A stretch of DNA of 64,000 nt from NCBI RefSeq assembly GCF_003386195.1, contig NZ_QRDX01000005.1:98915-162914 (forward strand). The letters run 5' to 3'. The DNA comes from Seonamhaeicola aphaedonensis. GTDB taxonomy: Bacteria; Bacteroidota; Bacteroidia; Flavobacteriales; Flavobacteriaceae. Position numbers and translations under genes: made by a program. Shown in pieces: positions 1 through 64,000 of this stretch (its first letter is position 1; the number at the start of each line of letters is the position of its first letter). The notes beneath the pieces are model-generated. The model worked only from the letters and a program-made list of their open reading frames with translations, searched no databases and was not told the origin of the DNA.

Positions 1-1
1 T

Positions 2-124
2 TTTTGGGGTATTTACCGTAAAGAGTGGAAAGGTGTTGCTAAAAAGACTAAGATAACCATAACAGCAGGTATTGTGGTGATTTTATTGTCTGTGGTTTTG
101 GTTGGAATTGGGAATTCAATCTAG
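2..124 (+). CDS. C-terminal fragment of a membrane permease, possibly RhaT-like (partial)
   Basis: An open frame enters from the left edge and stops at the TAG at 122-124, giving 40 residues. A basic stretch (RKEWKGVAKKTK) is followed by one hydrophobic segment (about 20 residues rich in I, V and L) and a short GNSI tail, which is the look of the last transmembrane helix of a transporter. The KEWKG...KKT pattern before the final helix resembles Bacteroidota L-rhamnose/proton symporters as I remember them, and a rhamnose transporter would suit the rhamnose-centred locus that follows. The family assignment rests on this short piece and is tentative. Its transcript ends at the hairpin at 163-213. 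Confidence 0.45.
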   Translation, partial: FWGIYRKEWKGVAKKTKITITAGIVVILLSVVLVGIGNSI

Positions 125-134
125 ATAATGAATT

Positions 135-154
135 TAACCTGAAGCTTCAGGTTA
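135..154. repeat. Perfect 20-nt palindrome
   Basis: TAACCTGAAGCTTCAGGTTA reads the same on both strands. It lies 10 nt after the stop of the left-edge permease and just ahead of the terminator hairpin. It could be an extra 3' hairpin of that transcript or a dimeric protein site. Nothing else in the window repeats it. Confidence 0.6.
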
Positions 155-162
155 GTTATTAG

Positions 163-213
163 CATGATACAAAATAGATTATGAATGATTTATTTTGTAT
201 CATGTTTTTTTTT
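163..213 (+). terminator. Rho-independent terminator of the upstream permease
   Basis: A perfect 14-bp stem (163-176 with 191-204) closes a 14-nt loop and is followed by nine T residues. It separates the upstream transporter unit from the PUL. Confidence 0.85.
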
Positions 214-327
214 AAGAGGCTTTAATTGGGTAATAACAATTTTATCTTGTGACACCTATTGAGAACATTTTCTGCAAGCGATTCTCCTTGTCTTTTTTTT
301 GTTTAGTTCTTTAAAATTACTGTATTA

Positions 328-374
328 TACAGGCCAGTACAGGATAATCAACTTGCTATTGTTTTATACTTTTC
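328..374 (+). promoter_or_regulatory. PUL promoter 1: CAGG-N6-CAGGATA-N20-TACTTTTC
   Basis: TACAGGATA lies at 338-346, with an extra TACAGG exactly 10 bp upstream (328-333). Twenty nt later is the -7-like box TACTTTTC (367-374), 37 nt before the sulfatase start at 411. The same arrangement recurs before most operons of the window. Confidence 0.75.
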
Positions 375-410
375 AAAAGTTAGATTAATATCCAAGTTGA
401 ATTCAAAATA

Positions 411-1871
411 ATGACTCATCAAACAAAAAAAATTTATCTTTTATTATTATTGATTTTGGTGGTTTTCTCATGTAAACATAAAACCTCCGAAGAAAATATT
501 AAGGAGCAAAAACCTAATCTGCTATTTATTTTTGCCGACCAATACAGGCAAGCCTCTTTAGGGTTTTTAAATGAAGACCCTGTGCACACACCAAACATAG
601 ATCAACTCGCTGAAGAGGGGGTGTTTTTTAGTGAAGCTGTTTCAAATAATCCATTATGCAGTCCATATAGAGCTATGCTCATGACCGGCCGCTATTCGCT
701 TTCTACTGGAGTTGTAGAAAATTGCAACTCACAAAGAACAGCGTACGGCAATTATTTAAAAAAAGATGAAGTTTGTATTTCTGATGTTTTGGTTAATAAT
801 GGTTATAGCGCAGGTTATGTTGGTAAATGGCATTTAGACGGTCCAGAGCCAACACCACCCGATGTAAAACGCGTTTGGGATACGTGGTGTCCACCAGATA
901 GAAGACATGGGTTCTCTTTTTGGTATGCTTACGGTACTCATAACAGGCATAACGACCCGTATTATTGGACCACCGATGGCGGGGAAGAAGATAAAGTATA
1001 CCCTAAACAATGGTCGGCAGAACACGAAGCCAATGTGGTTATTAATTATTTAGAAAACAACGAAAATCAACGTAAAAATGATGAGCCGTTTGCCTTATTT
1101 TGGTCTATCAATCCACCCCACACACCTTTTACCCAAGTTCCAGAGCGTTATAAAAAACGCTATGAAGGTTTGGATTATAAAGAAGTATTAAATCGTCCAA
1201 ACGTTCAGTTTAGCGATAACCATGAGTTGAAACGCGGTGATAAAGGTGTAGAGGCCCGATTACATGAAGCTAAAGACTATTTTGCTTCAGTTAATGGTGT
1301 AGACGACCAAATAGGGAGAGTTATAGAACAACTAAAAACCTCAGGATTATATGACAATACTATTATTGTGTTTTCTGCCGATCATGGTGAAATGTTAGGA
1401 AGCCAAGGCTTGATGCACAAAAACGTATGGTTTAAAGAAGCTTATGCCATACCTTTTATTGTGCATTATCCGAAGAAGCTCAAACCCAAAACAGAAGATT
1501 TGTTAATTTCTGTACCAGATTATATGCCAACACTGTTAGGGTTAATGGATTTAAAGAATAAAATTCCAGATGCTGTTGAAGGTCTAGATTATTCTAATCT
1601 ATTTTTCGATAAAGAAGTCATTCGTCCAGAGAAGCAACTGTACTTTGGAGGAAAAAGTTTTGCATCAAAAGGAGATACTCGAGGGTTTAGAACCAAAGAT
1701 TATACCTATGCTGTGGTAAAGGGTGAAAATGATGAGAAGTTTCATTACCTCTATCATGATGCCAAAGACCCTTATCAAATGACCAATATTTGGGGTAAAA
1801 ACCCTAATCTTGACCATAAAATGGAAGTTGAATTAGCAGAATTACTAACCTCTATGAACGACGCTTGGTAA
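411..1871 (+). CDS. S1-family sulfatase, lipoprotein
   Basis: This 486-aa formylglycine-dependent sulfatase probably removes sulfate esters from algal glycans. Residues 1-21 form a lipoprotein signal (hydrophobic run, lipobox Cys21), so it should be membrane-anchored in the periplasm or at the surface. Residues 83-87 are CSPYR, the C-x-P-x-R site whose Cys83 becomes formylglycine. The N-terminal metal site reads FADQ (Asp43-Gln44), a common S1 variant of Asp-Asp. GKWH (138-141) and a distal SADHG segment complete the usual pocket. Length is normal for the family. It is first in a two-gene operon, with the next start only 15 nt after its stop. The exact S1 subfamily and position specificity cannot be read from the sequence alone. 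Confidence 0.9.
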   Translation: MTHQTKKIYLLLLLILVVFSCKHKTSEENIKEQKPNLLFIFADQYRQASLGFLNEDPVHTPNIDQLAEEGVFFSEAVSNNPLCSPYRAMLMTGRYSLSTGVVENCNSQRTAYGNYLKKDEVCISDVLVNNGYSAGYVGKWHLDGPEPTPPDVKRVWDTWCPPDRRHGFSFWYAYGTHNRHNDPYYWTTDGGEEDKVYPKQWSAEHEANVVINYLENNENQRKNDEPFALFWSINPPHTPFTQVPERYKKRYEGLDYKEVLNRPNVQFSDNHELKRGDKGVEARLHEAKDYFASVNGVDDQIGRVIEQLKTSGLYDNTIIVFSADHGEMLGSQGLMHKNVWFKEAYAIPFIVHYPKKLKPKTEDLLISVPDYMPTLLGLMDLKNKIPDAVEGLDYSNLFFDKEVIRPEKQLYFGGKSFASKGDTRGFRTKDYTYAVVKGENDEKFHYLYHDAKDPYQMTNIWGKNPNLDHKMEVELAELLTSMNDAW

Positions 1872-1886
1872 ACCTAGACTTTAATA

Positions 1887-3110
1887 ATGAAAATTAACCG
1901 CAGAAATTTTATCAAAGGTATCTCTAGTCTAGGGCTGTTCAGTTTATCATATCCTTTACTGTCATCATGTATTAGTAATAAAGATGTATTGACTTTAAAA
2001 ATCACTAGGATTGAATTTTATCAGTACAATATTAATATTCCGCGATATTTTTCTTTTGGTACATGGTTGAATCGTCAGCACATATTTATGAGAATAACTG
2101 CGGGCGACCAGTATGGTTGGTCTGAAATTCCTGCTTCCAGAAATAATCCAGATGTTGATTTGAGTCCATGGGTACATTATGTGAAACAATTCAAGGGTTT
2201 AAGTATTGTAGAAGCGCAAAAGTTATTACAATCGCAACAAGTAAAAGGCTCAAAAACATCTTTAAAATTTTTGGAGCTAATGGATATGGGCTTGCTTGAT
2301 TTAGCAGGAAGACTAGAAAATAAGCCAGCTATAGAGCTACTTGGTTTAAATCATCGAGAGCCAGTGCCTGGGTTATATTGTATTTTACATAAAGATGAAG
2401 ATAAGGTTAGAGAAGAAGCTCAAAAAAGTTTAGAGCAAAACCTAGGGCATCACATGAAATTTAAAATGTATGGAGATATGGAGGTCGATCTCAAGTTATT
2501 GCGAATTATTCGTGAGGTTTTAGGTGAAAAGGCTGTGGTGATTTCTGATGTCAATAAAGGGTATAAAAAATGGAAATCGTTAGAAGAATTGGCTGAGATT
2601 CTAAACATTTTTAGAGAAAATGGACTTAATGCTGTTGAAGACCCTGCACCATTAACCACAGAACAATGGATTGCACTTCAAAATACGACTAGAGATTTAG
2701 ACTTAATTCCAGATGCACCTATGCGACCCGCTTGGGAGGGTGTAGATAAACTACAAAAAGGCATGGGGCGAATTATCAATCTTCATCCTTCTACTATGGG
2801 GAGTTTCAACCATACTGCACTGTTGGTAAATAAAGTACAAGACATGGGGGCAAAAGTAATGATTGGTGATGATAGTTTAGTTGGACCTGCATGTTCTGCA
2901 TGGCAACAAATAGCTATTGGAGCAGGGGCCACTTGGGTGGAGGCTATTGAGAAAGAAGAGGATTCTAAAGACTATATGGAATGTGTATTAAAATCTTCTA
3001 CTACCAAACGAAGTGATGGTTATTATAAAATGAACTCAAAACCAGGTTTTGGACTAGAGCTGGATGAAAAAAGATTAAATTCTTTTTGTAGTCGTTATAT
3101 CGATGTTTAG
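1887..3110 (+). CDS. Exported enolase-superfamily (mandelate racemase/muconate lactonizing-like) protein
   Basis: A 407-aa member of the enolase superfamily, whose relatives abstract a proton alpha to a carboxylate, typically dehydrating or epimerizing sugar acids. The superfamily pattern is visible: KFK (191-193, position of the catalytic lysines), a metal ligand in SDVNKGY (Asp221, Asn223), a second in VEDP (Glu251), an Asp in IPDAP (276), and a C-terminal IGDDS segment (328-329). The N-terminus is unusual for this family: NRRNFIK (twin arginine at 5-6), a hydrophobic stretch and a lipobox-like LSSC (Cys28), suggesting Tat export and lipidation. It is the second gene of the sulfatase operon. 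A uronate or unsaturated uronate is a reasonable substrate guess in this context, but it is only a guess. Confidence 0.8.
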   Translation: MKINRRNFIKGISSLGLFSLSYPLLSSCISNKDVLTLKITRIEFYQYNINIPRYFSFGTWLNRQHIFMRITAGDQYGWSEIPASRNNPDVDLSPWVHYVKQFKGLSIVEAQKLLQSQQVKGSKTSLKFLELMDMGLLDLAGRLENKPAIELLGLNHREPVPGLYCILHKDEDKVREEAQKSLEQNLGHHMKFKMYGDMEVDLKLLRIIREVLGEKAVVISDVNKGYKKWKSLEELAEILNIFRENGLNAVEDPAPLTTEQWIALQNTTRDLDLIPDAPMRPAWEGVDKLQKGMGRIINLHPSTMGSFNHTALLVNKVQDMGAKVMIGDDSLVGPACSAWQQIAIGAGATWVEAIEKEEDSKDYMECVLKSSTTKRSDGYYKMNSKPGFGLELDEKRLNSFCSRYIDV

Positions 3111-3125
3111 CAAATTAAAATTGAA

Positions 3126-4016
3126 TTATTCTACTCGACATAATTCTACATCCTTAAATTCCACGTGAGCCGTAACATCACCCTCATCACTTGCGCCATA
3201 AGCACCATAGCGTGTAACAACGTCTTCTGTGGTATGATTGTGTTCAATAAATACTTTAATATTCCCTATTTTTATTTTTGAAAATGCTGTGCCGTCGGCA
3301 TCGTAACCAGTTTCGTAAACAAAATCATAATCTTGATGATAGTTTAACGTTGTAAAATCTTTTACATCTCTTGCTCCACCAGTATCTGAGGTGTAAGGAT
3401 TTGTAGTAGTATGAGTTTCAAGTTGTACTTTGTTATTAGCGCCTTTTTTTGCATAAATTAAAAATTGAGCGCTTCGGTTGGCGCTTCCAGCTTCCTCTCC
3501 TTTTAATATATCCCCATTAGCATGTGATTGTATGATACAAGTATTTCCATCGCTTAAATCAATAATTTTTAACGACCCAGAAAGAATCATTTTTTTATTG
3601 GTACCTTGTTGTAGGCGTTTGAAAAAGCGTTCTACTCGAGTCTTTGTACCATCGTACCGGATGGGGCCACCAATAATTTTATAACTACCCCAACCATCAG
3701 CCAAGTTTTCATACCCTCCAAGAGTACTATCGGTTCTGCAATCTAAGGTGCCTTTATTGTTTGGGTTAGAAACATCATCACAGGATTTTGACCCTAAGGC
3801 ACTAGGTCCAAGATTTGGAAAATCTGAGGGGTCATCACAGTTTTGATTAGTTGGTGTATTATTCTCAGGCGTTATGCTGTCTTTGGGTTCTTCAGTGGCA
3901 GAGTCTTCTTGTTCTACTTCAGAGGTAGGTTTACTAGAGCAGGATATACAAAAAAGTAGAAAAATGCTTAGTACAATTGTACCTCTAATACGGTATTTTA
4001 ATAGATGCTTTGTCAT
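3126..4016 (-). CDS. Jelly-roll polysaccharide lyase-like lipoprotein (PL28/PL7-type candidate)
   Basis: A 296-aa lipoprotein (lipobox FCISC, Cys26) with a Glu/Asp/Thr/Pro-rich linker to about residue 58 and a C-terminal beta-rich domain. Three short motifs recall the jelly-roll lyases of PL7, PL18 and PL28: RVER (127-130), QSH (163-165) and RYGAYG (269-274), placed in the order in which those families present Arg, Gln-His and Tyr on the concave sheet. PL28 enzymes are ulvan lyases, which would fit the rhamnose and sulfatase context, but I cannot confirm the family by eye. Five further cysteines (60, 79, 93, 160, 293) may form disulfides. It is a single gene, divergent from the GH78 operon, with its own copy of the PUL promoter, and it ends 15 bp from the convergent enolase-superfamily gene. 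Confidence 0.6.
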   Translation of the reverse strand: MTKHLLKYRIRGTIVLSIFLLFCISCSSKPTSEVEQEDSATEEPKDSITPENNTPTNQNCDDPSDFPNLGPSALGSKSCDDVSNPNNKGTLDCRTDSTLGGYENLADGWGSYKIIGGPIRYDGTKTRVERFFKRLQQGTNKKMILSGSLKIIDLSDGNTCIIQSHANGDILKGEEAGSANRSAQFLIYAKKGANNKVQLETHTTTNPYTSDTGGARDVKDFTTLNYHQDYDFVYETGYDADGTAFSKIKIGNIKVFIEHNHTTEDVVTRYGAYGASDEGDVTAHVEFKDVELCRVE

Positions 4017-4048
4017 TGTTTTATTGAGTTCATGCTCTTATTTAGAGT

Positions 4049-4085
4049 TAAAGGTAAAAATTTGGTAAAATATTAGTATCCTGTT
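4049..4085 (-). promoter_or_regulatory. PUL promoter 2' (minus strand): CAGGATA-N20-TACCTTTA
   Basis: Read on the minus strand, AACAGGATA (4085-4077) is followed after exactly 20 nt by TACCTTTA (4056-4049), 33 nt before the start of the jelly-roll lyase-like gene at 4016. It is back to back with the plus-strand copy at 4118-4154. The distal half-site is degenerate (CTAG at the 10-bp position). Confidence 0.72.
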
Positions 4086-4117
4086 CCATCTAGTTTTCTT
4101 TACTCAGAGCGGGAGGG

Positions 4118-4154
4118 TGCAGGATAATGGAACCCAATAATTATATTATTTTTC
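4118..4154 (+). promoter_or_regulatory. PUL promoter 2: TGCAGGATA-N20-TATTTTTC
   Basis: TGCAGGATA at 4118-4126 lies 20 nt ahead of TATTTTTC (4147-4154), 31 nt before the GH78 start at 4185. A weaker half-site (CGGG) lies 10 bp upstream, at 4110-4113. Confidence 0.75.
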
Positions 4155-4184
4155 GAACATAAATTCTAAATTAAAATTTATAAT

Positions 4185-7037
4185 ATGAAAATGAGACAAC
4201 TATACGTTTTGTTACTACTGGTATTAACCGTATCATGTAATGAAAAATATGAAGCCAAAGGTACTCTGGTTTTTAACAAAGTATTGGTAAATTCCAAAGA
4301 AAATCCACAAACCATTGAGAGTGAAACTCCTGTTTTTTCATGGGAGGTTAATGCTGAAGGTTTTAACAAGTCCCAATCGGCCTATCAAATTTTAGTGGCC
4401 TCTGCAGAAGATAAGTTGAATAATAATGAGGGTGATATTTGGAATTCTTCAAAAATAAAAAGTACTCAATCTGCACATGTAAAGTTTGAAGGTGAAGCTC
4501 TGGAGGCTCTTAAAAAGTACTTTTGGAAAGTAAAGATTTGGGATGAGAAAGGAACATCTTCTAGGTGGTCTGATGTTCAAACCTTTGAAATGGGGTTGAT
4601 GAATGAAGCTAATTGGGGAGAAGCCAAATGGATTACCCTAAATAAGGATACCAGAACTTCAGAATATCGCTTTAGAGATTATAAAACAGGGCGCATGGAT
4701 AAGCCAGTTCCTGTAGAGGGGTTTCCTGCAAGTTATTTTAGAAAAGAATTGAATGTTGAAAAAGATATTGAGAATGGGCAAGTTTACATTTGTGGATTGG
4801 GATATTATGAATTGTTTTTAAATGGTGAAAAGGTGGGCGACCATGTGTTAGACCCAGCACCGTCAAATTATGATAAGCAAGCTTATTATGTGAATTATGA
4901 TATTACCGATGATCTAAAATTCGGTAAAAATGCTTTTGGAATTAATTTGGGAAATGGGTTTTACGGACAAAATATTTCTTGGAAAAATGACCCTGAATCC
5001 GATAGAGATTTAGCTTTTGGACCACCAACGGTACGTTGTTTAGTAAAGTTGAAATTTGCTGACGGTTCTGAATCCGATTTTTATACTGATGCGTCTTGGA
5101 AAGAATCTACAGGACCTATTGTTTTTAATAATATTTATGGTGGCGACACTTATGATGCACGATTCGAAATTGGTGATTGGACAACAGAGGATTACAACGA
5201 TTCAGACTGGGGTAATGCTAAAGAAGCTTCACCAAAAATTAAAAAGTTTAGTGCGCAACAAATCCCACCAATTAAAAAATTGCAAGAATTGGAACCTCAA
5301 AACGTTTTTAAAGGTGCCGATGGCGAATGGATTGTAGATTTTGGTCAAAACATTGCAGGTTGGATTAAGTTAAACGTTAAAGAGAAAGAAGGCCAATTTA
5401 TTGAAGTAATCACTACAGAAGCGTTATTGACCGATGGAAGTGATATCTTTTTGGGATCCACAGGTGGGGGTGCTAACGGAATGCCTCAAATTTATGAATA
5501 CATCTGTAAAGGAAGTGAGCTAGAATCTTGGGAACCAAAATTTAGCTATCATGGTTTTAGGTTTGCTAAAGTGAAAGGTGTTTCTACAAAACCAGATGCT
5601 AATATGATTAAAGCAGTTTTAGTCGCTACAGATATTCAGGAAACAGGAAGTTTTAGCTCTTCTGATGAACTGTTGAACAAAATGCATAGTATTAGTAAAT
5701 GGACTATTGTAGACAATATTCATGGCATACCAGAAGATTGTCCACACCGTGAAAAATGTGGTTGGTTGGGTGATGCCCATGCATTTTGTGAGTATGCACT
5801 TTATAATTACGATATGTACGATTTCTACAAGAAATATATGGATGACATCCGTACACAAATGCGACCAACAAAAGGGTATAATAATCCAGAAATAAAGTTT
5901 CAAGTACCCACCATGATTGCTCCAGGAAAACGCACCTCTACCTATGCAAAAATAGATTGGGGTGTAGCCACCATGTATTTGCCTTGGTACAACTACAAAT
6001 TTTATGGAGATGATGACATTGTTTTAGAGTATTACGATGCCATGAAAGGCTTAACAGATTTCTATCTAAATTATAAAGGGGAAAATGGAATTATGCAAGA
6101 TGGTATGGGCGATTGGTGTCCACCACGATGGGATAGAAGATTAAACCCTTCTGCTATGGAGTGTGATCCAATCATTTCGGCGAATGCTTATTTTTATGAT
6201 GTCTTGGGTATTATGGAACGATTTGCTAAGATGAATAATGATACAGATTATGAGTTGAAAATGAAACAAGAAAAAGAAGCTTTAAAAACAGCTTTTAATA
6301 AAGAATTTTTGGTTGAAATTCCGGGTACAAAATACAAATGGTATCAAAGTCAAACAGCAACGGTACAAGCCTTACAATTTGGAATCGTACCAGAAAATGA
6401 GGTCGATAATGTGGTAAACGGATTGGTGCACGATATTGTTGCTGTTAAAGGCGGGCATCACTCCACGGGAATCCATGGCAACAGATATATTTATACCGTT
6501 TTGTCTAACTACGGAAAAGCCGATTTAGCTTATGATATCTTAACCACACCCGAGTTTCCTAGTCAAACGTATGTTATGAATTCAGGTTTTACAACATGGC
6601 CAGAGCGTCAGTTTGTTTGGGAAGACATGGAAGGGCCAACCAATTCTTTAAATCACCCCATGCATACGGGTTTTGCAACGTATTTTTATGAGAGTTTAGG
6701 AGGCATACAAACATCTACAGAAAACGCTGGTTTTAAAGAGTTTGTTGTTAACCCGCAATTTCCATCTCAACTAACAAGTACAACTGTTGAGGTGCCAACG
6801 CCTTATGGAACCATACATAATGCTTGGAAGTTTGAAAACAATACGTTTAAAATGAATCTTAAAGTACCATTCAATACCAAAGCTAAATTAGTTTTAAGTC
6901 AGGAAGAATTAGAATCATTAGTGATTAATGGAAAATCATTTGCTGATGCGAAAAGTGAATACAATTTAGAAATTGAGGAAAACTCAAATGTAATTATTGG
7001 TTCTGGAGATTATGAAATAACTTATTCAAAATCTTAA
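4185..7037 (+). CDS. GH78 alpha-L-rhamnosidase, lipoprotein
   Basis: A 950-aa inverting alpha-L-rhamnosidase. It has a lipoprotein signal (LTVSC, Cys18), an N-terminal Fn3-like beta domain (to about 135), a long beta-sandwich region with the rhamnosidase N-terminal domain, then the alpha/alpha six-hairpin catalytic domain and a C-terminal beta domain. The GH78 signature reads EDCPHREKCGWLGD, with acidic residues Asp518, Glu523 and Asp530. A second conserved Glu follows in VWEDM (Glu813), then TNSLNHPMHTG. Compared with the two GH78 copies at 55-61 kb it has HREK in place of QRDER and WED in place of WERW, so it is a different subfamily with probably a different linkage preference. It heads the large 4.2-17.6 kb operon. 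Confidence 0.92.
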   Translation: MKMRQLYVLLLLVLTVSCNEKYEAKGTLVFNKVLVNSKENPQTIESETPVFSWEVNAEGFNKSQSAYQILVASAEDKLNNNEGDIWNSSKIKSTQSAHVKFEGEALEALKKYFWKVKIWDEKGTSSRWSDVQTFEMGLMNEANWGEAKWITLNKDTRTSEYRFRDYKTGRMDKPVPVEGFPASYFRKELNVEKDIENGQVYICGLGYYELFLNGEKVGDHVLDPAPSNYDKQAYYVNYDITDDLKFGKNAFGINLGNGFYGQNISWKNDPESDRDLAFGPPTVRCLVKLKFADGSESDFYTDASWKESTGPIVFNNIYGGDTYDARFEIGDWTTEDYNDSDWGNAKEASPKIKKFSAQQIPPIKKLQELEPQNVFKGADGEWIVDFGQNIAGWIKLNVKEKEGQFIEVITTEALLTDGSDIFLGSTGGGANGMPQIYEYICKGSELESWEPKFSYHGFRFAKVKGVSTKPDANMIKAVLVATDIQETGSFSSSDELLNKMHSISKWTIVDNIHGIPEDCPHREKCGWLGDAHAFCEYALYNYDMYDFYKKYMDDIRTQMRPTKGYNNPEIKFQVPTMIAPGKRTSTYAKIDWGVATMYLPWYNYKFYGDDDIVLEYYDAMKGLTDFYLNYKGENGIMQDGMGDWCPPRWDRRLNPSAMECDPIISANAYFYDVLGIMERFAKMNNDTDYELKMKQEKEALKTAFNKEFLVEIPGTKYKWYQSQTATVQALQFGIVPENEVDNVVNGLVHDIVAVKGGHHSTGIHGNRYIYTVLSNYGKADLAYDILTTPEFPSQTYVMNSGFTTWPERQFVWEDMEGPTNSLNHPMHTGFATYFYESLGGIQTSTENAGFKEFVVNPQFPSQLTSTTVEVPTPYGTIHNAWKFENNTFKMNLKVPFNTKAKLVLSQEELESLVINGKSFADAKSEYNLEIEENSNVIIGSGDYEITYSKS

Positions 7038-7107
7038 CTCATAAAATTTTATGATGTTGGTGTGTTTTAAGTCAGTTATATAGAATATTTAAGTTGAAAT
7101 ATTGCTT

Positions 7108-8619
7108 ATGAAATCATTTAAACCCATATTAATTATTGTTTTTATCATTTCCTTTTTTGGATGTGCTCCTGAAATGGAATTTAAAAACATTGAAAAGTCT
7201 AGAGTCATTATTCTTGCCGATATGGGTAATGAACCGGATGAGGTTCAGCAAATGTTACATATGTTGATGTGTTCCAATACTTTCGATTTAGAAGGTCTTA
7301 TAGCGGTTTCCAGTCCGTTTCGAGGTTTAAATCATCCAAATCCGGAATATCAAACTTTAAAACCTGAATTATTTCATGAGCTTATAGATGCCTATGAAAA
7401 GGTGCTACCCAATTTAAAGCTACATGCTAGTGGTTGGCATGACCCAGAGTATTTAAGGCGTATTGTGGTGGTTGGCCAACCAGACAACAGGCGCATAGGT
7501 ATTGGTGAAGGAAAAAGCACAGAGGGTTCTAATTTGATAATTGAAGCCTTAAATAAGGACGATAATAGACCCATTCATATCATTTGTAATGGAGGCGCTG
7601 GAACCATAGCTCAAGCTCTTTTAGACTACAGATCAACCCATAGTGAAGCTGAATTAGAATCAGCTATAAAGAAGCTTTACATATTTGAAAATGCTGGACA
7701 AAGTACACTTGGGGCTTGGACGTGTAGGGAGTTTCCAAACATCCATTGGGTTCGAAGTATTTACCAAACCAAAGCTTATGGTGGGCCTTGGGCGCATGAC
7801 TTAGGTCCTCATCATTGGAAGCCTTTTGATTATAGTGCCAAAGGACAAGACGATTGGGCTAATGAACACGTAAGGACAGGGCATGGACCTTTAGGTGAAC
7901 TGTATCCTGTGAGAGCTTATATAAATGAAAATGCCTATTTCACAGAAGCATTGCCCAATTTCATTGAAGGAGGCGGAACCATACCATGGATGCGCTTTGT
8001 ATCTACAGGGCTAACAGACCCTACACAGCAAACTTGGGGAGGTTGGAGCGGAAGATACACCCTTGAAAAAGTAGAGAATATTCCAGCGCGATTTGATTTT
8101 GTGGCTAAAGAAGAAGCACAGTTTAGGACTTGGGCGATGTACACTGACGCTAAGGACAGATGGACAGACCCTGAAACAGGTAAACAATACGCCGATAAAA
8201 ATGTGGGTATATTCAGATGGCGACAAGCCATGTGGAATGATTTTAAAGCAAGAATGGATTGGTGTGTAAAGCTATTTGATGAAGCTAGTCATTACCCTAC
8301 AGCAGTAATCAATGGTGATGAAAGTGATGCTATTTTATTTTTGGAAAGTAGAACAGGTAAAACATTGACTTTTGATGCGTCAATGTCCACAGACCCTGAC
8401 AATGATAGTTTGAGTTATAATTGGTTTATATACTCAGAAGCAGGGGATATGCCATATAACAAAGCACTCCCTATTGAAAATGCTTCAGCGAGTAAAATAG
8501 CGTTTGAAACTCCAGATGATGCGCAAGGTAAAGTGTTGCATCTGATACTTGAAGTTTGGGATGATAATAAAATAGTTCCTTTAGTCGATTATAGGCGTGT
8601 GGTAATTAAGGTTAATTAA
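7108..8619 (+). CDS. DUF1593 / Sde0182-like nucleoside-hydrolase-fold lipoprotein (copy 1)
   Basis: The 503-aa product begins at the ATG at 7108; a TTG six bases earlier gives a poorer signal peptide. The lipobox Cys is at 19 (FFGC). The N-terminal two thirds match the DUF1593 domain, related in fold to nucleoside hydrolases: ILADMGNEPDE (36-45) sits where nucleoside hydrolases hold Ca2+ with a DxDxxxDD motif. The last ~90 residues form an Ig-like domain (FDASMSTDPDNDSLSYNW) typical of Sde0182-type proteins. Paralogues lie at 49858 and 53522. DUF1593 proteins are frequent in plant- and algal-polysaccharide loci and have been suggested to bind or cleave glycans, but their reaction is not established to my knowledge. 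It lies in the GH78 operon, 13 nt ahead of the BNR_4 gene. Confidence 0.82.
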   Translation: MKSFKPILIIVFIISFFGCAPEMEFKNIEKSRVIILADMGNEPDEVQQMLHMLMCSNTFDLEGLIAVSSPFRGLNHPNPEYQTLKPELFHELIDAYEKVLPNLKLHASGWHDPEYLRRIVVVGQPDNRRIGIGEGKSTEGSNLIIEALNKDDNRPIHIICNGGAGTIAQALLDYRSTHSEAELESAIKKLYIFENAGQSTLGAWTCREFPNIHWVRSIYQTKAYGGPWAHDLGPHHWKPFDYSAKGQDDWANEHVRTGHGPLGELYPVRAYINENAYFTEALPNFIEGGGTIPWMRFVSTGLTDPTQQTWGGWSGRYTLEKVENIPARFDFVAKEEAQFRTWAMYTDAKDRWTDPETGKQYADKNVGIFRWRQAMWNDFKARMDWCVKLFDEASHYPTAVINGDESDAILFLESRTGKTLTFDASMSTDPDNDSLSYNWFIYSEAGDMPYNKALPIENASASKIAFETPDDAQGKVLHLILEVWDDNKIVPLVDYRRVVIKVN

Positions 8620-8632
8620 AAATGAATTTACG

Positions 8633-10030
8633 ATGAAGAGATATGTGATTTATGGTTTAGTTGGTGGCTTGTTTTTGTTGTGGAACTCATGCAAACATAA
8701 AGGAAAAACTGAAGTAGTTTCCTCAGAAGTAATTGAAGAAAATATAAAGGAACCCACCATTGTTGAGCAAATAACTGTCGATTCTGTCTGGGCTGCCAAT
8801 GGCGTTGCTTTCGATTTAAAAACGGTTGGGAATCAACAGTATGTGGCCTATTTTGATAGAGATAGAATGATGACTGTGGCTTCAAGGCAGTTGGATAGCG
8901 ATAAATGGATTAAAAAAACCTTACCTAACCAGCTTATTTGGGATTCTCATAATTATGTAAGTTTGGGTATTGATGAAATGGGGTACATTCATGTGAGTGG
9001 CAATATGCATGTAGACCCTTTGGCTTATTTTAAAAGTGAAAAACCTTGGGATATCACTACTATGGTTGAGTTAAATGCCATGGTAGGTGATGATGAAACA
9101 AGGGTAACATATCCTAAGTTTTTTAATGATAAATCTGGAAAACTATTATTTTCTTATAGGTCAGGGAGTTGTGGCAACGGTAATATTTTAATCAATCATT
9201 TTTTACCAAAAGAACAACGATGGGAACGTTATTTAAATAAACCATTATTTGAAGGCATTGAAAAAGATGATGATAGAGCTGCTTACCACAAGTGGGTTAA
9301 AGATTCTAAAGGCGATTTCCACTTTGTTTGGATGTGGCGCTGGACCCCAGCTGTGGAGACCAGCCATAATATAGCCTATGCAAAAACTCCCGATTTGGTG
9401 AATTGGGTAAATGGTGCAGGAGAAACAGTGAATTTACCGTTTAAACCCGAAGACGAAAAGGTGATGGTGGATGCCACACCATCAAAAGGTGGTTTGCATA
9501 ATAGTAGGTATAAATTGTTTTTAACACACAATGATGAACCTATAATTGGTTACACTAAGTATGATGAACAAGGATTGACACAATTGTATCTAGCAAAATT
9601 GGTAGAAGGCAAGTGGGTTTCAAAGAAAATATCAAATTGGGATTTTAGATGGAAGTTTGTTGATGGTGGTGCTTTTATGACTATTGGAGGTAAATTTGAT
9701 TTTGTTGGTGTTTCAAACGATAATATATTGGCAATAGATTGGGAAACGGAAAAGGGTGAATCAGGTCAGTATTTAATGGATTTAGAAACTTTGAAGCATA
9801 TCGATGGTACAGCTGAAATTCAGCTTAAACACCCTAAAGGTATAGAAAAACCTTTAACCAATAGAGAGGGTATGCTGGTTAGAATGGCTTATGATAAGGG
9901 GAAAATTGTTAATGATAATTCAAAATATGTACTGAAATGGGAAGCCAAACATGGTGGCTTTAGGCAGCATGCACCTAAAGTTATTCCAGAGGGGCCCATT
10001 AGTGAATTAATATTACTTAAAATACAGTAG
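8633..10030 (+). CDS. BNR_4-family beta-propeller lipoprotein, PL24/PL25-type lyase candidate
   Basis: A 465-aa lipoprotein (LLWNSC, Cys20) carrying a BNR_4 seven-bladed beta-propeller. Characteristic segments are WDSHNYVSLGID (His106, Asn107), SGNMHVDPL (His126), TYPKFF, and LFSYRSGSCGNG (Tyr175, Arg176). Ulvan lyases of families PL24 and PL25 belong to this fold and use a His pair plus Tyr/Arg; the His pair 20 residues apart and the downstream Tyr-Arg are compatible with such a site. Many BNR_4 proteins remain uncharacterised, so lyase activity is inferred. It has no T9SS tail, unlike the other propeller at 41900, and probably works in the periplasm or on the cell surface on oligomers. Confidence 0.72.
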   Translation: MKRYVIYGLVGGLFLLWNSCKHKGKTEVVSSEVIEENIKEPTIVEQITVDSVWAANGVAFDLKTVGNQQYVAYFDRDRMMTVASRQLDSDKWIKKTLPNQLIWDSHNYVSLGIDEMGYIHVSGNMHVDPLAYFKSEKPWDITTMVELNAMVGDDETRVTYPKFFNDKSGKLLFSYRSGSCGNGNILINHFLPKEQRWERYLNKPLFEGIEKDDDRAAYHKWVKDSKGDFHFVWMWRWTPAVETSHNIAYAKTPDLVNWVNGAGETVNLPFKPEDEKVMVDATPSKGGLHNSRYKLFLTHNDEPIIGYTKYDEQGLTQLYLAKLVEGKWVSKKISNWDFRWKFVDGGAFMTIGGKFDFVGVSNDNILAIDWETEKGESGQYLMDLETLKHIDGTAEIQLKHPKGIEKPLTNREGMLVRMAYDKGKIVNDNSKYVLKWEAKHGGFRQHAPKVIPEGPISELILLKIQ

Positions 10031-10174
10031 AATTAAGTAGCTTTATGCGGCTTTTTAAACTTAATCATCAGGCTGCTGATTATTTTAGAATAGGACTGGA
10101 TTCTCTTTATTTATGAATTGGTTTCTGAGTGAAACATATAATAACTAAATGACAAATAAATTAAATTTAATTAA

Positions 10175-11572
10175 ATGAAAAACTTTTTAATGGGCTTACT
10201 TTTATTGAGCATTGTATCATCCTGTAAAGTTGAAAAGAGTGATTTTGTACCGCTTTTTAATGGCAAAAACCTAGAGGGTTGGGAAGTTAAAAATGGAACA
10301 GCACCTTTTACTGTTGAAGATGGTGTAATTGTGGGAACTTACGTAGGAAATACACCAAATACATTTCTGTGTACTAAAGAATCATATTCAGACTTTATTC
10401 TCACATTTGAAAGCTACCTTGAAGATGATGCGAATTCTGGGGTGATGTTCAGAGCTCAGAGCAGACCTGACTATATGGATGGTAGGGTGCATGGTTATCA
10501 AATGGAAATGGATCCGTCTAAGCGAAAATGGACGGGTGGTATTTATGATGAGGCCAGAAGAAAATGGTTGTACAATCTTGAACGAAATCCAGAAGCAAAG
10601 AATGCATTCAAACTCAACGAATGGAATACGTTTCGAATTGAAGCAATCGGAAACAACCTCAGAGTTTGGGTTAATGGAGTACAAACTGCAGACTTGGTTG
10701 ATGATATGGATGACTCTGGATTTATCGGGTTACAGGTGCATTCCATAGGAAAGAAAAAGGAGATTGAAGGCAGGCAGGTGAAATTCAAGAATATCAAAAT
10801 ATGCACAACGAATTTAGAGCAAAACCGAAAGGTGATTGAAACACCTATTGCCCAAAATAGTTACCTCACCAATCAGCTTTCCGAAAGAGAAGTAGCAGAA
10901 GGCTGGAAACTCCTTTGGGATGGAAAAACAACTGAAGGTTGGAGAGGCGCTAAACTAGATGCATTTCCCGAAGAAGGTTGGTCTATTGAAGATGGCATGC
11001 TAATTGTAGCAGATTCAGGAGGAGAAGAGTCTGAAAATGGAGGCGATATAGTAACTATTAAAGAGTACTCAAGCTTTGAGTTGCAAGTAGATTTTCTATT
11101 GACTGAAGGGGCTAATAGTGGTATCAAATATTTTGTGGATACAGAACTCAACAAAGGTAAAGGGTCATCCATCGGATGTGAGTTTCAAATACTGGATGAC
11201 AAACGGCATCCAGACGCTAAAAGGGGGAAGGATGGCAACCGAACTTTAGCATCACTATATGATATCATCACGGCGAATGCTCAAAAATTTAATCCCGATT
11301 TACCTTACAATAAAAAACTTGTCAGTGTGCACGAGGGTAAATACATTTGGAATCGTGCAAGAATTGTAGTCAATGGAGCTGATGTTGAGCACTATCTAAA
11401 TGACATTTTAGTAGTGAAATATAATCGTAGCGGTCAACAATGGAGAGACCAGGTAGCGGCGAGTAAATACAAAGATTGGCCAAATTTTGGTGAAGCCGAA
11501 TCAGGAAACATCCTGCTTCAAGACCATGGAGATCAGGTGTTTTATAAAAATATAAAAATTAAAGAATTATAA
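10175..11572 (+). CDS. Double-DUF1080 (3-keto-disaccharide hydrolase domain) lipoprotein
   Basis: A 465-aa lipoprotein (IVSSC, Cys17) with two DUF1080 (PF06439) beta-jelly-roll domains in tandem. Domain one (about 22-215) begins [14 protein letters not shown]; domain two (about 240-465) begins [14 protein letters not shown]. Both keep the family's NSG-x-x-(F/Y) segment ([10 protein letters not shown] and [10 protein letters not shown]). DUF1080 proteins have been linked to cleavage of 3-keto-glycosides made by Gfo/Idh/MocA oxidoreductases. Two such oxidoreductases follow directly (gap 2 nt), which strongly suggests joint function. Most family members have a single domain, so the fusion is notable. 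A gap of 144 nt precedes this gene and carries no copy of the PUL promoter motif; it may be co-transcribed from 4.15 kb or have its own start. Confidence 0.85.
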
Positions 11573-11574
11573 TT

Positions 11575-12912
11575 ATGAGTACTTCAAGAAGGAATTTTAT
11601 TAAGAAAACGGCGGCTGGCACCGCTGGAATAATAGCGGGAGGTCTTTCAATGTCTGCTCAAAGTTATAGGAAGATTATAGGTGCAAACGATCGAATCTAT
11701 GTCGCCATTGCCGGTTTAGGACGCAGAGTAGGAGGTATTTATACCCCCATTACCATGGCAAAAAATAATGTAGAACTGGTTTATCTGTGTGATGTTATGG
11801 AAAGTCAACGCCTTAAAGCGGCTAAAACGTTATCAGACAAATTAGATTATACACCTAAACTAGAAAATGATATTCGTAAGGTTTTGGCCGATAAGCAAGT
11901 CGATGCATTTTTTAATATTACCCCAGATCATTGGCATGCACCAGGATCTATTATGGCATTAAAAGAAGGAAAACATGTCTATGTAGAAAAGCCTTGTAGC
12001 CATAATATGGCCGAAAATGAACTACTAGTTGCAGCCCAAAAGAAGTACAACAAAGTGGTACAGATGGGTAACCAACAACGTTCGGCAGAACATACCATTG
12101 AAATTGTTAAGGAAATCAAAAACGGTATCATCGGTACACCATATAAAGCCTTGGCTTTCTATAATAATAGAAGAGGCGAAGTGCCTTTACAAAAGCCAGC
12201 TCCAGTTCCAGATGGTTTAGATTGGGACTTGTTTCAAGGGCCAGCAGTGAGAAGAGAATATACCTCAGAAACATGGAATTATAATTGGCATTGGTATGGT
12301 TGGAATTACGGTACAGCCGAGTTAGGAAATAATGCCACACACGAATTAGATGTAGCACGTTGGGCACTAGGCGTTGATTATCCAAATTTTGTTCAGGTTG
12401 ATGGTAGAAAAACAGCATTCATTAACGATGGGTGGGAAATGTATGATACTATGGAAGCAAAATTTGAATTCGATAATAATACCACGATAGTTTGGGATGG
12501 TAAAAGCCGAAATTCATATTCTACTTATGGAGCGGGGCGCGGAACGATTATCTATGGTAGCGAGGGTACTGTTTTTGTTGATAGAGGTTTGTACCATCTT
12601 TACGACCGCAAAGGAGAACTAGTCAAAACTGTAGATAGCAAAAGTAAAGAAGGTGGTTTAGCACTTGGAGGCGGTGGTGGTATCACCACGTTGCATGTAG
12701 AGAACTTTTTCGACGCCATTAGGGGCAAAGCGTCTTTATTCGCTCCAATAGATGATGCCTCAATTAGTATGGCATTAGTACACTATGGTAATGTGGGATA
12801 TCGTATTAATAAAGACTTTAAAGTAGATTCCAAAACTGGTAAAATGTTAGATAAGGATGCCATGAAACTTTGGGGTAGAGAGTACGCCAAAGGCTGGGAG
12901 CCTAAGTTATAA
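11575..12912 (+). CDS. Tat-exported Gfo/Idh/MocA oxidoreductase (1)
   Basis: A 445-aa NAD(P)-dependent oxidoreductase. The N-terminus TSRRNFIKKTAAG with a hydrophobic stretch to about 28 is a Tat signal, as expected for a protein exported with bound cofactor. The Rossmann motif is AIAGLGRRVGG (Gly47, Gly49, Gly53); VEKPC (Glu138-Lys-Pro140) is the family's EKP motif, and TPDHWHAPG precedes it. The C-terminal half has the alpha/beta substrate domain with TAELGNNATHELDVARWALG. It directly follows the double-DUF1080 gene and precedes a second, divergent oxidoreductase. Inferred role: oxidising a sugar hydroxyl, perhaps C3, of periplasmic oligosaccharides for DUF1080-type cleavage. Confidence 0.87.
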   Translation: MSTSRRNFIKKTAAGTAGIIAGGLSMSAQSYRKIIGANDRIYVAIAGLGRRVGGIYTPITMAKNNVELVYLCDVMESQRLKAAKTLSDKLDYTPKLENDIRKVLADKQVDAFFNITPDHWHAPGSIMALKEGKHVYVEKPCSHNMAENELLVAAQKKYNKVVQMGNQQRSAEHTIEIVKEIKNGIIGTPYKALAFYNNRRGEVPLQKPAPVPDGLDWDLFQGPAVRREYTSETWNYNWHWYGWNYGTAELGNNATHELDVARWALGVDYPNFVQVDGRKTAFINDGWEMYDTMEAKFEFDNNTTIVWDGKSRNSYSTYGAGRGTIIYGSEGTVFVDRGLYHLYDRKGELVKTVDSKSKEGGLALGGGGGITTLHVENFFDAIRGKASLFAPIDDASISMALVHYGNVGYRINKDFKVDSKTGKMLDKDAMKLWGREYAKGWEPKL

Positions 12913-12922
12913 ATTACATTTA

Positions 12923-14179
12923 ATGGCAAGAACGAGAAGAGACTTTATTAAATTAAGCTCACTATCTGCTACGGCTATTGGTCTGGGGTTGGTAGCTTGT
13001 AATTCTAAAGAGAATTTTAAATTAGCTGAAGTTCCAGATTCAGAACGTATTAAGGTTGGTCTTATTGGTATAGGAAACCGTGGGAAAAGCATACTAAAAG
13101 CATTAGAGTTTGTGCCTGAGATTAAAGTAGAAGCATTGTGTGATACTTTAGAATTTCAAATGGATACTGCTAAACAATATATAGCAAATGAAGTAAAAAC
13201 GTTTACTGACTTTAAGGCACTTTTAACATTACAAAATATAGAGGCTGTAATCATTGCAACACCATTGCATGAACATTTTAGAATAGTCATGGCTTCATTT
13301 GAAGCAGATAAACATATTTTATGTGAAAAGACTTTAGCCTACAACATAGATCAATGCAAAGAGATTAAGAAAAGAGGAGATCAAAGCAATAAAGTTTTTC
13401 AGGTATCCTATCAATATCAATTGCATCCAGTTTTTAATGCCATAAAAAACATTATCAATGAAGGATATTGTGGTACTATTACGCGCATTGATTGTTATTG
13501 GGATAGACATAGTAATTGGCGAAGAAAGTTACCAGACCAATCCCTTGAACGTCAAATGAATTGGCGTATGTACAAAGAATACTCAGGAGGATTAGTAGCT
13601 GAATTAGGTTCTCATCTATTAAATATGGTAGATAACTTATTGGGAGCACATCCAACAAAAATTGTTGGTACTGGAGGGATAGATTATTGGAAAGATGGAC
13701 GTGAAACGTTTGATAATGTGAATGTTTTGTTTGATTACCCCAATGGTGTTAAGGTAGGATTTTATTCTCAATTAAGTAATAGTTACGAAGGGTATCAGAT
13801 GAAAATCTATGGAGATAAAGCAACCATTATATGTCATGGTATGAATAGTGCCGAAATTATTCCGGAGGGTAAAAAGGTTGACGAAAAATGGAAGGATAGT
13901 GTGGATAGTGTAACGGGAGCTTCAATTAAGATACTTGATAACGATAAAAAAAGAAAAATTTACCCAGCCAAAAACGAGCATATTGTATATCCAACAGACA
14001 ATGATAATTTTAACGTTACCTGGCGTTTGTATAAAAATTTTGTAGCAGCCATAAAAGGTGAAGAAGATTTGTTATTAGGACTAAAGGATGGCTACCAAAG
14101 TGCCATTTCGGTTCATTTGGCAAATGATGCCATTCGTAATGAAAAAATTGTAAAATGGTTGCCTGAATATGATATCTAG
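12923..14179 (+). CDS. Tat-exported Gfo/Idh/MocA oxidoreductase (2), lipoprotein
   Basis: A 418-aa paralogue of the preceding gene, 10 nt downstream. RTRRDFIKLSS is the twin-arginine signal and LVAC (Cys26) a lipobox. The Rossmann motif is GLIGIGNRGKS (Gly49, Gly51, Gly54). The EKP motif is changed to CEKTLAYN, that is EKT, which may alter cofactor or substrate handling. GGLVAELGSHLLNMVDNLLG matches the family's conserved C-terminal segment. The low similarity to gene 11575 suggests that the two enzymes catalyse different steps, for example oxidation of the intact glycoside and reduction of the released keto sugar. That division of labour is inferred from similar two-oxidoreductase clusters, not from residues here. 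Confidence 0.85.
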   Translation: MARTRRDFIKLSSLSATAIGLGLVACNSKENFKLAEVPDSERIKVGLIGIGNRGKSILKALEFVPEIKVEALCDTLEFQMDTAKQYIANEVKTFTDFKALLTLQNIEAVIIATPLHEHFRIVMASFEADKHILCEKTLAYNIDQCKEIKKRGDQSNKVFQVSYQYQLHPVFNAIKNIINEGYCGTITRIDCYWDRHSNWRRKLPDQSLERQMNWRMYKEYSGGLVAELGSHLLNMVDNLLGAHPTKIVGTGGIDYWKDGRETFDNVNVLFDYPNGVKVGFYSQLSNSYEGYQMKIYGDKATIICHGMNSAEIIPEGKKVDEKWKDSVDSVTGASIKILDNDKKRKIYPAKNEHIVYPTDNDNFNVTWRLYKNFVAAIKGEEDLLLGLKDGYQSAISVHLANDAIRNEKIVKWLPEYDI

Positions 14180-14194
14180 AAATTAATAATCTGA

Positions 14195-15982
14195 ATGAAA
14201 ATAATAGATTGTAAAATATTGGGTCTGTGTGCTCTTGTATTGGGATTTACTTTGGTGTCATGCCAGTCTAAAACAGAAAAAAAAGAAACTACAGTTATTC
14301 AAAAAATAACCACGGCTAAAACAGGAAGCTTTGGTGACCAAGGCGATGGTACTTACATCAATCCTGTGCTAAATGCGGATTATCCCGATTCTGATGTAGA
14401 ACAGGTGGGAGACACATATTATATGATTACTTCCAAACAACACATGTCTCCGGGAATGCCTGTTTTGGAATCTAAAGATATGGTTAACTGGACCAATGTT
14501 GGGCATGTGTTTGATAGTTTGTCTTGGGCACCAGAATACAATTGGGATAGAATGAATGGCTATTCTTTTGGCACTTGGGCAGGCGATTTAGCTTATCATG
14601 AAGGCACTTGGTACTGTTACCAAATAGATTACCAACATGGTTTAATGGTTGCAACAGCAAAATATATTACAGGACCTTGGAGTAAACCAATTTTTATGTT
14701 GCCTAAGTCGGAAGTTTTAGATGATCCCGCTGTGTACTGGGATGAAGAGACCCATAAAGCATATGTTATAGTAAACACAGCAGGCAAACAAAAAAGTCCA
14801 GATAACAAAATTGAAGGCAACGAAAATCGGATATATGAAATGAGTTGGGATGGTACAAAAATCCTAGACGAAGGTAAATTAGTTTATACAGGTATGGGTG
14901 CAGAAGCTGCCAAAATTTATAAAATAAATGGTATTTGGTATATCTTTTTGGCACAATGGACCATGGGTGACCGTTCTACAAAACCTGGGGTTAAAAATCC
15001 TAAAAACGATAGAAAACAAATCGTACTGCGTTCCAAAGAAAGTATTTATGGTCCTTACGAAGTAAAAACTGTCTTAGAAAAAGGTACAGCGTTTAATGAT
15101 CGTAGTGCTAGTCAAGGAGCTTTAATGCAAGCTCCTGATAAATCGTGGTGGTATATGCATCAACTTATTCAAAATGACACCATTCCATTTCAGGGGCGCC
15201 CACAGTGTTTAGAGCCTGTAAACTGGGTAGATGGTTGGCCAATTATTGGGGTTGATGAAGATAATGATGGTATTGGAGAGCCAGTAAAACAATACAAAAA
15301 GCCAATTGATGGCTTCCCGATTACTGCACCAAGCTCCGATGATGATTTTTCGTCCCCAAAACTAGGATTTCAATGGGAATGGAACCACAACCCTAGAATT
15401 TCACACTGGTCGTTAACAGAACGTCCTGGTTGGTTGCGTCTAAAAGCAAGTAAAGTATTACCTAACGAAAAAGGCTATGGGCCAAATATTAATGAGTGGA
15501 CTAACAACGATGGTTCCGATTCCGATTTTTGGCGTGCATGCAATACCTTAAGTCAACGTATTATGGGCACAACCACTGGAACTGCGGTGGCAAAGTTCGA
15601 TATTTCTGGTATGCAACCACATCAACTGGCAGGCTTTGTGCGCTACGGAGGTGTGTTTAATTTGTTAGGTATTGAGGTGGATGAAAACGGAGAAAAGCAC
15701 ATTTTTTATATGGATACGTTTGGTGAAAAAACACAAGGTCCACAGATTGTTGGTCCAGATTTTTACGTACGCACTACTAATAATGGTAATCAAGCGAATT
15801 ACGAATATAGTGTAGATGGTGAATATTATTCAGATTTTGGGCCAACCTTCACTATTGCGTTTGGTAAATGGACCGGTGACCGTTTAGGCTTCTTTTCATG
15901 GAACGAAAAAGAAGATGCTGGCTACATTGATGTTGATTGGTTTACCTATGATTACGATGGGCCAAAAGCCGCAAAAGAATAA
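14195..15982 (+). CDS. GH43-family glycosidase with C-terminal beta-sandwich, lipoprotein
   Basis: A 595-aa five-bladed beta-propeller glycosidase of the beta-xylosidase/arabinofuranosidase family. Lipobox Cys23 (LVSC). The three GH43 acidic residues can be placed: general base Asp65 in NADYPDSDV, pKa modulator Asp177 in LDDPAVYWD, and general acid Glu237 in GAEAAKIYK. A C-terminal beta-sandwich (about 380-590; FSSPKLGFQWEWNHNPR) matches the GH43 C2-type domain of larger xylosidases. In a rhamnose and uronate PUL a beta-xylosidase would act on the xylose units of ulvan-like repeats; the specificity is inferred. It sits 15 nt after the oxidoreductase gene and 22 nt before the sulfatase. Confidence 0.88.
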   Translation: MKIIDCKILGLCALVLGFTLVSCQSKTEKKETTVIQKITTAKTGSFGDQGDGTYINPVLNADYPDSDVEQVGDTYYMITSKQHMSPGMPVLESKDMVNWTNVGHVFDSLSWAPEYNWDRMNGYSFGTWAGDLAYHEGTWYCYQIDYQHGLMVATAKYITGPWSKPIFMLPKSEVLDDPAVYWDEETHKAYVIVNTAGKQKSPDNKIEGNENRIYEMSWDGTKILDEGKLVYTGMGAEAAKIYKINGIWYIFLAQWTMGDRSTKPGVKNPKNDRKQIVLRSKESIYGPYEVKTVLEKGTAFNDRSASQGALMQAPDKSWWYMHQLIQNDTIPFQGRPQCLEPVNWVDGWPIIGVDEDNDGIGEPVKQYKKPIDGFPITAPSSDDDFSSPKLGFQWEWNHNPRISHWSLTERPGWLRLKASKVLPNEKGYGPNINEWTNNDGSDSDFWRACNTLSQRIMGTTTGTAVAKFDISGMQPHQLAGFVRYGGVFNLLGIEVDENGEKHIFYMDTFGEKTQGPQIVGPDFYVRTTNNGNQANYEYSVDGEYYSDFGPTFTIAFGKWTGDRLGFFSWNEKEDAGYIDVDWFTYDYDGPKAAKE

Positions 15983-16004
15983 AAATTTAAATTAAAAACT
16001 ACTT

Positions 16005-17594
16005 ATGAAGTATATAAAGTTATTGCAAATTGCTCTATTGTTAACCGTTTTATGTTGTAAAAGCAACCAACCAGATGTCGTTAAAATTGATAAAAAACCA
16101 AATGTGTTATTCATTTTGGTTGATGATTTAGGCTATCACGATTTGGGTGTCACAGGAAGTGATTTTTATGAAACACCAAACGTAGATAAATTGGCAACCG
16201 AAGGGGTTATGTTTACCAATGGTTATGCAGCAAGTAGGGTTTGTAGTCCATCTAGAGCTAGTATCATGACTGGTAAATTTACGGCACGTCATGGCATAAC
16301 AGATTGGATAGGGGCAAAGGCAGGAGAAGAATGGCGTATAAGAAACAGACACGATAAAATGTTGCCAGCAAATTATGTGATGCAATTACCAAATGAAGAT
16401 GTAACGATTGCCGAAGCGTTTAAAGAGCATGGGTATATAACCTTTTTTGCAGGTAAATGGCATTTAGGAGGCAAAGGGTCTTATCCAGAAGATCATGGTT
16501 TTGATATTAATATTGCAGGTATTGATGCAGGGTCACCAAGGGGTGGTTTCTTTTCGCCTTGGAGTAATCCTAAATTAAAAAATAAGGAAAAAGGCGAAAA
16601 TCTAACTATGCGGTTAGCAAACGAAACGGCAGATTTTATAACTAAACATAAAGACTCTGCTTTTTTTGCATACTTGTCATTTTATGCAGTGCATGCACCC
16701 GTGCAAACCACGCAACAAAAATGGGCTAAGTACAGAAATAAGGCCGATAGTATGGGGATTGCCGAAACTGGTTACGAGATGGAACGTGTATTGCCCATTA
16801 GAAGAATTCAGGATAACCCTGTTTATGGTGGTTTGGTGGAATCTATGGATGATGCGGTTGGTGTTGTTTTAAAAGCATTAAAAGATAATGGACTGGATGA
16901 AAATACCATTGTGGTATTTACCTCAGATAATGGTGGTGTTGCCTCGGGAGATAACTATGCCACTAGTAATTTGCCATTACGAGGTGGTAAGGGCTACCAA
17001 TGGGAAGGTGGCATAAAAGAACCTTTTTTTGTTAAGGTACCTTGGTTAAACTACATAAAATCTACGGAAGTACCTGTGGTGAGTACCGATCTATATCCTA
17101 CGCTGTTGGATTTGGCAAATCTTCCCTTAAAAAATGAGCAACATTTAGATGGTGTAAGTTTAAAGCCTTTACTTGAGGGATCTCAAAAAGAAATCAATAG
17201 ACCTTTATTTTGGCATTATCCGCATTATGGTAATCAAGGAGGAGAGCCTTCTTCCATCATACAAAAAAATGGTTGGAAGCTTATTCATTACTGGGAAGAC
17301 GGACGGGAAGAATTGTTTAAGTTACCTTCCGAAGAAAAAGATAATGAGAATGTAATATCTCAGTATTCGGATATCGCTAATAATTTAAAAAATGAACTTC
17401 TCACATGGTTAAAAGAAGTGAATGCGGCCTATCCAATCACAGATACCGAGTTTAACGCTACTAAGCGCAAACAATATTTGCAAAATATGGTAAACAAAAA
17501 ACTACCAAATTTGGAAGCGCAAAGACTGGAAATGTTATCTCCAGATTTTAAACCTAATGATGATTGGTGGGGTAGTCAGGTTTATAAGGATTAA
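16005..17594 (+). CDS. S1-family sulfatase (arylsulfatase A-like), lipoprotein
   Basis: A 529-aa sulfatase closing the large operon. It has a short lipoprotein signal (LTVLCC, Cys17/18). VLFILVDDLGYHDLG supplies the metal-binding Asp40-Asp41, and residues 80-84 are CSPSR with Cys80 as the formylglycine precursor. GKWHLGG and TSDNGG are also present, as in arylsulfatase-A type enzymes. It is a different subfamily from those at 411 (CSPYR) and 61821 (CAPSR), so the three sulfatases probably remove differently placed sulfates. The gene is followed by a bidirectional terminator. Confidence 0.9.
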   Translation: MKYIKLLQIALLLTVLCCKSNQPDVVKIDKKPNVLFILVDDLGYHDLGVTGSDFYETPNVDKLATEGVMFTNGYAASRVCSPSRASIMTGKFTARHGITDWIGAKAGEEWRIRNRHDKMLPANYVMQLPNEDVTIAEAFKEHGYITFFAGKWHLGGKGSYPEDHGFDINIAGIDAGSPRGGFFSPWSNPKLKNKEKGENLTMRLANETADFITKHKDSAFFAYLSFYAVHAPVQTTQQKWAKYRNKADSMGIAETGYEMERVLPIRRIQDNPVYGGLVESMDDAVGVVLKALKDNGLDENTIVVFTSDNGGVASGDNYATSNLPLRGGKGYQWEGGIKEPFFVKVPWLNYIKSTEVPVVSTDLYPTLLDLANLPLKNEQHLDGVSLKPLLEGSQKEINRPLFWHYPHYGNQGGEPSSIIQKNGWKLIHYWEDGREELFKLPSEEKDNENVISQYSDIANNLKNELLTWLKEVNAAYPITDTEFNATKRKQYLQNMVNKKLPNLEAQRLEMLSPDFKPNDDWWGSQVYKD

Positions 17595-17641
17595 GCAGTT
17601 TTGTATTTGTCTATGCCATTAAGATTAAGAGTGTAAATAAA

Positions 17642-17680
17642 AAAAGGAGATGAAATATGAACATCTCCTTTTCAAAAAAA
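17642..17680. terminator. Bidirectional terminator between convergent operons
   Basis: An 11-bp stem (17642-17652 with 17662-17672) with a 9-nt loop is flanked by A-rich DNA upstream and by TT then C downstream. The run of A's before the stem gives a strong U-tract for minus-strand transcripts of SusD; on the plus strand the tract is short. It lies between the sulfatase (ends 17594) and SusD (ends 17723). Confidence 0.75.
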
Positions 17681-17722
17681 CTAAAACAAAACTAACTAAC
17701 TACTACATTTATTTTAATCATA

Positions 17723-19243
17723 TTAATATCCAGGATTTTGTGGCTGCAAATTAGGGCTAACTTCTAATTCTCTGATGGGGATGGGGTAGAGTAGCTCATC
17801 AGCCGTAATTATATAAGACTCTGGTTCTATACCAACAATGTCTGATGAAGGCATAGTTGGGTTTGCAAGCTCTTCTTGACCATGTGCAGTCATTACTTCA
17901 ACAGCTTTACCAGTTCTTACCAAATCAAACCAACGATGATTTTCAAAGGCTAGTTCAACTCGTCTTTCCTGAGCAATAGCATCTCTAAAAGCGGCTTGAT
18001 TTGGCAAATCTGTAGGAGTCAATGCAGGTAAACCAGCACGTGTTCTTACCATATTGAGTAAATTAAAAGGTGTATCGGTTTGATATCCCTGCTCGTTGAT
18101 GGCTTCTGCTTGCATGAGTAAAGCATCAGCATATCTGTAAATTGGCCAATTATCTGGTGTTCTAGCAAACTCAGGATCTGAATCATTATCATATTTTTTA
18201 ATATACCAAACAGGGCTTGGGTTTCTGTCAAAATAGGCTACAGAGATATCTTTTCTTAAATCATTAGGTTCATAAGCGTTAACAATACTGTTTGTAGGAA
18301 TATTTCTTCCACCCCCCCCATCGGGACCTACAACAACCACACCTCTAGAATCTAATGGCGCAAACGTGTAAATAAATCTACTAGATTCACCTTCTGGACC
18401 TTCTTTGAATTGTGCTTCAAAAATAGATTCATCATGGTTTTTGTTTGACGGATCAAAAACTGCTGCATAATCATCTAGTAAACTATATTGATTAGAACCA
18501 ATAATACTGCTTAGTTGGGATTGCGCATTGGCATAGTCTTGTCTGGTTAAATATACTTTAGCTAGTAACATTCTAGCAGCTCCTTGAGTAGCTCTTCCTA
18601 CATCGCTTCCAGAGTAGGATACTGGTAAAGCAGACACAGCAAAGTTAGCATCAGAAATAATAGACTCGTAAACTGTATTAGCAGGAGTTCTAGTAATTGC
18701 AAATGCTTGTTCAGGAGATGTTATAGGTTCTAATACCAAGGGAGTGTCTCCCCAATAGCGAACGGCGACAAAATAAAAATAAGCTCTAAAGAATTTAAGT
18801 TCTGCTTCGGTGCGCTTTTTAAAGTCCTCATTAAGATCAGCACCTTCTAAAAAAGATAGGGTAAAGTTAATATCTTTAATGGCATCATAAATTAAAGTCC
18901 AATATACATTTATCCAAAATGCTCCAGAATCCATAGTAAAGCGATCTATAAAGTTGAATTGTCGGCTACCACCAAGTTGACCACCATCAAGAAGTTGGTC
19001 GGGCATGGTATTGTCAGATCTTACTTCTTCGAAAATATAAGCATCTGTTACATATTTCTGTAGTGCAGAGTAAACAGCAATGGTGGCTTGTTCAAAATCT
19101 GCCTCAGTTTTGTAGAAATTACCATCTGTCTGAAAAGTCTCAGGTGGGATGTTTAAAAACTCTTCGTTACAACCAGTAATGGCGAAAACGATAACAAGAA
19201 ATGACACATTTCTTAACCTTAAAATTGAATTATATATTTTCAT
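17723..19243 (-). CDS. SusD/RagB-family surface glycan-binding lipoprotein (1)
   Basis: A 506-aa outer-membrane lipoprotein (FAITGC, Cys25) that caps the SusC channel and binds incoming oligosaccharide. The start NEEFLNIPPETFQTDGNFYKTEADFEQA and the tail LYPIPIRELEVSPNLQPQNPGY are typical of RagB/SusD; TPR-like helices lie between. It follows SusC by 12 nt in the sigma/FecR/SusC/SusD operon. The ligand is presumably a rhamnose- or uronate-containing fragment, inferred from the neighbours. Confidence 0.95.
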   Translation of the reverse strand: MKIYNSILRLRNVSFLVIVFAITGCNEEFLNIPPETFQTDGNFYKTEADFEQATIAVYSALQKYVTDAYIFEEVRSDNTMPDQLLDGGQLGGSRQFNFIDRFTMDSGAFWINVYWTLIYDAIKDINFTLSFLEGADLNEDFKKRTEAELKFFRAYFYFVAVRYWGDTPLVLEPITSPEQAFAITRTPANTVYESIISDANFAVSALPVSYSGSDVGRATQGAARMLLAKVYLTRQDYANAQSQLSSIIGSNQYSLLDDYAAVFDPSNKNHDESIFEAQFKEGPEGESSRFIYTFAPLDSRGVVVVGPDGGGGRNIPTNSIVNAYEPNDLRKDISVAYFDRNPSPVWYIKKYDNDSDPEFARTPDNWPIYRYADALLMQAEAINEQGYQTDTPFNLLNMVRTRAGLPALTPTDLPNQAAFRDAIAQERRVELAFENHRWFDLVRTGKAVEVMTAHGQEELANPTMPSSDIVGIEPESYIITADELLYPIPIRELEVSPNLQPQNPGY

Positions 19244-19255
19244 TGTATCTTCTTT

Positions 19256-22200
19256 TTAAAATTTAATGTTAGCACCAAACGTAAATGTTCTGTTGGTAGG
19301 GTATCCAAATTCATCAATACCTAGTTGTTGTACATTATTTCCAAAACGACTTACTTGAGGGTTCCAACCACTATAGTTGGTAAATTTGGCAGCATTCTGT
19401 ACACTGAGGAATAATCTCATTTCAGTTAAAAAATTAACCTTATCTAAAAGTGTTTGTGGTAGTTTATAACCAAATGTGATATTTCTTATCCATAGGTGAT
19501 CTCCTTTTTCAAGCCAATGTGTTCCGGCTTGATGTGTGTTTCGAAAATGAATTCCAGGGATTAAACCATCTCCAGGCTCATCTGGTGAAATGAATCTGTT
19601 CAAGAACTTTGAACTCACATTCCAACGTCCTTTGGCATTGTATAAAACTTCATTTGCTTGTGGTAAGATGTCATACCCAAACATACCTGTTGCTAAAACT
19701 GATAATGAAAAATTCTTATAGTTAAATACATTGTTAAACCCAAGTATAACTTTAGGATGTGGATTTCCTATATCTGACTGATCTAACCCATCTATAGTAC
19801 CATCCTCATTAATGTCTCTAAAAATATAGGCTCCAAAGTCTCTTGAGCCTGGTGCAGCCCCTAAATTAGGGTCGTCTAACTGTGCTTGTGTGGTAAATAT
19901 GCCATCAACTGTCCAGCCCCTAAGCGAACCAACTGGTAAGCCTACTCTGGTAACATTAAACCTTGAGTTGATTTCTGAAATTTCATCAGGTAACGACGTT
20001 ACTTCATTCTTTAAAAAAGATAAATTTAAATTACCATTCCATGAAAAATTACCATCAGCACTGTAAAGGTTTGCCCCTAGTTCTAGATCTAATCCAGTAT
20101 TTTCCATTTCACCAACATTGGTTCTTACAGTACCAAAACCAGAAACCGCTGGAATTGATAAATTAAAAAGCATATCTTCTGTGGTTTTCTTGAAATAGCT
20201 CACATTTAAGCTTACCGCACTATCAAATAATGCCATTTCCATTCCAATATCCAGTTGCGTACTGGTTTCCCATTGTAATGTACTTGACGGTAAAGACGTT
20301 AAAGATTTCCCTAGAACAACATTATCATTTAGAACATAATTAAAATTATTACTTAAATCATTTGCATTAGGAATTGAAATTACGTTACCAAAACGATCAA
20401 AATCACCGATTGCGGAGTTACCTGTGATACCATAACTACCTCTAAGCTTTAGTTCATTTATAATACCATCTTCAGGAAAGAAGTCTTCTTCAGATACTCG
20501 CCAACCAACAGAAGCAGAGGGGAAATTTCCATACTTATTATTAGTTCCAAATCTAGACGAACCCTCTCTTCTAAAATTTAACTCTACAAGGTATTTTGAT
20601 TTATAATCATATCCCACACGCGCAAAAAACGCGGCTAAAGACCAGTTACTTCCATCGGTTACCGCAGCAGTAACCTCAGCAGCCTCTAGATAATTCAAAA
20701 CATCGTCACTCGGGAAACCTCTCCCTGTAACATTGGTGTTCTCGCCAGATTGTTTTTGAGCTGTGTATCCTAATAAGGCACTAACAGAGTGGTCTCCAAA
20801 CATGTTATCATAACTTAGGAGATTGTCAACTCCCCAATTTGTTATATCTCTTTTTGAATTAGTGGCTGTATTTACAAACGGAGGGGCGCCTGGCGATAAG
20901 TTAGAAGCATTACCAATTCTAAACTGTCCTATAGTAGTTGGTGTAAGGGTGTTCTGTTCTATAGTTAATACACGACCATATAATTGTGGTTTATAATGTA
21001 ACCCTGGCAATAAGGTAATGTCTAAGTTAATACTAGCATTGATGTCTCTTTGAATAGTATTGTTTTTACGTTCCAAAGCTTCAAAAAGCGGGTTTGCTCG
21101 TGCAAAGTAGCCAGGGGAATCTGCCGCTATAAAAGGGATAATATCTCCATTTTCATCATAAGGAGACTTTAGCGGACTGGAGGTTATTGCTTTCATTATA
21201 ATACCTCTAGAGCCATCTTCTGGTAATAAGTTATTTTCAGAAAATGAAACGGCTACGTTAGAACCAACTTTTAACCAATCTTTTACATTGGCGTCTAAAT
21301 TTGTTCGTAAGGAGTATCTTTTAAAATCACTATTAATAAGCACCCCTTCTTGACTTAGGTAACCTCCTGATACAGCTCCTTTAAATTTACTGTTACCACC
21401 TCTAAAAGTGACGTTATGATCTTGAAAGAGTGCATCTCTAAAAATGAAATCTTGCCAATCAACAGTTTTAAGATTAGGGTCATTTAAAGCATCGAGGTAA
21501 ATTTGAGGAACAGCGTTGTTTGTACCGTTACGGTCATTAAGTTCTGCAACTCTTTCTGCATTATACTGAGCATATTGACGGGCATTTAATACTTTAGGTC
21601 TCCAACCATTTGGAACACTTTGAATACCTGTAGAACCTGAGTAGGTAAATTGAGTTTCGGCTTCTTTTGCTTTTATAGTTTGAATTAAAATTACACCGTT
21701 GGAACCTCTTGCTCCATAAATGGATGTTGAGGCTGCATCTTTTAGAACTGTGATTGATTCTATGTCATTAGGATTAAGACTCTGAGGAATACCATTCCCT
21801 ATAGGAAAACCATCAATTACAACTAATGGTTGGGTTCCTGCATTAATAGAACTAATACCTCTTACTCGTATTGCAGGGGCTTCTCCAGGTGTTCCAGAAT
21901 TATCATTGATAATAACACCAGATACTCTACCTTGCATAGCTTGACCAGCTGTAGTATTGGGCATGTCTTGAGCCCCTTTTAAATCTACTTCAGAAATTGC
22001 AGATGTTATTTTCTTTCTACTTTTCGAACCATATCCAACAACTACAACTTCATCTAAACCAGCAGCATTCTCTATAAGTCTAATAGTAATTGGAGTAGAG
22101 GTATTGGCGGTAACTTCTTTAGTAGTAAAGCCTATATAAGAGATAACAAGTATGGCATTATCTGATGAAACATTAAGCGAAAAATTTCCATCAAAATCTG

Positions 22201-22690
22201 ATGTAACACCATTACTAGTTCCTTTTTCAATAATGTTTGCTCCTGGTAAAGGGGTGTTATTGCTATCTAACACCGTACCCGTTACAGTTTTTTGAATATC
22301 TTTTTTGGTACTTAATTCTTTAACAGGCTCTTCAACATAAATAGCGCCCTCTTTTGTGAGTTTAAAATTATAGTGGCTTAGTTTTGATATTTCTCTGAAC
22401 AGGTCAACTATTTTGATTTCCCCTTTTTTAACTTTAATTTTTGGGGTTTTATCAAAACTTCCTGATCGATAAATAAAATTGTATTCTGTTTGTTTTTTTA
22501 CAACATCTAGAACCTCCTCAATGGACATTATTGCATTTTCAGGAAAGGTGATTTTTTCGTCTTGAGAAAATCCATTTTCAGTGCTTAAGGCAAAAGTTAA
22601 GAATGAAAAGAAAAATATAAGAACTTTCATGGTAAAAAGTAGAGGTGCTTTTAGACGTGAAAAACAGCACCAGTTTAGCTTGGTTTTCAT
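19256..22690 (-). CDS. SusC-family TonB-dependent transporter with STN signalling domain (1)
   Basis: A 1144-aa outer-membrane importer. After a long signal region (cleavage near residue 42) it has an STN domain (about 55-120), a carboxypeptidase-D regulatory-like domain (about 133-215; GTVLDSNNTPLPGANI), the plug (from DEVVVVGYGSKSRKKITSAIS, with IRVRGISSINAG and VLKDAASTSIYGARGSNGVILI), and a 22-strand barrel ending in aromatic-rich FTFGANIKF. The STN domain is the part that talks to a FecR anti-sigma factor, and FecR and an ECF sigma factor lie directly upstream. Binding of substrate outside is therefore expected to release the sigma factor and raise expression of this system. The other SusC (27930) lacks STN. 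Confidence 0.95.
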   Translation of the reverse strand: MKTKLNWCCFSRLKAPLLFTMKVLIFFFSFLTFALSTENGFSQDEKITFPENAIMSIEEVLDVVKKQTEYNFIYRSGSFDKTPKIKVKKGEIKIVDLFREISKLSHYNFKLTKEGAIYVEEPVKELSTKKDIQKTVTGTVLDSNNTPLPGANIIEKGTSNGVTSDFDGNFSLNVSSDNAILVISYIGFTTKEVTANTSTPITIRLIENAAGLDEVVVVGYGSKSRKKITSAISEVDLKGAQDMPNTTAGQAMQGRVSGVIINDNSGTPGEAPAIRVRGISSINAGTQPLVVIDGFPIGNGIPQSLNPNDIESITVLKDAASTSIYGARGSNGVILIQTIKAKEAETQFTYSGSTGIQSVPNGWRPKVLNARQYAQYNAERVAELNDRNGTNNAVPQIYLDALNDPNLKTVDWQDFIFRDALFQDHNVTFRGGNSKFKGAVSGGYLSQEGVLINSDFKRYSLRTNLDANVKDWLKVGSNVAVSFSENNLLPEDGSRGIIMKAITSSPLKSPYDENGDIIPFIAADSPGYFARANPLFEALERKNNTIQRDINASINLDITLLPGLHYKPQLYGRVLTIEQNTLTPTTIGQFRIGNASNLSPGAPPFVNTATNSKRDITNWGVDNLLSYDNMFGDHSVSALLGYTAQKQSGENTNVTGRGFPSDDVLNYLEAAEVTAAVTDGSNWSLAAFFARVGYDYKSKYLVELNFRREGSSRFGTNNKYGNFPSASVGWRVSEEDFFPEDGIINELKLRGSYGITGNSAIGDFDRFGNVISIPNANDLSNNFNYVLNDNVVLGKSLTSLPSSTLQWETSTQLDIGMEMALFDSAVSLNVSYFKKTTEDMLFNLSIPAVSGFGTVRTNVGEMENTGLDLELGANLYSADGNFSWNGNLNLSFLKNEVTSLPDEISEINSRFNVTRVGLPVGSLRGWTVDGIFTTQAQLDDPNLGAAPGSRDFGAYIFRDINEDGTIDGLDQSDIGNPHPKVILGFNNVFNYKNFSLSVLATGMFGYDILPQANEVLYNAKGRWNVSSKFLNRFISPDEPGDGLIPGIHFRNTHQAGTHWLEKGDHLWIRNITFGYKLPQTLLDKVNFLTEMRLFLSVQNAAKFTNYSGWNPQVSRFGNNVQQLGIDEFGYPTNRTFTFGANIKF

Positions 22691-22739
22691 AAATTTGAAT
22701 ATTCGTTAATAATTAGTTAATTGATTTTTAATGAATCTC

Positions 22740-22777
22740 GGGTGGTTGTTTAAATTTTCCAGGTCTAGACACCACCC
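22740..22777 (-). promoter_or_regulatory. Hairpin between fecR and susC
   Basis: GGGTGGT (22740-22746) pairs with ACCACCC (22771-22777), with a small inner palindrome GTCTAGAC (22763-22770). On the minus strand the hairpin lies about 50 nt ahead of the susC start and has no U-tract after it, so it is not a standard terminator for that strand. It may mark an mRNA 5' leader, a processing site or an attenuator separating the low-level sigma/fecR message from susCD. Confidence 0.4.
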
Positions 22778-22789
22778 ATTTTTTTGTTA

Positions 22790-23926
22790 TCATATCATAG
22801 TTATAGTTTTATTGGTTATACGGTATTTTACTTCATTAGTATTTTGAATAATATCTAAGATTTGTTTTAGGTTTGAGTTTTTCCTGAAAACACCATTAAA
22901 CTCTATAGTTTCTTTTGTTTCATCTTCAAAAGTTATGGAGACATCGTACCACCTGGATAATACTTTTGTAATCTCTTTTAATGAGGTGTTTTTGAAACTA
23001 AATAAGCCATCTTTCCAAGATATTTGATTGTAAACGTCTACCTTGGTAACACTTAGGCTTTTAGAACCAAGGTTTAAATTTGATTGCTCACCTGGTACTA
23101 GTTTTTGATACTGATTATTAAAATTGTCAACTAGCACTTTTCCTTCAACCAGGGTAGTAAAGATTGTGTTTTCGTCTTTATAGGCTTTAATGTTAAACTG
23201 AGTACCTAGAACTTGTACATCTTGGCCTTCAGAATGCACAATAAAACCCGAACCATTATGTTTTGTACTTGGGGACACCTCAAAATAAGCTTCACCATAA
23301 ACTAATTCAACTTCTCTGGTTTTATTAGGAGTAAAGGCTACTGGATATCTAAGCCTGGTTTCAGAATTCATCCAAACTTTAGTGCCATCTGCAAGTACTA
23401 AATAGAATTGTCCTCCTCTTGGGATGGTTAGTATGTTTTGTTTAATCAAATCACTAGATGGAGATTTAGCCGATTTATATATAAGCTGTTCGCCATTACT
23501 AGAGGCTTCTTTGTTATTATAAACCATACCTTTTTCCAAAGCTATTTTTGATCCGTCATCCAGTGTTAAGGTTGCTTTATCAGTTCCTATTTTTATTGGG
23601 TTGTCTTTGGCTACTTCATACTCCTGATGAATTTTAGATTTATCCTTTAGGGAATTGAAATACCACAAACTTCCCAAAGAAATAAATATGGCTGCAGCTG
23701 CTGCATATTTAAAGTTTGAAACACTTTTTTGTATATCAGTTCTTTTTGAAATTTTATACCACCCCTTTTCTAAATTGACGGTGTCAATACCTCTATTGCA
23801 ATTTCGTTGAACTCTTTTAAAATAATCACGATGTTTTGGTGATTCATTGTACCAAGTCTCAAAAATTTTCTCCTCTTCTTCAGAAAGCGTTTGTTTTATT
23901 TTCTTTATGATTAGTTTAAAATCCAT
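22790..23926 (-). CDS. FecR-family anti-sigma factor
   Basis: A 378-aa single-pass inner-membrane regulator. The cytoplasmic N-terminus (1-70; SEEEEKIFETWYNESPKHRDYF) should hold the ECF sigma factor. One transmembrane helix follows (about 73-90; AAAAAIFISLGSLWYF). The periplasmic FecR domain (about 150-260) contains GGQFYLVLADGTKVWMNSET and GEAYFEVSP, and a C-terminal DUF4974 domain (about 305-378; FSFKNTSLKEITKVLSRWY) is STN-like. It is paired with the sigma gene 89 nt upstream and the STN-bearing SusC 99 nt downstream, a complete trans-envelope signalling set. Confidence 0.93.
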   Translation of the reverse strand: MDFKLIIKKIKQTLSEEEEKIFETWYNESPKHRDYFKRVQRNCNRGIDTVNLEKGWYKISKRTDIQKSVSNFKYAAAAAIFISLGSLWYFNSLKDKSKIHQEYEVAKDNPIKIGTDKATLTLDDGSKIALEKGMVYNNKEASSNGEQLIYKSAKSPSSDLIKQNILTIPRGGQFYLVLADGTKVWMNSETRLRYPVAFTPNKTREVELVYGEAYFEVSPSTKHNGSGFIVHSEGQDVQVLGTQFNIKAYKDENTIFTTLVEGKVLVDNFNNQYQKLVPGEQSNLNLGSKSLSVTKVDVYNQISWKDGLFSFKNTSLKEITKVLSRWYDVSITFEDETKETIEFNGVFRKNSNLKQILDIIQNTNEVKYRITNKTITMI

Positions 23927-24015
23927 AGTGTTAAAATCAATGATGATTTATTAATAGACAAAAGAATGCTTAAAAAGGGTGACAAAAACTTATAAAAAAA
24001 AGTGCTTTATTCTAT

Positions 24016-24585
24016 CTAGAATTGCAGTATTGTTAAAATGAAGGTGGTAGTAAATAGGACAAACTGTGCTAATTTTACCTTGGCGCGTTTTAATTGAGTT
24101 TTAACAGTGTTTACAGATATGTTGAGTTCGTTTGCTATTTCTTTATATTGATAGTCATTAACAAACCGCAACTTTACAATCAGCTTCATTTTGTTGGGTA
24201 AACTTTCTATTGATTCCAAAACTCTTTGGTAAAGAATTTGTTTGTTGTTATCTTCTAAGGTATAGGGGGTTTGAACATTTTTGTTAGCATAGTCTAAAAT
24301 GAACACATCATCCGTGTAAGATATTTTAAGCGCTTTTAATTTATTTAAACACTGGTTTCTTACCATGGCATATAAATATGCTTTTAGGCTTGTTTTTATT
24401 TCAATAGTTTCAGCTTTTTCCCAAAGACAAACGTACACATCTTGAACAATATCTTCACTTAAGCCTTTGTCAAACAAATATTGGTTTGCGTAAACAACTA
24501 ACTCGAAATAATGCTCTTGAAAAAGTTCTTTAAAAGCTAAATGATTCTTATTTCGTATTTCAAAAAGAATTTCTCTCGGGTTCAT
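24016..24585 (-). CDS. ECF RNA polymerase sigma factor with hydrophobic C-terminal tail
   Basis: A 189-aa group 4 sigma-70 factor of the Bacteroidota type. Region 2 (about 20-90) contains LSEDIVQDVYVCLWEKAE; region 4 (about 120-172) contains LPNKMKLIVKLRFVNDYQYKEIANELNISVNTVKTQLKRAK with a clear helix-turn-helix. The last ~16 residues (QFVLFTTTFILTILQF) are strongly hydrophobic, enough for a membrane-inserting tail, which could keep the factor near its FecR partner. It heads the sigma/FecR/SusC/SusD operon. A minus-strand PUL promoter lies 128-164 bp upstream, so the sigma gene may itself belong to the wider regulon. Confidence 0.92.
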   Translation of the reverse strand: MNPREILFEIRNKNHLAFKELFQEHYFELVVYANQYLFDKGLSEDIVQDVYVCLWEKAETIEIKTSLKAYLYAMVRNQCLNKLKALKISYTDDVFILDYANKNVQTPYTLEDNNKQILYQRVLESIESLPNKMKLIVKLRFVNDYQYKEIANELNISVNTVKTQLKRAKVKLAQFVLFTTTFILTILQF

Positions 24586-24712
24586 ATTATTAATTGACCT
24601 AAATCAAAAGCAAACTTTATCAGTAATATATAGAGTGTAAGTTTGAATAAAAAGGTGTCTTGATTTAGTTAGTTCTATTTTGGCTTTAAAATACTATACG
24701 TTAGTTGGTAGT

Positions 24713-24757
24713 TCAATATAGAATCAAAAAAGGATATCACTATCCTGTACAATACTG
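24713..24757 (-). promoter_or_regulatory. PUL promoter 4 (minus): CAGT-N6-CAGGATA-N20-TATATTGA
   Basis: On the minus strand TACAGGATA (24749-24741) has a CAGT half-site 10 bp upstream and TATATTGA (24720-24713) exactly 20 nt downstream. It would drive the sigma/FecR/SusC/SusD operon. The -7 box is of the weaker TAnnTTG type. Confidence 0.6.
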
Positions 24758-24850
24758 TTTTAATTACGCTGTTTATAAAGAGTATTAAAAATGCTATAAA
24801 TTTTGGTTGTCAATACAAAAAATAAAAAGACTACAGGGTGGATTTTTCAA

Positions 24851-24896
24851 TCAGTACTGTACAGGATAAATATATATCAATCATAACATAAATTGC
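24851..24896 (+). promoter_or_regulatory. PUL promoter 3: CAGT-N6-CAGGATA-N20-TAAATTGC
   Basis: TACAGGATA lies at 24860-24868, with CAGT 10 bp upstream and TAAATTGC (24889-24896) 20 nt downstream, 26 nt before the DUF1080 gene start at 24922. Confidence 0.68.
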
Positions 24897-24921
24897 CAAA
24901 AGTCTAAATCTAAAATATGCT

Positions 24922-25698
24922 ATGAAAAAAGAAATTATGTTTTTTGTTTTAATGATTTTATCTGCACTGAATATATTTTCATGTAGAAATGAAAAAAATC
25001 ATCATCATAATAGTAATGAAAATGCGTATCACACAATTTTCAATGGAGAAAATCTCGAAGGTTGGGAAGGAGACTCCATCTATTGGCGTGTTGAGAATGG
25101 TAATTTAGTTGGTGAGGTGACTCCAGAGACTATATTGAAAAGAAATTCATTCATCATTTATAAAAAGGAACAACCTGAAAACTTTGAATTAAAATTAGAA
25201 TATCGTGTTAGCGCATTGGGAAATAGCGGTATTAATTACCGAAGTGAGATTATTGAAGGTATGCCTTTTGCGTTAGGAGGTTACCAATGTGATATAGATG
25301 GTAGAAATAGGTTTACGGGGCAGAATTATGAAGAAAGAAAGCGCACCACATTGGCTTATATGGGCGAAACTGTAACTATTCCGCAGATGCCTGATAGTAT
25401 CCCAACAAGTAATATTCGTGATAATGTTAAGAAGAATTGTTGGCAAACAAGATTGGTTATGGACACCCTCGGAACTAAAGCCCAATTAAAATCCAATATA
25501 AAATCAAATGATTGGAATCAAGTTCATATCAAAGTTCATGAAAATAACATGCAACATTATGTAAACGGTGTTCTAATGAGTGAAGTAACCGATTTAGATA
25601 CTATAAATAGAACTATAAAAGGTTATATTGGAGTGCAGGTTCATGTGGGTCCTCCAATGAAAATAGAATATAAAGATATAAAGCTGAAGCACCTTTAA
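24922..25698 (+). CDS. Single-domain DUF1080 lipoprotein
   Basis: A 258-aa lipoprotein (NIFSC, Cys21) with a His/Asn-rich linker (NHHHNSNEN) and one DUF1080 (3-keto-disaccharide hydrolase-type) domain: YHTIFNGENLEGWEGDSIYWRVENGNLVGE, NSGINYRSE, YVNGVLMSEVTD, GYIGVQVHVGPPMKIEYKDIKL. It shares the NG-x-NLEGWE and NSG signatures with the double-domain protein at 10175 but is transcribed alone from its own PUL promoter. It ends at a terminator and is convergent with the ThuA gene. A role in cleaving or binding 3-keto-glycosides is inferred from the family. Confidence 0.85.
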   Translation: MKKEIMFFVLMILSALNIFSCRNEKNHHHNSNENAYHTIFNGENLEGWEGDSIYWRVENGNLVGEVTPETILKRNSFIIYKKEQPENFELKLEYRVSALGNSGINYRSEIIEGMPFALGGYQCDIDGRNRFTGQNYEERKRTTLAYMGETVTIPQMPDSIPTSNIRDNVKKNCWQTRLVMDTLGTKAQLKSNIKSNDWNQVHIKVHENNMQHYVNGVLMSEVTDLDTINRTIKGYIGVQVHVGPPMKIEYKDIKLKHL

Positions 25699-25711
25699 TT
25701 TGGCAAAGTTC

Positions 25712-25739
25712 ACTGAAACTAAAAAGTCTTCAGTTTTTT
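25712..25739 (+). terminator. Terminator after the DUF1080 gene
   Basis: ACTGAAACT (25712-25720) pairs with AGTCTTCAGT (25725-25734, one bulged C) and is followed by six T residues. It lies between the convergent DUF1080 (ends 25698) and ThuA (ends 25754) genes. Confidence 0.65.
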
Positions 25740-25753
25740 GAAAGAATGGTAAC

Positions 25754-26491
25754 TTATTCCATAACTTTTTTACTGGCCCATATGATTGCTCCTATGATAT
25801 GTTTTCTGAATACAATATCATCATAAATTTCCGGTCTGTGTCCTAATTGCGTTTGAAAAACGCGACTACCCTCAAATAGGTGATACCAAGCTATTGGGTG
25901 GTCTCCCATGGTCATGTTTTTGCCATGAAAGTTCTTCATTTCAACAGAGTTTTCGTTTAATGAGATGAGAACATTGACATCATCTCTAGGGCTTCTGTTC
26001 AAAGAATACCATTCGTCTTCCCAGACCATACTTTCTGCTTTTAAGTGTTGAGTGGCTGGGTGCGTATTATTCTCAATGTTAATTCTGCCTTTTTGAATAC
26101 CAGAATGACCAATAAATCTGGCTCCTACCAAATTTCCAAACCATGGCCAATTTAATTCAGTTACTGTTGCGGAATGGATACCTACAAATCCTTTACCAGA
26201 TTGAATGTAATTTTTAAAAGCTTCCTTCTGGTTATTGTTCAAAATGTCTTTATTGGTAAGTAGAAAAACTATAACATCAAATTTATGCAATATGTCTTTT
26301 GTAAAAAAGGTAGCATCTTCAGTAAAGGTGCATTTCCACCCGTTTTCTTCTCCCATCTCAACAAAACTTTTTACGGCGTTAGGTAAACAGTCATGACGGT
26401 AATGACCGGTTTTGGTAAATACCAATATGTTTTGACTTGAAGCAGAAAAGCAAAAGCAAAAAAAAATAATTTTAAAGACTAATATTCTCAT
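25754..26491 (-). CDS. ThuA-domain protein (class I glutamine amidotransferase-like fold), exported
   Basis: The 245-aa product begins at the ATG at 26491, which gives a clean signal peptide (MRILVFKIIFFCFCFSASSQ); a GTG 24 nt upstream would put a polar extension before it. The ThuA domain spans NILVFTKTGHYRHDCLP, FDVIVFLLTNKDILNNNQ, GFVGIHSAT, WPWFGNLVGARFIGH and WYHLFEGSRVFQTQLGHRPE. In rhizobia ThuA works with the oxidoreductase ThuB on 3-keto-trehalose, so its presence next to DUF1080 genes and in the same locus as two Gfo/Idh/MocA oxidoreductases supports a keto-sugar theme. It is probably co-transcribed with the nucleoside-hydrolase-like gene upstream (gap 99 nt). Confidence 0.85.
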   Translation of the reverse strand: MRILVFKIIFFCFCFSASSQNILVFTKTGHYRHDCLPNAVKSFVEMGEENGWKCTFTEDATFFTKDILHKFDVIVFLLTNKDILNNNQKEAFKNYIQSGKGFVGIHSATVTELNWPWFGNLVGARFIGHSGIQKGRINIENNTHPATQHLKAESMVWEDEWYSLNRSPRDDVNVLISLNENSVEMKNFHGKNMTMGDHPIAWYHLFEGSRVFQTQLGHRPEIYDDIVFRKHIIGAIIWASKKVME

Positions 26492-26590
26492 ATTCAGAAA
26501 TTTAAATTCTTGCACAATTTGTGTTTAAGTTTTAAAGAGTGTTCTGTTGTAGTATATGAGCGATTAATTTTTAAGTTTTTGCTTAAAAGC

Positions 26591-27454
26591 CTATTTTTTC
26601 TTTTTCTCTGGATTACCATTAACATAGTTCTCTAAAAAGCCTTTAACAACCTCTAAACTTCCAGCTTCTAATCCATCATTAACATTGGCTCCAGTAATCC
26701 AATATAATACCATGCCAGCGTCGGAGCAGTCCCATTTACCTTTTTGAAAGTTCACAATATTATCTATTTCAGCAATATTACCTATGGTCCAAATAAGTCT
26801 AATTCGTGGATCTTCATGCTCTTTAGCCCAATCCCATTGGTCATGGTCTAGTTTTAAATTAATATTCTGGTCTGGAATACGTACTTCCTCAACACCAAAA
26901 TCTAAAATTTGTTGCCATGAATAAAAATCGCCTGCATTATCATTGGCAGGATGGTGTGTTACAACCTTAACATATTGGTGCTTTTCTTTAGGTGTTTTTT
27001 TTAAGGCTATTCCTATAATATCAGGTTCACCAGCTTCAATAATCCAAAGCGGGTCGTCTTCTGTAGAGGCGTTAATGGCCCAACATAAATCATTTATAGT
27101 AGCTTCTCTTTGCCACATGGCATCGTAAAAAGTTAACAATTCAAAACCGCCCCAGCGTCTGGCAGTCATATCACAAGCTATTTGCATCAAATGATGACGT
27201 TCCTTTTCAGCACCAACAGATATCCTATCGTCCCTGATTAAATCACAACTATGAGAATAGTGTACTAATCTGTCTTCCAATCCTGTAGCGCGCAATAAGG
27301 CTAGCGTAACTGCAGTGCCTCCAAGGTCATCAGGGTCTGGCGAATTACCATCGGCCACAACAGCGATACGACCCGAAGGAGGGGCTATTTGCTGTGCAGA
27401 AATGGTCTGATTGAGTAGTAAAATAGTAATTAGTATTAGTAATATTTTATTCAT
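26591..27454 (-). CDS. Nucleoside-hydrolase-like exported protein
   Basis: A 287-aa exported protein (signal MNKILLILITILLLNQTISAQ). The segment RIAVVADGNSPDPDDLGGTAVTLALL resembles the Asp-rich Ca2+ loop of inosine-uridine nucleoside hydrolases (DxDxxxDD), and LWIIEAGEPDIIGIAL takes the place of their second strand motif. It lacks the C-terminal Ig-like domain of the three DUF1593 proteins in this window. The tail is very basic (NPEKKKK). Its substrate is unknown; an N- or O-glycosidase acting on a small glycoside would fit the fold. It has a PUL promoter about 75 nt upstream and precedes ThuA. Confidence 0.7.
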   Translation of the reverse strand: MNKILLILITILLLNQTISAQQIAPPSGRIAVVADGNSPDPDDLGGTAVTLALLRATGLEDRLVHYSHSCDLIRDDRISVGAEKERHHLMQIACDMTARRWGGFELLTFYDAMWQREATINDLCWAINASTEDDPLWIIEAGEPDIIGIALKKTPKEKHQYVKVVTHHPANDNAGDFYSWQQILDFGVEEVRIPDQNINLKLDHDQWDWAKEHEDPRIRLIWTIGNIAEIDNIVNFQKGKWDCSDAGMVLYWITGANVNDGLEAGSLEVVKGFLENYVNGNPEKKKK

Positions 27455-27528
27455 TTTTAAAAGTTTGAAAAGTTAATATTATTAAAGTATGTTTTGTAAT
27501 GATTGTTTGGTTTATCTAAAACATGCAA

Positions 27529-27575
27529 TAAAAGTAAATTAGTGGATTTAATATGTTAACCTGTGCTATCCTGAT
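27529..27575 (-). promoter_or_regulatory. PUL promoter 5 (minus): CAGGATAG-N2-CAGGTTA-N20-TACTTTTA
   Basis: On the minus strand ATCAGGATA (27575-27567) is the distal half-site and CACAGGTTA (27565-27557) the proximal one, the two CAGG cores being 10 bp apart. Exactly 20 nt after the proximal half is TACTTTTA (27536-27529). Here the better CAGGATA copy is distal. The leader to 27454 is about 75 nt. Confidence 0.6.
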
Positions 27576-27844
27576 AAGTACGTAAATACATAAAATTGTA
27601 GAAAAAAAATTAAGCTATTTATGTTGTGTTTTAAACGATTATGTGTGCTGGTTTTTTAAATATTTAACACTCTTTTGGAAGCAAATTTTGTGTGATTTAC
27701 AGCTTTTTTTTTAGTGATTTTTTATCAAAAATTAAAAAATTGAAGAAAGTTATAATAACTAATTTGGTTTTGATATTCAGATAATTAGATCTTTTATTAG
27801 AGGTAATGACATCCAGATTTTTATAAGAAAAAACACCTAGCAGC

Positions 27845-27899
27845 ACAGGGCATAACAGGTAGTGCAGGATACTTCACAAAATTTTAACAAATATTTTAG
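27845..27899 (+). promoter_or_regulatory. PUL promoter 6: three CAGG half-sites, N20, TATTTTAG
   Basis: ACAGG at 27845, ACAGG at 27855 and TGCAGGATA at 27863-27871 form a near 10-bp ladder (the last step is 9). TATTTTAG (27892-27899) follows exactly 20 nt later, 31 nt before the SusC start at 27930. Confidence 0.75.
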
Positions 27900-27929
27900 T
27901 GACCTATTAACAAATTAACTTAAAAATTT

Positions 27930-30900
27930 ATGAAACTAAGAACTACGCTAAATGAGGCACTTAATTTGAGGCAAATTAAGTTGTTTACCATTTTGTTTTT
28001 TTCGTGTGTGGCAATGTCGTTTGCCCAAACTGTAACAGGAACTGTTACAGCAGATGGTCAGCCGCTCCCTGGGGCTACCGTTTTAGTTAAAGGAACTACA
28101 ACAGGGACCAGTACTGATTTTGATGGAAACTTCAGTATTAATGCAGATGCTAACAGCACACTTGTTTTTTCTTACGTAGGTTATGCTACAAAAGAAGTGG
28201 CTGTTGGAAATCAAACAGTCATTAATGTGGTGCTAGAAGCAGACAACGCTTTAGATGAAGTGGTTGTAATTGGTTACGGTACGCAAAGAAAATCAGACTT
28301 AACAGGATCTGTATCCTCAGTAAGTGCTGAAGATTTAACTGTGGTGCCAGTATCTAGGGTAGATCAAGCCTTACAGGGTAGAGCTACTGGTGTGCAGGTA
28401 ACACAAGTAAGTGGTGCGCCAGGTGCAGGTACGGTTATTCGTGTTCGTGGTGGTAACTCTATTACGGGTAGTAATGAGCCACTTTGGGTCATTGATGGTA
28501 TTGTTGTTGGTACTAACTTTAACCTAAACAACATTAATAGTAATGATATTCAATCTATTGAAATCTTAAAAGATGCCTCTTCTATTGCTATTTATGGGTC
28601 TAGAGGGGCGAATGGTGTGGTGTTAGTAACTACAAAAAGTGGTAGAGGTGCAGGAACAGGGAAGCCACAAGTAAGCGTAAATGTTTACACGAGTTCACAG
28701 ATGGTTCCAGAATTACCACATATGCTTACTCAAGAAGAGCAAATCGATTATACGAATGAAGATGCTGCATTTAGAAATACGGCTATACCATTTCCTAACG
28801 ATCCTTCAACCTATCCTGATAATGATTGGTTTGATTTAATAATGGGAACGTCTCCTATATATAGTGCAGATGTTTCTATTTCTGGAGCAACAGACAACTT
28901 AAACTATTATAACTCTATCAGTTATTTTAATCAAGACGGTATTATTAAAAGCTCTGCTCTTGAAAGATTTGTTTTCAGATCTAATTTAGATTACACGTTA
29001 AGCGATAAATTAAAAGCTGGATTTAGAGTAAACTATTCGAGAATTAATCAAGATAATGGGGTTGTAGGTTTTAATAGTGCTTTTGGAACATTGAGAACAC
29101 AACCTATTTTTAATGATGATGGTACCTATAGTGGATTTAATGATGTTATAGGGGCACCATTTAACAACCCATTGGCAGCTATAGAGTTAAATACCAATGA
29201 GACGTTTACCAATAACTTATTAGCAACAGCATATTTAGAATATAGCCCTATTGAAAACTTAGTTATCCGTTCTACTTTTAGTCCAGAGTTTAACAACATC
29301 AAACAAAACAGATTCAATTCAAGTCAGTTACCAGGTCTTTTGGCACTCAATGTGCCTGATGGTGGTGAAGCTAGTGTAAGATCTGTGGCTAGTACAGGAT
29401 GGAATAATGAAAATACCATTCAATACACTACAGATTTTAATGAAGATCATAGTTTGGTAGCATTGGCAGGAGCCTCTTTCCAAAAAGTAACAACTGAAAC
29501 AGCGACTGCTCAAGCCTTTGGTATTACTAGTGATGCTACTGGATTCAATAACTTAGGCTTTTCAGATCCTGCAAGGGCTACTATAACAAGTGATTTTGAC
29601 GGATTTCAAATTGCATCTTTCTTTGGAAGGTTAAATTATTCTTATAAAAACAAATACCTTTTAACCTTAGTAGGAAGAACCGATGGTAGTTCGCGTTTTG
29701 CGCCCGGTAATAAATATGAATTCTACCCATCTATTGCAGGTGCTTGGAAAATTACTGAAGAGCCATTCATGCAAAATCAAAATGTATTCCAAGATTTAAA
29801 ATTAAGAGCTAGTTGGGGTAAATCTGGTAACCAAGCTATTGAAGCCTACAGAACGTTAGGACTTTTAACAGAAGCTAATACCACTTTAGGTGGGGCTGAA
29901 TTACCTGGTTTAACAATCGGAAGACCTGCAAACCCTAACTTAAAATGGGAAACTACCAGTTCTTATGATATTGCAATAGAAGCGTCTTTGTTTGGTGGTA
30001 AGGTATTTACAGAGTTTAACTACTACTATAAGAAAACAAACGATTTGTTATTAGATGTAACGATACCAAGACAGACAGGATTTACAAGTCAATTACAAAA
30101 CGTTGGTTCATTAGAAAACAAAGGTTGGGAGTTAATGATTAATTCTACTAACATAAGCAGAGGAGACTTTACTTGGGGCTCAACAGTAACCTTATCAAAA
30201 AACGAGAACAAAATATTAGACCTAGGTGGTGCTGAGTTTATTGATGTAACAGTAGATGAAATTTTAGGGTCTGATAACACGCGTTTAATTGTTGGGCAGC
30301 CTGTACCTGTATTTACTGGTGCTAGATATTTAGGCACTTGGAAAAGTCAGCAAGAAATTGATGCTTCTGGATTTACAGGACCTGCAGCAGTAGGTGGTGC
30401 GAGATTTGAGGATGTTAACGGAGATGGTATTATCTCAACAGAAGATTACGTAATAGCAGGGGATCCTACACCAGATTTAATATTTGGAGTTGAAAATAAC
30501 TTTTCTTATAAGAATTGGGATTTATCATTCTATTTCCAAGGAACTGTTGGTAACGAAGTATTTAACTTACTAATGCGTAATAATTACTTCAATCGTGGAG
30601 AAACTACCAAATTTGGTGGTATTGCAGATCGTTGGATACAAGGTGTTAATGAAACCTCTGATATTCCAAGAGCAGGAACGGATACGGTAGGTGGTATACC
30701 GCCAAACACGGAGTATATTGAGGATGGGTCCCACTTACGTCTAAGATCTGTAAGATTAGCTTATAATGTACCAGTTGATACTTGGGGATTGAATGGGGTT
30801 AAAGATGCCACCATTTATTTTTCAGGAAGTAATTTGTTACTATTATCTAGTACACGTTTAATTGATCCTGAAGCAAGTAATTTTGGGAGAAATGGTTTAG

Positions 30901-30980
30901 GTAATATAGCACAAGGATACCTAGGTGGTCAGTACCCTAATCCACGTATTTTAACCCTTGGTCTTAACGTAACATTTTAA
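27930..30980 (+). CDS. SusC-family TonB-dependent transporter (2), no STN domain
   Basis: A 1016-aa outer-membrane importer. A signal peptide ends near MSFAQ (33). A carboxypeptidase-D regulatory-like domain follows (about 34-112; VTGTVTADGQPLPGATVLVKGTTTGT), then the plug (from DEVVVIGYGTQRKSDLTGSV, with IRVRGGNSITG and EILKDASSIAIYGSRGANGVVLV) and a beta-barrel ending NPRILTLGLNVTF. It lacks an STN domain, so it should not signal through FecR. Instead it has a PUL promoter directly upstream. It is followed 18 nt later by its SusD. Confidence 0.95.
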   Translation: MKLRTTLNEALNLRQIKLFTILFFSCVAMSFAQTVTGTVTADGQPLPGATVLVKGTTTGTSTDFDGNFSINADANSTLVFSYVGYATKEVAVGNQTVINVVLEADNALDEVVVIGYGTQRKSDLTGSVSSVSAEDLTVVPVSRVDQALQGRATGVQVTQVSGAPGAGTVIRVRGGNSITGSNEPLWVIDGIVVGTNFNLNNINSNDIQSIEILKDASSIAIYGSRGANGVVLVTTKSGRGAGTGKPQVSVNVYTSSQMVPELPHMLTQEEQIDYTNEDAAFRNTAIPFPNDPSTYPDNDWFDLIMGTSPIYSADVSISGATDNLNYYNSISYFNQDGIIKSSALERFVFRSNLDYTLSDKLKAGFRVNYSRINQDNGVVGFNSAFGTLRTQPIFNDDGTYSGFNDVIGAPFNNPLAAIELNTNETFTNNLLATAYLEYSPIENLVIRSTFSPEFNNIKQNRFNSSQLPGLLALNVPDGGEASVRSVASTGWNNENTIQYTTDFNEDHSLVALAGASFQKVTTETATAQAFGITSDATGFNNLGFSDPARATITSDFDGFQIASFFGRLNYSYKNKYLLTLVGRTDGSSRFAPGNKYEFYPSIAGAWKITEEPFMQNQNVFQDLKLRASWGKSGNQAIEAYRTLGLLTEANTTLGGAELPGLTIGRPANPNLKWETTSSYDIAIEASLFGGKVFTEFNYYYKKTNDLLLDVTIPRQTGFTSQLQNVGSLENKGWELMINSTNISRGDFTWGSTVTLSKNENKILDLGGAEFIDVTVDEILGSDNTRLIVGQPVPVFTGARYLGTWKSQQEIDASGFTGPAAVGGARFEDVNGDGIISTEDYVIAGDPTPDLIFGVENNFSYKNWDLSFYFQGTVGNEVFNLLMRNNYFNRGETTKFGGIADRWIQGVNETSDIPRAGTDTVGGIPPNTEYIEDGSHLRLRSVRLAYNVPVDTWGLNGVKDATIYFSGSNLLLLSSTRLIDPEASNFGRNGLGNIAQGYLGGQYPNPRILTLGLNVTF

Positions 30981-30998
30981 AAAATAAAAAAATAGATT

Positions 30999-32588
30999 AT
31001 GAAAACAAAACACATATTTTTATATATCTTCATGGTTTTCTCATGTTTTGCATGTGAGGAGTTTTTAGAAGAAGAACCGAGAGCATTAATCTCGCCAGAA
31101 ACGTTTTTAGCGTCGGCAAGTGATGCGAGGACATACATAAATGGTTATTATGCCATTTTAAAGAACAACTCCATTTATGGGCAAGTTGGTCTAGACCATT
31201 TTTATGATAACGGATGTGACATTATAGAACCTAACCGTATCGCTAACTTTGTTGCAGGTATAGGTAATTATGAGCTGAATGAAGCCAGTGCCGATAGATC
31301 CGTACAAAAGATGAGTGTATCTGATACTTGGAAAGATTTTTACAGAGTTATACTGAATACAAACACGTTGATTGATAGAATTGCTGATAATGAGAATATT
31401 TCACAAGAGGAACGTACAGATTTTATTGCAGACGCAAGGTTTGTACGCGCTTTATGTTATTGGCACATTACCAATCTTTGGGGAGATGCACCATTTTACA
31501 CAGAGGTGCTTACCCTTGAAGAGATTGGATCTTTAGGAAGAACAGATGAGGCTATTATTTTAGATGCTGTATTGGATGATTTAACTTTCGCTCAGGCAAA
31601 TTTAAAAGATGCTTATACAGGGGATCAAGCAGGAAGAGCTTCTAAATGGGCCGCGGCTTTAATAGAGGCTAAAATTCATATGCAGAGAAGAAACTGGCAA
31701 GCTGGTTTAAATAAATGTTTAGAAATTATTAACCAATCGCCTCATGAGTTATTACCAACCTATGCTGAAGTGTTTGATCCTAATAATGAGTATAATGCCG
31801 AAATTATATGGTCTTTAGACTTTGCTAAAGATATTAGAGGACAGTTTGAAGAAGGTGTACTTAGAGCCGATGGTTCATTACCTGGTTTTGCAGGTAACGG
31901 TAACTGGAGACCTAGTATGTTTAACCCTCGTATAAGAGATGAGCCTAGAAACAATGGTGACAGAGCTGCTTTAATTGCGGCTTTAGCAGCAAATGGAGAG
32001 GCTTTTGATGGTACAGGGTTACAGGTGGCGTCAAAGGATTTTGCTGAGAAATTCCCAATGAACGATTTACGTCGACCTTTAAATGTTAATGACCGTTATG
32101 AAGGAATTCAATTAAACTTTCCTTACATGCCTAAATTCATGAATTTAAAGGTGGCTACATCACCGCGTTTTAACCACTCAGATAACAGAATGGTATTCCG
32201 TTTGGCAGATGTGTATTTAATGGCTGCAGAGTGTGAAAATGAATTAAACGGACCAGCAAACGCTTACCAATATATTCATCCAATAAGACAACGTGCGTAT
32301 GCAACTCAGGCAGAGTGGGAATTATCAGGGCTATCTCAACAACAATTTAGAGAAGCTATTTATGATGAGCGTAAGTGGGAGTTAGCTGGTGAAGCATGGA
32401 GAAGATATGACCTTATTAGATGGGGTATCTTGTTAGATGTGGTTCAAGATTTAGAATACCGTTTCTGGAATCCGGCAGGCAATATCAGACCTTGGCATGT
32501 AAAATTGCCAATTCCATTACAGGAACTTATTAACAACCCAGCTTTGTTGGAGTCAGACCCAACCAATAATGGGTATAGAAGTAATTAA
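30999..32588 (+). CDS. SusD/RagB-family surface glycan-binding lipoprotein (2)
   Basis: A 529-aa partner of the preceding SusC. Lipobox CFAC (Cys19) is followed by an acidic stretch (EEFLEEEPRAL), as in surface-exposed lipoproteins of this phylum. SusD features include ARFVRALCYWHITNLWGDAPFYTEVL, RLADVYLMAAECENELNG and the C-terminal LPIPLQELINNP...NNGY. The two SusCD pairs of the window are clearly different in sequence, suggesting different oligosaccharides. A strong terminator follows. Confidence 0.95.
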   Translation: MKTKHIFLYIFMVFSCFACEEFLEEEPRALISPETFLASASDARTYINGYYAILKNNSIYGQVGLDHFYDNGCDIIEPNRIANFVAGIGNYELNEASADRSVQKMSVSDTWKDFYRVILNTNTLIDRIADNENISQEERTDFIADARFVRALCYWHITNLWGDAPFYTEVLTLEEIGSLGRTDEAIILDAVLDDLTFAQANLKDAYTGDQAGRASKWAAALIEAKIHMQRRNWQAGLNKCLEIINQSPHELLPTYAEVFDPNNEYNAEIIWSLDFAKDIRGQFEEGVLRADGSLPGFAGNGNWRPSMFNPRIRDEPRNNGDRAALIAALAANGEAFDGTGLQVASKDFAEKFPMNDLRRPLNVNDRYEGIQLNFPYMPKFMNLKVATSPRFNHSDNRMVFRLADVYLMAAECENELNGPANAYQYIHPIRQRAYATQAEWELSGLSQQQFREAIYDERKWELAGEAWRRYDLIRWGILLDVVQDLEYRFWNPAGNIRPWHVKLPIPLQELINNPALLESDPTNNGYRSN

Positions 32589-32624
32589 TAGCAAGTAATT
32601 TGTTTTTTTGAATTGTTTAGTTTT

Positions 32625-32660
32625 AAAAAGCCGAAAGAAAAATTCTTTCGGCTTTTTTTT
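32625..32660 (+). terminator. Terminator after SusC2/SusD2
   Basis: A 15-bp perfect stem (32625-32639 with 32643-32657), a 3-nt loop and a T-tract to 32660. It separates the SusCD unit from the GH5 operon, which has its own promoter. Confidence 0.88.
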
Positions 32661-32681
32661 ATACGTTCAGTTTAGCCATTC

Positions 32682-32727
32682 TCAGTATAGTACAGGATAC
32701 ATAAATTCGTTAAGGATTTTACTTTTA
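32682..32727 (+). promoter_or_regulatory. PUL promoter 7: CAGT-N6-CAGGATA-N20-TACTTTTA
   Basis: TACAGGATA is at 32691-32699, with CAGT 10 bp upstream (32683-32686), and TACTTTTA (32720-32727) starts exactly 20 nt after the motif. The box ends 7 nt before the ATG at 32735 but 16 nt before that at 32744, so 32744 is the more plausible start of the GH5 gene. Confidence 0.73.
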
Positions 32728-32743
32728 TACACAAATGCATTCT

Positions 32744-34138
32744 ATGAAATTCTTTATTCTTGTTTCCATTTATCTTATAAGCACGCTAAATGTATTAGCC
32801 CAGATTAAGCATGGGCTTCGAGATGAATTAGGTAGACATATAATTCCTAGGGGATTTGTTATAAATACGAACGACCATAAAGGTGAAGTTTTTTTTAATA
32901 CCGATGATTATACCAGAATGGTTAGAATGGGGGCCAATGTTCAAGTAATACGCTTAGAACTTGGTAAGTTAAGTGATTTTCCTGGTGGGCAATTAGAACC
33001 TAATTATTTGTTGAAATTAGATTCTTTAGTGACCATGGGTAAAAATGTAGGTATTAAAACCGTGTTTAAAATGACCGTTTATGGTGTTGATCAATTTAAG
33101 TGGGAGACGTTTTGGTTGAATAAAAATAAAGAATACAGTACATATATAGATGCTTGGAAAGTCATTTGGAACAGATATGCTGAAGATTCAGCAGTATTAG
33201 GATATGATGTAGTGAATGAACCCAGAAAATTAACCGTGGATATCTCCTATAACAACTTAACCAAAAAGTATCTCATTCCATTATACCAATACATAATTGA
33301 TGAAAGTCAAAAAATAAACCCTGACAAAAAAATATTACTGCAATCTATTTTCATGAATAAGGGTGAGAAAATAGATAATAATCAATATGCAGAAATTACA
33401 GCCCCAATTAATAGAAAAAATATCATCTTCGCACCTCATATTTATCAGAACAAAATAGATTTTATAAAACGAAATATGGATCGTTTTGACAGAGAATCAG
33501 ATATGATGAAGGCACCTATACTTATCGGTGAATGGGGGTTTCCCACCTTTGCAAAAACTGACACTTTAATAAGTGGCAAATTAGGTCAATTAGAATATAG
33601 GGAGCTTTACATCAAAACCGCCGAGGTTTTTGATCAAATGGGTGTGGGCTCTATAAAAGCTTGGTTTTTAGGAAATAGAAGTATGCAGAATTTTCTTCCA
33701 GGAGGCCCTTCAACTTGGGCTATTTTTAGTGATAGCACCGATGCAGGAACCGTTGAACGTAAATACATCACAGATGTGATTTCGAGGCCTTTTCCACAAG
33801 CCATTGCTGGTGATATTCAAAACTTTATGTTCAACCATGCCACCAGAACGCTTTACTTAAACATTATTTCAGATAATAGTAAAGGGGCCTCTAAAATATT
33901 TATAGGCGCTAATAGACATTACCCCGATGGATTTTCCATAATTATAAACGAAGATTTTATTATGTATTACAATCCATTAAAAAATGTTGGGTTAGAAACC
34001 TATAAAGTACCAAAAGGAGTCAATCCATCAGATTTTATATGGGACTCATATGCTCAAAAACTTGTTATTTTAAAATGGCCCTTAGATAAGGAGGCGTATA
34101 ACATAAAAATTGTTCCAGGAATTAGAAATTTTAAATAA
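32744..34138 (+). CDS. GH5-like (cellulase-fold) glycosidase, exported
   Basis: A 464-aa protein from the ATG at 32744, chosen because the promoter box lies so close and MKFFILVSIYLISTLNVLAQ is a good signal peptide; the ATG at 32735 adds three residues. The (beta/alpha)8 domain shows the clan GH-A pair: acid/base Glu159 in DVVNEPR and nucleophile Glu263 in LIGEWGFP. RGFVINTNDH near the N-terminus and a C-terminal beta domain (about 355-464) resemble the endoglycoceramidase-like branch of GH5. Substrate is uncertain; in this PUL a beta-glycosidic bond to glucuronate, glucose or xylose is possible. First gene of the GH5-GH3-GH105-like-glucuronidase-like unit. Confidence 0.83.
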   Translation: MKFFILVSIYLISTLNVLAQIKHGLRDELGRHIIPRGFVINTNDHKGEVFFNTDDYTRMVRMGANVQVIRLELGKLSDFPGGQLEPNYLLKLDSLVTMGKNVGIKTVFKMTVYGVDQFKWETFWLNKNKEYSTYIDAWKVIWNRYAEDSAVLGYDVVNEPRKLTVDISYNNLTKKYLIPLYQYIIDESQKINPDKKILLQSIFMNKGEKIDNNQYAEITAPINRKNIIFAPHIYQNKIDFIKRNMDRFDRESDMMKAPILIGEWGFPTFAKTDTLISGKLGQLEYRELYIKTAEVFDQMGVGSIKAWFLGNRSMQNFLPGGPSTWAIFSDSTDAGTVERKYITDVISRPFPQAIAGDIQNFMFNHATRTLYLNIISDNSKGASKIFIGANRHYPDGFSIIINEDFIMYYNPLKNVGLETYKVPKGVNPSDFIWDSYAQKLVILKWPLDKEAYNIKIVPGIRNFK

Positions 34139-34163
34139 TAGTAACACATAAACATAATAATTA

Positions 34164-36338
34164 ATGAAAAAAGCACCCCTATTAATTTTACTGGTTTTAG
34201 CCCTTTTTAGTTGTAATTCAAACTCAAAAGCCATCAGTTCTACTAGTCCAGAAGATCAAGAAATTGCACAAAAGGTTGAAGCGCTTCTTGCTCAAATGAC
34301 ATTAGATGAAAAAATTGCAGAAATGACGCAGGACGCTCCAGCCAATGAACGATTGGGTATTCCTGTTATGAAATACGGAGAAGCATTACATGGATTATGG
34401 TTGGTGCTTGATTATTATGGTAATACAACCGTTTATCCGCAAGCAGTAGCTTGTGCTTCAACTTGGGAACCTGAACTCATTAAAAAAATGGCATCTCAGA
34501 CGGCAATAGAGGCACGTGCTTTGGGTATTACACATTGTTACTCTCCTAACTTAGATGTTTATGCAGGTGATGCGCGCTATGGTCGTGTTGAAGAATCTTA
34601 TGGTGAAGATCCCTATTTAGTGTCGCGCATGGGCGTGGCATTTATTCAAGGGTTACAAGGTATGGGCGATGAGCAATTTGATGAAAATCATGTGATTGCA
34701 ACTGCCAAACATTTTGTAGGATACCCAGAAAACCGCCGTGGTATCAATGGTGGATTTAGTGATATGTCCGAACGTCGTTTGCGTGAGGTGTATCTTCCAT
34801 CGTTCGAGGCGGCAGTAAAGGAAGCTGAGGTTGGCTGTGTTATGCCAGGGCATCAAGATTTTAACGGTGTACCTTGTCATATGAATACATGGTTGTTAAA
34901 TGACATCTTAAGAGAAGAGCTAGGTTTTGATGGTTTTATTGTTTCAGATAATAATGACGTTGGAAGGTTGGAAACCATGCATTTTATTGCTGAAACCAGA
35001 ACTAAAGCTGCTATCTTAGGATTAAAAGCAGGGGTGGATATGGATTTGGTTATAGGGAAAAACGAAAAACTAGCAACGTATCACGCTAATGTTTTGAAGG
35101 ATACCGTGATGCAGGATCCTTCATTAATGAAATATATAGACAAAGCTGTATCTCGTAACTTGACCGCAAAATATAAATTAGGTTTGTTTGATTCAGAACC
35201 AAAAGACATTGATCCAGAAACCGTAAATGCTGGTCGTGATGAGCATCGGAAGTTTGCATTGGAGATAGCCGAAAAATCCATAATCATGTTAAAAAATGAC
35301 AATAATCTTTTGCCTCTGGATGTATCGAAAATTAAATCATTAGCTGTTATTGGCCCCAATGCACATGAAGAAAGACCAAAAAAGAAAACCTATGAGTTAT
35401 TAGGAGGATATTCAGGATTACCGCCATATTATGTATCTGTTTTAGATGGTTTAAAAAAGAAAGTGGGTGATAATGTTAAAATAAATTACGCCAAAGGTTG
35501 TGATATTGATAGTTTTTCAAAAGATGGATTTCCAGCGGCTATTGCTGCAGCAAAACAATCAGATGCTGTTGTATTGGTTGTGGGAAGTTCTCATAAAACC
35601 TGTGGTGAGGGCGGTGATCGTTCGGATTTAGATTTGTATGGCGTTCAAAATGAATTAGTAGAAGCCATTCATAAAACAGGAAAACCTGTGATAGTGGTTT
35701 TGATTAATGGTCGCCCGTTGAGTATAAACTACATCGCTGAAAATATTCCGTCTGTACTTGAAACATGGTATGGAGGTATGCATGCTGGTGATGCTGTTGC
35801 TAATGTTCTTTTTGGTGATGTTAACCCCGGTGGTAAATTAACCATGTCATTTCCGCGCTCTGTTGGGCAGGTGCCAGTAACGTATTTGGAGCGTCCAGAC
35901 TTTATAGGTTCTGGAAAAGGAAAGTATCGTTTTAGTGATAAATCACCATTATTCTCCTTTGGCTATGGATTAAGTTACACCACTTTTGAAATATCTGAGC
36001 CAAAGCTTCAAGATAATAGTATTGCTACAGATGGAAGTACAACGGTTTCTGTAGAGGTCACAAACACGGGAGAAAGAGAAGGTGATGAAGTAGTACAACT
36101 ATATGTGCGTGACGATTTTGCCTCGGTAGGCCGATACTTAAAACTATTGAAAGGTTTTGAGCGTATTAGCCTAAAGCCAGGCGAAACCAAAACCGTTCGT
36201 TTTAATCTTGGATTTGATGAATTAAATCTTTTAAATAAGGACTTGGTGAAAGTGGTTGAACCTGGAACCTTTACCATTTCTGTAGGGACATCTTCTTTAG
36301 AAAAAGATTTAAAGAAAGTTTCGCTCTTAGTGGAGTAG
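34164..36338 (+). CDS. GH3 beta-glycosidase, lipoprotein
   Basis: A 724-aa retaining beta-glucosidase/beta-xylosidase-type enzyme. Lipobox LFSC (Cys17). The N-terminal TIM-barrel includes TAKHFVGY and the nucleophile segment GFDGFIVSDNNDVG with Asp262. An alpha/beta sandwich follows (about 370-600; SIIMLKNDNNLLPLD), then a C-terminal Fn3-like domain (about 620-715; VTNTGEREGDEVVQLYVRD). Domain order and length are standard. It follows the GH5 gene by 25 nt. Xylosidase activity on released oligomers is likely in an ulvan-type pathway, but glucosidase cannot be excluded. Confidence 0.93.
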   Translation: MKKAPLLILLVLALFSCNSNSKAISSTSPEDQEIAQKVEALLAQMTLDEKIAEMTQDAPANERLGIPVMKYGEALHGLWLVLDYYGNTTVYPQAVACASTWEPELIKKMASQTAIEARALGITHCYSPNLDVYAGDARYGRVEESYGEDPYLVSRMGVAFIQGLQGMGDEQFDENHVIATAKHFVGYPENRRGINGGFSDMSERRLREVYLPSFEAAVKEAEVGCVMPGHQDFNGVPCHMNTWLLNDILREELGFDGFIVSDNNDVGRLETMHFIAETRTKAAILGLKAGVDMDLVIGKNEKLATYHANVLKDTVMQDPSLMKYIDKAVSRNLTAKYKLGLFDSEPKDIDPETVNAGRDEHRKFALEIAEKSIIMLKNDNNLLPLDVSKIKSLAVIGPNAHEERPKKKTYELLGGYSGLPPYYVSVLDGLKKKVGDNVKINYAKGCDIDSFSKDGFPAAIAAAKQSDAVVLVVGSSHKTCGEGGDRSDLDLYGVQNELVEAIHKTGKPVIVVLINGRPLSINYIAENIPSVLETWYGGMHAGDAVANVLFGDVNPGGKLTMSFPRSVGQVPVTYLERPDFIGSGKGKYRFSDKSPLFSFGYGLSYTTFEISEPKLQDNSIATDGSTTVSVEVTNTGEREGDEVVQLYVRDDFASVGRYLKLLKGFERISLKPGETKTVRFNLGFDELNLLNKDLVKVVEPGTFTISVGTSSLEKDLKKVSLLVE

Positions 36339-36414
36339 TGCTTTAATGCTCTAGTTAACCTAAGATGATTTACATCTTTTATTGCGATTGAGAACTAAAT
36401 AAAAATTCACTTCA

Positions 36415-38301
36415 ATGAAGCACACCTATAAAGCTGATTTTAATAAGATACTAGTGGCTAAAGTCTTGATGATTTTGGTTTTAACATTACATGTTAGTTT
36501 TTTATCTGCACAGGTTATTGAAAAACCAATTTTAGACCTAAAAATAAAAGGTAAGAGCCTCTTTGTTGAAGCCATGTTGCCCGATAATTTAAGGCAATTT
36601 GAGCTTCGTATTGAAAGTTCTCGAAATAAGCCCATGACTAGGTTTTCCTCCGTTTCGCCATTTGATCCAGATAGTTTAATCCGCAAGACATTATATAATA
36701 AAACAGACCATGAAACTTGGTTTCCTGTGGTTGATATAAGTCCAGAGCTGGGAATGGAAGGTGTCTGTGTATTTAAAGACAATCCCACAGGGACTTACAC
36801 CTTTGGTGGGCCTTATTACGATGATTCGCATGAACTAAAAAAACAAATTATTTTTCCCCCGGGTAGGTTGGAGCATTGGGAAAACTCATTAAGGCTAAGT
36901 TCCAAGGAAATTGAAATAGAGAACTTTTATTTGAGAAAAACCTATCCGGTATTATTGAAGGAATTCAGGCATGAAATAGCTTTACTTTCTGAAGATTGGA
37001 GTGGGACAGTAAGTATATTTATTAATGGTGAAGATGGGCCTTATGAGTTCGCAAGTAAAGATATTTCACCAGACTATTCTGAATGGAAAAATAAAGAACT
37101 CGAACAGCTTATGGGAGAGGGCTTGTCTAAAGAGCGTTTGATAACATCGTTGAGTGCCGTGATTGACAATGGTTTGAGGCGACAAAATTTAAATCCAGAC
37201 AGTCCAACCTATGGTTCCTTTTTTACTTTTTACGATTTAGAGGCTCGTCTACACCGTTCAGTCTACTGGCTATGGGGTGGTTCTCCAATCGTAAAAATGG
37301 TTTTAGATGCCATAAAAGTTCCAGAAATTGCCAATAAATATGACACCGAAGAACTGATTCAGCGTATGGACCTAGTGGGGAAACTTTATCTAAAATATCA
37401 GGTTCGCGAGGAAAACCATCCATCTCGGGGGTCGTTTCTAGTCATTTGGCTCAGGACACCAGGTGGCTATGAAAAATGGGTAGGAACATCAGATTCCGGA
37501 ATTATGTATAAATGGGCTTTGGCTCCTTTGTATGAAACAACAAGAGATACTGCCTATTTGGAGGCGGCCAATTTTTGGAATACCGAAAAGGGCAAATTAA
37601 TAGAACAGCACGATATTTTACCGCACAACTATTTGTATGATATCAATAAGTTTCACAAAAATATCTTAGATGAAACGGGTTGGGATCCAGAAGGGCACAG
37701 TGTATTTTATAGAATTACTGGCGACGAAAGCTTTAAAGAAGTAGCCAAACGTTACATGGATAAGCACATGGCCAAATTCCAAAATGACAATGGTTTATGG
37801 AACAGAAGCTGGTCGTTAGAAAAGAACATAGCTGTGCCTCCGCTAAAAATGACTCGGGGAACCGGTTGGACCATGGAAGGCATGTTGGCAATGAACGAAA
37901 TGTTCCCAGATACCATTTATCTGGAGTATGCTAAAAAACTTGCAGACCAATTAGTGGAAAACCAAAACCCCGATGGCTCATGGAATTTTGTGTTTGATTC
38001 ACGCGAAGGCTATCGAACCGCTATTCCTACCGATAAAGGGACGCCTCTGTGGAGTTTGTTGATGTACAGGATATATCAAACCACAAACAACGCCAAGTAT
38101 TTGGAATCGGCTCGTAAAGCACTTACCTGGTGCCTAGAAAACCAATACCTCGGGCCAGATCCGGAAGCTATTGGTAGTATTGTTGGACGAACTAACGCCT
38201 CTATGGTTGGATACCGCTTTTACTACGATGCCACCTGTGCCTATTCAACAGGCTTTTTTGGCTTAGCAATACTGAAAGAACTAGAGTTACAAGAAAAGTA
38301 A
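36415..38301 (+). CDS. Six-hairpin (alpha/alpha) glycosidase, GH88/GH105-like unsaturated uronyl hydrolase candidate
   Basis: A 628-aa exported protein (signal to about FLSAQ, 33). An N-terminal beta-rich region of about 200 residues precedes an alpha/alpha-barrel region with repeating helical hairpins: LWGGSPIVKMVLDAIK, DSGIMYKWALAPLYETTRDTAYLEAA, DETGWDPEGHSVFYRITGDESFKEVAKRY and MTRGTGWTMEGMLAMNEMF. The RGTGW segment (481-485) recalls the RG-x-(A/G)W motif of GH88/GH105 enzymes, which hydrate the double bond left by polysaccharide lyases. It is much longer than a typical GH105 (about 370 aa) because of the N-terminal domain, so it may be a separate family. It sits between GH3 and an alpha-glucuronidase-like gene. 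Confidence 0.6.
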   Translation: MKHTYKADFNKILVAKVLMILVLTLHVSFLSAQVIEKPILDLKIKGKSLFVEAMLPDNLRQFELRIESSRNKPMTRFSSVSPFDPDSLIRKTLYNKTDHETWFPVVDISPELGMEGVCVFKDNPTGTYTFGGPYYDDSHELKKQIIFPPGRLEHWENSLRLSSKEIEIENFYLRKTYPVLLKEFRHEIALLSEDWSGTVSIFINGEDGPYEFASKDISPDYSEWKNKELEQLMGEGLSKERLITSLSAVIDNGLRRQNLNPDSPTYGSFFTFYDLEARLHRSVYWLWGGSPIVKMVLDAIKVPEIANKYDTEELIQRMDLVGKLYLKYQVREENHPSRGSFLVIWLRTPGGYEKWVGTSDSGIMYKWALAPLYETTRDTAYLEAANFWNTEKGKLIEQHDILPHNYLYDINKFHKNILDETGWDPEGHSVFYRITGDESFKEVAKRYMDKHMAKFQNDNGLWNRSWSLEKNIAVPPLKMTRGTGWTMEGMLAMNEMFPDTIYLEYAKKLADQLVENQNPDGSWNFVFDSREGYRTAIPTDKGTPLWSLLMYRIYQTTNNAKYLESARKALTWCLENQYLGPDPEAIGSIVGRTNASMVGYRFYYDATCAYSTGFFGLAILKELELQEK

Positions 38302-38440
38302 TGGATAGTATTTTTTGTAGATGATACATATAAATAGCGAATTAACACTTAGCTAATTTTTTGTGGGTTTGCTTTTAAAGAATAAGACTGTTAAATATCA
38401 TTATCTTGTTGTAACCATAAATGATTAATTAAAAACTTCC

Positions 38441-41077
38441 ATGAGATTTGATGTTATAAAATATTTAGCGTTCACTAGTGTTTTTTTCTTGACCCTTTCA
38501 ATGAAGTCACAATCATTTGAAGAAAGTAAACTAGTTAATGATGTTGAAATAAATATTATTGATTTAACTGAGGTTTCTAACAATCCCAACAGCCCAATAG
38601 CTTTTGGTAAGCACAATTTATTGGAAGCCATCAAGCAGTCTGGAGGACGCATAAATTTAACTCAGGAAATAGGAGAAACGTTCCCAAATAGAAGCCTTGT
38701 TATAGGTTCTTTAGAAAATGAGATAGTCGCAAAATTCGTTTCAGGTAATCCAGAGATACAACCAAATAAACCCGAAGGCGTTTTTTACCAATGGCAGAAA
38801 ACCGAAAGCGGAACCGTGCTAGTAATTGGGGGTACCGATGCCAAAGGACTCATGTATGCACTTAATGAACTAGCAGAACGTATTAAGTCACATGATCTTG
38901 TCGCCCTCTCAGAAGTTGAAAATACCTTTGAGTATCCTGAAAATAAGGTAAGGGGGCTGGATAAATTTGTAACAGACCAGAACGATGACGTTTGGTTTTT
39001 TTCAGAAGATTATTGGCAATACTATTTAAAAAGTTTAGCCACTAATAGGTTTAACAGGCTTACCTTGATAACGGGTTACAATGATGGTAAACAACAGGAT
39101 TTTATGATACCTGTTTATCCATATCTTTTTGATGTCCCTGGATTTGAAGATGTATCTATAAGAGAAAACCTGAATAGAACACCTCAAGAATATTTAGACC
39201 AATTGAGACGTATAGGGCAACTATGTGATCAATATGGATTGGAGTTTGTATTTGGTATTTGGGGTCATGGCAGAAGTAATGAACTTATTTATGGACTGCC
39301 AGAAGATGCAATGGAATATACCAATTATTGCTCTAAGGGCATGTATGAATTGTTACATAAAATTCCTGAAATTGATGGTATTCAGCTCAGGGTAAATTAC
39401 GAATCTGGTGTTGGTGGTTTTGGTAATACGGCCGAATTATTTTGGAAAGCCATCATTGAAGCCGTAGGACATGTCTATAAAGAACGTAACGGGCAACTCT
39501 TTTTAGATTTAAGAGCCAAGGGGCTTACAGAACAAATTAGGGAGTGGGCTATAGAAACTGATATGAACATTACAGTTACTAGTAAATACAGCTGGGAAGG
39601 TGTTGGGTTGCCATTTCATCCTACCCAAATGCGGCACCGGGAATTATCTAATTTAGATAATATCGATTTACGCCAAAGGTACGGGTACGCCGATTTTTTG
39701 AATAAATCCCGCAATTTCGATTACATCAATAGGCTCTGGGGTATTGGCACCATAAGGCTATTTACATGGGCAGACCCAGACTATGTAAAACGTTTCTCTT
39801 CAACCACAAATTTTGGAAAGGCAAAAGGCTTTCAAGTGACGCCGCCTATGGCGAGAAAGCAAAACACATGGCCTCTTTTTAACAGCGATTCCTTAAGCTA
39901 TTTTACATGGGAAGACCAACGCTATTGGGCTTGGTATAAACTATACGGAAGGTTAGGGTATTCAAAAAACACGCCTCCTGAGGTATGGGAAAGAGCGTTT
40001 AAAATACATTATGGAGACGCCTTTAAGGAGGTTTTAGAAGCTTATAGTTGGTCTGGTAAAATACTGCCTTTAATCACATCTTCTCATCTTACGTTTCACC
40101 CCGCCAACTATAATTGGGCAGAAATGGATAGTGGTGGTGCTCTATTTGTAGAACATAATGCCAATCCGTATCATATTGAAAAAGGAAGAACCTACCAATC
40201 TGCCGAACCCGGAGACCCTGGTTTGTTTTATGGTATTGATGATTACGTGAAAGACGTTATAAATAATGATATAAAGCGTAAAATAAATCCGGTTCAGTTA
40301 GCAGCATTATATGATTCACTTTCAAACAAAACCTTAGAGGCTTTGGCAAAAGTTAATAAGGCCGATATACCAAAGGCATATTTAAAAGAATTCAAAACCA
40401 ATACAATAGATATGCAGGTAACTGCAGCACTTGCCAAATATCATTCATATAAAACTAAGGCGGCAACAGAGGTTGTTTTTTATCAGGAAACAGAGCAACA
40501 CGGATATTTAAAATCTAGCCTTAAGAGTCTTGAAAATGCAAAGGATAGTTGGAAGCATGTAATAAACCTAGCGGGTAGTTTATATCATAGTACCCCAAAG
40601 TTTTTACATGATAATGGCACCTGGCAAGATAGATTAGTGGAAATAGAAAAGGATATAGCGAAAATTGAGGAGCTCCTGGAAGATACAAAGGACAATAGCT
40701 TTAAAAGCCATTGGAATGGTTCTAAAAACTCAAGCAATCAAGGTCAAGTGAATTTTTCGGCAGAGGTACCGCAGTTAGCTGCAAAAAATAAGCCCATAAA
40801 AGTTAAGCTATTCACAGAAAAAAAACTCAATGAAAATCAAGTACCCATGGTTCATTACAGACAAGCCAATATGGCTTCAGGCGCCTTTAAAACCTTGTCT
40901 ATGACCTGGGATGGCAGCTGTTATAGTGCCAATATACCTGTAAAGGATATAAATCCAGATTATGACCTACTCGTTTATTTTACCTCTGTTAATATGAACG
41001 GTCATGTTATAATGCATCCTGATTTATTTCATAAAAAAGTGTTGACACCTTATTATGTTGTGGAAATAACCAAATAG
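38441..41077 (+). CDS. Alpha-glucuronidase-like glycoside hydrolase (GH67/GH20-type N-domain plus TIM-barrel), copy A
   Basis: An 878-aa exported protein (signal LTLSMKSQ, about 1-24). The N-terminal domain carries IGGTDAKGLMYALNELAERI (about 130-148), the pattern shared by the non-catalytic N-domains of GH67, GH20 and related families. A TIM-barrel follows with a possible acidic catalytic residue Glu321 (QLRVNYESGVGG), in the same place as Glu319 and Glu293 of the shorter relatives at 47679 and 51362. An extra C-terminal beta domain (about 760-878) sets it apart from those. Action on glucuronic acid is inferred from fold and context. It is separated by 139 nt from the gene before it, without a PUL promoter copy. 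Confidence 0.65.
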   Translation: MRFDVIKYLAFTSVFFLTLSMKSQSFEESKLVNDVEINIIDLTEVSNNPNSPIAFGKHNLLEAIKQSGGRINLTQEIGETFPNRSLVIGSLENEIVAKFVSGNPEIQPNKPEGVFYQWQKTESGTVLVIGGTDAKGLMYALNELAERIKSHDLVALSEVENTFEYPENKVRGLDKFVTDQNDDVWFFSEDYWQYYLKSLATNRFNRLTLITGYNDGKQQDFMIPVYPYLFDVPGFEDVSIRENLNRTPQEYLDQLRRIGQLCDQYGLEFVFGIWGHGRSNELIYGLPEDAMEYTNYCSKGMYELLHKIPEIDGIQLRVNYESGVGGFGNTAELFWKAIIEAVGHVYKERNGQLFLDLRAKGLTEQIREWAIETDMNITVTSKYSWEGVGLPFHPTQMRHRELSNLDNIDLRQRYGYADFLNKSRNFDYINRLWGIGTIRLFTWADPDYVKRFSSTTNFGKAKGFQVTPPMARKQNTWPLFNSDSLSYFTWEDQRYWAWYKLYGRLGYSKNTPPEVWERAFKIHYGDAFKEVLEAYSWSGKILPLITSSHLTFHPANYNWAEMDSGGALFVEHNANPYHIEKGRTYQSAEPGDPGLFYGIDDYVKDVINNDIKRKINPVQLAALYDSLSNKTLEALAKVNKADIPKAYLKEFKTNTIDMQVTAALAKYHSYKTKAATEVVFYQETEQHGYLKSSLKSLENAKDSWKHVINLAGSLYHSTPKFLHDNGTWQDRLVEIEKDIAKIEELLEDTKDNSFKSHWNGSKNSSNQGQVNFSAEVPQLAAKNKPIKVKLFTEKKLNENQVPMVHYRQANMASGAFKTLSMTWDGSCYSANIPVKDINPDYDLLVYFTSVNMNGHVIMHPDLFHKKVLTPYYVVEITK

Positions 41078-41486
41078 ATAATTTGTGAAATTTGCTAAAA
41101 ACAAGGTTCTAGGAAGATACAGCATAAAAACACAAAGGTGTCCAAAATCAAACTAGTGTTAAGGGTGAGTTTTGTAATTGAATATTCTTTTTTCTGGATT
41201 TGAAACCATAAAAGGAGGTATTTAAAAAAAATCTATAGAGGTTTTTTACATAAACGTAACATATTTAAGTGTCTCAAAAGCAATAGATATTTTAAGTGTT
41301 TTAAAAAGATAACCACATAATACTTATTTTTAAAATATCAGAAAAAGGTATTTAGTTAGAAATAAAAAACAAATCAAAATGTGAAATTTCATAATTAAGT
41401 TTTTTAAGACCACAGGATGCTGCAGGATAGTTGAGGTAGGTTAGTGTTCTATTTTTAAAAAAAATATATTAATTAAGATATTTGTT
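41078..41486 (+). other. Gene-free region of 409 nt
   Basis: No ORF is supportable. The first 320 nt are AT-rich with no convincing terminator; a weak inverted A/T repeat around TCTATAGA at 41232-41239 is visible. The end carries the PUL promoter for rhaM. Confidence 0.6.
41412..41457 (+). promoter_or_regulatory. PUL promoter 8: CAGGATG-N3-CAGGATA-N20-TATTTTTA
   Basis: Two nearly identical half-sites, CACAGGATG (41411-41419) and TGCAGGATA (41421-41429), stand 10 bp apart. TATTTTTA (41450-41457) begins exactly 20 nt after the second. The rhaM start is 30 nt further. This is the clearest copy of the direct repeat. Confidence 0.78.
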
Positions 41487-41801
41487 ATGCAAAGACTAGC
41501 CTTTAAAATGAAATTAAATGAAGGCCAAAAGGAGGCCTATAAAGAACGTCATGACCAACTTTGGCCTGAACTAAAAAAACTGCTTAAAGATAGTGGGGTT
41601 AGTGAGTATTCTATTTTTTTTGACGAGGAAACCAGTACTTTGTTTGCTTTTCAAAAAGTATCTGGCGAGGGCGGTTCTCAAGACTTAGCTGATAACCCCA
41701 TTGTTAAAAAATGGTGGGATTTTATGGCAGATATTATGAAAGTAAACCCAGATAATTCACCAGTTTCCATTTCTTTGGAAGAGGTGTTTTTTATGGAGTA
41801 A
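41487..41801 (+). CDS. rhaM: L-rhamnose mutarotase
   Basis: A 104-aa cytoplasmic enzyme that interconverts alpha and beta anomers of L-rhamnose before isomerisation. Full length matches the family (about 104 aa). Tyr18 and His22 in AYKERHDQLWPEL match the conserved pair, and the C-terminal region holds VKKWWDFMADIM and the family-typical end. It is the only clearly cytoplasmic rhamnose gene in the window and directly ties the locus to free L-rhamnose. It is transcribed alone from its own PUL promoter, with another PUL promoter starting 24 nt after its stop. Confidence 0.95.
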   Translation: MQRLAFKMKLNEGQKEAYKERHDQLWPELKKLLKDSGVSEYSIFFDEETSTLFAFQKVSGEGGSQDLADNPIVKKWWDFMADIMKVNPDNSPVSISLEEVFFME

Positions 41802-41824
41802 TCTTAGTTTTTTTATCATAACAG

Positions 41825-41861
41825 TGCAGGATACACATAAAAATTAAAGTGCTTATTTTTA
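41825..41861 (+). promoter_or_regulatory. PUL promoter 9: TGCAGGATA-N20-TATTTTTA
   Basis: TGCAGGATA is at 41825-41833 and TATTTTTA at 41854-41861, with 20 nt between; a CA remnant of the distal half-site lies 10 bp upstream. The start of the secreted beta-propeller gene is 39 nt after the box. Confidence 0.73.
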
Positions 41862-41899
41862 CAAAGTTATTCTGAGCTATAATAAGAAAAAAACTACTT

Positions 41900-44095
41900 A
41901 TGAAAAAAAATTGCACTTTCCAATGGAAAAGTCGGGCGATGTTTTTTTTGTTGATGCTACTGTTATCTTCAAGTTTACTTAAAGCCCAAGTTGTCCTTGA
42001 AACTGAAGTTAAAATAAGCGACTTTGGTTTACATTTTAACGGTAGCAAGGTTACTGGTGGTGCCTCAAACCCTGGAGATAATGCACCTTATGATTATTTT
42101 TTTGGACGCAACATATCTGCGCATGGCGATGCGGTAAAGTCTTTTGGAAATTTCGTATTTATGACTTGGTATCGCGGTCCTAAGGCAGACCGACATTTAA
42201 TGCTTTCACGCTATAACAAATCAACAGGTGTTGTTGCTACTATTGAATTTCCGCATAGACACACCGGATATCAAAATAGATATTGGATAGGTGAATCGCA
42301 TAATACCTGTGCTGTTGGTATTAGTCCTAAAGATGGAACCATTCATCTATTATACGATATGCATGCTTACAGTGCCACAAGACCTTCAGATGGAAGTTTA
42401 GCTAATGATTATTTTAGATATTCCTATTCGGTTCCTAATGCTGCAACCGTTGCAGATAATGAATTTACATTGGATAAGTTTGTAAAAGATAATGGCGTGG
42501 ATGGTGATTATAAACATTTGCGAACACCTGGAAGCGTAGCGCAATCTGAATTTGTAGCATTAACCTATCCGAGCTTTTTTCTTAATGACGAAGGTGACCT
42601 TTTGTTTTTTATGCGTGAAGGTGGGAACAATAATGGTATGTACAAGTTTAGTAAATATGATGCGGCTTCTGGAACTTGGGGCAATTTCATAGATTTTAAT
42701 AGATTAAATGCTAGGAGTCAACCGGGGATTACTTATAATTGGGGTTTATACGGCGATATTAAATATGCCAATGGAAAAATACGAATAGGTTTTCAACGAA
42801 GGTCTTCTAACAATAATGATAAATATGAATACCAAAACGGTATTTATTATGCGTATTCAGATGATCCAAGTGGTGCTACTGGTTGGAAAAATTACAAAGG
42901 AGAACCGTTTGACCTACCATTATGGGATGCCGATGTTATAAAAGTAATGGAACCAGGAGATTACGTAGCAACAACTCAAGCAAATAAAGTACACATTGTA
43001 GGTAATTTCGATTGGACGGTTACCGATAATGGCGATGTGCATTTTATAAGTAGAGTTAGAGATAATGAAAATAACGTTACAAAGTACTTGCACACGTATC
43101 AACCATCAGGAACTGGAGATTTTATAACTTCTGAGGATTTTTCTGGGGGTTCAGCCTTGTATACTTCGGGTAATGATGTTTACCTAATAGGATTAAGTAA
43201 TGGACGTGTTTTTGTAGATAAAACAGAAGGCGGTACTAACAATTTCCAAAGAGTTTATCACGCTACATCGGGTAAAACTTTTGATCATGGTGTCATAAAT
43301 ATAAAAGATGGTAAAGTGTATTATTATCTCATGGAGGACACCTCAGGCAGTGCAATGCCCTTGTACCTTCAAATCATAGATTTAGGCATTGTACCACAAG
43401 ACCCCTTAGCAGCAAATAATTTTACCATAGAGTCTGTAGGAGAGACCTGTGCCGATAAGAACAACGGCAAGCTTATCATTACAGGCCATGCTACCCATGA
43501 TTATACAACCACAATCAATGGAGTAGCATATGATTTTACCAAGGAATTGACTGTTGAGAATTTAACTCCAGGCACATATGAATTTTGTATTGATGTGGTA
43601 GGAGAGAATTATAGTCACTGTTATGAAGTTACCATAGCGGGAGGCGCAAGTTTAAGTGGAAAAATAGAGGTTGTTAAGAAATCAGCCAATGTATCCGTTA
43701 CCTCAGGCACAGGGCCCTATAAGGTTTACAAAAACGGTTTGGAGCTTTTTGAGACCCATCAAACCAATTTTACAATAGCGGTAGAGCATGGTGATGAGAT
43801 TCAGGTAAAGAGCAAAGAAGCCTGCCAAGGAAAAATGACAAAGACTATCAATTTACTAGAAGATGTCAAGGCCTATCCCAACCCATCTAATGGTCTATTT
43901 GAGTTATACATTCCCAATGATGTAGAGACCCTGAACTTAGAGGTTTATAACATCCAATCACAGTTAATAAAGTCAAAAACATACAGAATAAATAACGGTA
44001 AAGTTAGTTTAGATCTAACAGATAGTCCAAACGGAATCTATTTTGTAAGAATGAATTTAGAAAAACCAGTATTCACAAAATTAATAAAGAAATAA
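41900..44095 (+). CDS. T9SS-secreted BNR_4 beta-propeller enzyme, PL24-type ulvan lyase candidate
   Basis: A 731-aa secreted protein. After the signal (to about LLKAQ, 29) comes a BNR_4 seven-bladed propeller (about 35-500): WIGESHNTCAVGISPKDG with a His, LLYDMHAYS with a second His 21 residues on, TYPSFFLNDEG and LFFMREGGNNNG. The fold and the His pair agree with PL24-type ulvan lyases; activity is inferred. Residues about 504-650 form a module (NFTIESVGETCADKNNGK ... KSKEACQGKMTKTINLL) nearly duplicated in the protein at 44813. The last ~75 residues (KAYPNPSNGLFEL ... GIYFVRMNLEKP-FTKLIKK) are a type A T9SS sorting domain, so this is probably the cell-surface or free enzyme that starts polymer breakdown. 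Confidence 0.8.
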   Translation: MKKNCTFQWKSRAMFFLLMLLLSSSLLKAQVVLETEVKISDFGLHFNGSKVTGGASNPGDNAPYDYFFGRNISAHGDAVKSFGNFVFMTWYRGPKADRHLMLSRYNKSTGVVATIEFPHRHTGYQNRYWIGESHNTCAVGISPKDGTIHLLYDMHAYSATRPSDGSLANDYFRYSYSVPNAATVADNEFTLDKFVKDNGVDGDYKHLRTPGSVAQSEFVALTYPSFFLNDEGDLLFFMREGGNNNGMYKFSKYDAASGTWGNFIDFNRLNARSQPGITYNWGLYGDIKYANGKIRIGFQRRSSNNNDKYEYQNGIYYAYSDDPSGATGWKNYKGEPFDLPLWDADVIKVMEPGDYVATTQANKVHIVGNFDWTVTDNGDVHFISRVRDNENNVTKYLHTYQPSGTGDFITSEDFSGGSALYTSGNDVYLIGLSNGRVFVDKTEGGTNNFQRVYHATSGKTFDHGVINIKDGKVYYYLMEDTSGSAMPLYLQIIDLGIVPQDPLAANNFTIESVGETCADKNNGKLIITGHATHDYTTTINGVAYDFTKELTVENLTPGTYEFCIDVVGENYSHCYEVTIAGGASLSGKIEVVKKSANVSVTSGTGPYKVYKNGLELFETHQTNFTIAVEHGDEIQVKSKEACQGKMTKTINLLEDVKAYPNPSNGLFELYIPNDVETLNLEVYNIQSQLIKSKTYRINNGKVSLDLTDSPNGIYFVRMNLEKPVFTKLIKK

Positions 44096-44096
44096 A

Positions 44097-44804
44097 ATGA
44101 AAAAGGCATATTTATATTTAGTTGTATTCACAAGTATTTTAATGTCATGTAGTGGCGGCGGTGATGGTGATGGCGGTGGTCCAGATCCAGATGTAGAGAA
44201 CACGGCACCTACAGTTCCCACATTGGTTTACCCATTAAGCAATACGTTATGTATAGACAATAATGTTGTATTTGAATGGAACGCCTCTACCGATAGTGAA
44301 GGCAATGCGATAACCTATAGAGTTGAGGTATCTGAAAACAGTAATTTCTCAACATTGTCACATGATCTATCAAGTTCCACAACCTCAAGAGTTATTAGTT
44401 TAGAAAAGGGTAAATCCTATTATTGGCGATTAAAGGCCAGAGACGTTAAAGGAGCGGAGAGTGGCTATTCCTCGGTTAGTCAATTTTTAACTGAAGGCGA
44501 TGGTGTATCCAACCATTTACCATTTGCACCAGAGTTGGTAGCACCAGCAATGAATTCAGAGATAGATGGTACGAGTACGACATTGAGTTGGACCGCCAGT
44601 GATGTAGATGGCGATACTTTGAGTTATGATGTGTATTTAGATACCAACAGTAGTCTATCAACAAAAGTATCAGAGGGTCAATCAGGGACTAGTTATGATG
44701 CCACAGGATTAAGTGCCGCATCTACCTATTACTTTAAGGTAGTAGTTAAAGATGGTAACGGAGGGGCAACCATTGGACAAGTGTGGAGTTTTACGACTAA
44801 ATAA
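44097..44804 (+). CDS. Two-Fn3-domain surface lipoprotein, putative glycan-binding
   Basis: A 235-aa lipoprotein (LMSC, Cys18) with a Gly/Asp-rich stretch right after the Cys (SGGGDGDGGGPDPDVEN), typical of lipoproteins sent to the outer surface in flavobacteria. Two fibronectin type III-like repeats follow: about 38-132 (PTVPTLVYPLSN ... YWRLKARDVKGAESGYSSVSQF) and about 143-235 (PFAPELVAPAMNS ... YYFKVVVKDGNGG). No catalytic motif is visible. It starts one base after the stop of the T9SS lyase-like gene and ends 8 nt before the beta-helix gene, so it probably binds or presents glycan for those two enzymes. It is not a clear SusE/SusF homologue. Confidence 0.72.
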   Translation: MKKAYLYLVVFTSILMSCSGGGDGDGGGPDPDVENTAPTVPTLVYPLSNTLCIDNNVVFEWNASTDSEGNAITYRVEVSENSNFSTLSHDLSSSTTSRVISLEKGKSYYWRLKARDVKGAESGYSSVSQFLTEGDGVSNHLPFAPELVAPAMNSEIDGTSTTLSWTASDVDGDTLSYDVYLDTNSSLSTKVSEGQSGTSYDATGLSAASTYYFKVVVKDGNGGATIGQVWSFTTK

Positions 44805-44812
44805 TAAAGCTA

Positions 44813-47494
44813 ATGTTTAGAAATTTAAAAATTAATAAGGGGTATGTATCCTTCCTTAAAAAAATAATTTATTCTTTAGTTTTTTTAATGGGGCTAGTAA
44901 CGTATGCCCAAAACATTGAAGCACCTTCTTGGGTAGATTTTGCATCTAAAAAGTTAACAGGCAATTTATCTGAAGCTACTTTGAGTGATTTTTCTTATAC
45001 AGGTTACCATTTTTCAGAAAAAGAATTACCAGATGTCTCTAGCTGGAATACGATAAGCGTCACCGATTATGGAGCCATTCCAGATGATACAGGTTATGAT
45101 GATACAGCTATTCAAGCAGCTATTGATGCTGCTGAGGCAAGTAATGAGCCAACCGTTGTGTTTTTTCCAGCGGGTAGGTACATCGTTTCTAGTGAAACAA
45201 CTAAAACGCAACCCATAATTATTAGCGGAAGTCACATTGTATTAAAAGGCGCTGGCAAAGGTGCTGGAGGCACAGAAATTTATGCTGATAAATTCAATGA
45301 AAACAAGTTTGGTAGTGGTTCAACGCATTATCGCTTTATGTTTAAACCATCCAATACAGACTCAAATGACATCACACAGGTAACTGCAGAGATAAAAAAG
45401 GGTGATTTTGAAGTTCAAGTTGCCAGTACTGCTAATCTATCGGTTGGTCAATATGTAGATTTATTTCAAAAAACAACAGATAATCTAGAGGCCAATATGC
45501 CTGGATTAACACCTAATATACGATGGACTATCATTAATAGAGATGGTATTCGTCCTTTTGAAAAACATATCATTACTAAAATATCTGGTAATAAAGTAAC
45601 CTTTAAAAATCCTGTTCAGCTAAATATGCCGGTGTCTTCTACAACGGTACTTAAAACTTTTCAAACCATTGAAGAGGTTGGGGTGCAAGATATTTTATTC
45701 ACCAGTGGTTGGAAAGATTATCCGGAAAACTTCGTGCACCACGCCAATGATATTGTAGACTATGCTTGGCAAGCTTTGTTTTTTACAAATGTTGTAAACG
45801 GATGGATTAAAGATTGTCATTTTAAAGATTGGAATGAAGATATTTTTATCGATAGAAGTATGGCGGTAACTGTTAAAAATATCGATATTTCTGGTAAAAG
45901 AGGCCATACTAGTTATTTTTCTAGATACAGTTATGGCGTACTTTTCGAAAATTGTTTTGATAATGCAGATGAAGGTCTAAGTGATGGTAGAAAAGGTATG
46001 TTGCATGGCCCAGGAATGCGTTGGAGTACCACAAGTTCAGTTTTTGTAAATTGTCCCATGCAACCCGACCAATCCATAGATTGTCATGCTTCTCACCCTT
46101 ACGCCAATTTATTGGATAATATTCAGGGTGGAAAGCTTTTAGGTAATGGTGGCGCAGAGACATCTTACCCAAATAGTGGGCCTTATTTAACATTTTGGAA
46201 TTTTAAGCATGATGCTTTTTTTACCACTAGGCTTTACGATTTTTGGTTTATTTCCAACACATCGGAAAGAAGAACGCATACCTTCCCAAATCCTATTTTT
46301 GTTGGTTTTCAGCCTGGTCCAGGAGAGACGATTTATTTTAAAAATGAAGGTTTGGATGAGTTGCGGGGACAACAAGTATATCCTAATTCATTATTTGATG
46401 CGCAATTGCAGTTACGATTTTATAATAGGTACATGTCGGCGTCGTCATCTAAAATGAATGCCGAAGCCAAATTGGCGAATGATGATGAAGATGCTACATT
46501 TTGGGAATCTGAAAATGCTGGTGCTGGAGAATGGTTGATGTTGGATTTAGGTATTAATAAAACGGTTAAAGGAATTACCTTAAAAGAGGCTTCTTCACGA
46601 ATTAAAGATTGGACATTAGATTATTGGAATGGCAGTCAATGGGTAGAACTTGTTTCAGATTCTGAAATAGGTACCGAAAAAACTGTTAATTTTGATCTTA
46701 TTGTTGCACGCAAACTTCGATTTAATATCGTGAATATGTTAGCGGGACAAGAATCTGCTTCGGCTTCAATCACGGCATTTAGTATTGTGCCAGGACCTTT
46801 AGAGTTACCAGCAAATAATTTCACTATCGAAACAATAGGAGAAACATGTGTAGATAAACAAAATGGAAAAGTTATTATTAGTGCTAATGCAACATTTGAC
46901 TACATAGCCACTATTAATGGAGGAACTTACAATTTTAATAATACTACCACCATTGAAAATCTTTCACCAGGAACTTACAGTTTATGTATTACTGTAGATG
47001 GTGAAGAGTTTGAACAGTGTTATGAAGTTACTATTGATGGCGGTGTAAATTTAACTGGTAAAATACAAGTGGTTAAACAATCGGTTGAAGTTTTGGTTGA
47101 TTCTGGTGCTGCTCCTTACACCGTATATAAGAATGGTGAAAAAATATTAGAGACCTATCAATCTCATTTTAATATTGATGTAAATCACGGAGACAATATT
47201 GAAGTTAAAAGTAAGGATGCCTGCCAAGGAAAAATGTCTAAAACCATCAATTTACTTGAAAATCTTAGGGCCTATCCTAATCCATCATCAGGATTATTCG
47301 AAATTTTTGTCCCTAATAACGTAAAAATGGTTGATTTAGAAATCTACAATATGCATTCGCAATTAATTGGTGTAAAAAAACAACAACTTAATTCAGGAAA
47401 ACTTTCTTTAAATATAGAGGACAAGCCAGATGGAATTTACTTTGTAAAAATTAACTTAGAGAAACCGGTTTTTGTTAAATTGATTAAACACTAA
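44813..47494 (+). CDS. T9SS-secreted right-handed beta-helix protein (pectate-lyase-superfamily/DUF4955-like) with discoidin domain
   Basis: An 893-aa secreted protein. After the signal (to about VTYAQ) the pectate-lyase-3 type opening appears: VTDYGAIPDDTGYDDTAIQAAIDAAEA (about 83-110) and FFPAGRYIVSS, then a parallel beta-helix to about 530 with features of DUF4955 proteins. A discoidin (F5/8 type C) domain follows (about 545-655; WESENAGAGEWLMLDLGINKTVKGITL). Residues about 665-815 repeat the module found in the protein at 41900, and a T9SS sorting domain ends the chain (LRAYPNPSSGLFEI ... GIYFVKINLEKPVFVKLIKH). It may be a lyase or hydrolase acting on the same polymer as its neighbour; no catalytic residues can be named with confidence. 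Confidence 0.75.
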   Translation: MFRNLKINKGYVSFLKKIIYSLVFLMGLVTYAQNIEAPSWVDFASKKLTGNLSEATLSDFSYTGYHFSEKELPDVSSWNTISVTDYGAIPDDTGYDDTAIQAAIDAAEASNEPTVVFFPAGRYIVSSETTKTQPIIISGSHIVLKGAGKGAGGTEIYADKFNENKFGSGSTHYRFMFKPSNTDSNDITQVTAEIKKGDFEVQVASTANLSVGQYVDLFQKTTDNLEANMPGLTPNIRWTIINRDGIRPFEKHIITKISGNKVTFKNPVQLNMPVSSTTVLKTFQTIEEVGVQDILFTSGWKDYPENFVHHANDIVDYAWQALFFTNVVNGWIKDCHFKDWNEDIFIDRSMAVTVKNIDISGKRGHTSYFSRYSYGVLFENCFDNADEGLSDGRKGMLHGPGMRWSTTSSVFVNCPMQPDQSIDCHASHPYANLLDNIQGGKLLGNGGAETSYPNSGPYLTFWNFKHDAFFTTRLYDFWFISNTSERRTHTFPNPIFVGFQPGPGETIYFKNEGLDELRGQQVYPNSLFDAQLQLRFYNRYMSASSSKMNAEAKLANDDEDATFWESENAGAGEWLMLDLGINKTVKGITLKEASSRIKDWTLDYWNGSQWVELVSDSEIGTEKTVNFDLIVARKLRFNIVNMLAGQESASASITAFSIVPGPLELPANNFTIETIGETCVDKQNGKVIISANATFDYIATINGGTYNFNNTTTIENLSPGTYSLCITVDGEEFEQCYEVTIDGGVNLTGKIQVVKQSVEVLVDSGAAPYTVYKNGEKILETYQSHFNIDVNHGDNIEVKSKDACQGKMSKTINLLENLRAYPNPSSGLFEIFVPNNVKMVDLEIYNMHSQLIGVKKQQLNSGKLSLNIEDKPDGIYFVKINLEKPVFVKLIKH

Positions 47495-47552
47495 TTTAAA
47501 TATTAAAACTATTCTTGCCCAGAGTAGTTTATATAAAAAATTTAGAGCATTT

Positions 47553-47590
47553 AAAAGCCATAGAGTTTTAAACTTTATGGCTTTTTCTTT
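47553..47590 (+). terminator. Terminator after the T9SS enzyme operon
   Basis: A 16-nt arm AAAAGCCATAGAGTTT (47553-47568) pairs with AAACTTTATGGCTTTT (47570-47585, one G-U pair; the innermost bases form the loop), followed by a T-rich stretch. It ends the 41.9-47.5 kb unit. Confidence 0.8.
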
Positions 47591-47605
47591 TAGAAAAATA
47601 GACTT

Positions 47606-47651
47606 GCAGTAAAGAGCAGGATGAACACCTTTTTTTTAAATGATAGATTTA
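47606..47651 (+). promoter_or_regulatory. PUL promoter 10: CAGT-N6-CAGGATG-N20-TAGATTTA
   Basis: AGCAGGATG (47615-47623) has GCAGT 10 bp upstream (47606-47610), and TAGATTTA (47644-47651) starts exactly 20 nt after the motif. The gene start at 47679 is 28 nt after the box. One mismatch (final G) from the consensus. Confidence 0.68.
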
Positions 47652-47678
47652 AGAAATTAAAACTTAGATTATTATCAA

Positions 47679-49856
47679 ATGAGAAAATTTACCCTCCAAA
47701 CTTTCATTATTATTTGCTTATTACAATCTCTTTTACTCCCTTCCTGCAGCCATAAAGAAAATATAGTTAAAGTTGTTACACATTCTGATGCACTTCAGGT
47801 TTCATTTGCTTTACAGGATGTAGAATTGGCTTTAGGTTCTCAATATCGGCTTGCTAATGCAGAATTTGTAGATAATGCAGATATAGTGTTGTCTATAAAA
47901 AAAATGGATACATTAAAGCCTGAAGGTTTCAAAATTGATAAAACAAAAAGCATACTAGAGGTTATTGGCTATGACGAAGCAGGATTGATGTATGGTACTT
48001 TAGAACTGGCGGAGCAGATTAAATTATATGGACTTGACGGTATAAAATCGATGGTTCGTAACCCGTATTTAGAAATGCGAGGGCCTAAATTTAATATCCC
48101 CCTAGATGTACGCACACCAAGTTACACCGATGTTTGTGATGCGGCTCAATTCAATATACCACACATGTGGGATTTCAGCTTTTGGAAAGACTATATCGAT
48201 ACCATGGCACGCTACCGTTATAATTATATTTCACTGTGGAGCTTGCATCCGTTTCCGTCGTTGGTGAAAGTGCCCGGATATGAAGAAATTGCGCTAGATG
48301 ATGTACAACGTTCAACAATAGATTGGGAGGAGCATTATAATCTCATGGGTATTGGTTTTGATGCTCCAGAAATTTTAGAAAATGTCGAAGTTTTAAAAAG
48401 AATTACCATAGATGAGAAAATTGAGTTTTGGAAAAAAGTAATGGCCTACGGAAAGCGCAGGAACATTGATTTTCATATAATCACATGGAATATTTTTGAT
48501 TATGGCACACAAGGGAAATATGGCATAACCGACGATAGAGATAATGAAATTACCAAGGACTACTTTAGAAAAAGTATTAAGCAATTGTTTGTTACCTATC
48601 CAGATTTAGCGGGTATTGGTTTGACAACAGGAGAGAACATGAAAGGTGCTAATCATGAGGAGCGTGAAGATTGGGCTTATGACACTTATGGCCTTGGTAT
48701 TTTAGATGCCGCCAAAGAAATGCCTGAAAGACAGTTTAAATTTATCCACCGGCAACACCAATCTGGTGCTAAAGAAATTGCTGAAAAATTTAAGGCGGTT
48801 GTTGAGGCTGAAAATGTAGAATTTTTGTTCTGTTTCAAATATGCTAAAGCCCATGTGTATAGTGCAACACAACAACCGTATCATGAAAATGCCAATTATT
48901 TAGAGCAAATTGAAGGTATGAAAACCTTATGGGGTTTGCGTAATGATGACACCTTTTACTTCAGGTGGGGCGCTCCCGATTTCACACGGGAGTTTATTAA
49001 CAATTTACCCTATGAAGATGTCGCAAAAGGAATTTATTTTGGTTCTGACCAGTGGATTTGGGGGCGAGATTTTTTAACTATAGCACCAGAAACACACAAC
49101 CAGATTGAGGTTGAAAAACATTGGTATCAATGGCTATTATGGGGCAGATTAAGTTATGATCCTTCCATATCAAATGACCGCTTTAAGGATATATTGGCAA
49201 GTCGATTTCCTGATATAGATGCTAATAAATTGTTTTCTGCATGGCAAAATGCTTCTATGGTGTATCCTATTACAACCGGATTTCACTGGGGAAGTCTCGA
49301 TTTTCAATGGTATATTGAAGGATGTAAGAGTCGGCCAAGTCAAGCAGAAAACGAAACTGGGTTTCATGATGTAAATCGTTTCATCTCTCTGGGTGTACAT
49401 CCAAAATCAGGAAATCAATCCATTCCAGATTATGTAAAAATGGTTTCCAACGGAAGTACTACCCCTTTAAAAACACCTTTACAGGTTTCAACAGAACTTC
49501 AAAAAGTATCAAATAGTGCATTAATAGATATTGAAGAATTTAAGGATATCCAGAATAAGGAATTGCAATTCACTTTAAACGATATTCAAACCGTTTCGTT
49601 TTTGGGGAAGTACTATGCCCATAAAATTGAAGGTGCCACTTATTTAGCGTTATTTCGAGATTCCAATAAAAACGAGTATCAAGAATTATCGGTAAAAGCT
49701 TTAGAGAATGCTCTTAAATTTTGGAACCAATATGTCGAGCAAGCCATGTTACAAAATCATAACCCTTTGTGGACCAACAGAGTGGGCATAGTAGATTGGA
49801 AACAAATTACGGAATGGGTAAAACAAGATATCGAAATCGCAAAATATGAGCAGTAA
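47679..49856 (+). CDS. Alpha-glucuronidase-like glycoside hydrolase, copy B, lipoprotein
   Basis: A 725-aa lipoprotein (LLPSC, Cys23). The N-domain holds IGYDEAGLMYGTLELAEQI (about 97-115), followed by a TIM-barrel: FWKDYIDTMARYRYNYISLWSLHPFPSLV, FHIITWNIFDYG, LAGIGLTTGENMKG (Glu319, possible catalytic acid) and FYFRWGAPDF. It pairs with the downstream DUF1593 gene, and the pair is repeated at 51362-55090. Copy C shares the same motif order (LWNLHPF, YMVNWNIF, LGITLGEGMGG, ILRWGQPDF). Glucuronidase activity is inferred from fold resemblance and the uronate-rich target. Confidence 0.68.
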   Translation: MRKFTLQTFIIICLLQSLLLPSCSHKENIVKVVTHSDALQVSFALQDVELALGSQYRLANAEFVDNADIVLSIKKMDTLKPEGFKIDKTKSILEVIGYDEAGLMYGTLELAEQIKLYGLDGIKSMVRNPYLEMRGPKFNIPLDVRTPSYTDVCDAAQFNIPHMWDFSFWKDYIDTMARYRYNYISLWSLHPFPSLVKVPGYEEIALDDVQRSTIDWEEHYNLMGIGFDAPEILENVEVLKRITIDEKIEFWKKVMAYGKRRNIDFHIITWNIFDYGTQGKYGITDDRDNEITKDYFRKSIKQLFVTYPDLAGIGLTTGENMKGANHEEREDWAYDTYGLGILDAAKEMPERQFKFIHRQHQSGAKEIAEKFKAVVEAENVEFLFCFKYAKAHVYSATQQPYHENANYLEQIEGMKTLWGLRNDDTFYFRWGAPDFTREFINNLPYEDVAKGIYFGSDQWIWGRDFLTIAPETHNQIEVEKHWYQWLLWGRLSYDPSISNDRFKDILASRFPDIDANKLFSAWQNASMVYPITTGFHWGSLDFQWYIEGCKSRPSQAENETGFHDVNRFISLGVHPKSGNQSIPDYVKMVSNGSTTPLKTPLQVSTELQKVSNSALIDIEEFKDIQNKELQFTLNDIQTVSFLGKYYAHKIEGATYLALFRDSNKNEYQELSVKALENALKFWNQYVEQAMLQNHNPLWTNRVGIVDWKQITEWVKQDIEIAKYEQ

Positions 49857-49857
49857 T

Positions 49858-51351
49858 ATGAAGGTTTTAAAAATAATAGTACTTGGCTTTTTGATTGGTT
49901 TCGGGCCGTATGCATTGAGTCAATCTTCAAAGCACCGATTGGTGATTTTGGCCGATATGGGTAACGAACCCGATGAGGAACAGCAAATGGCTCACATGCT
50001 CATGTGTTCCAATGAATTTGACCTTGAAGGACTTATTGCAGTGAGCGGAAAGTATTTACATAACAAGCATAGATTGGTTGAAAGACAAAGGCTATATCCA
50101 GATTTGTTTGAAAATCTTATTGATGGTTATGAAAAGGTTTTTGAAAACTTGAAAATACATACCAAAGGTTATCCAGAACCAGCCTACTTAAGAACCATTG
50201 GGGCCTCAGGGCAACCTGGATATGGTATGGGCGATGTTGGAGATGGAAAAAGTACCAAAGGGTCGGAGTTATTAATTGATATTTTTAAAAAGGAGGACTC
50301 ACGTTTAATTTATATTGTGGTGAATGCAGGTTCTAACACATTAGCGCAAGCATTAAATGATTTTAAGGCGAGTCATTCGGAAGAGACCTTGAATAATGTG
50401 TTAAAAAAACTGAGGGTGTTTGAAAATGGTGCACAAGATGACGCAGGGGCTTGGATTTGCGCCAATTATCCTGACATTCATTGGACACGAAGTAACTATC
50501 AAACCTATGCCTATGGTGGGCCTGCTTGGGCTTGGGGAAATGACCCTGATGCCGATAAAAAAGGGCCTCACACGTGGAAACCCTACGCCTATAACGCCAC
50601 AGGGCAACATCAATGGGTACTAGAGCATATCAAAAACCATGGAGCCTTAGGGAGATTATTTCCTTTGAGAGAAACACCAACGGGTAGACTGGCCTTTATT
50701 GAAGGCGGAGGGACTATTCCTTGGTTGGGGCTTATACATCAAGGATTATCTGATATAAGTCAACCCAGTTGGGGTAGTTGGAGTGGTAGATTTTCAGAAA
50801 AACCGATTAAAAATGTACCCTCAAGACATGAAAGTGTAAGAGTTGATGAGGAGGCATACGGTGATTATTATTTATTTACCGAAGTTTCAGATGTTTGGAA
50901 AGACCCAGAAACCAATCTAGTGTATAATTCAATTTATGCACCTGTTTGGAGGTGGCGGCAAGCTTACTATAACGATTTTCAAGCCAGAATGGATTGGTGT
51001 GTGGCTTCTTTTGAAAAAGCCAATCATCATCCAGTAGCCTCAATAAATGGGGATAACACAGAAAAAATTCATTTTATACCAATCACTTCTGGAGATACTA
51101 TTTCATTGGATGCTTCTGGTTCTTTAGACCCAGATGCCGATAATCTAACCTATAAATGGTGGGTTTATAGAGAGGCAGGAACTTACAAAGGAAATACACA
51201 ATTAATTAAGAACCCTACACAGGCTATTACTGAGATTGTAGCTCCAGAGGATGCTTCAGGTAAAACCATTCATGTTATTCTTGAAATTGAAGACAATAAT
51301 AGTATTGCTTCATTGCACGATTATAGGCGCATTATTTTAACCGTTGAATAA
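49858..51351 (+). CDS. DUF1593 / Sde0182-like protein (copy 2)
   Basis: Begun at the ATG at 49858, one base after the upstream stop, which gives the signal MKVLKIIVLGFLIGFGPYALSQ; an ATG at 49846 inside the previous gene would add four polar residues. The 497-aa protein has the nucleoside-hydrolase-like ILADMGNEPDEEQQM near residue 30, GSNTLAQALNDF, IEGGGTIPWLGLIHQGLSD, and the Ig-like C-terminal domain (LDASGSLDPDADNLTYKWWVYREAG). Closely related to copies at 7108 and 53522, but exported with a standard signal peptide instead of a lipobox. Translationally close to its partner gene, implying matched amounts of the two proteins. Confidence 0.82.
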   Translation: MKVLKIIVLGFLIGFGPYALSQSSKHRLVILADMGNEPDEEQQMAHMLMCSNEFDLEGLIAVSGKYLHNKHRLVERQRLYPDLFENLIDGYEKVFENLKIHTKGYPEPAYLRTIGASGQPGYGMGDVGDGKSTKGSELLIDIFKKEDSRLIYIVVNAGSNTLAQALNDFKASHSEETLNNVLKKLRVFENGAQDDAGAWICANYPDIHWTRSNYQTYAYGGPAWAWGNDPDADKKGPHTWKPYAYNATGQHQWVLEHIKNHGALGRLFPLRETPTGRLAFIEGGGTIPWLGLIHQGLSDISQPSWGSWSGRFSEKPIKNVPSRHESVRVDEEAYGDYYLFTEVSDVWKDPETNLVYNSIYAPVWRWRQAYYNDFQARMDWCVASFEKANHHPVASINGDNTEKIHFIPITSGDTISLDASGSLDPDADNLTYKWWVYREAGTYKGNTQLIKNPTQAITEIVAPEDASGKTIHVILEIEDNNSIASLHDYRRIILTVE

Positions 51352-51361
51352 TTTTAACTTT

Positions 51362-53518
51362 ATGAAGTTTATCAAAAAAAAGCTACCCTTTAAAATTGTT
51401 GCAACCTTTGTGCTACTTCTATGCATAGGATGTGAAAAAGAATCATCTTTCACTATTAATATCCAAAATACTATCAATGCCCCACAAGTATTACATGGTA
51501 TTAATAAGTTGACGGATTTCGCAGAAAAAAATACTGTTACCATAGCCCAAAATAATGATGCTTTAATCATAAAAACGGTCTTGGATTCTTCAGCCTTAAA
51601 AACAGAAGCCTTTTCCATTAATTCAAATGATAACTTAGTCACGGTAACTGGAGGCGATGCTACTGGCATTATGTACGGACTGTTGGACATTAAAGAACAA
51701 ATAGCATCAGGCAATAAGGCTATTGAAAATAAAGATGAAGCGCCAAATTTGGCATTTAGGGCGCTAAAATTCAATTTGCCATGGGAGGCTTATCGAAGCA
51801 GTAAAACATTAGAAGCGCATACCGAAACTTGTAAGGATACACTGTTTTGGAGGGATTTTTTAGATATGATGGCTGAAAATCGTTTTAACAAGTTAACCTT
51901 GTGGAATTTACATCCATTTAGTAGAATGGTTAAAACCGAAAAGTATCCCGAAGCCTGTAGTCTTTCTGATGAAGAAATGAACAGATGGGAAACGTTATGG
52001 CATACGCTTTTTAGAATGGCTAAAGATCGTGGTATTGAAACCTATATGGTTAACTGGAATATTTTTGTGTCTAAAGAATTTGCTGAACATCACAAGGTGT
52101 CTCATATTTCTATAAAGAAAGAGACTCATGTTGGTGTAGGTGATACTTCTGAAGTTGTTAAAGATTATATGCGCGAATGTGTTAGAGAGACCATTGATAA
52201 ATATCCTAACCTTACAGGTTTAGGAATTACCCTTGGAGAGGGTATGGGCGGAATGACAGCAGAGGAACGTGAAGAATGGATTTTGGAAACAGTGGTAGAA
52301 GGTGCTAGACAAGCCAAACGAAAAATAAAATTTATTCATCGTGTACCACTCTCAGCAGGAACGGGTAGTGGTGGTTCTACAGATGTGTCGGTTGAAAAGT
52401 TAACCCGACGAACATTAGACACTTTAACCTGTTTTGATGGCCCCATAAATATCGAACTGAAATTTAATTGGTCTCACGGCCATTCAACACCAAAATTAGT
52501 AAAAGTACATGGAGGCGAACTTAAGGATACTTATTGGAACCCACTGCCTGAAAACTATTATTTAGCGTGGATGATTCGTAACGAAGATTTTTTCATTCTG
52601 CGTTGGGGACAACCAGATTTTATTAGACAGCATATTGCAGAAAACTTACATCCGTATGTGAATGGCTATTATGTGGGTTCAGAAACTTACATTCCTGCTA
52701 AAGACTATATTACTTCATTAAAAGGCGCTTCTACTACGTATGCTTTTGAAAGGCAATGGATGTTTTATAAAGTTTGGGGGCATTTACTTTATAATCCCGA
52801 TACACCAGATTCTTATTTTATTCAAGCTTTTGAAAATCGTTTTCCAAGTCATGGAAAAGCATTGTTTGAAGCCCAGTCCAAAGCAAGTAAAGTACCATTA
52901 ATTATTGCTTCCTTCTGGAATGCTAAATGGGATTTTACCTTGTATTCCGAAGGTATGTTAGGCTTTAATGATGGGCCACCAGCTGTAAAACTATTGTCAT
53001 TACAAACTTTAGCCAATAGAACACCAATGGACCCAAGGTATACGGGTATTAAGGAATTTGTTGATACAGGAAAGAAGACAGTTTTGGGTAAAATTACACC
53101 CATCCAATTAGCTGATTCATTAAGTGTTTTTTGTAATGAAGCCTTGAGAATAGTGCAACCAATTAATTATGAGACTAATACAGATTTACTTTATGAAAAA
53201 GCCGATATTCAGGCTTGGGCTTATTTGGGGCTTTATTTTTCTGATAAATTGAAATCAGCCGTAGCATATCAACGATATTTAAATACAGAAAAAGAAATAT
53301 TTCATCAAGAGGCTGTGACGTGCTTAGAAAGTGCTACTAAAAATTGGTCAAAATTGGTAGATGTCACCAAACCTGTTTATCAACCTGTTCCTATAGAACA
53401 TAAGGGCTATCGAGTAAAAAGTAATTTGTTCCATTGGTCTATAGTTCAGGAAGAAGTGGAAGCAGAATTGAAATGGTTAAAGATATTAGACCTTAAATCA
53501 ATTAAAGAATTAAACTAA
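51362..53518 (+). CDS. Alpha-glucuronidase-like glycoside hydrolase, copy C, lipoprotein
   Basis: The ATG at 51362, 10 nt after the upstream stop, gives a 718-aa lipoprotein (LLCIGC, Cys24); a TTG at 51344 would overlap the previous gene and is unlikely. The N-domain contains TGGDATGIMYGLLDIKEQI (about 96-114), then the TIM-barrel: FLDMMAENRFNKLTLWNLHPFSRMV, YMVNWNIFVS, LTGLGITLGEGMGG (Glu293), FILRWGQPDF. It is a clear paralogue of copy B, diverged enough that a different linkage or substituent may be recognised. It precedes DUF1593 copy 3 by 3 nt. Confidence 0.68.
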   Translation: MKFIKKKLPFKIVATFVLLLCIGCEKESSFTINIQNTINAPQVLHGINKLTDFAEKNTVTIAQNNDALIIKTVLDSSALKTEAFSINSNDNLVTVTGGDATGIMYGLLDIKEQIASGNKAIENKDEAPNLAFRALKFNLPWEAYRSSKTLEAHTETCKDTLFWRDFLDMMAENRFNKLTLWNLHPFSRMVKTEKYPEACSLSDEEMNRWETLWHTLFRMAKDRGIETYMVNWNIFVSKEFAEHHKVSHISIKKETHVGVGDTSEVVKDYMRECVRETIDKYPNLTGLGITLGEGMGGMTAEEREEWILETVVEGARQAKRKIKFIHRVPLSAGTGSGGSTDVSVEKLTRRTLDTLTCFDGPINIELKFNWSHGHSTPKLVKVHGGELKDTYWNPLPENYYLAWMIRNEDFFILRWGQPDFIRQHIAENLHPYVNGYYVGSETYIPAKDYITSLKGASTTYAFERQWMFYKVWGHLLYNPDTPDSYFIQAFENRFPSHGKALFEAQSKASKVPLIIASFWNAKWDFTLYSEGMLGFNDGPPAVKLLSLQTLANRTPMDPRYTGIKEFVDTGKKTVLGKITPIQLADSLSVFCNEALRIVQPINYETNTDLLYEKADIQAWAYLGLYFSDKLKSAVAYQRYLNTEKEIFHQEAVTCLESATKNWSKLVDVTKPVYQPVPIEHKGYRVKSNLFHWSIVQEEVEAELKWLKILDLKSIKELN

Positions 53519-53521
53519 TAT

Positions 53522-55090
53522 ATGAAGGTAAAAAGATTTATTATTTATAGTCTTTTAATAGTTGTGTTGTTCTCTTGTAAGGATAACAATCAAAAAACCA
53601 TAAGAGGAAACAAGGAAGATATCAATACCAATCCTAAAATTTTCCCATCTGTTATGGAAACAGACCAAAATTCAAACAAAAACAGATTCATTTTAATGTC
53701 TGATATTGGCCACGATCCAGACGATGAACAGCAATTTGTTCATTTGTTAATGTACTCCAATAAATTTGATTTGGAAGGATTAATAGCGGTAACAGGACGT
53801 TATTTTAGACCAAATCCCAAGGATACCGTAAAAGTGCTGATGCCAGAGTTATTTCATTATTATATTGACGGTTATGAAAAAGTATACCCAAATCTGCAAT
53901 TGCATGAAAAAGGATGGAAAACACCAGGGTATCTCCATAGCATTGTTGCTTCGGGTCAAGAGGGGAATGGTATGAAAGATGTTGGTTTAGGTAAAACTAG
54001 TGAAGGCTCTAAATTGATTATAGAGACTCTACTAAAAGATGATGATAGACCTATTTTTGTGCTTTCAAATGGCGGTATGAATACATTGGCGCAAGCGTTG
54101 TTCGACCTAAGAAATGATTACCCAAAAGAAAAATTAAAACCACTGATTTCTAAACTAAGAGTTTATGATAATTCGGGACAAGATGAAAGTGGTGCTTGGA
54201 TTTGTCATGAATTTCCAGACTTGTTTTATATTCGGGCTATCCATCAAAATAAAAGTTTTGGAGGACCTTCAAATACTAATCTAGGACCCCATATTTGGCA
54301 ACCTTACGAGTATAGTCCTTTTGGACAACATCAGTGGTTTAAAGAAAATTTGCAAACCAATCACGGTAAATTGGGTGTCTTATATCCAAATAGAAAAGTA
54401 GATAACACCTTTCATTTTATTGGGGGTGGTGGGACCATACCTTGGTTGGTGCTTGTTAATCCTGCATTATCTGACATGTCTGAAACTTCTTGGGGCGGTT
54501 GGGGCGGACGTTACTCAGCGAAGAAAAATGACAACCCACCATCTGGATTTTCAATTGTTGAAGCTGATGAACAACCGTATTTACCATACAAGGCTTATAC
54601 CGATGGAGACCCTATTGTAGATACCTGGACAAACCCCGATGATGGAAAAGTTTACGCCGATGAATACACGCCTGTTTGGCGTTGGCGCAAAGCTATTTGG
54701 AACGATTTAAAAGCTAGAATGGATTGGTGTGTTCAGCCTTTCAATAAAGCGAATCACCGTCCTGTGGCTGTATTAAATGGCGATAGTACCAATCAAATAG
54801 TAAAGTCAAAATATAACTATCATGAAGAGGTGATTTTAGATGCTACCGGTTCAACAGACCCAGATGGTGATAATTTGAGCTATAAGTGGTGGATATATCT
54901 CGAAGCTGGAAAAAAATCATACAACAAGCCCATAAAAATTGAAAATGATACCCAAATTAAAACATCATTTAAAATCCCCCTAGATGCAGCAGCCAGAGAA
55001 TTACATGTCATTTTAGAGGTGCATGATAATAATAGTATAGTGCCTTTAATTGAATATAGACGTATGGTCATTATTGTCACTAATTATTAA
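53522..55090 (+). CDS. DUF1593 / Sde0182-like lipoprotein (copy 3)
   Basis: A 522-aa lipoprotein (VLFSC, Cys19) with a longer linker (to about 55). ILMSDIGHDPDDEQQF replaces the ADMGNEPDE of the other copies, with more acidic residues at the presumed metal site. GGMNTLAQALFDL, IGGGGTIPWLVLVNPALSD and the C-terminal Ig-like domain (LDATGSTDPDGDNLSYKWWIYLEAG) are conserved. It closes the duplicated cassette and is followed by a terminator. Confidence 0.82.
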   Translation: MKVKRFIIYSLLIVVLFSCKDNNQKTIRGNKEDINTNPKIFPSVMETDQNSNKNRFILMSDIGHDPDDEQQFVHLLMYSNKFDLEGLIAVTGRYFRPNPKDTVKVLMPELFHYYIDGYEKVYPNLQLHEKGWKTPGYLHSIVASGQEGNGMKDVGLGKTSEGSKLIIETLLKDDDRPIFVLSNGGMNTLAQALFDLRNDYPKEKLKPLISKLRVYDNSGQDESGAWICHEFPDLFYIRAIHQNKSFGGPSNTNLGPHIWQPYEYSPFGQHQWFKENLQTNHGKLGVLYPNRKVDNTFHFIGGGGTIPWLVLVNPALSDMSETSWGGWGGRYSAKKNDNPPSGFSIVEADEQPYLPYKAYTDGDPIVDTWTNPDDGKVYADEYTPVWRWRKAIWNDLKARMDWCVQPFNKANHRPVAVLNGDSTNQIVKSKYNYHEEVILDATGSTDPDGDNLSYKWWIYLEAGKKSYNKPIKIENDTQIKTSFKIPLDAAARELHVILEVHDNNSIVPLIEYRRMVIIVTNY

Positions 55091-55093
55091 AGA

Positions 55094-55131
55094 GGCTAAC
55101 AGAATGGATCCTTCATTCTAATAGTCTTTTT
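55094..55131 (+). terminator. Terminator after the duplicated cassette
   Basis: A 13-nt arm (55094-55106) pairs with 55114-55126, with two internal mismatches and one G-U pair, a 7-nt loop, and five T residues after it. Confidence 0.6.
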
Positions 55132-55176
55132 AAAATCAATAAAGTGTATCAGTGTATTGTCTTTTTTTAATGACAG

Positions 55177-55213
55177 TACAGGATAGTTTTTTGCCAAAAA
55201 AACAGCATCTTGC
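55177..55213 (+). promoter_or_regulatory. PUL promoter 11: TACAGGATA-N20-CATCTTGC (weak -7)
   Basis: TACAGGATA at 55177-55185 is perfect, but the box 20 nt downstream (CATCTTGC, 55206-55213) is the poorest match of the set, there is no distal half-site at 10 bp, and the leader to 55281 is 67 nt. The promoter may rely more on its activator or start elsewhere. Confidence 0.5.
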
Positions 55214-55280
55214 TATGCGGTTTCAGTAACAATATAAAATTGAGTTTTAACTCAATCTTTAACAATTCAACTTTAGTGTA

Positions 55281-58070
55281 ATGACAAAATCAAGACTCTT
55301 TTTTGCAATATTTTCATATGTTGCTTTTACTTTTTTTTTATTGTCTTGTAATAACGAATTAAATCAAGCACCAGCATCACTGACTATTTCCGAAGGCTTT
55401 AAAAATCCTATGGGGTTTCATGACGATAAACCAACCTTTTCATGGCAACTTCCAGTTACAACAGATGTTAAGTCTCAATCGGCTTATCAAATAGTGGTTG
55501 CATCTTCAAGAGAATTATTACCTAATAATCCTGATTTGTGGGATTCTACAAAACAAGAAAGTAATCAATCAACCTTTATTGAATATAAAGGAACTGAATT
55601 GCAATCACGCCAAAAAGTATATTGGCAAGTGCGGTATTGGAATCAAGATGGCCATGTTTCAGAATGGAGCGACATTAATTTTTTTGAATTAGGTTTACTA
55701 AATAATTCGGACTGGAAAGCAAAGTGGGTTGGATTGGACACTGCAAAAGATAGTATTAAATGCGTTCGAAAGTTTTTAATGCACAGGCCACAATGTTTAA
55801 GAAAGGGGTTTGAAATTTCTACTGAAGTCGCGTCAGCGAGATTATACATTACAGCAAAAGGTGTTTTTGATGTGCACCTAAATGGAAAGGATGTAAGCGA
55901 TGATGTGATGCCTCCTGGTTGGACGCCCTATAACCACCGCATTGAGACTTTAACCTATGATGTTAGTGAATTAATAGCTTCTGGAAATAATGTTTTGGCA
56001 GTTGAATTGGCCTCTGGTTGGCATTCAGGAAGAATTAGTAGGGGCAATGCACTTTATGAAAATTTTGCATCACCAAAAATATTATGCCAGTTAGAAATTA
56101 CTTTGAAAGATGGCTCTAAACAAACCATTATTTCTGATGACACTTGGAAAGGCACAACCAACGGACCCACACGATTGGCAAGTATTTATGATGGCGAAGT
56201 TTATGATGCGAACCTTGAAATGCCAAATTGGACAACTACCAGTTTTGATGACTCAACATGGATTCAAACGGAAACAGATGTGATAACAGATTCTGTAAAG
56301 TTAGAACCCAAAAGGCACAACACAGTTAAAACTAGGACTACAATTGATAATGTAAAATTGGTTTCTGCAAAAAATAATACGGCTATTTTTAACTTCCAGC
56401 AAAATATAGTAGGAGTTCCTAAAGTAAAAGTTCCTATGAAAAAAGGAGATACTTTAAAAATTCGATTTTCCGAAATGTTGTTGAATGATGGTACGTTTTA
56501 TACAACAAATTATCGTTCAGCAAAATCAACAGATTATTATATAGCGTCAAAAGATGGTATTGTAGAATATACACCTAAGTTTACATTTCATGGTTTTCAA
56601 TTTTTAGAATTAAGTGGTTTTGATCAAAGTGCTAACCCTGAAGCAAGTTGGGTGCAAGGTTTAGCGCAATATTCCAATTTTGATCAAAACGGAACCTTTA
56701 CTTCTTCCCATGAAAAATTAAACCAATTGCAAAGTAACATTACTTGGGGTTTGCGAGATAATTTTTTTGATATCCCTACAGACTGCCCACAACGCGATGA
56801 GCGCCTAGGTTGGACAGGTGATGCCCAAGTTATTAGTCCAACAGCCATGTTTAATTATGATATGTATTCGTTTTGGTCGGCATGGTTGCAAAGTATGCGG
56901 GAAACACAATCGGAACACGAAAATGGCTTGATTCCATTTATCATTCCAGATGTACTTCAAAACAACAATGCCAGTTCTGGTTGGGGCGATGCCTGTGTTA
57001 TTATTCCCTGGGATTTATATCACCTTACAGGAGATAAAAGCTTACTTCATGAAAATTACGAAATGGGAAAGAAATGGATAGGATATTATCAGTCAAAGGC
57101 CAAAAATTTTATACCAAACATGCACTCTTTTGCAGATTGGTTGCAACCATTTCCAACGAAAGAAGGAAAAGAGGGCAATAAAGGTGATACGCCTAGAGAT
57201 TTAATTAACACCGCTTATTTTGGACATTCGGCACATTTAATATCTAAAATTGCAGGTATTTTAGGTAAAGAAGACGATGAAAAAAAATTCAAAGATTTGT
57301 ATAAAGCTGTTGCTAACGCTTTTGAAAATGAATTTTTTGATGAACAACATGGAAAGCTAAAAACCGAGCACGAAACACAAACAAGCTATTTGCTTGCTAT
57401 CTATTTTGATTTACTAAAACCTGAAACCAAGAAAAAAGCGCAACAACATTTATTGGCAACCATTAAAAAGGCAGACAATCACTTAGGAACAGGATTTTTA
57501 GGAACCCCTATTTTACCCAAGGTTTTAGATGATATGGGAGAAATAGATTTGATGTATAAAATTCTATTTAAAGAAACCTATCCATCGTGGTTTTACTCCA
57601 TAAACCAAGGCGCAACAACCATGTGGGAGCGCTGGAATAGTTATAGTCAAGCAGAGGGCTATAATCCACAGCCTATGAATAGTTTGAATCATTATGCTTA
57701 TGGTGCTATCGGCCAATGGATGTATGAACGAATAGCTGGTTTAGCATCTTTAGAGCCAGGATACAAGAAAATAAGAATTGCACCCATACCAAATACCGAG
57801 TTTTTAACATCGGCTTCTGCAAGTGTAAAATCCCCCTATGGTGAAGCATCTTCATCTTGGAACATTGAAAATGGTGAATTCACCTTGGATGTGGTTATTC
57901 CGCCCAATACCTCGGCCGAAGTTCAAATTCCTTTTGGAACTGAGGCTAATTTAATGGTAAACGGAAACAATTTCACGGAAACTTCAAATGTAAAATTAAT
58001 AAGTTCTGATAAAAATGTAGTTAAACTTTTAGCAGAACCAGGAACCTATAACTTCCAAACTAAATTTTAA
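55281..58070 (+). CDS. GH78 alpha-L-rhamnosidase, lipoprotein (tandem copy 1)
   Basis: A 929-aa lipoprotein (FLLSC, Cys23). Fn3-like N-domain (FSWQLPVTTDVKSQSAYQIVVASS), rhamnosidase N-terminal beta domains (YITAKGVFDVHLNGKDVSDDVMPPGWTPYN), then the six-hairpin domain with the full GH78 signature DCPQRDERLGWTGDAQ (Asp501, Asp506, Glu507, Asp514) and MWERWNSY (Glu783) followed by NSLNHYAYGAIGQWMYE. A C-terminal beta domain ends the chain. The next gene, 3 nt downstream, is a close paralogue, so the pair arose by tandem duplication. Expected to release L-rhamnose from oligosaccharides in the periplasm. Confidence 0.93.
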   Translation: MTKSRLFFAIFSYVAFTFFLLSCNNELNQAPASLTISEGFKNPMGFHDDKPTFSWQLPVTTDVKSQSAYQIVVASSRELLPNNPDLWDSTKQESNQSTFIEYKGTELQSRQKVYWQVRYWNQDGHVSEWSDINFFELGLLNNSDWKAKWVGLDTAKDSIKCVRKFLMHRPQCLRKGFEISTEVASARLYITAKGVFDVHLNGKDVSDDVMPPGWTPYNHRIETLTYDVSELIASGNNVLAVELASGWHSGRISRGNALYENFASPKILCQLEITLKDGSKQTIISDDTWKGTTNGPTRLASIYDGEVYDANLEMPNWTTTSFDDSTWIQTETDVITDSVKLEPKRHNTVKTRTTIDNVKLVSAKNNTAIFNFQQNIVGVPKVKVPMKKGDTLKIRFSEMLLNDGTFYTTNYRSAKSTDYYIASKDGIVEYTPKFTFHGFQFLELSGFDQSANPEASWVQGLAQYSNFDQNGTFTSSHEKLNQLQSNITWGLRDNFFDIPTDCPQRDERLGWTGDAQVISPTAMFNYDMYSFWSAWLQSMRETQSEHENGLIPFIIPDVLQNNNASSGWGDACVIIPWDLYHLTGDKSLLHENYEMGKKWIGYYQSKAKNFIPNMHSFADWLQPFPTKEGKEGNKGDTPRDLINTAYFGHSAHLISKIAGILGKEDDEKKFKDLYKAVANAFENEFFDEQHGKLKTEHETQTSYLLAIYFDLLKPETKKKAQQHLLATIKKADNHLGTGFLGTPILPKVLDDMGEIDLMYKILFKETYPSWFYSINQGATTMWERWNSYSQAEGYNPQPMNSLNHYAYGAIGQWMYERIAGLASLEPGYKKIRIAPIPNTEFLTSASASVKSPYGEASSSWNIENGEFTLDVVIPPNTSAEVQIPFGTEANLMVNGNNFTETSNVKLISSDKNVVKLLAEPGTYNFQTKF

Positions 58071-58073
58071 ATC

Positions 58074-60827
58074 ATGTTTAAAAAATCAAATTTCAAATTC
58101 TTTGTATATGCAGTAAGCGCTTTTATTTTTTTGAATATGGCATCATGCAAAGAACAAGTTGTATTGAGAGCTCCCGAAAATTTAACCATTTCCGAGGGGT
58201 TTGAAAATCCTTTAGGATTTTACGATGCTAATCCAACCTTCTCTTGGAAATTACCAGTCTTAGAAACTGTAAAAAGTCAGTCGGCTTATCATTTAGTAGT
58301 GGCATCTAGTGAGGATATGTTGCCTGATAATCCTGATTTGTGGGATTCTGGTAAGCAAGTTACAGACCAATCGGTTTGGATAAACTACGATGGTAAATCT
58401 TTACAATCGCGTCAAAAAGTTTATTGGCAAGTAAAATATTGGAATCAAGATGAAGAAGGTTCTAACTGGAGTGAAATAAATCATTTCGAATTGGGCTTGT
58501 TAAGTAATGAGGATTGGAAAGCCCAATGGGCTGGCTTAGATACTGCTAAAGATAGTATAAGAGGAAGAGAGAAAGTTTTGATACATAAACCGCAATATTT
58601 GAGAAAAGGCTTTGAGTTATCCAATGATGTGGCATCGGCCAGATTATATATCACGGCAAAAGGTGTTTTTGATGTGGTTATTAATGGTCAAGATGTAAGT
58701 GACGATGTTATGTCTCCTGGATTTACATCTTATGATATACGCATAGAAACATTAACTTATGACGTTACCGATTTAATAGAGTCTGGTCAAAATACTATTG
58801 GCGTTGAATTAGCATCAGGGTGGTATTCTGGCCGTTTACTATGGGGAAATCCACCATGGGATAATACTATTTCTCCAAAAGTTCTCGTGCAGTTGGAAAT
58901 GACCATGAAAGATGGTTCAAAAGAAATTGTAATTTCTGATAAAACTTGGAAAGGAACAAGCAATGGACCACTTCAGTTCGCTGAAATTTATGACGGGGAA
59001 ATCTATGATTCGAATTTTGAAATGCCTAATTGGACAACCAATAATTTTGATGACAAAAATTGGACTCCTGTTGAAGTTACACAAATTGATAATCATGTAA
59101 AACTAGAGCCAAAACGTCATACCACTGTTAAAGATAAAATTAAACTGGTGCCTGAGGAGATTGTAAAAAAGAATGGCGCCGTAATATTCAATTTAAAACA
59201 AAACATGGTTGGAGTGCCCTTGGTGAAAGTGCCCATGAAAAAGGGTGACACACTAAAAATAAGGTTTTCTGAAATGCTATCACCAGATGGTACATTTTAT
59301 ACCGATAATTACAGAAGTGCCCATTCTACTGATTATTATGTGGCTTCTGAGAATGGGACGATTGAGTATCAACCCAAATTTACATTTCATGGTTTTAGTT
59401 ATATTGAGCTAAGTGGTTATGATGATTCAAAAGAGCCACAAAAAGATTGGGTAACTGGCATAGTTCAATTTTCAGATTTTGAAGAAAATGGTACGTTTAA
59501 CTCTTCACACGAAAAATTAAATCAATTACAGAGTAATATTGTTTGGGGATTACGAGGAAACTTTTTAGATATCCCTACCGATTGCCCACAACGTAACGAA
59601 CGTTTGGGTTGGACAGGTGATGCGCAAGTATTTGGGCCAACATCTATGTTTAATGCCGATGTGTATAAATTTTGGGCTAGTTGGTTGCAAAGTGTACGAG
59701 AGGCACAACTTGAAGATGGTGCTATTCCTTGGACGGTTCCTGATGCACGAGGTAATAAGATTGCTAGTTCCGGGTGGGGCGATGTATGTACCATCATTCC
59801 CTGGAAAATTTATCTAAGAACAGGAGATATTGGTTTTTTAGAGGATAATTTTGAAATGATGAAAAAGTGGGTAGCACACCACGAACTGAAATCTAAAGAC
59901 TATGTGTCGAATATGATGTCCTTTTCAGATTGGTTACAACCATTTCCTGAAGAAGGTGGTACAAGAGGAGATACATCCAAAGAGTTGATTGGCACTGCCT
60001 TTTTTGCTCATTCAGCTGAATTAACAGCTAAAACAGCCGAAGCTTTAGGCAAAAAAGAAGAGCAAGGAAAATATGAAGAAGTCTTTAAAAAAGTTTCTAA
60101 AGCTTTTGATAAAGCATTTTTTGATGAATCAGGAAAATTAAAAGAAGGTTTAGAAACCCAAACATCTTACCTATTAGCTCTTGCTTTCGAATTACTACCT
60201 GAAAATAAACGAAAAAATGCGGAAGACAATTTATTGAGAAAGTTGGAGGATGCAGACAATCACTTAAGAACTGGTTTTTTAGGAACACCGTTGTTGTCTC
60301 AAGTATTAGACGACATGGACAAAACGGATTTAATGTATCAATTATTGTTCAATGAAACCTACCCATCATGGTTCTATTCTATTAACCAAGGTGCTACTAC
60401 TATTTGGGAGCGTTGGAATAGTTATGATAAAGAAAAAGGATATAACCCTATGAGCATGAATAGTTTGAATCATTATGCGTATGGGGCCATTGGAGAATGG
60501 ATGTATGAAAGAATAGGAGGGATTGCACCACTGGAAGCAGGATATAAAGTAATTAGAATCGCACCTGTTCCTAAAGAACCTTTAACTTCTGCATCAGCAT
60601 CATTAAATACACCTTACGGAGAAGCATCCTCTTCATGGGAAGTAAAAGGAAATGAATTTCAATTACAGGTGGTTGTGCCTCCAAATACAACTGCAAAGGT
60701 TGTTTTACCAGGAACTCCAGAGTCTATCGAAGAAACAAATAGTATTGAACCAATAACCAATGAAGCTGGTAATTATGAATTCTTAGTACAACCAGGAACA
60801 TATAGTTTTACATCTAAGTTGCCATGA
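58074..60827 (+). CDS. GH78 alpha-L-rhamnosidase, lipoprotein (tandem copy 2)
   Basis: A 917-aa paralogue of the preceding gene with the same domain order. Lipobox MASC (Cys25). The signature reads DCPQRNERLGWTGDAQ (Asp503, Asn508, Glu509, Asp516): the Asp before the Glu in copy 1 is Asn here, while Glu509 and Asp516 are kept. IWERWNSY supplies Glu779. Differences in the rim (for example LLWGNPPWDN against ISRGNALYEN) suggest a changed subsite. Its stop overlaps the next start (ATGA at 60824), indicating translational coupling to the GH43 gene. Confidence 0.92.
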   Translation: MFKKSNFKFFVYAVSAFIFLNMASCKEQVVLRAPENLTISEGFENPLGFYDANPTFSWKLPVLETVKSQSAYHLVVASSEDMLPDNPDLWDSGKQVTDQSVWINYDGKSLQSRQKVYWQVKYWNQDEEGSNWSEINHFELGLLSNEDWKAQWAGLDTAKDSIRGREKVLIHKPQYLRKGFELSNDVASARLYITAKGVFDVVINGQDVSDDVMSPGFTSYDIRIETLTYDVTDLIESGQNTIGVELASGWYSGRLLWGNPPWDNTISPKVLVQLEMTMKDGSKEIVISDKTWKGTSNGPLQFAEIYDGEIYDSNFEMPNWTTNNFDDKNWTPVEVTQIDNHVKLEPKRHTTVKDKIKLVPEEIVKKNGAVIFNLKQNMVGVPLVKVPMKKGDTLKIRFSEMLSPDGTFYTDNYRSAHSTDYYVASENGTIEYQPKFTFHGFSYIELSGYDDSKEPQKDWVTGIVQFSDFEENGTFNSSHEKLNQLQSNIVWGLRGNFLDIPTDCPQRNERLGWTGDAQVFGPTSMFNADVYKFWASWLQSVREAQLEDGAIPWTVPDARGNKIASSGWGDVCTIIPWKIYLRTGDIGFLEDNFEMMKKWVAHHELKSKDYVSNMMSFSDWLQPFPEEGGTRGDTSKELIGTAFFAHSAELTAKTAEALGKKEEQGKYEEVFKKVSKAFDKAFFDESGKLKEGLETQTSYLLALAFELLPENKRKNAEDNLLRKLEDADNHLRTGFLGTPLLSQVLDDMDKTDLMYQLLFNETYPSWFYSINQGATTIWERWNSYDKEKGYNPMSMNSLNHYAYGAIGEWMYERIGGIAPLEAGYKVIRIAPVPKEPLTSASASLNTPYGEASSSWEVKGNEFQLQVVVPPNTTAKVVLPGTPESIEETNSIEPITNEAGNYEFLVQPGTYSFTSKLP

Positions 60828-61801
60828 AAAAAGGATTTTTTATAATAGCTATTCTCTTAATTTCAGTGTTTTCTTTTTTAAGTTTCAATAGTAAAATAGG
60901 AACTTCAAAAGTTGAGAGTGCAACTAAAATGGATTGGCCAAACCAGAGTGAGGGTAATAACCCTGTAATTCGTCACATTCGTACAGCAGACCCATCTGCA
61001 CATATATGGAATGACGGCAAGGTTTGGATGTATACATCACGTGATATGGAAGATGCTACATTTTACGATTCTATGGATGGTTATCGGGCTTTTTCTTCAA
61101 CCGATATGGTCAACTGGATAGATCATGGCGAAGTGTTGCACTCTAAGGATATTTCTTGGGGCGTCCCAGGATGGATGTGGGCACCAACGGCTATTTACAA
61201 AAAAAACAAATACTATTTACTTTATCCACATTCTGTAAAAGGCTCAAAAGACGATATGCGATGTGGGGTGGCCATCAGTGATGTTCCAGAAGGTCCATTT
61301 AAGGATATAGGCTGGATTGATGGTGTAGAAGGCCAATGGTTAGACCCTTGTGTTTTTGAAGATGAAGATGGCAAAGTCTATTTATATTGGGGTGTTAGAG
61401 AGCCTAAAGTAGCACGTTTAAAAGATAATCTTTTAGAATTAGATGAAAAACCAAGAACCGTTGAATATGGTAACACAAACTTTTTTGAAGCCAGTTATAT
61501 GCATAAACGTAATGGAAAATATTACTTCTCGTATAACGCTGGTTTAGGTGGTTTTTATGCAATGGGAGACAATCCTTACGGACCATTTGAATACAAAGGG
61601 GCTATCAATCCAAAACAACGGCAAGACCATCATTCTATTATAAATTACAAAGGAAAAGATTATTTCTTTTACCATTGGCAAAATTGGAATGGCGGTTCAA
61701 AGTTTAGTAGAAATGTAGCTATTGAGTATCTCTATTATAATGAAGATGGCACTATTCAAGAAATTTTTGCCTCTGAAGAAGGTGTTAAGAAAGTTGAATA
61801 A
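60824..61801 (+). CDS. GH43-family glycosidase, exported single-domain
   Basis: A 325-aa five-bladed propeller enzyme with a non-lipidated signal (MKKGFFIIAILLISVFSFLSF). The three acidic residues are identifiable: base Asp56 in RTADPSAHIW, pKa modulator Asp174 in WLDPCVFEDEDGKVYLYWG, general acid Glu222 in FFEASYMHKRNGKYYFSY. It lacks the C-terminal beta-sandwich of the GH43 at 14195. Four-base overlap with the GH78 gene suggests a shared task, such as removing a side-chain pentose before or after rhamnose release. Confidence 0.9.
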   Translation: MKKGFFIIAILLISVFSFLSFNSKIGTSKVESATKMDWPNQSEGNNPVIRHIRTADPSAHIWNDGKVWMYTSRDMEDATFYDSMDGYRAFSSTDMVNWIDHGEVLHSKDISWGVPGWMWAPTAIYKKNKYYLLYPHSVKGSKDDMRCGVAISDVPEGPFKDIGWIDGVEGQWLDPCVFEDEDGKVYLYWGVREPKVARLKDNLLELDEKPRTVEYGNTNFFEASYMHKRNGKYYFSYNAGLGGFYAMGDNPYGPFEYKGAINPKQRQDHHSIINYKGKDYFFYHWQNWNGGSKFSRNVAIEYLYYNEDGTIQEIFASEEGVKKVE

Positions 61802-61820
61802 TACTATCTAAGATCATAAA

Positions 61821-63275
61821 ATGAAAAAAATAGTAGTCATAGTTTGCTTATTAATTAGTGCACAAAGTTTAGTTTTTTCTCAAAAAAAAGAGCCCCCTAA
61901 TATTTTGGTGTTTTATATAGATGATTTAAGAGCAGAATTAGGTTGCTATGGAAGTGAAACAGCAATTACTCCAAATATAGATAAACTCTCTAATGATGGT
62001 ATTATGTTCAATAAGGCATATACCCAACAAGCCATTTGTGCGCCCTCCAGAATGAGTACCTTAACAGGTTTGCGTCCAGAAACTTTAGGAATTTATAGCA
62101 TTTTTACCCCTTTACGAAAAGTACATAAAGATGTAGTTACTTTACCACAATTGTTCAGACAAAATGGATACAAGACTATTAGTACAGGTAAAGTTTATCA
62201 TCATACCATAGATGATAAAGAAAGTTGGACTCAACTGGTGGTAAGACCATCCAAGAGATATTTGAAACCAGAAAGTCTAAAAGCTATTGCAGATTTAAAA
62301 TCAGGGGGTAATAAAAATCCTAAAGGACCCGCTTTCGAAGATGCCGATGTTGCAGATGAAGCCTATGTAGATGGAGAAATAGCAAACAATGCTATTAAAA
62401 TGTTGAACAAATACAAGGATGATAAATTTTTACTATTCGTAGGTTTTACAAAACCTCATTTGCCTTTTAATGCGCCTAAAAAGTATTGGGATATGCATGA
62501 CAAAAGCAAGTTTGACATTCCTTCAAAAGAAAAACCAGAAGGAATGTACAGATTGGCTTTAAGCCAATGGGGCGAGTTAAAAGGATACCATGGTATACCT
62601 AAAGAAGACCCTTTAAATGATGATATTACAAGAACACTAATACATGGTTACCATGCCTGTGTAAGTTATATGGATGCTCAAGTGGGTAAGGTGATGCAAA
62701 CCTTAGAAGAATTGGACTTACGTAAAAATACCATGATTGTTTTTATGAGCGACCATGGTTATAAAATTGGCGAATATGGGGCATGGTGTAAACACTCTAA
62801 TGTAGAAATTGATGTTCGTGTACCTTTAATTATAAGCCGTGAAACCAATGATAAAAATCGTGTAGCTGGCCAAATGTCTAATGCCTTGGTGGAAAATGTA
62901 GATATCTTTTCAACGTTAACAGAAATTTGTGGATTAGAGAGTCCTAAATCTGATGGTAAAAGTTTAATCCCGGTATTAAATAATCCTGAAATAAAATGGG
63001 ATGAAATTGCTACAAGTGTGTATGCTAGAGGTAAAAATATTATGGGTTGTACTGCCACAGATGGTAATTGGCGTTATACAGAATGGCGGGATTCTAATAG
63101 CCATGAAATTTTAGGAGCAGAATTATATGAACATAAAAACAGTTTGTTATCTTTTGAAAACCTCTCTGGTAATGAAGGTTATAAAGACGTTGAGGAAAGC
63201 ATGAAAACACTTTTGGAATCACAATTCCCAAGAGATGCTAAACCATTTCCACAAAACGATATTCCCAGAAATTAA
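61821..63275 (+). CDS. S1-family sulfatase, iduronate-2-sulfatase-like
   Basis: A 484-aa exported sulfatase (signal to about LVFSQ, 21; not a lipoprotein). [15 protein letters not shown] gives metal ligands Asp34-Asp35; CAPSR (73-77) holds the formylglycine precursor Cys73, within [39 protein letters not shown] and [19 protein letters not shown] follow the iduronate-2-sulfatase-like (S1_7) pattern. In ulvan-type pathways S1_7 enzymes act on sulfated rhamnose next to uronates; that is family-level knowledge and not proof here. Last gene of the GH78-GH78-GH43 unit. Confidence 0.9.
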
Positions 63276-63422
63276 TAAATACAAGAATTCATCATTTACA
63301 AAACAACCACTTAAATATATATGTAGTAGGAATTAGTGTTAAAAAATTTTTGGTTACCCTAATTTAGATTTTTGGTTTGGTAGGCTTTCATAATTTTGGA
63401 ATGACTAAAAACTATTTAAGCC

Positions 63423-64000
63423 ATGTTAGAACTTATAAAATTAGATACTAACTCTATTGTACCCAAATATTTACAGATTATTAATTCTGTAGTGCGCAAT
63501 GTTTCAAATGGTAACGCTAAGTTTGGAGATCAAGTACCCTCAATAAATAGCCTAAGTAAAGAATTTTATTTATCAAGGGATACTGTAGAGAGAGCATACA
63601 AGGTTTTAAAGAAACGTAAAGTTATAGTTTCTGTACCCGGAAAAGGTACTTACATTGCCAAAACTCAGTTAATCTCAAAATTAAATATATTATTTTTTGT
63701 AAATAAACTAAGCCCTTACAAAACCCAACTTTACAATTCATTTTTAAAAGAAATGGGTGAAAGGTGTCATGTAGATCTTCAAAGTTATCATTCTGATGAA
63801 ACCCTGTTTTTAGAATTAATGGCAAAGTATAAATCGGTGTATGATTATTTTGTAATTATGCCTCATTTTAGAACTGAAAGTTTATCTCATAGAAGTTTTA
63901 CAAAGAAGGTAGAAGCAGTAATAAATGAATTACCTAAGGAAAATTTAATTTTATTAGATAGTAAAAGTTCGCAAATAGAAGGTAACTTTATAGAAGTGTA
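63423..64000 (+). CDS. GntR-type transcriptional regulator with sensor domain (partial, cut by window end)
   Basis: An ATG at 63423 opens 192 codons that run off the right edge without a stop. Residues 1-80 are a GntR winged-helix domain: VPKYLQIINSVVRNVSNGNAKFGDQVPSI...LSKEFYLSRDTVERAYKVLKKRKVIVSVPGKGTYIA. After that begins an alpha/beta domain (KLNILFFVNKLSPYKTQLYNSFLKEMGE, YDYFVIMPHF) of the periplasmic-binding/LacI type, so it probably senses a sugar. It has no PUL-motif copy upstream. It might control rhamnose catabolic genes beyond the window, or parts of this locus. Confidence 0.88.
   Translation, partial: MLELIKLDTNSIVPKYLQIINSVVRNVSNGNAKFGDQVPSINSLSKEFYLSRDTVERAYKVLKKRKVIVSVPGKGTYIAKTQLISKLNILFFVNKLSPYKTQLYNSFLKEMGERCHVDLQSYHSDETLFLELMAKYKSVYDYFVIMPHFRTESLSHRSFTKKVEAVINELPKENLILLDSKSSQIEGNFIEV

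Follow-up and report, generated by a model that had tools for sequence, protein, structure and literature searches.

A doubled CAGGATA word at a fixed distance from the -7 box: candidate operator-promoters of a rhamnose-polysaccharide regulon in Seonamhaeicola aphaedonensis

Introduction

AraR of Bacillus subtilis, which gives its name to the AraR subfamily of GntR regulators, combines a GntR winged helix with a LacI-type domain and controls a sugar regulon. The operator of AraR is an inverted repeat. In marine Flavobacteriaceae, the operators of many polysaccharide-locus regulators are, to our knowledge, not known. GntR proteins are described as binding mostly inverted repeats (PMC4494728). 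A member of the family that uses close repeats is the FadR-type NanR of Escherichia coli, whose dimers are reported to occupy (GGTATA)3 in an asymmetric pose, with spacing mattering, although NanR represses, has an all-helical effector domain and spaces its dimers about half a turn from each other (PMC8012715). The MocR-type GntR regulators GabR, TauR and PdxR are described as activators with a winged helix that recognize direct repeats (PMC5320631); they carry an aminotransferase-like effector domain and serve amino-acid and vitamin genes. In Zobellia galactanivorans, AusR exerts GntR-family control over an algal polysaccharide locus, and is reported to repress alginate genes (PMC8286568); its likeness to the present case is one of description, motif and subfamily aside.

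Rhamnose genes of other bacteria are controlled by RhaR regulators, assigned to the AraC, DeoR or LacI families in a survey that also gives direct repeats with a 10-11-bp period as the motifs of the DeoR-type members (PMC3870299). The word GntR is absent from the main text of that paper, and the RhaR of Bacteroides is described as AraC-type (PMC3878776).

Here we analyse a 64,000-nt stretch of S. aphaedonensis DNA (the window; contig NZ_QRDX01000005.1, hereafter C5), in which the regulatory element is a direct repeat with a 10-bp period, set at a fixed distance from the -7 box. This differs from AraR in operator and, on our reading, in the sign of control, and it differs from NanR in placing the copies one turn apart. 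We found no description of this operator in the open-access literature searched.

Twelve sites precede the operons of the window

The first-pass annotation had listed twelve intergenic sites that carry CAGGATA or a close variant exactly 20 nt before a TAnnTTTR-type box. All twelve lie where it placed them and the list is complete, as a matrix built from 51 sites of other genomes, the source of the bit scores below, ranks them 1-12 in the window. The 20-nt position of the box holds in 12/12, but the box is good in only 11. Nine of the twelve match CAGGATA-N20-TAnnTT exactly, and one motif change occurs in each of the sites at 27565 (CAGGTTA) and 47615 (CAGGATG), named by the first base of the motif.

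At 330..374 (+), the element reads CAGGCCAGTA-CAGGATA, 20 nt, TACTTTTC and stands before a sulfatase gene (411-1871; 24.3 bits). Two divergent elements follow: 4049..4093 (-; 24.5 bits) precedes a gene of 296 aa with no Pfam family (3126-4016), and 4110..4154 (+; 20.4 bits) precedes a GH78 rhamnosidase gene (4185-7037) with the genes behind it. The element at 24713..24757 (-; 26.4 bits) serves the sigma factor/FecR/SusC/SusD genes 24585-17723; the called start of the sigma factor is 162 nt away. Its neighbour at 24852..24896 (+; 19.2 bits), with the box TAAATTGC, lies before a 3-keto-disaccharide hydrolase-family gene (24922-25698). At 27529..27573 (-; 28.1 bits), before a 287-aa gene with no Pfam family (26591-27454) and a ThuA-family gene (25754-26515), the upstream copy of the repeat is exact and the downstream copy is the CAGGTTA variant. 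The SusC/SusD pair 27930-32588 has a weak element at 27855..27899 (+; 11.1 bits), whose upstream copy is shifted by one base.

GH5, GH3 and GH88-like genes starting at 32735 are preceded by 32683..32727 (+; 29.9 bits). The highest score belongs to 41413..41457 (+; 35.3 bits), which reads CAGGATGCTG-CAGGATA and precedes rhaM, the gene for L-rhamnose mutarotase (41487-41801). Behind it, 41817..41861 (+; 22.4 bits) stands before a BNR_4/sorting-domain gene at 41900 and the genes that follow. The element at 47607..47651 (+; 20.6 bits) precedes 47679-55090, where two of the four genes scanned are Sde182_NH-like (the DUF1593 of the first-pass annotation). Finally, a weak element at 55169..55213 (+; 12.1 bits), with the poor box CATCTTGC, lies before two GH78 genes, one GH43 gene and one sulfatase gene from 55281. 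Together these are apparently twelve gene groups for digesting a rhamnose-rich seaweed sugar.

Ten of the sites score above the best of 40 dinucleotide shuffles (18.3 bits); those at 55177 (12.1) and 27863 (11.1) fall below it. The exact word CAGGATA has 20 occurrences in the window where the mean is 7.7, and 0/100 shuffles reach 20. Looser matching, with up to two mismatches, yields 50 matches for the window and a mean of 34; the pattern is therefore specific only in its strict form.

CAGGATA is the downstream half of a 10-bp direct repeat

CAGGATA is indeed a shared regulatory element, but merely one half of a larger one. The full element is CAGGATAGTR-CAGGATA, 20 nt, TAnnTTTR, and the repeat corresponds to the DNA fragment CAGGATAGTACAGGATA. 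In 10 of 17 C5 sites picked on CAGGATA-N20-TAnnTT alone, a CAG begins exactly 10 nt before the motif. When the upstream 7-mers of these 17 sites are compared with the downstream ones, the correlation is 0.94 at an offset of 10 bp and no more than 0.32 at the 14 other offsets tried; in inverted orientation it is at most 0.50 at any offset tried. The value of 0.94 replaces an earlier direct figure of 0.99, which was partly circular, its sites having been chosen as exact repeats. Three loci contain a third copy, which resembles the threefold repeat of NanR. A conserved second copy at -21 was looked for in the genome's own sites and none was found.

The distance to the box is rigid. When any gap from 11 to 33 nt is allowed, 80 of the 99 matches in 199 genomes fall at 20; within positions 1-260,000 of C5, gap 20 gives 17 exact pairs and each other gap from 12 to 30 gives 0-4. 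Places 1, 2, 5 and 6 of the box are T, A, T and T in 26, 26, 26 and 27 of the genome's own 27 sites, although most of these sites were picked by a pattern that includes the box. The box is the ordinary Bacteroidota -7 of TAnnTTTR type, just as had been proposed. The accompanying claim that no TTG -33 is needed agrees with its absence at gaps 19-21 from all 14 operator boxes, but among 107 other boxes just 13 have one, and in so small a sample the support is weak.

The regulon extends beyond the window

A check of the 3.51-Mb genome at gap 20 bears out the pattern: exact CAGGATA-N20-TAnnTT is present 20 times, 17 of them on C5, and the reversed pattern twice. The possibility of equal frequency near unrelated genes was tested in part: just 3 exact sites lie off C5, and ten annotated genes downstream of sites outside the window are carbohydrate-linked or encode an oxidoreductase. 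No match of 20 bits or more lies within called ORFs on the genome stretches scanned, with a matrix mostly trained on the same sites. Sites span 6-205 kb of C5 and are also present on C8, and they precede rhaT and the rhaEW gene, from which a gntR diverges. The proposed single regulon is thus larger than the window; it may be several overlapping regulons, since the genome encodes five GntR paralogues, one of them at C5 192498-193547.

A GntR/LacI hybrid is the candidate regulator

A likely reader of the sites is encoded from position 63423. The 5' part of its gene occupies 63423..64000 (+), and the gene continues past the window (C5 162337-163380; 347 aa). The GntR winged helix (Pfam PF00392) is found in this protein and in two relatives. 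Peripla_BP_3 is matched in two of the three GntRs scanned, the window's own protein being the one without a match, and the structure model of the regulator (mean pLDDT 91.7) matches LacI-family structures. The PDB matches of its DNA-binding domain include B. subtilis AraR (E 7e-5). The protein is accordingly classed as a GntR/LacI-type hybrid of AraR type, with a GntR winged helix and a LacI-type domain.

Of 199 genomes of the family, 35 contain exact sites, with 0 in each for the reversed control. Outside the family, the candidate operator-regulator pair turns up in four genomes from a second family and in a single genome from a third. A GntR at E<1e-85 is present in 33/35 site genomes and in 9/164 others (Fisher p 5e-27). 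This cut-off was set afterwards but falls in a gap, the weakest included match being 1e-104 and the next 2.5e-76. At E<1e-65 the counts become 35/35 and 12/164. Each of the nine GntR-positive genomes lacking exact sites has a 27-33-bit site within the 17 kb that surround gntR; 8 of the 9 have a 25-32-bit site 18-75 nt ahead of a gene that apparently encodes a rhamnulose-phosphate aldolase/dehydrogenase (698-714 aa; family assignment checked on two other members). In a second sample, the GntR is found in 10/11 site genomes vs 2/21 non-site genomes at E<1e-65 (p 1e-5) and in 6/11 vs 0/21 at E<1e-85 (p 5e-4).

Among 20 regions around sites, from 19 genomes, the GntR family is common to 7 and rhamnose-gene families to 5-6. 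The co-occurrence of gntR with the sites is inseparable from that of the rhamnose genes travelling with it. Proximity alone is indecisive: among the matches listed, a GntR gene is found no more than 50 kb from at least 57 of the 109 exact family sites, and a hybrid two-component system (HTCS) gene no more than 50 kb from at least 39 of them.

The distances between operators and gntR genes speak against this candidate. The foreign-matrix scan of the window reveals no operator at its own gntR, from which the nearest sites are at least 5 kb away. Searches of about 1.5 kb around the GntR of G024, G318, G457, G205 and G210 found none, and 9 of the 16 named loci, that of the closest relative among the 9, showed none within 3 kb of gntR. 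For the C5 sites at 6-60 kb, the nearest GntR gene among the matches listed is over 100 kb away.

A model of activation and its alternatives

We consider it reasonably probable that these sites act as operator-promoters for a rhamnose-polysaccharide regulon and that GntR/LacI-hybrid (AraR-type) regulators, one of them encoded from 63423, read and activate them. Two DNA-binding domains would lie head to tail on the two CAGGATA copies, one helical turn apart, and the downstream copy would replace the -33 element at its fixed 20 nt before the -7 box. The sugar-binding domain may respond to L-rhamnose or a close breakdown product; the sugar-loaded regulator would then contact sigma or RNA polymerase, and transcription would start at the genes for sulfatases, rhamnosidases, SusCD, RhaM, RhaT and rhamnose catabolism. 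The computation shows the repeat, its rigid spacing, its place upstream of operons, its co-occurrence with this GntR clade and the doubling of other words beside other GntRs; we infer direct binding, the effector, and activation rather than repression. If this GntR is the binder, its operator departs from the inverted repeat of the AraR/GntR type.

Repressor sites usually differ in position, whereas here 80 of 99 share one spacing to the nucleotide, and this rigidity is why we favour activation. The same GntR would, as a repressor, cover the -33 region and depart when the sugar arrives, a reading that appears rather unlikely to us. In its favour, AraR, among the PDB matches of the DNA-binding domain, is a repressor by its molecule name, and the flavobacterial AusR is reported as a repressor too (PMC8286568). 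On the other hand, the operator replaces a -33 element and overlies no good one, as far as the weak TTG comparison goes. An activator overlapping -33, as the first-pass annotation suggested, is the most economical reading. The sigma reading, in which for instance the ECF sigma factor of 24016-24585 takes CAGGATA as its -35, can draw on the fixed spacing and on the sigma/FecR pair in the locus, itself under one site; yet the box is an ordinary TAnnTTTR, the motif is repeated in tandem and even reaches three copies at three loci, and the sites co-occur with GntR, and we regard this reading as very improbable.

Our first hypothesis for the binder was an HTCS, since two HTCS genes on the contig (C5:163578-167642 and C5:17849-21910) share a similar recognition helix. 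Its AraC-type domain has two helix-turn-helix units, which could read two turns 10 bp apart; such genes are present in the locus, and the DNA pattern of the recognition helix (LFxK[IF][KR]AW) occurs in 14/35 site genomes vs 5/164 others (p 1e-8). HTCS of that clade (at least 51% identity) are nevertheless absent from 21 of the 35 site genomes, and in one site genome, G064, nothing matches an HTCS at E<=1e-20. The hypothesis lost its lead on these genomes and on the neighbour clustering, which pointed to GntR and rhamnose genes. Moreover, an AraC-type or HTCS DNA-binding domain appears in only 2 of the 20 site regions, neither in a protein of HTCS length, and the HTCS motifs published for B. 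thetaiotaomicron are given as direct repeats about 21 bp apart on average (PMC3878776), against the 10-bp period here. We now think an HTCS an improbable binder. The AraC-type gene C5:40425-41300, which adjoins one site, was set aside on the same scarcity of AraC-type domains.

Related words beside other GntR genes

Similar doubling with other words occurs beside other GntRs. The word varies and the 10-bp period is constant: CAGAACA in G108, CATGATG in G340, and CTGGTAG with distant GntRs, a clade that apparently serves galactose and whose gap is looser (17-23). It is possible, though we put it forward tentatively, that the sugar-sensing GntR/LacI hybrids of Bacteroidota form an activator family with one promoter grammar, in which a regulator-specific seven-letter word is doubled at exactly one helical turn and replaces -33 about 20 nt before -7. 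If true, the promoter itself would reveal both regulon and substrate, with CAGGAYA standing for rhamnose and CTGGTAG for galactose. The GntR and its repeat offer a testable candidate operator-regulator pair that spans the 35 family genomes and those from the second and third families, with a GntR-type protein apparently acting from a direct repeat in the -33 place; it would allow rhamnose-linked genes to be recognized by their promoters.

Exact CTGGTAG repeats with a TAnnTTTR box are found in only 3 of 199 genomes, two of them adjoining a GntR. A word-agnostic scan of ten distant-GntR loci alone is thin, with 2-5 matches at period 10 and 0-2 at other periods. The CTGGTAG 17-mer with up to 4 mismatches is present in 8 of these ten loci, against 2.4 expected for the ten together from mononucleotide shuffles, the 17-mer itself being derived from some of them. 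In three further distant-GntR loci that were not used to derive the word (L237-L239), the CTGGTAG repeat is present in 3/3.

A putative direct-repeat operator at a fixed distance from the -7 box

The first-pass annotation placed twelve motifs, CAGGATA or a one- to two-base variant of it, in the window, each separated by exactly 20 nt from a TAnnTTTR-type box. The coordinates of all 12 sites were confirmed on the sequence; nine carry the exact pattern CAGGATA-N20-TAnnTT (the exact site), and the other three are inexact. Using a matrix trained only on 51 foreign exact sites, the same 12 coordinates occupy ranks 1–12 of the window, with scores of 11.1–35.3 bits versus 8.8 for the thirteenth match. 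Ten of them surpass the best score among 40 dinucleotide shuffles (18.3), and the sites at 55177 and 27863 do not. In a genome scan with the gap fixed at 20 nt, the exact pattern occurs 20 times in 3.51 Mb (41 contigs), 17 times on C5, the contig of the window, versus 2 matches in the whole genome for the reversed-pattern control. For matches of at least 20 bits on C5 and 98 kb of another contig, C8, an ORF start lies 16–304 nt downstream, the matrix here having been trained on most of those same matches.

We found that the annotated motif corresponds to the downstream copy of a direct repeat. Among the 17 sites on C5, which were picked on CAGGATA-N20-TAnnTT alone, CAG is present exactly 10 nt upstream in 10. 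The correlation between the upstream and downstream 7-mers is 0.94 for an offset of 10 bp; it does not exceed 0.32 for any of 14 other offsets, or 0.50 when one copy is inverted. The logo over 27 own-genome sites, some of them found with the upstream CAG in the search pattern, reads CAGGATAGTR-CAGGATA-V, 20 nt, TAnnTTTR, and no conserved copy at -21 was seen in these 27 sites.

When the gap after CAGGAYR was allowed to vary between 11 and 33 nt across 199 genomes, 80 of the 99 matches (a few loci counted twice) had a gap of 20 nt. The others had gaps of 25 (five), 19 (four), 26 and 30 (three each) and 21 (two), the rarest being 14 and 17 (one each). The three gap-30 matches are starts one repeat earlier, at loci with three copies in a row. 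Three-copy operators in 10-bp register are located in other genomes at G145:C5:286859, G110:C32:38726 and G127:C21:512065, the third copy being imperfect in G127. The five gap-25 matches have the appearance of a conserved repeat in coding sequence, CAGGACCTATCAGGA. Doublets resembling this repeat occur in genomes G078, G190, G067, G062, G009 and G353, and give rise to false positives when the operator pattern is searched.

A GntR-type protein as candidate regulator

Two hybrid two-component system (HTCS) proteins, at C5:17849-21910 and C5:163578-167642, are less likely candidates for the binder, since their clade (51% identity or more) is missing from 21 of the 35 genomes with exact sites. Of the 199 genomes, 19 contain a DNA pattern for the HTCS recognition helix, and 14 of these 19 belong to the 35. 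A search of genome G064 gave no match to an HTCS at E<=1e-20, and an AraC-type domain was detected in 2 of 20 site-containing regions, each 20 kb long, taken from 19 of the 21 genomes lacking the clade. Among the genes listed, at least 57 of 109 sites lie within 50 kb of a GntR gene and at least 39 of 109 within 50 kb of an HTCS gene, which is modest evidence for GntR as the reader. HTCS proteins may have an additional role in the regulon. The recognition helix LF(N/T)K(I/F)(R/K)AW is common to the two C5 proteins and to that at C8:124157-128215; the operator of these three proteins themselves was not found.

The families recurring in the 20 regions, named largely by eye and checked on one region, are SusC-like (13), SusD-like (12), GntR (7), aldolase/dehydrogenase (6) and other rhamnose genes (5). 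The GntR family is that of the protein whose gene begins at window position 63423 (C5:162337-163380), and its closest named relative, from Seonamhaeicola sediminis, shares 91% identity. Relatives at E<1e-85, a cut-off set after seeing the list and falling in the gap between 1e-104 and 2.5e-76, occur in 42 of 199 genomes: 33 of 35 with sites and 9 of 164 without (Fisher p 5e-27). At E<1e-65, the counts are 35/35 versus 12/164. In the 17 kb around gntR, each of the nine genomes with such a relative but no exact site has a best site of 27–33 bits; in eight, a site of 25–32 bits lies 18–75 nt before an apparent aldolase gene, and in the ninth (locus L186) the best site precedes a different gene and a second is inside a called ORF. 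In ten loci of distant GntRs, no CAGGATA-type site reaches 12 bits.

In a second sample, drawn from the phylum, 13 of 296 genomes carry exact sites (control, 0). The GntR search covered 11 site genomes new to the first sample and 21 no-site genomes, which were the members of the same genus or families present in the sample, minus one; five further genomes belonging to the first sample were excluded from the counts. GntR was found in 10/11 site genomes versus 2/21 at E<1e-65 (p 1e-5), and in 6/11 versus 0/21 at E<1e-85 (p 5e-4). The remaining site genome at E<1e-65 is G353, whose site match resembles the coding repeat.

Doubling at 10 bp is also seen with other words, in G108, G340 and the distant-GntR loci. 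In G108, whose GntR is 46% identical, a SusC-like gene is preceded by CAGAACAGTACAGAACGG and the aldolase gene by CTTAACAGTACAGAACAC; the form in G340 is CATGATGGTACATGATGG. The distant GntRs adjoin galK and galT, which were identified in one locus and assigned by eye in the others. CTGGTAG-GTA-CTGGTAG-like repeats, with at most 4 mismatches to a 17-mer derived from some of the ten loci scored, occur in 8 of 10, with gaps to the TAnnTT box of 20 (three), 21 (two), 17 and 23 (one each), one having no box. The repeat is also present in 3/3 later loci (L237–L239), with gaps of 20–21. Against covariation of GntR and operator word, the analysed flanks of GntR in G024, G318, G457, G205 and G210 showed no operator, and none was detected within 3 kb of it in 9 of 16 named loci.

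The genome encodes five GntR paralogues (C5:162337, C5:192504, C1:127193, C1:83497, C8:157519), and for four of them a site or a variant of it lies no more than about 6 kb away; the regulon may therefore be shared among them. Weaker sites (12.7–17.3 bits) at C1:131210(-), 131485(+) and 141669(+) have the form ACAGANNCNRCAGGATG and keep the usual gap. They lie near the 50% identical GntR (C1:127193) and another HTCS, and may represent an operator variant specific to one paralogue.

Possible mode of activation

The N-terminal part of the candidate regulator is a GntR winged helix, and its effector domain is predicted to be LacI-type by a structural model (mean pLDDT 91.7, 22 aligned sequences) and fold search. 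With one helical turn between copies, two winged helices could bind head to tail on one DNA face. The 20-nt gap to the -7 box puts the downstream copy at the place of the -33 element, from which GntR might contact sigma as an activator. Exact spacing is needless for a repressor and needed by an activator contacting sigma. We favour activation over repression, mainly because the spacing to the -7 box is one exact value; the missing TTG at -33 is weak support. Binding of this candidate to a direct repeat would have precedents among GntR proteins: NanR (PMC8012715), the MocR group (PMC5320631), and FarR and NagQ (PMC4494728).

Genes under the putative operators

The sites precede, among others, genes for sulfatases, GH78 and GH106 rhamnosidases, a sulfatase-GH78 fusion, SusC/SusD, GH43, GH3, GH5, GH2, RhaM and RhaT. 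One operon encodes a bifunctional rhamnulose-1-phosphate aldolase/dehydrogenase (above the curated cut-off), along with a probable rhamnose isomerase and a probable rhamnulokinase, whose matches fall below it. This gene set would suit a substrate such as ulvan, a polysaccharide of algae that is sulfated and rich in rhamnose. The 1171-aa protein at C5:6465-9980, a sulfatase joined to a GH78-type domain, has two operators in front, 162 bp apart. The operator at window 24713-24757(-) precedes a sigma factor/FecR/SusC/SusD unit, which suggests that an ECF sigma factor acts below the sugar regulator in a cascade.
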